From assembly GCA_027604665.1 (NCBI GenBank), contig JADGIZ010000098.1:1-26982 (forward strand): DNA of 26,982 nt. The letters run 5' to 3'. The notes under the pieces were generated by a model. That model did no database searches. It worked only from the letters and a program-made list of their open reading frames with translations, and was not told the DNA's origin. The translations under genes were made by a program, and so were the position numbers. Numbering within the stretch: position 1 is the first letter of the stretch; each line of letters begins with the position of its first letter. The DNA comes from Polyrhizophydium stewartii. Its lineage: Eukaryota > Chytridiomycota > Chytridiomycetes > Rhizophydiales. Of the stretch, positions 1 through 26,982 are shown piece after piece.

Positions 1-213
1 CTTGAAGCACCGGCGGCCCCCCCATCTTCGATGGGGGGCCGGTCGCGGACGCTAGTAGGAGCCTTTACAAGGCTCCGGTCGCTCCGTGACGGGCCCCCTG
101 TAGGGGCCCCCCGCCCCTCAAGGGGGCGGGCCTCCTACGAGGCCTTGGCCTCGGGACCCCTTAAGGGTCCATCAGGAGGCTAGTCACGACCGCTCCGCTG
201 CGCTCAACTGGGA
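1..213. repeat. Composite GC-rich hairpin cluster
   Basis: A run of perfect or near-perfect GC hairpins in tandem: C-run/ATCTTCGAT/G-run near 21-42, GGAGCCTTTACAAGGCTCC at 58-76, then GGGCCCC/GGGGCCC, CCGCCCC/GGGGCGG and GGACCCCTTAAGGGTCC. The same hairpins recur at about 12.7 kb, 17.35 kb and 22.0 kb in other orders. No coding potential. It resembles the mobile hairpin or GC-cluster elements known from fungal mitochondria; mobility is inferred. The left end is cut by the window. Confidence 0.85.
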
Positions 214-298
214 ACATAGGAAATGATTGTTTGTAAAAACTAATTAGATTTTCGACTGATTGTGATCAATCATCGTATCATAATAATTATTTAGGCTA

Positions 299-445
299 AT
301 GTTGAAAAAGTATTACTTATATCGACCTAAATATTCTAAAAAGATTATCAATAGAACTAAAAGCAACGAAGTTGCTCTTTGTCCAATTGGGAGGCATTCA
401 GAAAATGCTAAAACTGATCGACAAAGTCAATTGGACCCAATCTGA
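299..445 (+). CDS. Hypothetical 48-codon ORF, basic
   Basis: ATG to TGA, 48 residues starting MLKKYYLYRPKYSKK. It is lysine, arginine and tyrosine rich, with A/T-ending codons like the intron ORFs downstream. A stretch near the end (PIGRHSENAKT) faintly recalls the G-x-HSEETK motif of endonuclease-associated NUMOD regions, which would make it a remnant of a GIY-YIG type ORF. That is weak. A hairpin (AGCAACGAAGTTGCT) lies inside it. It may also be noise in AT-rich DNA. Confidence 0.25.
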   Translation: MLKKYYLYRPKYSKKIINRTKSNEVALCPIGRHSENAKTDRQSQLDPI

Positions 446-635
446 GATTGGTTAATTTCAAGAATCCTAGATCTCACGATCTTCCGCTAGGAATCTATCG
501 ACAAAGTCAAGTTACGTCGCAGCGGAGCTGCTCAGTAACTGAATTACGGTAGTTTACTTTGCCAAATTGGACAATTACAAATTGACGACTTCGTCTTGGA
601 CCATCAACATCGTAGATTCCTTTGGCAATTCGTAA

Positions 636-668
636 GGACGTCGCTGAACGCGAGCTCACGCGCCGTCC
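636..668. repeat. GGACG...CGTCC hairpin element, copy 1
   Basis: Bounded by GGACG and CGTCC, with GTCGCTGAACGCGAGC inside, and flanked by ATTCGTAA on the left and GAT on the right. The same layout recurs at 892-914, 4999-5031, 6567-6604 and, inverted, 17953-17985. The inverted copy differs from this one by a single base inside. Confidence 0.8.
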
Positions 669-891
669 GATGAATTGCTTAATTCTAGTGATTTGAATTA
701 TATTCGTAAATCTTTTATCATTTTCTAGTCATTTATGGCAACATTCGTGAAAACAGTCAATTCATCTCAATTCGATTTTGTTTGATCTAAAATTGAATCT
801 AGAAAAGACCGTCGGTATTTCAATTATTCCTTATTGTATATCGCTACAGACTGGTTCACTTATGGGTGGAGATATTTGTAAAAATTCGGAA

Positions 892-914
892 GGACGTCGC
901 TGAACGCGCCGTCC
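892..914. repeat. GGACG...CGTCC hairpin element, copy 2 (short form)
   Basis: A short member of the family: GGACGTCGCTGAACGCG followed by CCGTCC. It lacks the GAGCTCACG segment present in copy 1, as if an internal hairpin had been lost or not yet gained. Confidence 0.75.
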
Positions 915-1050
915 GATTCGGTTTTGCCAAATTGGATAGAATGAGCAATCTTAGATTGCCTATTCGTTTACCCGAATTTGATTACATCATAATCTGCTTA
1001 ATGTACAGTCGACAATCAAATGATCTCGCACATAGTGCGACTCAATAAAA

Positions 1051-2883
1051 TTGAGGTTTATTGAAGGGGGCATACATTATGTATGCTTTTTTGATTGTGG
1101 GTTTTTTGGTCATGGATGGCCGTTTTCATCCGTGAAGTTGAATTTCTTACAAACTGTAAGCGGGGAACCTCTGTTAAACCTAATAGATACTATTATTGTA
1201 AGTAGCTTATATATTTGCTCCGTTTTAGTAGAAATACTATTATCAGCCACCTACGGTGGCTGCATCGAATATTCACATTCGATGACTGGAGGTAATCTGC
1301 AAGTAACCAACGTGCTTAGCTCACTAGTAGGAACTTCAGAGACCATACGTTTGTCAACCTAGTTTCATCACAATCATAGATTGTTTAGGGCGCTTCAAGC
1401 GCCCGCCCCTTTAAGGGGCTTATTCTACTTATTAGCATAGACTGTTATTTTTAATCAAAGTAACCAACTTCGTTGGTGGATTCGATCTATTACTTCTAAA
1501 GCTTCGTCCGGATCACCTGATCCTTCTTGGAATTCATGGCTAGCGGGTTTAATAGATGGTGATGGTTGTTTTTTATTAAGTAAAGCTGGTTATGCTAGTT
1601 TTGAAATAACTATGGGTCTTTTGGATGAACGTTGTCTTAATATTATTAAACAACGATATGGTGGTGCTTTAAAACCTAAAAGCGGTAATAAAGCTATTCG
1701 TTATAGATTACATCATCAAATTGGTTTATTAGCTCTTATTAATGATGTTAAAGATCATATTCGCAATCCTATTCGTATTCATCAATTAACCCGTATTTGC
1801 TTACATTATAAGATTCCATTTCATCCTAACATTGACAATTCATCTAACAATCGGCCCTTGGGGCGATTGCCCGCCTACGCGGTCAATCTAGACAAGATTG
1901 ACGGATGGTTTGCAGGTTTTTTTGATAGTGATGGTACTGTTACTTTTAACTCTACCAATAATCAATTAGCTATTTCTGTTAGCCAAAAAACTCCTTATTT
2001 ACTTATTCTTTTTCAACAATTTTTGGGTGGTCATATTTATCCTGATCGTGGTCTTTATCCTAGTTTTAAATGGTATATTACTTCTAAAGCTTCGTCCGGA
2101 TCACCTGATCCTTCTTGGAATTCATGGCTAGCGGGTTTAATAGATGGTGATGGTTGTTTTTTATTAAGTAAAGCTGGTTATGCTAGTTTTGAAATAACTA
2201 TGGGTCTTTTGGATGAACGTTGTCTTAATATTATTAAACAACGATATGGTGGTGCTTTAAAACCTAAAAGCGGTAATAAAGCTATTCGTTATAGATTACA
2301 TCATCAAATTGGTTTATTAGCTCTTATTAATGATGTTAAAGATCATATTCGCAATCCTATTCGTATTCATCAATTAACCCGTATTTGCTTACATTATAAG
2401 ATTCCATTTCATCCTAACATTGACAATTCATCTAACAATCGGCCCTTGGGGCGATTGCCCGCCTACGCGGTCAATCTAGACAAGATTGACGGATGGTTTG
2501 CAGGTTTTTTTGATAGTGATGGTACTGTTACTTTTAACTCTACCAATAATCAATTAGCTATTTCTGTTAGCCAAAAAACTCCTTATTTACTTATTCTTTT
2601 TCAACAATTTTTGGGTGGTCATATTTATCCTGATCGTGGTCTTTATCCTAGTTTTAAATGGTATATTACAGATAAAGAATCTATTTTGAAATTTATTGAT
2701 TATATTAAATGTTATCCATCTCGTTCTGCTAAAGCTAATAGATTACATCTTATTCCTCGATATTATGAGTTAAAAGCTTTAAAAGCTCATTTAGCTCCTC
2801 AAAATTCGATTTTAAATAAAGCTTGGACTAATTGGTTAGAGGCTTGGTCAAGCTTTTCTAGTCTTGATGATAATAATGGTTGA
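1051..2883 (+). CDS. LAGLIDADG homing endonuclease ORF of cox1 intron 1, internally duplicated
   Basis: Frame open from about 1024 to the TGA at 2881-2883 when TAG is leucine (in-frame TAG at 1360 and 1438). The start is not defined: such ORFs are often translated as a fusion with the upstream exon, and the first ATG inside the core is at 1612. Domains: a first LAGLIDADG helix (WLAGLIDGDG, 1537-1566) and a second (GFFDSDG, about 1909-1935), each followed by a repeat domain. The whole block is then repeated exactly (helices near 2125 and 2491), after which comes the C-terminal tail (RLHLIPRYYELKALKAHLA) typical of two-motif mitochondrial enzymes. Normal family members have two motifs and this one has four. 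A GC-rich insertion (NNRPLGRLPAYAVN) sits between the helices in both copies. The aspartates of the active-site helices are present. Function inferred: cleavage at the intronless cox1 site and possibly maturase help in splicing. Confidence 0.75.
1102..1113 (+). CDS. cox1: Candidate end of the cox1 exon before intron 1 (FFGH)
   Basis: The codons TTT TTT GGT CAT read F-F-G-H, the residues expected just before PEVY of cox1. The position lies about 45 bases before the P element of intron 1, which is the right geometry for a 5' splice site. Against it, the residues upstream (IHYVCFFDCG) do not match the expected LYQHLFW, and part of them comes from a perfect hairpin (GCATACATTATGTATGC). It could be a microexon following a further intron, or coincidence. 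Confidence 0.3.
1488..2075 (+). repeat. 588-bp tandem repeat, unit 1
   Basis: 1488-2075 appears identical by eye to 2076-2663, and the first six bases (TATTAC) occur a third time at 2664-2669. The unit is 196 codons, so frame is kept. See the finding on this duplication. Confidence 0.9.
2076..2663 (+). repeat. 588-bp tandem repeat, unit 2
   Basis: Second copy of the unit. It is followed by unique sequence coding for the endonuclease C-terminus, so the repeat junction falls inside the ORF after residues KWYI. Confidence 0.9.
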
Positions 2884-2912
2884 AGATATGGTCCAACCTA
2901 TTCTATAGGCTA

Positions 2913-3005
2913 CATCCTGAAGTTTATATCTTAATTTTACCAGCTTTTGGTATTGTTTCTCATTTATTATCTCGTTTTTCCTAGAAACCTATTTTTGGTC
3001 AATGT
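2913..3005 (+). CDS. cox1: cox1 exon (HPEVY to FGQC)
   Basis: Encodes 31 residues of cytochrome c oxidase subunit 1, from HPEVYILILPAFG to KPIFGQC. Cox1 is the catalytic core of respiratory complex IV in the inner mitochondrial membrane; this segment carries the CuB histidine and the tyrosine cross-linked to it (H and Y of HPEVY). An in-frame TAG at 2982-2984 falls between FS and KP, where relatives usually have a basic or variable residue, so it supports TAG being sense rather than leucine in particular. The frame continues without a TAA or TGA into the intron 2 ORF. The 3' end at TGT is inferred from joining to the microexon GGTATGGT. Confidence 0.9.
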
Positions 3006-4010
3006 GGCCTATATCGAACTATATGCAAAGAGTTAGAAAATATAATCTCTACTACTCCATTTCAAAATATTAAAACGGCTATGCCGGTGAGCATTTTAGT
3101 AAAAATGTAGGATTATCGATCTTTAGATCAATCTAATAATTCGCAAATAACCAACGTACCGGTAATAATACCGAAATCCAAAAGCATAGAAATCTTGCTC
3201 GGGTTAAGCATACTAGTAGGAATTTCAGAGGCCATACGTTCGAGATTATTCGGTCAATATTTCATTCGTTCTTTTGTAAGTAATTCCCCAAACGTCCCAT
3301 CAAAACCTGAAGAAATAATATTTTATCAATGGTTAGCTGGCTATATTGATGGTGATGGTTATTTCGCTTTAAGTAAAAAAGGTTATGCTAGTTTAGAAAT
3401 CACTACGCAAATAAGAGATAAACGTACTTTATATTTAATTAAAGACAAATTTGGTGGATCTCTAAAAGTGAGACCTGCTTCAGCAGGTCTGAGATATAGA
3501 TAGCACCATAAAATAGGTTTATTAAAATTAATTAATTCTGTAAATGGAAAGATTAGAAACCCTATTAGACTTCTTCAATTAAATGAAATATGTAAACTCT
3601 ATAATATTGATTTAATTTATCCTTCACCTTTAACATATTATAATGGTTGGTTATCTGGGTTTATTGATGCAGATGGTAGTATTTATTATAATTTAGAATA
3701 TAGTCAACTTTTTATCACTGCAACAAATAATAATAAATTATAGTAGGATCCTTTAATTTCATTATATGGTGGTAAAATATATTTAACTAACAGTAGTGGG
3801 AAATCTTTTAATTATATTATTAATAAAAAAGAAGATATTTTTCAATTTTTAGATTATCTAGATTCTTGTCCATTAAGATCCGCTAAATTACATAGAGTTA
3901 AATTAATAAAAACTTATTTTACATTAAGAGAAATGAAAGCTCATTTAGCTAGTCCTAATAGTATAAAAGGCAAATTATGGGCTAATTTTATTTCTAAATG
4001 GGAAAGTTGA
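3006..4010 (+). CDS. LAGLIDADG homing endonuclease, fused in frame to the upstream cox1 exon
   Basis: The frame runs from the cox1 exon through the intron core to the TGA at 4008-4010, with in-frame TAG at 3108, 3501, 3741 and 3744. Two LAGLIDADG helices: WLAGYIDGDG (about 3333-3362) and WLSGFIDADG (about 3650-3679). The protein is a clear relative of the intron 1 enzyme: RYR-TAG-HHKIGLL aligns with RYRLHHQIGLL, which fixes TAG as leucine, and the double TAG in KL-TAG-TAG-DPL lies in a leucine-rich stretch. The C-terminus (REMKAHLASPNS) is intact. It is presumably released from the fusion by proteolysis, as in other fungal mitochondria. Unlike the intron 1 copy it has no duplication and few GC inserts, so it looks functional. 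Confidence 0.85.
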
Positions 4011-4089
4011 AGTTCATAAATTATAGGGACTTCGGCTACGCACTGCGGAATTGATCGTTTAATAAAGAAATGGTCCATTTTAGTACATT
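3006..4089 (+). mobile_element. cox1 group I intron 2 with LAGLIDADG ORF
   Basis: Q-like (AATTCGCAAATAACC, about 3139), R (TTCAGAGGCCATACG, about 3222-3236) and S (AAGAAATGGTCC, 4065-4076) are visible, and the complementary changes in R and S (GGCC with GGTCC) keep P7 paired. The ORF lies between R and S. The boundaries are slippery by two bases because the intron and the next exon both begin with GG; with a 5' exon ending in T the intron would end in T rather than G. Confidence 0.75.
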
Positions 4090-4097
4090 GGTATGGT
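4090..4097 (+). CDS. cox1: Inferred cox1 microexon (8 nt, GGTATGGT)
   Basis: Between intron 2 and intron 3 the bases GGTATGGT, joined to TGT upstream and C-TAC-GCC-ATG downstream, give FGQ-C-G-M-V-Y-A-M, which matches the conserved cox1 segment FG-x-x-GMVYAM without gap. The position lies 14 bases after the intron 2 S element and about 50 bases before the P element of intron 3, as expected for a 3' and a 5' splice site. It ends in T, as group I 5' exons normally do. It rests on fit, not on a transcript. Confidence 0.6.
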
Positions 4098-4701
4098 CAA
4101 AGTAGGCCCGATAAATTGTCAAATTTGTTTTGTACATTGCTATATGCTGGAAATCCCTTAGAGCTCTCAAAAGAATCGATCTTAAGATCGATTGATTGAT
4201 GGTATCTAGGAATTTATGATATTGTATCGTGATTCATCACAATTGGACTTTGTCCGATTAACCATCATATTATTGTCTTTTTGTTAAAGAGAGATAGGGT
4301 AATCAGCAGGAAACCAACCTATCAATAAGCAACTTAGTTGCTGACCTTAGACTCGTATGGTAATCCAAGTTCGATTAGTGTAACTGAATGGAACTTAGGT
4401 TTCTACATTTCACTTGAACTTGAATGATATTTGGGTATCCGAATATCTATTCGTCACCCGGGTGGATCCTCAGAGACTACATGCATTGCTCGTTTAGATG
4501 TAATAATTACCTCTTAACGATGAAGATATAGTCCAATGCAATATGTAAATATTGTTATATTTGCTTAAAAATAATATATATGGATATTTATATGTCAATT
4601 AAAACTAATTCCAATCAGTTTATTTCTAAAATTAGGTGTCAGATCCTTAAGTACTAATAGTCATAATCCCACTGGATTTAATTCCATCGACTATGTCGAT
4701 C

Positions 4702-4740
4702 AATCGTGGAGGTGAACGCACCGCGGGCACGTCCACCTCG
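4702..4740. repeat. GC hairpin element inside the intron 3 ORF
   Basis: Palindrome-like block centred on CCGCGG with arms GTGGAGGTG and CACCTC. Its reverse complement occurs at 16361-16405. It is an in-frame insertion that adds INRGGERTAGTSTS before the first LAGLIDADG helix. Confidence 0.85.
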
Positions 4741-4998
4741 ATAAATTGGGTTGTAGGTTTTGTAGCTGGAGATGGTCATTTTTCTATTAATCGATCTTAT
4801 AGATCGACAGGTCAAGTTACTTATACTTTTGATATTACTCAACACATTTTAGATGAGCAATTAATGAGAAATCTAGTACTATTTTTAGGTTGTGGTACTT
4901 TATATTCTCGTCCCAATGATAATCGTTGTGATATTAAAATTCAAGATATTAATAGTCTTGCTAATGTGATTGTTCCTTTTTTTAATACTTATTCGTTA

Positions 4999-5031
4999 GG
5001 ACGTCGCTTAGTGCGAGCTAACGCGCCGTCC
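4999..5031. repeat. GGACG...CGTCC hairpin element, copy 3
   Basis: Inserted after TATTCGTTA and before GAT in the endonuclease ORF. The family alignment (FFNTYSLG, then F-A-I-L-K) shows it interrupts a formerly continuous coding sequence and changes the frame. Confidence 0.8.
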
Positions 5032-5059
5032 GATTTGCAATATTAAAGCAAAAAGATTG

Positions 5060-5183
5060 GAGCGGCTGGTGTGGCGTAGGCGAAGGCCGGCCACTCCGCG
5101 ACCGGGGCCCCCCTTAGGGGGGCCCCCCCGGATCCTTCAGATCCGGGCCTCAGAAGAGCTTCTGAGGCGACGTCGCTAGCGAT
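5060..5183 (+). repeat. Composite GC hairpin cluster in the intron 3 ORF
   Basis: Order: a module with GGTGTGGCGTAGGCGAAGG and CCACTCCGCGACCGG, a G/C-run hairpin around CTTAGG, GGATCCTTCAGATCC, CCTCAGAAGAGCTTCTGAGG, and the end CGACGTCGC. The first and last modules are shared with the inverted cluster at 17330-17448, but the middle hairpins differ. Confidence 0.85.
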
Positions 5184-5299
5184 GGATTTTAGTACCGCTA
5201 TTGATCGACAAAGTCGATGAAGATCATAAAACTGTTGATGGTTTAGCTAAAATTCAAATCATTGTTTCAAGAATGAACGATAGATCAAGCAAATAAATG

Positions 5300-5449
5300 C
5301 TACGCCATGTTATCAATTGGTTTATTAGGCTTTATTGTTTGGTCCCATCATATGTTTAGTGTAGGTTAGGATGTAGATACTCGTGCCTATTTCACTTCAG
5401 CTACTATAATTATAGCTTTACCTACAGGTATAAAAATATTCTCATGGTT
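5300..5449 (+). CDS. cox1: cox1 exon (YAMLSIG to IFSW)
   Basis: Encodes 49 full codons, [19 protein letters not shown]...PTGIKIFSW. It holds the two adjacent CuB histidines (SHHM) and the conserved K-channel lysine (TGIK). The in-frame TAG at 5367-5369 lies in VG-x-DVDTR, where cox1 has leucine, so this is a direct demonstration of TAG as leucine. TCA is used for serine in LSIG and FSW, excluding the Scenedesmus code in which TCA is stop. It ends with TT of a TTA codon completed by A at 6046. Confidence 0.95.
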
Positions 5450-6045
5450 ATTATTTTCCTTCAGCAAGAAATCTAGTCTGACCAAAGTGATGAAATTGAG
5501 CGGCTGCGCAATTGGGCGATCAAAGAGGGCGTCACGAGCGATTGCTTTGGATATGGTGATTAAAGAGGCACACTAAAGTGTGCTACGTCGCAGCCGAGAT
5601 CGTGCAAATTGATAAGGTGGCAAACTCGAGAGAACTTTCAGAGGAAGAATGACGGCCATCACCCTTATTTGTTTTAATGGACTAACCCCTCAATCCAAAT
5701 GTGTAACCGGAATGAATCTGAAACAATCGTCGAACTAAGGAAACGCTCGAAAGGGCGAAGCACGCCCCTCAAAGGAGCGGGCGCTTTCATGCGCCCTATT
5801 TGATGCTGCATCAATTTTAGTAGATGTTTTCATAAAAGCGTAGAGACTAGACGCCACAGGATTATCTAAGTGGAGGAATTGACACGATTCCGACCTTCAC
5901 AAATCATGCTGATTGGAGCGACTCCTAGCGGGTTGATTGAGGAAAACCCCGCCTCTAGTGGGAGTTTCGATATTCCCCATATGAAGTCCCAAGGAATAGT
6001 CCAAAATAAGCTAGCTGTATCTGAGATGATTAAAGGCTTATTATG
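5450..6045 (+). mobile_element. cox1 group I intron 4, no ORF
   Basis: About 600 bases with R (GTAGAGACTAGACG, 5840-5853) and S (AAGGAATAGTCC, 5991-6002). It ends in G at 6045, just before AGCAACT, and splicing TGGTT to AGCAACT restores W-L-A-T-I-Y-G-G. No ORF of family size. Several GC hairpins are inserted in peripheral parts (GGCACACTAAAGTGTGC near 5567, CGCCCCTCAAAGGAGCGGGCG near 5763, GAGCGACTCCTAGCGG near 5928), while the core is kept. Without this splice a TGA (6044-6046) would fall in frame, so no TGA-tryptophan assumption is needed. Confidence 0.85.
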
Positions 6046-6181
<136 letters not shown>

Positions 6182-6515
6182 AAAAGTTTAATATGTGTCG
6201 TGTATAAACGTTGCTTGTAAAAATTAAGCTACTAACGTGATCTAGGTCAAATTGCACTCCCCTCCCCCTATCGGGGGGGGTCTCTTTTGAATTAACTAGT
6301 TGATCGCGATCTCCAATCGCTTTAGAAGTTGGTTTGGCTAACGGTGAAAGGTTCTATCATAACCCAATACCGTGGAAGGCTTTGTATTTGCCTCTCCGTA
6401 GAGACTAAACGCAACGAGTAAAACAACAGACTAGTTCTCTAGCTCTAGGAACTACTTTGACGCTGGGTTTTACTAAGATATAGTCCAATTCCAATCGTGA
6501 GATTGGTTAACCTGA

Positions 6516-7477
6516 ATGACTTATATAGAGTGTTTGATTCCTTTTGTTCAAATTAATAATTCGTTAGGACGACCCCCGTACGGGGGGGAGCTTACGCGCC
6601 GTCCGATTGCTCATTATACAGATCCCATTGCTTCTAAAGGACAAATTAATATGTCCCATTCAAAAAGAGCTGGTATTTATCTCTTTACTAATAATGATAA
6701 TTCGAAACAATATGTCGGCTTGGCCAAAGATTAGTCTAGAAGATTTAATGAATATTTCATGAAGTCCTATCTAATTAGACAATCTAGCAGAGGTTCTGTG
6801 ATCTGCAGGGCATAGCTTTCTTACGGTTAGAATAATTTTAGTTTCACCATATTGGAATATTGCGACGAGGATAATTTAGTTGATAGAGAACAATACTATC
6901 TAGATAATTATGTCCTCGAGTATAATATTAATAGAGTTTCTTCAATTAGATATAGTGTCAACTCTGAGGGCATCAACAAAGGTGCTAGTAATCCTAGCTT
7001 TGGTAAATTGGGGAGGATTCCTTCAGATATGGTAAATATCATACTGATGAGTAGAAAGCCAAATGGTCTGAAGTTAGAGGTTATGGTCCTTATTATGTAT
7101 TTAATTAGGTTACCAAAGAGGAATCTGTATTTCATAGTATGAACCAGTTGGTCTCTAAATTGGGTTATACTAGTTCAAGATTAAATGAATCTATTGATAA
7201 TTACATCTTGGATAACACTTATTTTATATCTATGAACCCTATAGATCCTTCTAAATTAAATTATCCTAATGTCAAAGTAGTAAAAAAATTAAACCCCTCC
7301 TTTGGAAGCATATCTGTTGATTTATTTGATATAAACATGAACTACATAAGATCTTATCCTTCTATTAGTCAATTAGCTAATGATATAAATATTAATAGAA
7401 ACAGAGTATCAGATAGTTTAAAAAGTGGTAGAATCCTCGCTGGAAAATACTTTGTCAAATATTCAAAAGATCCGTTG
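6516..7477 (+). pseudogene. GIY-YIG homing endonuclease with one frame change
   Basis: Catalytic domain in frame 3 from about 6651 (MSHSKRAGIYLFTNNDN), with GIY, YVG, the RF arginine and the catalytic glutamate in DREQYYLDNY. Three in-frame TAGs (6732, 6813, 6828) fall at KD-L-SRRF, RA-L-LSYG and YG-L-NNF, each a conserved leucine. After SFGKLGRIPSD the frame must change by one base near 7029-7031 to reach GKYHTDE-x-KAKWSE, the usual continuation, then a NUMOD1-like region (SVDLFDINMNYIRSY...SGRILAGKYFVKYS). From 7031 the frame continues through the splice site into cox1. The upstream stretch 6516-6650 contains a GGACG element and may not be native. Either a one-base loss (or sequencing error) or a programmed shift; I favour the former. 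Confidence 0.75.
6567..6604. repeat. GGACG...CGTCC hairpin element, copy 4 (nested insert)
   Basis: The same shell as copies 1 and 3 (ATTCGTTAGGACG on the left, ACGCGCCGTCCGATT on the right), but the left interior is replaced by a CCCCCGTACGGGGG hairpin. It sits in the N-terminal part of the GIY-YIG reading frame. Confidence 0.8.
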
Positions 7478-7897
7478 ACATATTATGTTATAGGCCATTT
7501 TCATTTCGTTTTATCTATGGGTGCAGTATTTGCTATATTTGGTGGTTTCTATTATTGGATAGGTAAAATTACTGGTTATCAATATAATGAAAAATTCGGT
7601 TTAGTTCATTTTTGGATTTTCATGATTGCAGTTAATATTGTATTCTTACCTATGCATTTCTTAGGTTTAGCTGGTTTCCCAAGACGTTATTCTGATTATG
7701 CTGATGGTTATCTTAGTTGGAATGTCTATATGTCTTATGGTTCTATCTTAACTCTATTATCTATTTTATTATTTCTTTATATTGTATCTAATCAATTATT
7801 TATTAATAAAAAATATGTATTATCTTCAAATAACTTTAAATTCATTTCTTCCATTTATCTGTCAAGCGACCTCGGGCGAAGCCCGGTCGCTGAGTGA
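7478..7897 (+). CDS. cox1: cox1 3' exon (TYYV to C-terminus)
   Basis: TYYVIGHFHFVLSMG carries the axial histidines of haem a3 and haem a (HFH). Then FPMHFLGLAGFPRRYSDY is diagnostic of cox1, here LPMHFLGLAGFPRRYSDYAD, followed by the last membrane helix (SILTLLSILLFLYIVSNQL). The glycine in VIGHFHF replaces the usual alanine. The last ten codons before the TGA at 7895-7897 come from a GC hairpin element (AGCGACC...GGTCGCT), so the natural C-terminus has been replaced or extended by the insertion. Confidence 0.95.
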   Translation, partial: TYYVIGHFHFVLSMGAVFAIFGGFYYWIGKITGYQYNEKFGLVHFWIFMIAVNIVFLPMHFLGLAGFPRRYSDYADGYLSWNVYMSYGSILTLLSILLFLYIVSNQLFINKKYVLSSNNFKFISSIYLSSDLGRSPVAE

Positions 7898-7969
7898 CCG
7901 ATCTTCGATCACCGCCCCTCTAGGGGGCGGGCCTAACCGGCGACGTCACGGCCGCGACGGAGTCGCTCC
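7865..7969. repeat. Composite GC hairpin cluster at the cox1 3' end
   Basis: Starts with a nested hairpin (GCGACC, GGGC-GAA-GCCC, GGTCGC), followed by CCGATCTTCGATC, CCGCCCCTCTAGGGGGCGGG, GCGACGTC and a minimal GCGACGGAGTCGC. It supplies the cox1 stop codon. Confidence 0.85.
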
Positions 7970-8565
7970 AATTCGATTTAGCGTACTTTTACTACCCACC
8001 CTTTTATTAATAGATGGTCTATAGAGGGGATTTAGCAATATGCAGCGGTGATACAACGAAGACTAATCTTCCGATTGACGGAGCAGCGTCTATTGATTGG
8101 GAGCGACTCCTAGCGGTTGTTACGCTACTTCATATTTGGTTAATATAGGGGGAGGGTTGGGAGAACAGAAACCAATTTGATGATTTGCAAAATGTCGTAG
8201 CTGCGATCGAGGTCTTTATTAGAACAGCTTCCAAATCTCGGAGCGACTCCTAGCGGATTTGTGAGCGTATAAATAACTAGACAGAACCTGATCAGGATGC
8301 GGTTTGGAGCGACTCCGTCGCGGACTCAATTTGCGGTTTTCTGAGCGACCGATCTTCGATCACCGCCCCTCAAGGGGCGGGCCTCAGAAGAGCTTCTGAG
8401 GCGACGTCGCGACTCAATTTGCGATTTTCATAAAATGGGTTTCGAGCGGCTCCGCTGCGTGCCATCTTTGCTTTATTCTATATTTATTAGATGGTTTATT
8501 GAGCGTAGCTCCGGTGCGTCAAATCACTAGACATGACCTCGCTCGGGACGATGTCCCAATAATAA
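7970..8565. other. Gene-less AT-rich stretch with minimal GC hairpins
   Basis: No ORF of note. It holds minimal shells such as GCGACTCCGTCGC (8309-8321), GAGCGACTCCTAGCGG (near 8099 and 8242), a composite cluster at 8343-8413, and recurring TAATAGATGGT or TTAGATGGT strings (8008, 8486) that are also seen at 11854 and 12791. I see no promoter or terminator that I could defend. Confidence 0.6.
8343..8413 (+). repeat. Composite GC hairpin cluster
   Basis: GAGCGACC, GATCTTCGATC, CCGCCCCTCAAGGGGCGGG, CCTCAGAAGAGCTTCTGAGG, then GCGACGTCGCGAC. The last two modules are identical to those at 5150, 12752 and 22072. Confidence 0.85.
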
Positions 8566-8760
8566 TTAATGATCAGCCGGGGTGTCGGGCCCATCAGAGT
8601 GAATCGAAAGAGTTTACCGAGTGAGATGAAACGTATTAAGACACCGGCTGATCTAAGACAGCCCATAGATCACTCCTAACTATATTGACCCTTTAGACCA
8701 TCCTAAAGAGTTGCCGCGGATGCGGGAACTCGCCCTAAGGCCGAGTTGATGCAAATTGGA
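8566..8760 (+). ncRNA. Highly structured block, possible RNA gene or rRNA piece
   Basis: GATCAGCCGG...CCGGCTGATC forms a long closing stem around a loop of about 60 bases that contains GAATCGAAAGAG. Downstream are CTTTAGACCATCCTAAAG and a hairpin with arms AACTCG and CGAGTT. Unlike the GC hairpin elements it is unique in the window and has mixed composition, as in an rRNA domain or a small structured RNA. I could not match it to a conserved rRNA, RNase P or tRNA motif. Confidence 0.35.
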
Positions 8761-9330
8761 AGGTTGACCTCACCATATACAATTCTTTACATCTGACTTC
8801 ATATATTATTAGTAGGAGTTTTACCTACTTCGCCCTAGATTAATAACAAAAGATGGTTGGTTACTTAAAGTAATATGTATTATAAGGTAGCTTTGTAGGG
8901 TCTAATAAAAAATAGCTTCTACTATAAGATCTACACAAATTGCTTTTAGAAGAGGTAGACTACATGATTTACCTTCTAAATAAAATGTGCTTATTACTAG
9001 AAATTCTACCAGGGTTGATGTATAACTAATAAAAGAGCTACAACTAATAGAATAGCTAAATAAAACATGTTAGCAGATCAATTTACCACGAACATTTGAA
9101 GTTAAAGGTAAGAATATTACCAATTAAGAGATCTAGATAATGTTAAGAAGTATGAGTATACTAAATTTCAACATATTTCATAAGATAATTCTATCTGGTA
9201 CAATCCTTTAATTAACCTATCTATTATATAGTAATTTCAATTATGTATAAACATATAGTTCATCTCCCTTAAAAAGTATCTAGTGGGATGAGAAGAAGAG
9301 TTTAATAAGATGGATCTAGTATATTTTCAG

Positions 9331-9370
9331 TAGAATCACCGCTAGGCGGGGATTCGTTTACCCGAATCTA
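9331..9370 (+). repeat. 40-bp direct repeat with GC hairpin, copy A
   Basis: TAGAATCACCGCTAGGCGGG followed by a hairpin with GATTCG-TTTACC-CGAATC. Identical to 9535-9574. Confidence 0.9.
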
Positions 9371-9534
9371 CCTTTTAGTATATACAAGCTATGGAAATTG
9401 AAATAAAACCTAAGGATGCAAAAGAGTTATGGGTTTAATACTTAGAATCTCCCATATTTTATTAGATCAACTATGAAACGTTATTTAGGATTCTTCAGAG
9501 ACTTCATCACATCCAATTAGTAAGCTATTTTTAA

Positions 9535-9574
9535 TAGAATCACCGCTAGGCGGGGATTCGTTTACCCGAATCTA
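9535..9574 (+). repeat. 40-bp direct repeat with GC hairpin, copy B
   Basis: Identical to copy A. The flanks of both copies share further diverged similarity downstream, which points to duplication of a larger unit rather than independent insertion only. Confidence 0.9.
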
Positions 9575-11240
9575 ACCACTATATCTCAATTGAAGGTAGT
9601 TTAGTTTATTCAGGTGTTTATATAAGGGGATACATGCTATATTAAACCAATTATTTATCGTAGCTAAGATATCCAATTAACAGACTAGACTAAGGATGCA
9701 AAAGAGTTATGGGAAAACACTTAGAATTATCTATCTAAAGAGAGAACTTGGTTGGGGTTCTCTAGCAATGTTCCTGTTTCATTTAGTAGAATCTCTATTT
9801 AACCTATCTATTATAAGTCACTTTCAATAAATATATTACAATTAGGAAGCTCAATATACCACTTCTATAATTAAGAGATACAGGTTGTATTTAACCAATT
9901 TCTTCTAATTCACTACTCTAACCTAATTATCTGGCTCTACTTAGTATTTGGAATAATAGATTTACATACGATAACTTTATCACGTATCTTCCTCTCTATT
10001 ATAATCTTTTCAACTATGGAATATATCTTAGGACATCTACTACTTTCTAAACCAAAATAAGGTGTTTATCATACCTCTATTAGAGGGTATACAAATCTTA
10101 ATAGATAAGTTCTATTCATCTACATCAAAAATCTCATATAAAAGTCAATTAAATAGGGTGTAAGTCTCAGGGGGTCTAGAGACATTATTAAAAAGATACC
10201 TATAATGTAGAGGCCGTATTCTAAATGTTTATATAATAAAGATATTGAGAGAATATGCATGTTGAATGGGTATACCTGTTTTGGTACATCTTAATCTATA
10301 GTTGGGTTCCTATAAGATACACCTACATTCTGATTTATAGTCTTAATAAACCAAGACTTCTCTATAATAATCTTTTATTAATTTCAGCCTAAATATTCTT
10401 ATTAAAGAAAGAGCCAGTAAGGGTTATATTATAAGGAAATGAGAGAGAAAAGAAGCCAAGGAAATAATAAAGTATTTCAATAGGTTTGGATGGTAGATAT
10501 CAATAGCAAGGTATTCTGTTACTCATCAATTTAATACTAATTCTTCTAGTAAGTCCACATCTCATTACCCCAAACCTGTATAGGGTCCCTTGAGGACCCG
10601 TACCTAAAATAGAGGAAATTGAGAAAATAATAATGATTTATCCTAAAGAAGCTGACGTGATCTTATACAGTATCGGATCTCTATTGGTGATGTCTACCCC
10701 CTTCTTTTAAGGATTTATCCAGCTAGACTTAAGAAGATCCTATCCAATAATTGTATTAGTACATCCTCTTTTCACCCTATTGTATTTATTTGTTTACTTC
10801 AATAGTTTTTCACCTGATCTGTCTTACTGTTTATCCTGACTTCTAATTGTCTATCAGATTCCATCTAAATTACTATTCCAATTAGTAATAGATATGTAAG
10901 GGATGGTTCCAAAGATAATTGATAGGAGTTGAGGATGACTTATAGAGGAGGCCTTGGCCGGGATATCTCATTGTCGCATAGCTCCCTGATATATTATGTA
11001 ACTAGCTAGATGAAATAATAGACCAATATATAGAGATTAATTGTACAAGCAAATTTCTAGTTGTAAAACATTATATTCTAACCTGGTATGCAAAATCATC
11101 CTTCAAATATCAATGACATAATTCAATAATAAGCCAAATAAGGTCTATCCAAAACCAAACATCTATAAAGTCAAGAATTTCAAAAGTAAGATAGGATGAT
11201 AGAAATTATTAGGGAAGATTATACAACCCTCAAGATACAA

Positions 11241-11305
11241 TTATTATTAGAAAATAGGCTCGTTATTCGAATTTGGAACCCAAATCATGAACTTGATAGC
11301 TTCGC
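11241..11305 (+). repeat. 65-bp direct repeat, copy A
   Basis: TTATTATTAG, then a 50-base exact block (AGGCTCGTTATTCGAATTTG ... GATAGCTTCGC) shared with 11771-11835. Only a few bases between the two parts differ. It contains GAACCCAAATCATGAACTTG. Confidence 0.9.
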
Positions 11306-11426
11306 CTATTTTTAGTGTAACGAAGTAGCACCCATAAATGGGTTACCCTGCTACTATTACTGTAAGGACATCATGTTGATTACGAAGTGATCCTAATCCA
11401 AGCTTTTACAAGTAATATAATTGTGG

Positions 11427-11534
11427 GTGTCAGCTCTCCTCTGATTTAGCCCTTTGGGTGTTTCGTCGCAGCCTCGCTGCACTACGCTGGCTCATTCCTC
11501 CGGCTAAATCATCAGAGAGGAGCGAGCTGACTAA
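11427..11534. repeat. Long imperfect inverted repeat
   Basis: Arms TCAGCTCTCCTCTGATTTAG-CC and GGCTAAATCATCAGAGAGGA-GCGAGCTGA pair over about 22 positions with two small bulges. The loop of roughly 55 bases itself contains CGCAGCCTCGCTGC. This is the largest hairpin in the window that is not built from the common GC modules. Confidence 0.7.
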
Positions 11535-11599
11535 TTCGGGGGGGTTCACTACAAAATAATCGAGGATTTGGTCGCGGCCCCCTTTTCTGGGTTTTCCCG

Positions 11600-11628
11600 G
11601 AGCGACCGCCCTACGGGCTACGTCGCGA
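11600..11628. repeat. Nested GC hairpin (two-level)
   Basis: GAGCGAC, then CGCCCTACGGGC as an inner hairpin, then TACGTCGC. It shows the outer GCGAC/GTCGC shell with one hairpin in its loop. Compare 16730-16764, which has the inverted inner hairpin. Confidence 0.8.
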
Positions 11629-11770
11629 TTTTTTAGGCATACATTCGTTATTTTCTGGGATATATAGTCTACACCTGGGAGCGATTAGGAGAGCCTGTTG
11701 GGATCTCACCAAATCTTATATTTAGCACCCTCATTTTAGTAATTAGATGATGTTTCTAGGGGGGGCTTAC

Positions 11771-11835
11771 TTATTATTAGGAAAGAGGCTCGTTATTCGA
11801 ATTTGGAACCCAAATCATGAACTTGATAGCTTCGC
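11771..11835 (+). repeat. 65-bp direct repeat, copy B
   Basis: Second copy, 530 bases after copy A. After the shared end TTCGC the flanks diverge (GATC here, CTATT in copy A). Confidence 0.9.
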
Positions 11836-12411
11836 GATCTCTTTTTCGTAATTAGATGGTCCAAATATTAGGCAATTTGGAGCGACTCCGTCGCGGCTGG
11901 TAATTTGGGGATATTCTTACTTCATCGTCGACCAGAGCATCATTGCTTGGACCCTCAATTAGATTGAATCTCCCTGAGTTTCTAAGTAGATTAATCAGAA
12001 TGAGCTATTAAATGGAAGATTTCCCACACTTCAGCAACCGGTAGCGGAAAGCGGCTAATTAAGATCTAGGGTAAGCTCTCATCCAAAATTAATTGTGATA
12101 CAGCATGGAGCTTCAAAGGATGGCTGTTCATTTGATTTTGAGGTGCATCCAGCTCCCGCTCATTTATCATAGACATCACCTATATTGGAAAATATTGTGC
12201 ACTTCAGAGTCGGAACAACAATCACTACTAGGGCGATCGACAATGATCTCCTGAGTGTGCGGGGTCGACAGCTAGCCCAAAATTGATGTTAATTTAATTG
12301 TAAAACCCATGGTGATTTCCCTATATCTGTCATCTCATCTGTATTTCACGCTTTGCTATATAAACCATCTAATTACTAATAAATCATAGAATAAGAATTG
12401 GCCAATTATAG

Positions 12412-12481
12412 CCGCGACCGCCCGTAGGGCACCGGTGCTTAAGCACCGGGCCGATTTCATGCTTCAGAGGCGACGTCGCGA
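12412..12481 (+). repeat. Composite GC hairpin cluster
   Basis: GCGACC, GCCCGTAGGGC, CCGGTGCTTAAGCACCGG, a short AT spacer, a degenerate half of the CAGAAG/CTTCTG module (only CTTCAGAGG remains), then GCGACGTCGC. The half module suggests partial loss. Confidence 0.8.
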
Positions 12482-12703
12482 CCAAATCCAGTTATTTGGC
12501 ACCACGAAATTGTCCGTCGCTCCAAACCATTTCTGTATATTCATTTTTATTAGATCTACTCATACTAGTCTACTCTATAGATGGCAAATAGAGCAATTGA
12601 TGGGCATTCAGGTAATAGAAACACAGGGTGCGGCTCAAAATAGAGAGAAATCTAACCAACTTAGCTACGCAATTAGCACTTCTATCCTTGATTGGGTTCC
12701 CCG

Positions 12704-12782
12704 GAGCGACCGGAGCCTTTACTAGGCTCCCCCGGATCCTTCAGATCCGGGCCTCAGAAGAGCTTCTGAGGCGACGTTGCGA
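12704..12782 (+). repeat. Composite GC hairpin cluster
   Basis: GAGCGACC, GGAGCCTTTACTAGGCTCC, CCGGATCCTTCAGATCCGG, CCTCAGAAGAGCTTCTGAGG, GCGACGTTGC. It shares modules with 1-213, 5060-5183 and 21973-22109 in a new combination. Confidence 0.85.
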
Positions 12783-13183
12783 TAAATACTCATTAGATGG
12801 TATTTAGTGCGATCCACGCCTCCTGTTGAATCGTAGCAAACTAAGAATCGCAACCTCGATTGTAGATTTAATTGTTTTGAATAAGACATTTGATGAACAT
12901 ATTTTGTGATTTCATCATAACTCAAATTCCAAAAAGGTGGTTTCTGAGTTACGAAGTAACTGCAGGTACCGAAAAGACCATCTATCTCGATTTTTCAGCC
13001 GCTCATAAATCTTACCATACACCTACCATTTGCAGCGCCACCTAAACCGCTATATTAATCACCTAGCATCTGCAACTAGAAGCCACTCTGAAGAGTGGCC
13101 TCGCCCCGGGCCGATTTTGCTTGAATTGGTCAATACAGAATCCTGCTTATTTGATGTGAATAATAAGCATATATTTTATTAAA

Positions 13184-13360
13184 TTATCCAAAGAATAACA
13201 TAATTTCAGAAACAACAAATAAACCTCCTATTCCTTCTCTTATAATAAATCCAGCTAATACATTTAACCATAATGGAGGTGAACCATGCCTTTCGTATCT
13301 TGAAAGTATAAGAGGATTCATAGCCATGAAATTAGGATTAGAAATCAGCTATATCAACAT
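13184..13360 (-). CDS. Hypothetical 58-residue membrane ORF; end resembles cox3
   Basis: ATG at 13360 to TAA at 13184, one TAG read as leucine near the start (MLI-L-LISNPNF). The sequence goes on MAMNPLILSRYERHGSPPLW and ends GGLFVVSEIMLFFG. Codons are A/T-ending, as in the cox1 exons, and the protein is free of GC-element peptides, so I think it is real coding sequence. The last 12 residues look like the cox3 helix that reads F-I-V-S-E-V/I-M-F-F-F before FFWAFFH; here a stop follows at once. It may be a cox3 exon with an intron after FFG, or an unknown small protein. The upstream part does not look like cox3. Confidence 0.45.
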
Positions 13361-13384
13361 AGTTAGCGAGGGCCAAATAACCTA

Positions 13385-14275
13385 ATGATGATAATTAGGG
13401 AAGATGAATGACCTCATAACTAAAATCGGATAGTATGTGCCAACCAAATTGAATTATATCCGATGAAAGTCAGTCATAGACTCATTATTTGGGAGGGGTT
13501 TATTATAATGGATAGAGTGGCGGATCTGTGGAGAGATCAGAATAAAGACAATTAATCCCAAAACAAGGTAAAACTCTGGAGAATCTGGACATACGAAGTA
13601 GAGTGGTCCCTACGGTGCCCTGACACCCTGATGAAATGGCTAAGAATCCATTAAGGATTCAGGAATCTTCAAATGTATGGCCAATATCTATCTTCCATGA
13701 CAAACTCCTTACCTAAGAATTTATATATTCCAGAACGCAAGGGCACTATAGACTTGATTAGTTGAACAGATAGAGAATAAAGCATAATCAAGGGATAGTG
13801 GTGAATAACGTAAAGCGTGACAGAATAAAAATGTTTACAATTGTTTCGTAACTTGGAAAAGGTCATGCCGAAGGCATGATTTATCAGTACTGAACACGGA
13901 TCAGGTTAGACCTGTAGTTTAGCGATAAATTAATAAGCCAGGATCTAAAAAAAGGACAAGAATAATGTATGGTAGCGCCATCGTCAGGGCCATAATATCT
14001 AATCGTTAGTTTGAGCACTGGTTAGGAGTTAGCCAAAGTAATCAATAGATGATTTAATTAGTTAGGAAACACACTTTCTAAACACAAACACCATAAAGGC
14101 AAGAACCCTCCAGGGTCCTAGGGGTTAGACATGACCAAAGGTAATGCGTATTAGGATATGGAGGTCCGGGATTAATTAGTTTCCAAATCCAAACTCTGTT
14201 ATATTACTCATAAGCTTATTACCAGAAGGCATCTACAAACCGCTTCTAACAATAGGCAATTCTTTGAAGTTTTGA
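13385..14275. other. Gene-less stretch
   Basis: No protein family recognised. The minus-strand open frame 13669-13866 is of 65 codons and unremarkable. CATGCCGAAGGCATG near 13864 is a short perfect hairpin. A GTAGTTTAGCGATAAA string near 13915 recalls a tRNA D-arm, but no cloverleaf closes around it. Confidence 0.5.
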
Positions 14276-14386
14276 TTTGATCATTTGAAGTTTCAAGTTT
14301 ATTGTTTGAATTTTATAGATGGTGAAAAGAGAACATCAAATACAAAGGGTGCCAGTGTTTATACTAATGCTGATACTTTTATTTAA
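14276..14386 (+). pseudogene. Coding-like island A, broken
   Basis: A 36-codon open piece, TGA-bounded on the left and TAA on the right, with strongly T/A-ending codons: CLNFIDGEKRTSNTKGASVY and TNADTF. FIDGE could be a damaged LAGLIDADG helix, but the residues after it do not fit. No start codon. It may belong with island B 300 bases downstream, in another frame. Confidence 0.3.
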
Positions 14387-14389
14387 TTT

Positions 14390-14685
14390 GTTTACTTGTC
14401 GCTCTCAAGAGCGATCTGTATACTGTATGGGCTGGACACATCTAATGTATACGCATCAGGTGTCCATCGCGAAGCCGCTTAAGATAGTGTAGTAGTATTC
14501 AATAAACATAATTCATAGAAGTTCTGTAGTGAATATAAAACTTTTACATCGACAAGGGATAAGAATAGTTTCCTGGTGCATAATAAATTAATCCCAGTGA
14601 GGACAATATTGAGTGATAAGGGCCATGACCTTTGGTCATGGCCCCAAGGTATCCAATTCCAGGCCTCCACTAATGCTAGGTATGA
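14390..14685. other. Spacer between coding-like islands
   Basis: About 300 bases. A 63-codon minus-strand open frame (14479-14670) contains the hairpin CATGACCTTTGGTCATG, and I do not regard it as a gene. No RNA gene seen. Confidence 0.4.
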
Positions 14686-14799
14686 TTTGTCGACTCTACC
14701 GGAGCCGCTGCTGAAGATTTAGGGTGGAATGGTGAAAATCCAAGTCAAGTAACTGTTCTACAATTAGGAAGTTCTACAGGTGCTATTGATAGAATCTAA
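14686..14799 (+). pseudogene. Coding-like island B, broken
   Basis: A 37-codon piece between TGA and TAA. It reads STGAAAEDLGWNGENPSQ then VTVLQLGSSTGAIDRI. The pattern (GGT, GCT, ACT, TTA, AGA codons) matches the coding style of the cox1 exons, and the peptide is of a soluble type unlike translated noise. I do not recognise the family. No start codon and no partner exon found. Confidence 0.35.
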
Positions 14800-16170
14800 T
14801 AAAGTGTTTTAGTTATTTGATCGAGAGATCGCGAAGCTATCTATCTGTACCAGTCCTCGACCTCAGGATCTGTCTATTCATCTCACGTAATCAGATTAAT
14901 CTTACTCAAAGGGTGCCCAATCCTTATAGTAGTAATTAGATTGTGATATTAATAAAGTACATGATACACCCCCTAAAGGAGCGGCAACAAATAATAATAG
15001 ATAATTCAGATTTATAAGTGATGTTGCTATCACCACAAGAAGGGTTACCAGGCCTTCTAGATTTGTTGCTGTTGAATTTTATTGCGGAGCCCCTATCTAA
15101 TTTAAAAACTATGAATAAGCATTTAGACAGATCCAGTTAAAGTAAGCTGGTTCAATTCTAGCGGATACGATTCTAATGAAGACGTGTTACGGATTTTTAA
15201 GAGATTTGAAGCTAATCAGATGTTTGTTTTGAGTTTTAAGTTATAATAGTTTGGTTTGTAGGTATTAACAAAGCTTAGGGAGGTTATAGGAACCTCGAAA
15301 GTCGAGTTCTGAAAGAGAATAGATATATATTACCAGTCTGATCGACTCAGGTTTATAGTCGCCGAGAGTTGGAAGGATGATCTAGTAAATTGGTTATGAT
15401 GTGGTAGGGTAATCAATAGATCGTATTATATAAAGGTTAATCCAAAGTGCTGATGCCTCTTAGGATTGTAAAATAATAGAGAAGCGGTTAAATACCGAAA
15501 GGGTGAATGATTCTGATATGCCCCACCAAATAACTGAAGATCCTGTTTAGTAAGAATGTCAGCTACATTCTTTCCTTTCTGAGATTGTTATAACTCTGAG
15601 GTTGAACTCTCCCTTAATTGAGTAATGGTTTGTAATTTATTATATATAGTTCACCCGTAACTTAGACGGTACAATGAATGAAGTGGATATGTTGTGGAGA
15701 TAAGGAGACCAATGGTGGATTATCAATACGAATTGAAATGGACATTGCCCCCTATGTGGATTGGAAGAATGGAATGGACCACCAAAGTCTCTAGATTCCT
15801 GCCTTCCAACCACTGGGGGTTTTTCAGAAAGGGTCGATCTTCTAGATCGATCTATTCTTTCAATAGATTCAGCAACCTTCGGTTGCGTAGTATTATAAAA
15901 GGTTTATTGATTTAACTTCCTATATATCTAGGGAGTAGCATAATATATGATTTAACCATGGAAACCTTGATTTGAATTATAGCAACCTAAAGTTACAAGG
16001 TAACTGAGTTAGAGTCTGAACTATTCTACTTAGATTGTGGTTCTACATATTGTAAATTGGCTTCCTGTAGATTACCTTATGAATAGTCGCACATAGTGCG
16101 ATGATTAATTGAGTCAAGATCAAAAATGCTTATGTAGCTTATCTTGTAGTCTGTAGACCTACTCACGTGA
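14800..16170. other. Gene-less stretch
   Basis: No recognisable protein or RNA gene. The 73-codon frame at 15694-15915 contains the hairpin GATCTTCTAGATC and looks like no family. Short perfect hairpins (TCGCACATAGTGCGA near 16086, also at 1026) are the only clear features. Confidence 0.5.
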
Positions 16171-16174
16171 TAAT

Positions 16175-16456
16175 TTAGCACCTTGTAGTGGCATGCAAAA
16201 TAATAGATCTTGGAGCGGCATCCGCCGCTCGATTTAGCCTAAACAATAAGAAGACGTAAGATATTTGATAGAACTGAGGTCCATATAGTATAAATAACAC
16301 AAAAGGCAAATAGGCCAAATGACTGAATGATTGTGGGTTTATTAACAGGATACCATCAGAAATCGTGGAGGTGGACGTGCCCGCGGTGCGTTCACCTCCA
16401 CGATTAATCGCTAATCTATTTCGCTTATATATATAATTAATCAATAAACCAAACAA
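16175..16456 (-). CDS. Hypothetical 93-codon ORF carrying two GC elements
   Basis: ATG at 16456 (MFGLLINYIYKRNRLA), then the in-frame peptide INRGGERTAGTSTST from the 16361-16405 element, then a hydrophobic stretch (LPFVLFILYGPQFYQISYVF) and a C-terminus from a second hairpin (GAGCGGCATCCGCCGCTC, near 16212). Without the inserts it would be a small membrane protein of about 60 residues. No family recognised. It is notable that the same element is read in the same frame here and in the intron 3 endonuclease. Confidence 0.3.
   Translation of the reverse strand: MFGLLINYIYKRNRLAINRGGERTAGTSTSTISDGILLINPQSFSHLAYLPFVLFILYGPQFYQISYVFLLFRLNRAADAAPRSIILHATTRC
16361..16405. repeat. GC hairpin element, inverted copy of 4702-4740
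   Basis: AATCGTGGAGGTGGACGTGC, CCGCGG, and the complementary arm CACCTCCACGATT. This copy has a more perfect palindrome (both arms with GTGGAGGTG) than the copy in intron 3, which lacks the last few bases of one arm. Confidence 0.9.
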
Positions 16457-16571
16457 TAAATAATATATAAATATAACTTGATTACAACCACGATAATTAA
16501 CTAGAACTAATATAATAATACATCGACTAAGTCGATTATTTTAGTGTAAGTATATAAGACATCAACCATGA

Positions 16572-16679
16572 TTATCTAGCTATAATGAGAAGTTGATTGA
16601 TGGGTTTGTAGATGGTGAAGGTAGTTTTCATCTAATAGTAGATCAGTTTTAGGAATCCCTACTACATTATATGGAATGA
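16572..16679 (+). pseudogene. LAGLIDADG endonuclease remnant
   Basis: KLIDGFVDGEGSFHLIVDQF is a LAGLIDADG helix with the start of the first beta strand. One TAG follows (F-L-ESLLHY) and a TGA ends the piece after 35 codons. Nothing recognisable of the rest of the enzyme follows. No group I R or S element was found around it, so it looks like the stump of a lost intron ORF. Confidence 0.6.
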
Positions 16680-16729
16680 GCGAAGCGAATCAATTAGTAC
16701 ACTCGATAAATATGATGATTTAGTCTTTT

Positions 16730-16764
16730 GAGCGACGTAGCCCGTAGGGCGGTCGCTCCGCGAC
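16730..16764. repeat. Nested GC hairpin (two-level)
   Basis: GAGCGAC, GTA, inner hairpin GCCCGTAGGGC, GGTCGCTC. Outer and inner stems are both perfect. Its inner hairpin is the one seen at 12419-12430. Confidence 0.85.
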
Positions 16765-16789
16765 TGCGTGATTATTTCTTCTGTTCTTC

Positions 16790-17030
16790 CTATTCGGCCC
16801 GTCCTACTTAATAGGGCCGGCCCTTGGGCTCCATACGCCTATAAAAAATTGATAAAAGAAGCCGAACGCAAAAGGACCCCTTGAGGGGGCCGATTGGAAC
16901 GCAGTGACAAGCGGGGGGTGGTACAACATCAACCAACCGACGCCCCAAAACCAAATCGAGGTTGCGGTCGCGCTCAAAAGCGCGGCGCGCGCGCGCTGCG
17001 GCTGCGCCCGGCGCCCGCTCGATTTGATTT
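16790..17030. repeat. GC-rich block
   Basis: Contains GGCCCGTCCTACTTAATAGG, a GGGCCGGCCC palindrome near 16814, and a CG-alternating run GCGGCGCGCGCGCGCTGCGG near 16980. No ORF. The CG run is unique in the window. Confidence 0.6.
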
Positions 17031-17329
17031 AATCATCATCTTATTAGGGTGGTTGAATATCTAGATTATTTTATAGACAAAGAAGACATATCTCTTGTCT
17101 GGTTCTGATTCTCATTCTCTCGATCTTCTAGATCGATAACTATTTAAATGATTTTGAGCGGCTTCGCGATTCCTCTATCTTATAATTTATTAATAATTAT
17201 ATATAGAAGATGTGATAAGATATGAGATCTAGATCGACTTTAGTCGATTAATATTCTCTAAAGAATGAATATACATAATTGATGGAGAAGGGAGAGGACA
17301 ACAAAGATATAATATCTTCAATAAATATG
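17030..17329. other. Gene-less stretch
   Basis: About 300 AT-rich bases with short hairpins only (CGATCTTCTAGATCG near 17119, GATCGACTTTAGTCGATT near 17231). Confidence 0.5.
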
Positions 17330-17448
17330 ATCGCTAGCGACGTCGCCTCAGAAGCTCTTCTGAGGCCCGCCCCTTGAGGGGCGGGGGCCCCCATCTTCGA
17401 TGGGGGCCGGTCGCGGAGTGGCCGGCCTTCGCCTACGCCACACCAGCT
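17330..17448 (-). repeat. Composite GC hairpin cluster, inverted
   Basis: Read on the minus strand: CTGGTGTGGCGTAGGCGAAGG, CCACTCCGCGACCGG, CCCCCATCGAAGATGGGGG, CCCGCCCCTCAAGGGGCGGG, CCTCAGAAGAGCTTCTGAGG, GCGACGTCGCTAGCGAT. The outer modules equal those of 5060-5183, while the middle hairpins are others. Confidence 0.9.
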
Positions 17449-17449
17449 A

Positions 17450-19130
17450 ACCAAGAATAGTTCTTTTTTAATTGATCTTAAGGTTTATAATAATGAAGTT
17501 TATGAAATAAACTGGAATCGCTGGATATGAGACCTCAAGAAGATCTTATGTAAGAATCTCTCTTCTGGGTTATAAGTTAGGATATATTAAATTAGATTGG
17601 ATTATACTGATTATAAAGAATATAGGATCTTCTTCATTATTGATTATTTGTGTTTCTTTAGATAAAATATTGTATCTGTCATGTAAGAAGATAGGATTGA
17701 CCCGAATAAGACATTATCTGTAGACATTTTATTGCTTTGATTTTACTCCTAATCAATGATTTATCGGTATCAACTCATTAGCAATTTCTCTCTACCACCT
17801 ATAGAAGAGTTAAAGGATAAGAATAGGTAAGTGAAGATTGGTAATCGTATTAGCAGCTAAAAATATTATAATCAGGGCGATCTACATATTACCTTTATTC
17901 TAACTTGACTGCTGAATCTTCTATTACCAATAGCTCTTTATTTCCGCCCAACGGACGGCGCGTAAGCTCGCGTTCAGCGACGTCCTTACGAATCATGTTG
18001 AAATTAGGTTAATCTCGTCCTGTCTCACCTTAATTGTTTCTTATCTACTTCTTACTAATTTGGCTACATCCTAGATGGATCTGATTCAAAGATTGTTACG
18101 GCTGACGCGATGGATGGCTCATCACCACAATATTAGCGGGTGGTTATAAAGAATGATTTATAGTAGTTGTTATACGTAATTAATTCTACGTAATATTACA
18201 CAAACTAACGGTAACCAAGCAACACCAGAATCAATCTCTCCTAGTACTTAATATGCAATAGGTGGTTATATTCATTATTCTCATTAGTCCCAATTATACA
18301 AGATGGCGTAGAATATTCAAATAGATCGATTAGAAATTGAGGTTATCTATTAAGAAAGCTCGATCGTCTACAGCTTATAAGTTAGTACTTAACAATGATC
18401 ACCAGTCCAGTTCTATTTAGGGTTATCTCATCATGATTTCTGGCCTTGAATCTATTAGATTACCTATAATTAATCAGTTATTTATGTTGCAGAACCTTAA
18501 AAGAAGGATAAAAACATTTCAAATCAGATAATGAACCAAAGATTAATATTAAAGAACATAAATTAGACATGCTTATGATTTATAAATAGTATAAGATATC
18601 TTGGTCTACTGATAAGATATACAACATAAAGGAAGGTAGAGGGTAAGTCTATAGCAATTTCCTATTTGTTATAGAGACAAAGAACGCGAGATATTATGGG
18701 TAAAATCTAAACTATTATATTCCATCCCCCCCCTCAACAGATGGGTGTTGGTTTATCCAATTTAATAGTACAGCTGTCATCTAGGTTATCTTCTTGATTC
18801 TATATGAAACATCCTGGACTTTCACCTCAATTAAGGGTGACTTCGTAATGGACTAGATTAGGTAATTGAACAGATCGACTTTGTCGATTAGCTAGATAGA
18901 ATCGGACGGAGTCCTTACGAGTTACGTATTAATTTTAGATTTGTCTTTCCCCTAAGTTAATGAGCAAAGGGAACCTGAGCGGATGAATTAGGATAATTTC
19001 TGTACCATTAAAAACATAGGAACCTTTGGTTGTCTTATTAGAATATGTGTATTTGTAAGACCTCTTTTAATTAATTAGTCTTCATTGGTGAGCCACCGAA
19101 GGTGGCCTAAATAGTCTATATATTACATCA
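17450..19130. other. Gene-less AT-rich stretch
   Basis: No gene recognised on either strand, allowing TAG as leucine. It holds the inverted GGACG element at 17953-17985 and the hairpins GATCGACTTTGTCGATT near 18872 and GCCACCGAAGGTGGC near 19092. Confidence 0.5.
17953..17985 (-). repeat. GGACG...CGTCC hairpin element, copy 5 (inverted)
   Basis: On the minus strand it reads ATTCGTAAGGACGTCGCTGA and so on, and it is the same as copy 1 apart from one base. Flanks on both sides beyond ATTCGTAA and CGTCCG differ, so the element, not a larger block, was copied. Confidence 0.85.
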
Positions 19131-19131
19131 A

Positions 19132-19329
19132 ATGGCTTTTATTTCTGATCTTACATTATCTCTTATTATTGGTATTTTACATATTTTAGTTTATCATCTG
19201 TACCCCTTATTTCTAATTGATAAAATCGAGCGCTCCAGCGCTGGAAGCAACTATTTGGAGCGACTCCTAGCGGCAATTGTAGATACTGAATCTTTGAGTG
19301 CCTTTGATTTACTCCTTTATATCAGCTAA
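19132..19329 (+). CDS. Hypothetical 65-codon ORF, hydrophobic N-terminus
   Basis: ATG start, MAFISDLTLSLIIGILHILV then YHLYPLFLIDK: one likely membrane helix with T-ending codons. The middle (IERSSAGSNYLERLLA) is from two small GC hairpins (GAGCGCTCCAGCGC and GAGCGACTCCTAGCGG). The end (IVDTESLSAFDLLLYIS) may be native. No family recognised. Confidence 0.35.
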   Translation: MAFISDLTLSLIIGILHILVYHLYPLFLIDKIERSSAGSNYLERLLAAIVDTESLSAFDLLLYIS

Positions 19330-20699
19330 TAGTGTCTTATATGAAAATAACTTAAGTTGTTGATCGATCGAAGATCGATGTAGTAGAACAAGCGACGTAG
19401 TTGCTCTAAACAACTCGTGGAATTCAGCTCAAGGAAATTATTTATCTATTTATTCTTACTGTGCGTCACCCCCTCCATTAAACCTATTTATCCATCTTTC
19501 TCCTAATAGACTCCATCTAATCTAAAAAAGGCGCAGTGAATTGAGAGGATTTTGCCGTGACGTCGCCTCCTAGCGGCCAAATCTGTAGTTATTGATTTAA
19601 GCGATGGTCTAGGCGAGCCACCATCTAATCATTCAGAGATATGTCGCGGCGTCGCCGCTCCCAAATAATGCAAAATTGCTTCAACTAATTCCAAATTGAG
19701 TAATTCTAAATAATCATATATAACTAAGACATAAATCTAGATTCAGCTCTATATACTATAAAATGAATAGTGAGCCGCGACGGAGTCGCTCCCAATATAT
19801 TAATAAATTCAACAAGAATGAAAATCGGTCTGGTGAATATATTCTAGATTTGTCACCGCTTCGCTCCCCTATAAACAAAAGCGGCGTCGCTTGGCGCGAG
19901 CTGACGCGACGCGATCTAATCTGATAAACAACCGCGACGGAGTCGCTCCAATTCTAGGAATATTCATCCGCGACGGAGTCGCTCCAATTCAATGTCATAT
20001 TCGACCTTCGGATCTGATTCTTCTGTATATGAGGTAACCCGCTCAATAGACTATCAAATGACAATTTCTGGGGGCGGAGCCACCCACTTACGGCGCTGGC
20101 TACGGACATGATTGATTGTGGATTGATTTCGCATGATCATTTATCTGAATTATCTAGCTATCAACTTACTTTAGACTACACCAAACTATTATTTGCATAA
20201 AGTTAACCACTTAAGTTTCCTTATACTTGTCTCTCTAAACCAAGTTATTTATACGACCGAAGCTTTAATAAATATTTATTTCTAAGAAGTTCATCAACTT
20301 TGTCCATTTCGAGTTTGACCTGATTTTAAGCTCCATACGGAGCTGTTGACCATTACAGAGTCTTAATTAATTAAAACTCTTTCATTACTACATAACCCAA
20401 TATCATCAATTGATTAGATTATTATAGAGTCTACTTAAGCGGCTACGCGATCCGATACCATAATTCTGGTTTCGCACTTTATTCAATTTTTCTTCAATTG
20501 TGTATGACATGTCGTTCAATTCATTCGGCCTTATGCCTTCATTTCTCTCACTTATCTATATATTAATCACCGTTACACTCAAGCATACTTTCGTTCCACT
20601 GCACGTTCAATCGCCACTCTGGCTATTTAGCCTTCTTCTTGTAGATGTTTTCTAGGAGTCATTCTCAATTCTTCGAATTCCTCTATAAAACCAAGCCTC
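19330..20699. other. Gene-less stretch rich in minimal GC hairpins
   Basis: Three exact copies of GCGACGGAGTCGC (19777-19789, 19934-19946, 19970-19982), GACGTCGCCTCCTAGCGG near 19559, and AGCGGCGTCGCTTGGCGCGA near 19874. No gene seen. Confidence 0.55.
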
Positions 20700-20880
20700 A
20701 GGCTCCCCTCCCTCTCCTAGTTATAAGAGAATAGGGACGACCGAGTGGAACGAGGGAGGGATGTCTCACGAGCGGTCAACCCCCCATCTTCTCTGGGGGG
20801 TTGCCGCCCTCACTCATTCCTTAGTCATTCGCTCCGGGCGCCATGCCAACTGGCTGGCGCTCTATTCCATCAACGATCAA
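20700..20880. repeat. GC-rich structured block
   Basis: CTCCCCTCCCTC pairs with GAGGGAGGGAT over a loop that contains TCTCCTAGTTATAAGAGA. Then come AACCCCCCATCTTCTCTGGG-GGGTT and GGCGCCATGCCAACTGGCTG-GCGC. No coding sequence. It is different from the common modules except for the CCCCCCATCTTC hairpin. Confidence 0.6.
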
Positions 20881-21183
20881 ATTGAAAACCCCAACTAAAA
20901 GCTGAAGGATTAACCTTTTCTGTAAACATGGAAAAAGAAGAAAAAAACAAATAAAGGGAAAGTAAACAAACCAGCACAGCTGGGTGATGATCCAAAGCAT
21001 CTAAGAATTGAAGGCTAATACAATTGAGCTTTTCCTGATGTTTAAAATGAAATGTTGTAACTTTAAGGATGAAGTAGTAACATCAATTTCTCACTATATA
21101 GTATTTCTAATCAACACGTAGGGCCTTCGGCCCGGTTGGTTTAGCAAGCTCAGTATCTCTTTCTTCCGGCTCAGAGGCAGTAA
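20880..21183. other. Gene-less spacer
   Basis: About 300 bases, purine-rich on the plus strand around 20930-20965 (AAAAAGAAGAAAAAAACAAA). GGGCCTTCGGCCC near 21121 is a perfect hairpin. Nothing else. Confidence 0.4.
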
Positions 21184-21537
21184 TTGATCTCTCTATATTT
21201 TATCCGTACACTAGGAAATGTCCATTTCCTGATTATTCAACCTCTAATTCAATGGATCATAGATAGGTTTGTAGCCTTTAGATGTTCCCCCCCCCGATCC
21301 CCGATCGGGGGCTTAACCTTACCTATGAGAGTCTCTGATATTTGTCAGATTTATTTGTATTATTTATTCTCTTTTCCAAATAGGCTAAATTATTATTGCT
21401 CTTATGTTAGAACAGCCATCGGGTTAAAGATCCATCCTGTTAGAAATTATCACATGAGACTTAATAACAGAGAAATCTTAGAGTTGTAGTACCTTTACGA
21501 TTCTACTAGCTATCATCGGACCCATAAAGTGAAATAA
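21184..21537 (+). CDS. Hypothetical 117-codon ORF (TAG as leucine)
   Basis: Opens after a TAA, with a possible TTG start at 21184, and ends at the TAA 21535-21537 if the TAG at 21487 is leucine. The middle carries a C-run/G-run hairpin (residues CSPPRSPIGG). The remainder (SDICQIYLYYLFSFPNRLNY, CSYVRTAIGLKIHPVRNYHM, NNREILELLYLYDSTSYHRT) is polar and tyrosine rich, like intron-encoded or reverse-transcriptase-like proteins, but I see no diagnostic motif. The lack of an ATG start argues for a fragment or an ORF fused to an upstream exon. Confidence 0.35.
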
Positions 21538-21539
21538 TC

Positions 21540-21970
21540 GTGGTCCTCAGGCGGCTTTGCCGCCCTTCTAGGATCGGACCACTCAAGAAGCTAAAGGAAA
21601 AAGAAACAAAAAATCGAAAAACAAGTAACTCGCCTGTATTGTATAGATGAATCAGTAAAATATCAGCATTATGTAGGCTAATTTAAAGGAATAAGAAAGA
21701 CATTAACCAATTTAATAAAGACTCGAAGCTGAAATTTAATATAATCACCCGGTTTACCGCCACTAAATGATTACCTGTCCCTAGATAAAAAAGAATGGTT
21801 AGAAATATGACACTGAGGTAATATAAAACAGCTTCTTAAGAAGCCGTGGAAATTAGAGTTACAAATAAAGAACAAATCTCGATTAAGGTTAATAACCCAA
21901 GTCCAGCGTAAGGGTAGAGATCTAGCTGTAAATAACACACTAAGCAGGTGTCATAAAGAATTTAATAAAA
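21540..21970. other. Gene-less stretch
   Basis: GTGGTCC and GGACCAC (21541-21580) enclose GGCGGCTTTGCCGCC, a nested hairpin of the double-hairpin type. The rest is AT-rich and without a recognisable gene. Confidence 0.5.
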
Positions 21971-21972
21971 CT

Positions 21973-22109
21973 GAGCGGCGGACGTGACGTAGGAGCCTTT
22001 ACAAGGCTCCGGTCACTCCGCGACCGGCCCCCCATCGAAGATGGGGGGGCCGCCGGTGCTTCAAGCACCGGGCCTCAGAAGAGCTTCTGAGGCGACGTCG
22101 CGGACGCGA
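21973..22109 (+). repeat. Composite GC hairpin cluster
   Basis: GAGCGGCGGACGTGACGTA, GGAGCCTTTACAAGGCTCC, GGTCACTCCGCGACCGG, CCCCCCATCGAAGATGGGGG, CCGGTGCTTCAAGCACCGG, CCTCAGAAGAGCTTCTGAGG, GCGACGTCGCGG. It is one of the richest clusters; every hairpin has a copy elsewhere in the window. Confidence 0.9.
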
Positions 22110-23040
22110 TTAAGACAAAATGAATTATTCCTCGTTAAACTACGAAGCAGAGATGAGGACCAGGAAACGTTAGCAAAATATTATGTAAAAGACTGGTATA
22201 ATGAAGCCCCTAAATGTAGCTCAATTAAAGTTAAGAGATCGTTCAGCCGCTTAAGGCCATAAAGACTAGGGAATTAATAATGGACAAAGTCAATCTCAGG
22301 AGTGGTGCTTGAACGTAGTAATGAATGAAGGTACTGAATGATGAGGGATAAGCTAATCAATCAGACCGAAACGGGGGGGGGGCGGCGCCACCGCGGCTAG
22401 GGTCCTGTCTTGTATCCACTAATAATAACAGCGGGTTGAAACTCAAATAATTAGATTCAGCGGAGTACCGTAAGTTGGTTAAAATCCTTGAGGAAATTCA
22501 TGAAGGTCAATTTTGAGTTAATGAAATAATGGTTTTTGGTGACCCTACATCCTTTCTTGAGATTGTACATGAATTTGACAAATTGATGGAAAAGAGAAGA
22601 TGATGATAGGGTGAATGGAGGATGATGATGATCTAAGATATATTTCACTATCCCACTATTTATCCTATTACTTAATACTACACTATTTGGTTACCTTACT
22701 TGCAAGCTATTTCATAAGCACTTACACCATCTCTACAATTAGTTCGTTAGGGCTCCGAATAGAATGAAGGTTTATTTAATCTCTGCAGACTCTTTAAGTT
22801 AGGATTACAATGTTTCCTCGAATAATCCACAAGAATTGGAAATACAATTAGTTTATCACGCAGTTGCCATCAGAGTTAAGAACAGCAACATTAACAGCTA
22901 ATCGCCCTTCAATCCATTAACACTGATGTGAGTTCTAATTATTGTAAGCTATATATCTGATAGCCCCTTATCAATATAGTCGCCCAACCGCTTCATCTCA
23001 AAGCAATTGTTAAATTATCTCTAACTTGAGCGGCGTAGAG
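22110..23040. other. Gene-less stretch
   Basis: The open frames 22041-22262 (plus) and 22457-22648 (minus) are a translated hairpin cluster and an ORF of no known family. A GGAGTACCGTAAG string near 22463 resembles rRNA motifs only over about a dozen bases. A G-run/GGCGGCGCCACCGC block lies at about 22373-22395. Confidence 0.45.
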
Positions 23041-23056
23041 CGAGCATGAGCGTCGC

Positions 23057-23134
23057 GATTTAGGTATTGTTAGTTTATTAGTATTTTGGGCTTGTCAATA
23101 TTTGCTGTTGATCTTCTTAATAGGATCTACTTAA
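23057..23134 (+). pseudogene. Short hydrophobic coding-like island
   Basis: DLGIVSLLVFWACQYLLLIF then LIGST and a TAA, directly after a GC hairpin that ends GTCGC. Single membrane-helix composition, A/T-ending codons, no start codon. It could be a fragment of a respiratory subunit, but I cannot say which. Confidence 0.25.
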
Positions 23135-23139
23135 CTCAT

Positions 23140-25690
23140 TAAATGAGTGAGCACTAGTGACCTAGTGATGAAGTGTTTAGTATTTAATTGAGGAGACTTC
23201 TAACTACTTTAGAGTTTAGTGGTCTACATAGCAGAAAAGGAGGTTGAGTGGCGCAATTCATTGAATTGCTGGAATTGAGTTGATGGAGATCCTGCTTAAT
23301 CTGTCATCAAGATAGAAATGAAATAAAGGAAAATTGAATATGAAAAGATAAACCTCGAACTCAAAATCAAATCGCGTAGCCGCTCAAAGTGTAATGTAGT
23401 CTTCAGTAATGTAACAAGAGTTGCTTTAAACTATTTTCATATAGCTTTCAGACTAAGTGGTTTATAATAAGTAGATCCTTAATATTAATAAAGATCAGCC
23501 ACCGTCGGTGGCTCCTAGTCGATCTTGGGTCTGTCTCCACAATTTGCAAATCCCTTGTATAACCTTTGTAAGCTTCTTTATAAGCTCCCCTGCGTATTCC
23601 ATGTTGATCCATACCCTTTTCTAGAGTCTGGATAAGCTAAATAACTAGAGATTTTCTAGTAGTAGCAAAGTTATTGACTTCGTTCATTAAATTTAGATGT
23701 TACCTCATCCCATATTTTGCATACCTCATCCGGGCTATTAGACGTGAGTATAGACTCCTAATACTATGAGATTCAACCAATAGCCAGTGATATTTGGAAT
23801 AGACCATAGAGAAAGAGATTAATGTCGGAATTCTAAAATTATCTAATCACTAGAGTACGGGACTTATAAGTCGTAGGCCTTTCTTAAATGGTTTCGCATC
23901 AAGGTACCACAGATTGATTCAATCATCTTTGATTTCTATACCTTAAGTCTTACTGCCTACTCGCCTTTGGGATTGTACCTAGGTTAGGCTCACTCAGACG
24001 CCGTTTTGGCTGATTTCCCAGGTACCAGGTAGGTAGATAGAGAACCAATAGTAGTCTTCTATTTGGAATATTGACTCCTCAGCATCTCTCAAAGTCGATA
24101 TGAGATACGCTATTCCCTAATCTCCTGTAAGATTAAAAAAGGATTTATGCATAGATATAAGCAGTGTATAGGATGTACACTAGTAGATACGACTTAAAAA
24201 TAAGTGTCTTGGTTATGTTATAAATATTAACATCCAACCTCGTCCGAATTATTCAAAGGAAATCGGATATTTGTTATCTTTATCTCCCTATTGATATGAC
24301 GATTGGTCAGACCATTAGCGAATCTAGGAGTCAATCTGTCTCTAATCATATAGTACGCTACAAGTATGAATGGTACGTCAAGTCTATTATCTAGTCTCCT
24401 CTGTTATGCGACTACCTCTGTCTGTTTATAAGCTCTATATATCTACTATGCTGGAATGGCTTACAGGATTCCCACAAATGACTCAATAGTCTAAGTATAG
24501 TGAGGTACTATAAGTAGGTAAATCTTATGATAGCTTAAGGTGAATCAGATCCTTCATACGTGCAGAGACATTAGCACTTCTACTATAAGACCTCTTGGAC
24601 TGACAGACTATTATATACCATAGATACTAAGAGAACCTATCAAAATCTCTAGACCTCTCATATAAGGATACTAAGAAGTTATAATATAACAACCAGGGTA
24701 TAAGACTCCCTAAAAAGAGCTTTAACTGATGGATTCTCTTATAGAGACTCAAGTAAGAGGGTATATCAGAACCTCCCTAGATAGAGACCCCTAATATTAG
24801 TACTAATTCTATTTATTATAGTAGACTAAGATCCGACCAAAGAGTAGACTCTCAATTGGGAAATAATGAACCTCCTAATCTCTAAGACTTATTATGACTC
24901 AGAATGTGTATATATTATTATTTCATAGGTAGCGAATCATTTTGTAATCGCAACTCCTTGAAGACCAACTGGTTACAACACTGGAGGTTTATCCCATGAC
25001 TATAGGATCCAGTACATGCTCCACCTAGTAAAACATGTAAATAATTATATGGTAAAATTAATGTAATTGATTTAGCCTACATTGCAATGTGAGTAATCTT
25101 TTAGACTCCCATATAATACAATAGTTCTTCAATCCGGTTAATTTGGCCTCGCCATATTTCGACATTTTTTATAGAGTATTTTAATAACTTCCATTAGATC
25201 AGCTTCTGATTCTAAAGCTACTGCATCTAAAGATATTTGTATAAATCTAAAGCACATTTAATGCCAAAATGTTGAGCAATATTTACTATAGACTTTGGTT
25301 TAAACCTACCATGACCTAACTAATATACCAGTAAGAGATAGTAGAAGAGACTTACGGATAATAGCCTTTTTAATACAACGGAAGTTATAGAAACTTGAAT
25401 TAAATATATAGTAGAACTTGCTACCTAACTTTTAGGTTTATGTAATTTACCGGGTCTTTAAAGGGGGCGTCTTTAGATGCGTGGCTATTTATTAGAAAAT
25501 GGACCAATAGTTATAGGTAGGACCTTCAGGGTATGATTCTATAATAAGGAGCTTTCTCCAATTGCAATAGTTCTTTATAAACCAGGTCATATATATTGTT
25601 TACTCAGTATTATATTACAACTTACAATCAATTATTAGGATAAGCATATCCAATCTCTTTTATAAATCAGAAATCAACAACATATCTCAT
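23140..25690. other. Long AT-rich region without recognisable genes
   Basis: Similar in character to 8780-11240: TAG, CTA and TATA rich, all frames cut by TAA or TGA, few GC hairpins (GCCACCGTCGGTGGC near 23500). I find no tRNA cloverleaf, no group I core and no protein motif. It may hold decayed genes or RNA genes with poorly conserved sequence. Confidence 0.45.
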
Positions 25691-25695
25691 TACCT

Positions 25696-25740
25696 CATCG
25701 GGGCGGTAAGGGCCCCGCCCCTCAAGGGGCGGGCCCGATT
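25696..25740. repeat. GC hairpin pair
   Basis: GGGGCGGTAAGGGCCCCGCCCC can fold, and CCCGCCCCTCAAGGGGCGGGC is the common hairpin of the clusters. There is no outer GCGAC shell here. Confidence 0.7.
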
Positions 25741-26648
25741 TGACGTTTCGCATCTTGCTATACCGATGCTCACTCTCGGGGGTTACGCCCAGACCCTGGC
25801 TAGAGATGCCATCTGTTGTAAAATGGAGCACGGAATTCTATTTTGCTTGCAGCCTCACTTTTTTCACACTTTGCTGATCCTGTTTAGATTTCTCCTATTT
25901 ATCGAGGTGGAATCGAATCTATGATTCGACTCCACGACCATCTATTTTAGATTTACCGCATCATTAACTCCAATTCGGATAAACGAATTCCCGCCTCCGT
26001 CGCTAGGAGGCGGCAATTCTAGCGCGGGCTGCCGCAGCGCGTCAAACTTACTTTGAAATTAGGGTAATCCCTCTAGTTAAAGATGAGAAGCTTTCTAAGA
26101 TCAATTAGCTCCTGAATCAAGTAATTAGTTGAAAATACAAATTCAACTATAGCAAATGCGCATTACTACGTGGAGTTGTATCTGACATAAGGGACAGAAA
26201 CATATCACCCCGATCTACGATCCTAACACATAATTATAATAGCTTCAACAAATCTTTTAGCAGGTGATACCTCTGCAAATAGGTGAGGAGGCTTGTTGAC
26301 TTAAGTGGTTGTAGACCATTTTTGCTTATTATTTTCCTGATTGTAATGTCAATTGCCCAATACTAGAAGAAATTACACCAGCTTAGCTGGTCATCTACCA
26401 GAGGCTACTATACAGGAGCCGGCACTGGAGAGTGCCTTGTTAATCCGGGACTTGCTACAGCGCCGGTTGTATACATGGTTGATTGTGGTTGAATTCCTGG
26501 ATGCGCTCTAATTATCAATACAGGAGGGCGTCGTGATGCTCACTTGCTCCTTACCCTCGTCCCATCGATCTTGAGATCGATGTACCATAAGTTAATGAAT
26601 AAAAAGTTATTTTACAACACGCGGCGGATGCCGCTCCAGAAGCACTAA
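25741..26648. other. Gene-less stretch with small hairpins
   Basis: GAATTCCCGCCTCCGTCGCTAGGAGGCGG near 25986 (nested), GAGGTGGAATCGAATCTATG with GATTCGACTCCAC (25907-25938) and CATCGATCTTGAGATCGATG (26564-26583) are hairpins. No gene recognised. Confidence 0.45.
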
Positions 26649-26798
26649 ACTATTTACTTAAAGGCTTTATATGAAGTTTTAATGAAATTTGCCAATCTTT
26701 AGTTTGTTTATGATGATAGTTCTTTAAATATTACTAAAGTTAAAACAACTCCTACAGAATCTACCAAGGTTGGTCTTGTATCACCTGAAGGAACTTAA
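26649..26798 (+). pseudogene. Coding-like island, 49 codons
   Basis: TAA-bounded on both sides. It reads TIYLKALYEVLMKFANL, one TAG as leucine, FVYDDSSLNITKVKTTPTES then TKVGLVSPEGT. Codon choice is A/T-ending throughout and unlike the surrounding sequence. After a stop and about 100 bases, a similar threonine-rich piece (RATSEITKDSPSNR, near 26900) follows. No start codon, family unknown. Confidence 0.35.
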
Positions 26799-26799
26799 G

Positions 26800-26982
26800 A
26801 AGCCATGAGCGTAAGTTAAGCAAAGCTGGTGAGGATATACTAGGGAGAATGAGTGGTCACACGATTAATTGACTCATTACATCTTCTTTGTAGTAATCTA
26901 AAAGAGCTACTTCTGAAATTACTAAAGATTCTCCTTCTAATAGGGTCCGACCGAAGGGAGGTACCCCTAATCAAGGATCCAA
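26800..26982. other. Window end, no complete gene
   Basis: Contains the threonine- and serine-rich open piece near 26900-26982, which may continue beyond the window, and otherwise nothing I recognise. Confidence 0.3.

Follow-up and report, generated by a model that had tools for sequence, protein, structure and literature searches.

Simple hairpin shells and multi-arm GC-rich palindromes in chytrid-like mitochondrial DNA of Polyrhizophydium stewartii

Background

It is still being asked by what route tiny mitochondrial palindromes spread and diversify, and several families of such elements have been described. According to the parts of the published accounts drawn on here, the GC clusters of yeast have a conserved 13-nt end followed by many continuations, fall into 76 sequence types, and undergo merger and shuffling (PMC4478555), while the double-hairpin elements of Allomyces mtDNA are thought to be mobile and lack a flanking duplication (PMC2800124). 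In the organelles of Volvox carteri, palindromes are reported to abound in introns as well as between genes, in either orientation, and often to be inserted into one another (PMC2670323), and in Magnusiomyces capitatus the byp elements are described as blocks inserted within mitochondrial reading frames (PMC5009743).

The elements reported here, from a 27-kb contig (26,982 nucleotides, the whole stretch of DNA analysed and hereafter the window) and from other contigs of the same assembly, share features with each of these families. Like the GC clusters of Saccharomyces (GC42 and relatives), as far as these are described in the account used, they are short GC-rich palindromes dispersed through AT-rich mtDNA, with one conserved end, many continuations, and merger or shuffling; unlike those clusters, whose two ends carry AG or ACT as a direct repeat, a target duplication, they have no fixed repeat, and a shell closing a three-arm junction with slot-specific arms was not met in the portion of the yeast description consulted (PMC4478555). 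Like the double-hairpin elements, known from Allomyces as well as other early fungi and carrying two neighbouring hairpins each, they form hairpins in early-fungal mtDNA and show no fixed flanking duplication; they are set apart from these, going by the partial description used, by a simplest unit of one hairpin, by composites of three or more, and by a shell stem that closes the unit. Nesting, seen here in either orientation, recalls the palindromes of Volvox, with arms that are here largely slot-specific; the Volvox palindromes belong to a green alga and have mostly TAAA/TTTA loops, and the part of their description used sets out no slot grammar, whereas the present setting is chytrid-like. 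On balance, we lean towards grouping the present elements broadly with the GC clusters of yeast and the double-hairpin elements. Among the titles and abstract openings searched, no paper on slot-specific arms was found, and we do not claim that none is in print.

Results

The window contains cox1 exons, its code reads TAG as leucine, and the best cox1 matches with names are chytrids; it is a piece of a chytrid-like mitochondrial genome, and the kinship with early-fungal mitochondrial hairpin elements suggested in an earlier note on this DNA holds as regards setting. GC content is 35–38% in the four contigs examined. Group II intron matches are found on contigs C1 and C2, and the element-bearing contig C31 has a reverse-transcriptase domain match with an in-frame TAG. 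The mitochondrial genome may exceed 1 Mb: if all element-bearing contigs belong to one such genome it measures at least 1.07 Mb, a size that would be remarkable among fungi. Second copies of cox1 and cox3 lie on contig C4 (its cox1 diverged from that of the window), cob overlaps on contigs C42 and C133, with in-frame stops in the C133 sequence, and C1 carries an AT-rich LSU rRNA together with a fragment of another, different LSU rRNA. A mixed-species assembly, considered in view of the duplicate cox1 and cox3 and the overlapping cob, was leaned against because two different LSU rRNAs share C1, a contig that holds 4,056 N and in which a false join could explain the two kinds.

The simplest elements are shells (Table 1). 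The 13-mer GCGACTCCGTCGC listed in the earlier note is exact at all six places (8309 and 11882 on the forward strand; reverse-complemented at 7954, 19777, 19934 and 19970) and occurs in none of 50 dinucleotide shuffles of the window; GGAGCGACTCC has 10 window copies and none across 100 shuffles. Genome-wide, the 13-mer has 93 exact copies (3 for the reversed control) and the right-end motif GAGGCGACGTCGC has 122 (control 2); TTGGAGCGACTCCKWSGCGG, at no more than one mismatch, has 82 copies (control 0). The window also holds a second shell family, GGACG...CGTCC, absent from the earlier list.

Table 1. Hairpin elements of the window, with the empty cox1 site
Position	Strand	Feature
1..206	-	Large composite truncated by the contig end; missing from the earlier note
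5059..5183	+	Composite: outer GTGGC arm and three-arm junction (core 5098-5176; arms N, D, K)
5915..5931	+	Simple shell Y (GGAGCGACTCCTAGCGG), alone
7547..7552	+	Empty site in window cox1 (TTC^TAT, GGF^YYW), counterpart of the filled C4 site
7861..7951	-	Damaged composite immediately following the final cox1 exon; the reading frame of cox1 enters it and stops within
7952..7971	-	Simple shell S adjoining the damaged composite (7861..7951)
8100..8116	+	Simple shell Y, alone
8240..8256	+	Simple shell Y, alone
8304..8323	+	Simple shell S (TTGGAGCGACTCCGTCGCGG), alone, AT-rich flanks
8343..8411	+	Composite, three-arm junction (core 8345-8410; arms GATC hairpin, L, K)
11602..11626	+	One-arm form, shell GCGAC + C [GCCC TAC GGGC] TAC + GTCGC
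11877..11896	+	Simple shell S, alone
12411..12480	+	Degenerate composite; GATTTCATGCTTCAGA in place of the third arm
12704..12782	+	Composite, three-arm junction (core 12706-12780; arms A, D, K); right shell strand GTTGC
16730..16770	+	41-bp two-level unit; identical to the copy in the C4 second cox1; found five times in the sequence examined
17330..17448	-	Composite: outer GTGGC arm and three-arm junction (core 17337-17414; arms M, L, K)
19257..19273	+	Simple shell Y, alone
19775..19794	-	Simple shell S, TGGGAG variant, alone
19932..19951	-	Simple shell S, alone
19968..19987	-	Simple shell S, alone; right flank GGATGAATATTC found again at copy L108
21972..22110	+	Composite: outer GTGAC arm with hairpin A inside and three-arm junction (core 22020-22101; arms M, G, K)

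The simple shells GGAGCGACTCCGTCGCGG and GGAGCGACTCCTAGCGG are found standing alone within AT-rich DNA. Counted as alone when no other listed module lies within 30 bp and neither 12-bp flank exceeds 50% GC, 13 of 21 and 10 of 10 copies of these shells qualify, against a single one of 114 copies of eighteen inner-hairpin kinds. Inner hairpins, being hardly ever alone, therefore do not look like independent insertions. Where GGA and a TCC loop occur (109 sites, with overlapping loci kept in the count), a perfectly pairing strand follows at 54, by stem type GCGAC in 34, GCGGC in 12, GCAGC in 5 and GCAAC in 3; a strand with one mismatch follows at only 4, and the remainder are mostly Y or unrelated.

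Both two-level forms proposed earlier are present, and so are the larger clusters at 5060, 7865, 8343, 12412, 12704, 17330 (inverted) and 21973, with the correction that 12412 is a degenerate copy. As had been described, the clusters at 5060 and 17330 have the outer arm, shell and last hairpin in common and differ in their two middle hairpins. Folded as DNA, five composites reach z scores of -4.4 to -7.9, with none of 200 shuffles folding as well. Values for other cases are -3.1 for 7860-7974 (0/200 shuffles) and -2.6 for 12409-12481 (1/200), and 16728-16768 gives -2.1 (9/200); the smallest forms are not significant singly (8303-8324, z -1.5, 17/200; 11596-11632, z -0.5, 55/200). A tRNA or tRNA-like origin was rejected, ARAGORN having recognised no tRNA in the window or at any of 20 loci taken from C1, C2 and C3.

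A parse covering part of the genome's shells revealed a recurrent architecture: in 53 of 76, the 5-bp shell is the closing stem of a four-way junction whose other three stems are arms, the remaining shells having one arm (17) or two (6). In a looser scan, 70 well-formed distinct stretches had one arm (33), two (10), three (25), five (1) or six (1). Arm sets are largely slot-specific, with hardly any overlap between slots. Kinds M and c in slot 1 are each found with both G and L in slot 2, all four combinations being seen (c-G and c-L in one copy each), which bears out the shuffling suggested earlier. The idea of one hierarchical family, with different middle hairpins on common outer modules, is also supported. 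Arms do not combine freely, since in the 53 three-arm junctions D is paired only with A or N. As the copies share descent, none of these counts is independent. Variants of arm K (n=12) include G.A, T.C and T.T mismatches and full compensation, and G.T wobble is absent from them. In compared mosaics one swapped arm is flanked by 61 and 47 identical bases, and in some the exchanged segments cover two arms.

Whole units, simple and composite, occupy many unrelated places. The 53 three-arm junctions represent 23 distinct sequences, the commonest in 9, 8, 5 and 4 identical copies, and the mean right-flank identity of these commonest composites is 0.25–0.27; identical composites, in up to nine copies, thus stand in unrelated surroundings, so it is as entire blocks that units spread. 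The second cox1, on C4, contains an inserted 41-bp unit identical to that at 16730-16770. Judged by sequence comparison, the filled C4 site and the empty window site, which belong to two diverged copies within one assembly, show that one two-level unit sits in cox1 sequence as a single block. The insertion causes a frameshift and then, on reading through, a TGA (read by eye), and one composite lies inside the LSU rRNA on C1, near H44. Ribosomes skip the byp inserts of Magnusiomyces, and the protein is still made; the present case, likewise a block within a mitochondrial reading frame, is one insertion, in a second cox1 copy. That each cluster might arise as one indivisible block, the outcome which the earlier note set against its own model, is thus half borne out: identical composites and the cox1 unit move whole, but arms vary between otherwise identical units.

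Around simple shells, direct repeats of at least 3 bp were found at 9 of 41 (13.5 expected from shuffled flanks) and 2-bp repeats at 14 of 41 (12.3 expected), giving no fixed target duplication; 5-bp direct repeats, by contrast, exceed expectation (5 of 41 against 1.1), which counts against an absence of duplication. An empty-site search with joined flanks (1124 queries, two boundaries per GC island) returned 9 matches, none judged a clean empty site outside other repeats, and a masked self-comparison returned chiefly tandem duplications, overlapping loci and other repeats. The exact motifs had no match in the viral and genome contig collections searched, where close relatives are possibly absent.

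Length changes between copies often coincide with short repeats. Microhomology of at least 3 bp is present at 25 of 35 non-redundant pure indels and absent at 6, against 2.6 on average, and never above 8, across 500 trials of a random-cut control on 37 GC islands, a control imperfectly matched in that pairs were picked by shared 14-mers in repeat-rich DNA, favouring repeats at ends. Such frequent microhomology suggests strand jumping or short-repeat recombination, and our confidence in the explanation proposed below is slightly lowered because the control is not fully matched. Many indels rest on 3–7 bp of identity only; about five independent indels are bordered on each side by 25 or more identical bases, three of them with microhomology. 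The cleanest presence/absence pair within composites (copies L050 and L062), in which a 27-bp hairpin piece is present or absent between flanks of 70 and 105 identical bases with no microhomology, better fits clean insertion or excision of a hairpin.

Discussion

We propose, with a probability of roughly 55%, that these elements are non-autonomous mobile GC-rich palindromes whose whole units spread and whose arms are exchanged by strand jumping during copying. The basic unit would be a shell, GGA-GCGAC...GTCGC-GG or its Y variant, closed in the simplest case over just a 3-base loop, TCC, and in larger units over one arm or over three arms able to form a four-way junction (cloverleaf or cruciform). 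Units would enter AT-rich sites, preferring TT at the left and making no fixed target duplication, and could do so either through homing-endonuclease breaks repaired via copying or through reverse transcription. While a unit is copied, the strand may jump between units at common short stems and junctions, and such jumps could replace an arm by another of the same slot, add or remove arms, and restore perfect palindromes.

Ordinary ectopic recombination or gene conversion among dispersed, ready-made composites could yield the mosaics with no need of a special copying step, and we consider it possible, at well below even odds. The long identical stretches on both sides of the single swapped arm, the two-arm exchanges, and copies sufficiently numerous and identical all accord with it; the 3–7 bp of identity at many indels, however, is short for homologous recombination, and the arrival of units at new AT-rich sites is left unexplained. 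Another explanation is RNA-mediated spread, proposed for yeast GC clusters by Wu and Hao in the part of their paper used here (PMC4478555), in which transcribed hairpins are ligated or template-switched and then reverse transcribed into new sites. The lack of a fixed target duplication, the reverse-transcriptase match on C31 and the matches to group II introns on C1 and C2 are consistent with such a route, yet arm K, in the 12 variants compared, varies without G.T wobble, which hardly resembles constraint at the RNA level, and we regard this explanation as doubtful.

The model of the earlier note, in which independently mobile small hairpins insert into the loops of others and nest stepwise, is improbable. 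It would explain the cleanly present or absent 27-bp piece in otherwise identical composites and the shell common to simple, one-arm and three-arm forms, and it has a parallel in the Volvox palindromes reported, in the portion cited, as inserted into one another (PMC2670323); growth by free hairpins nevertheless finds no support in inner hairpins almost never seen alone, in largely slot-specific arms, in composites dispersed whole as identical copies, or in the indel microhomology, with its imperfectly matched control. Very improbable, in our estimation, is that the composites are selected functional host structures such as signals for RNA processing, origins of replication or sites of recombination: perfect pairing across several stem types, and the placing of one composite where it terminates the cox1 reading frame and of another within LSU rRNA, would suit a function, whereas many identical copies in unrelated flanks, and the interruption of a cox1 copy and an rRNA, argue against it.

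Returning to mobile units with arms exchanged during copying, a bolder version, which we offer as speculation and think unlikely, would make the shell and junction the replicating part and the arms cassettes swapped at the junction by strand jumping, some units perhaps being removed from, or tolerated in, RNA, as is hinted by the copies in a cox1 exon and in LSU rRNA.

A single genome here holds a series running from a 13-base hairpin to multi-arm junctions, in well over 100 copies, with slot-specific parts and exact duplicates. With such a series in one genome, comparing sequences can put to the test whether the elements spread by clean insertion, recombination, strand jumping or RNA copying. 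With whole-element spread and apparent swaps of single arms, these palindromes seem to be an example of tiny selfish elements diversifying; and if the cassette-slot reading is true, they would represent a combinatorial, non-autonomous class of mobile element.

Copy number and sequences surveyed

The earlier note had placed six exact copies of the 13-mer, the simplest form of the GCGAC...GTCGC shell, in the window; all six are exact at those positions, and none appears in 50 shuffles. Genome-wide the 13-mer has 93 exact copies (3 for the reversed control), the near-palindrome GCCTCAGAAGAGCTTCTGAGGC occurs with up to two mismatches at about 102 places (204 strand counts; control 0), and GAGGCGACGTCGC has 122 copies against 2 for its control. 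GC-rich islands occupy 1,681 of the 26,982 bases of the window.

Contigs C1 and C2 were gone through completely, together with positions 1-30000 of C3 and the window (219,566 letters in all, of which 4,056 are N), and we added 80 short stretches around listed matches of three patterns, plus a few gene loci. Family counts come from 88 partly overlapping records (271,456 letters), in which element copies are not independent observations. Several contigs, for example C20, C29, C35, C42, C68, C191 and C242, end inside or beside composites, and assembly errors at repeats are possible.

Architecture of the units

The simplest units are two plain shells, S (GGAGCGACTCCGTCGCGG) and Y (GGAGCGACTCCTAGCGG). 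Before GCGAC, T stands at -5 in 47 of 53 copies, G at -3 and at -2 in 48 each, and A at -1 in 49. One-arm units read C [hairpin] TAC within the shell; there are 34 of them, and their inner hairpin comes in nine sequence variants. Larger units read C [arm 1][arm 2][arm 3] GAC within an identical shell. When folded, 76 shells with the GAC right end give exactly three arms in 53 cases, one arm in 17 and two in six; inspection of the dot-brackets reveals that eight of the 23 others carry three hairpins below an extra shell pair or stem, the third being a weak 2-bp hairpin in two of these. Under looser criteria, the GCGAC...GTCGC stretches include 70 well-formed distinct ones, with one (33), two (10), three (25), five (1) or six (1) arms.

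In the 53 three-arm junctions, slot 1 holds 18 different hairpins, slot 2 holds the arm kinds D, G or L in 52 junctions, and slot 3 holds K in 50, a count that is biased because the motifs used to pick the short stretches include the third arm as well as the right end, slots 1 and 2 lying outside the patterns. No arm kind common in one slot was found in another among these junctions; a single R hairpin was seen in slot 1. Slot-1 M is paired with slot-2 G (13) and L (3), and slot-1 c likewise with G (1) and L (1), while D follows only A (12) and N (10); beyond the 53, D also follows the GCCACTCTCTAGAGTGGC hairpin at three loci (L071, L090 and L102). That M and c each occur with both G and L, with D so restricted, suggests that arms are exchanged between units, though not freely.

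Spread of whole units

Across C1, C2, 30 kb of C3 and the window, a module was scored as alone when its nearest listed neighbour was more than 30 bp away and neither 12-bp flank exceeded 50% GC. By this measure S stands alone in 13 of 21 copies and Y in all 10; the figures are 2 of 20 for the right end GGCGACGTCGC and 1 of 114 for inner hairpins of eighteen kinds, a total that excludes two GGACG-family kinds (10 copies, none alone). Another listed module lies within 30 bp of 87 of the 114, and 26 others have GC-rich flanks. The 53 three-arm junctions comprise 23 distinct sequences, the commonest present in 9, 8, 5 and 4 copies, and the mean right-flank identity of the commonest (0.25-0.27) is at the level of unrelated DNA. 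Such repetition of junction sequences in unrelated flanks argues that composites, like simple shells, spread as whole units.

Changes to arms

When copies that share flanks of 16 bases or longer were compared, local differences that alter length fell into 185 kinds, of which 47 are pure indels (35 without duplicates). In 25 of the 35 there is microhomology of 3 bp or more, and in 16 it reaches 5 bp or more, compared with means of 2.6 and 0.4 when cuts of matching length were placed at random in 37 GC islands, a control that is imperfectly matched in that indel pairs were found through shared 14-mers in repeat-rich DNA. About five independent indels are bordered on either side by 25 or more identical bases; three show microhomology (10, 6 and 3 bp) and two show none, one of the latter being the cleanest hairpin presence/absence pair. 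With lengths spanning 0 to 13, the microhomology does not look like a fixed target duplication.

Stems keep their perfect pairing as their sequence changes: at 109 sites with the same GGA before and TCC loop, a perfectly pairing strand comes next in 54 (four stem types) and a strand with a single mismatch in four. Arm K has 70 exact copies, four fully compensated variants and eight one-sided ones, the last with G.A, T.C or T.T mismatches and never G.T. Strand jumping within and between hairpins would produce arm exchange and perfect pairing alike; selection on structure is the alternative.

Units inside genes

A second, diverged cox1 lies on contig C4. Its first exon agrees with that of the window at 68 of 88 residues, with 45 of 72 base differences at third positions; a later exon agrees at 27 of 42, and since its differences number 12, 6 and 13 by codon position, constraint looks weaker there. 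The C4 exon runs through VYAIFAGF into a 41-base unit and then ATTATTGGG, which encodes YYWVGQITGYQ except that the first tyrosine codon lacks one T; the window reads FAIFGGFYYWIGKITGYQ, uninterrupted, at the matching site. The unit is identical to window 16730-16770 and to three further copies; each of the five lies between TT (left) and ATT (right), and no target duplication is present at the unit in C4 cox1. The frame is lost at the unit, and this cox1 copy may be dead. At window 7475-7896, a cox1 frame enters a damaged composite and stops at a TGA inside it.

The LSU rRNA of C1 holds a composite of about 105 bases, separated by 8 bases from a preceding ...AAAGAGTGAGTAAAATCTCA; we take the latter to be conserved H44 sequence, as in bacteria. 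The covariance alignment omits the composite stretch (194 bases against 50 model positions). A second GC-rich unit occurs in the LSU rRNA match at C1 66274-66329, in a poorly aligned part of it around model positions 880-960.

Genomic context and other families

The assembly has 690 contigs (12.86 Mb), and the window is the entire contig C98. LAGLIDADG and GIY-YIG reading frames lie close to its four cox1 exon pieces, three of which contain in-frame TAG, once at a strictly expected leucine. Among the best matches to a query made by joining cox1 pieces from two copies, and scored over the best 7999 candidates, those with names include Spizellomyces (74%), Synchytrium microbalum (76%), Rhizophydium (72%) and Blyttiomyces (74%), covering 67-72% of the query; these chytrid names point to the window being part of a chytrid-like mitochondrial genome. 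Matches listed for the three motif patterns fall on at least 36 contigs, 30 of which have known lengths summing to 1,069,783 bases (at least 1.07 Mb), which would be unusually large for a fungal mitochondrial genome if the contigs are one genome. Mitochondrial gene or rRNA matches lie on C1, C4, C17, C29, C42, C98, C116, C133, C285 and C611, and a weak one on C61; neither the window nor 20 loci of C1, C2 and C3 (L018-L037) yielded a tRNA gene with ARAGORN.

On contigs C1, C4, C42 and C133, cox1, cox3, cob and LSU rRNA recur as diverged second copies or fragments, which would be foreign, relics, or those of a second organism. An exact 594-base tandem duplication lies within a LAGLIDADG reading frame at window 1488-2669, with similar near-exact ones on C1 and C2; these are possibly assembly products. 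The ends of C2 (1-77 and 79018-79094) are 77-base inverted repeats of each other.

Positions of cox1 exon pieces and of other hairpin and GC families
Feature	Window	C1
cox1 exon pieces (four)	2907-3002, 5301-5492, 6044-6184, 7478-7747	
Second shell family, GGACG...CGTCC	636-669, 893-915, 4999-5035, 6567-6605, 17944-17985, 18904-18920	
Double hairpins around GAATCACCGC...GGGGATTC and ATTCGTTTACCCGAAT	9322-9376, 9526-9577, 25975-26020	25107
Repeated GC element CGAGGTGGACGTGCCCGCGGTGCGTTCACCTCCACG	4705-4740, 16364-16399	40116, 41395, 65298

The inner hairpins of the second shell family also differ between copies, and by eye its simplest form (GGACTCCGTCC) has a CTCCG core in common with S. The double hairpins, whose first loop differs among copies (self-comparison and by eye), resemble the classic double-hairpin element more closely. 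The repeated GC element has length variants of 5-6 bases, and one copy sits within an open frame that encodes a LAGLIDADG domain.

Comparison with known elements

Yeast GC clusters, many types of which share one 13-nt end, were described in 2015 as merging and being shuffled (PMC4478555), and Volvox palindromes in 2009 as inserted into one another (PMC2670323). In the portions of this yeast and Volvox literature drawn on here, we find neither a three-arm junction with slot-specific arms nor a single genome whose units grade from lone shell to composite. Yeast GC clusters are flanked by direct repeats, whereas the chytrid units, when tested, have no such repeats as a rule, and for this reason we do not class them as members of the yeast GC clusters, although the chytrid units work in a like manner.
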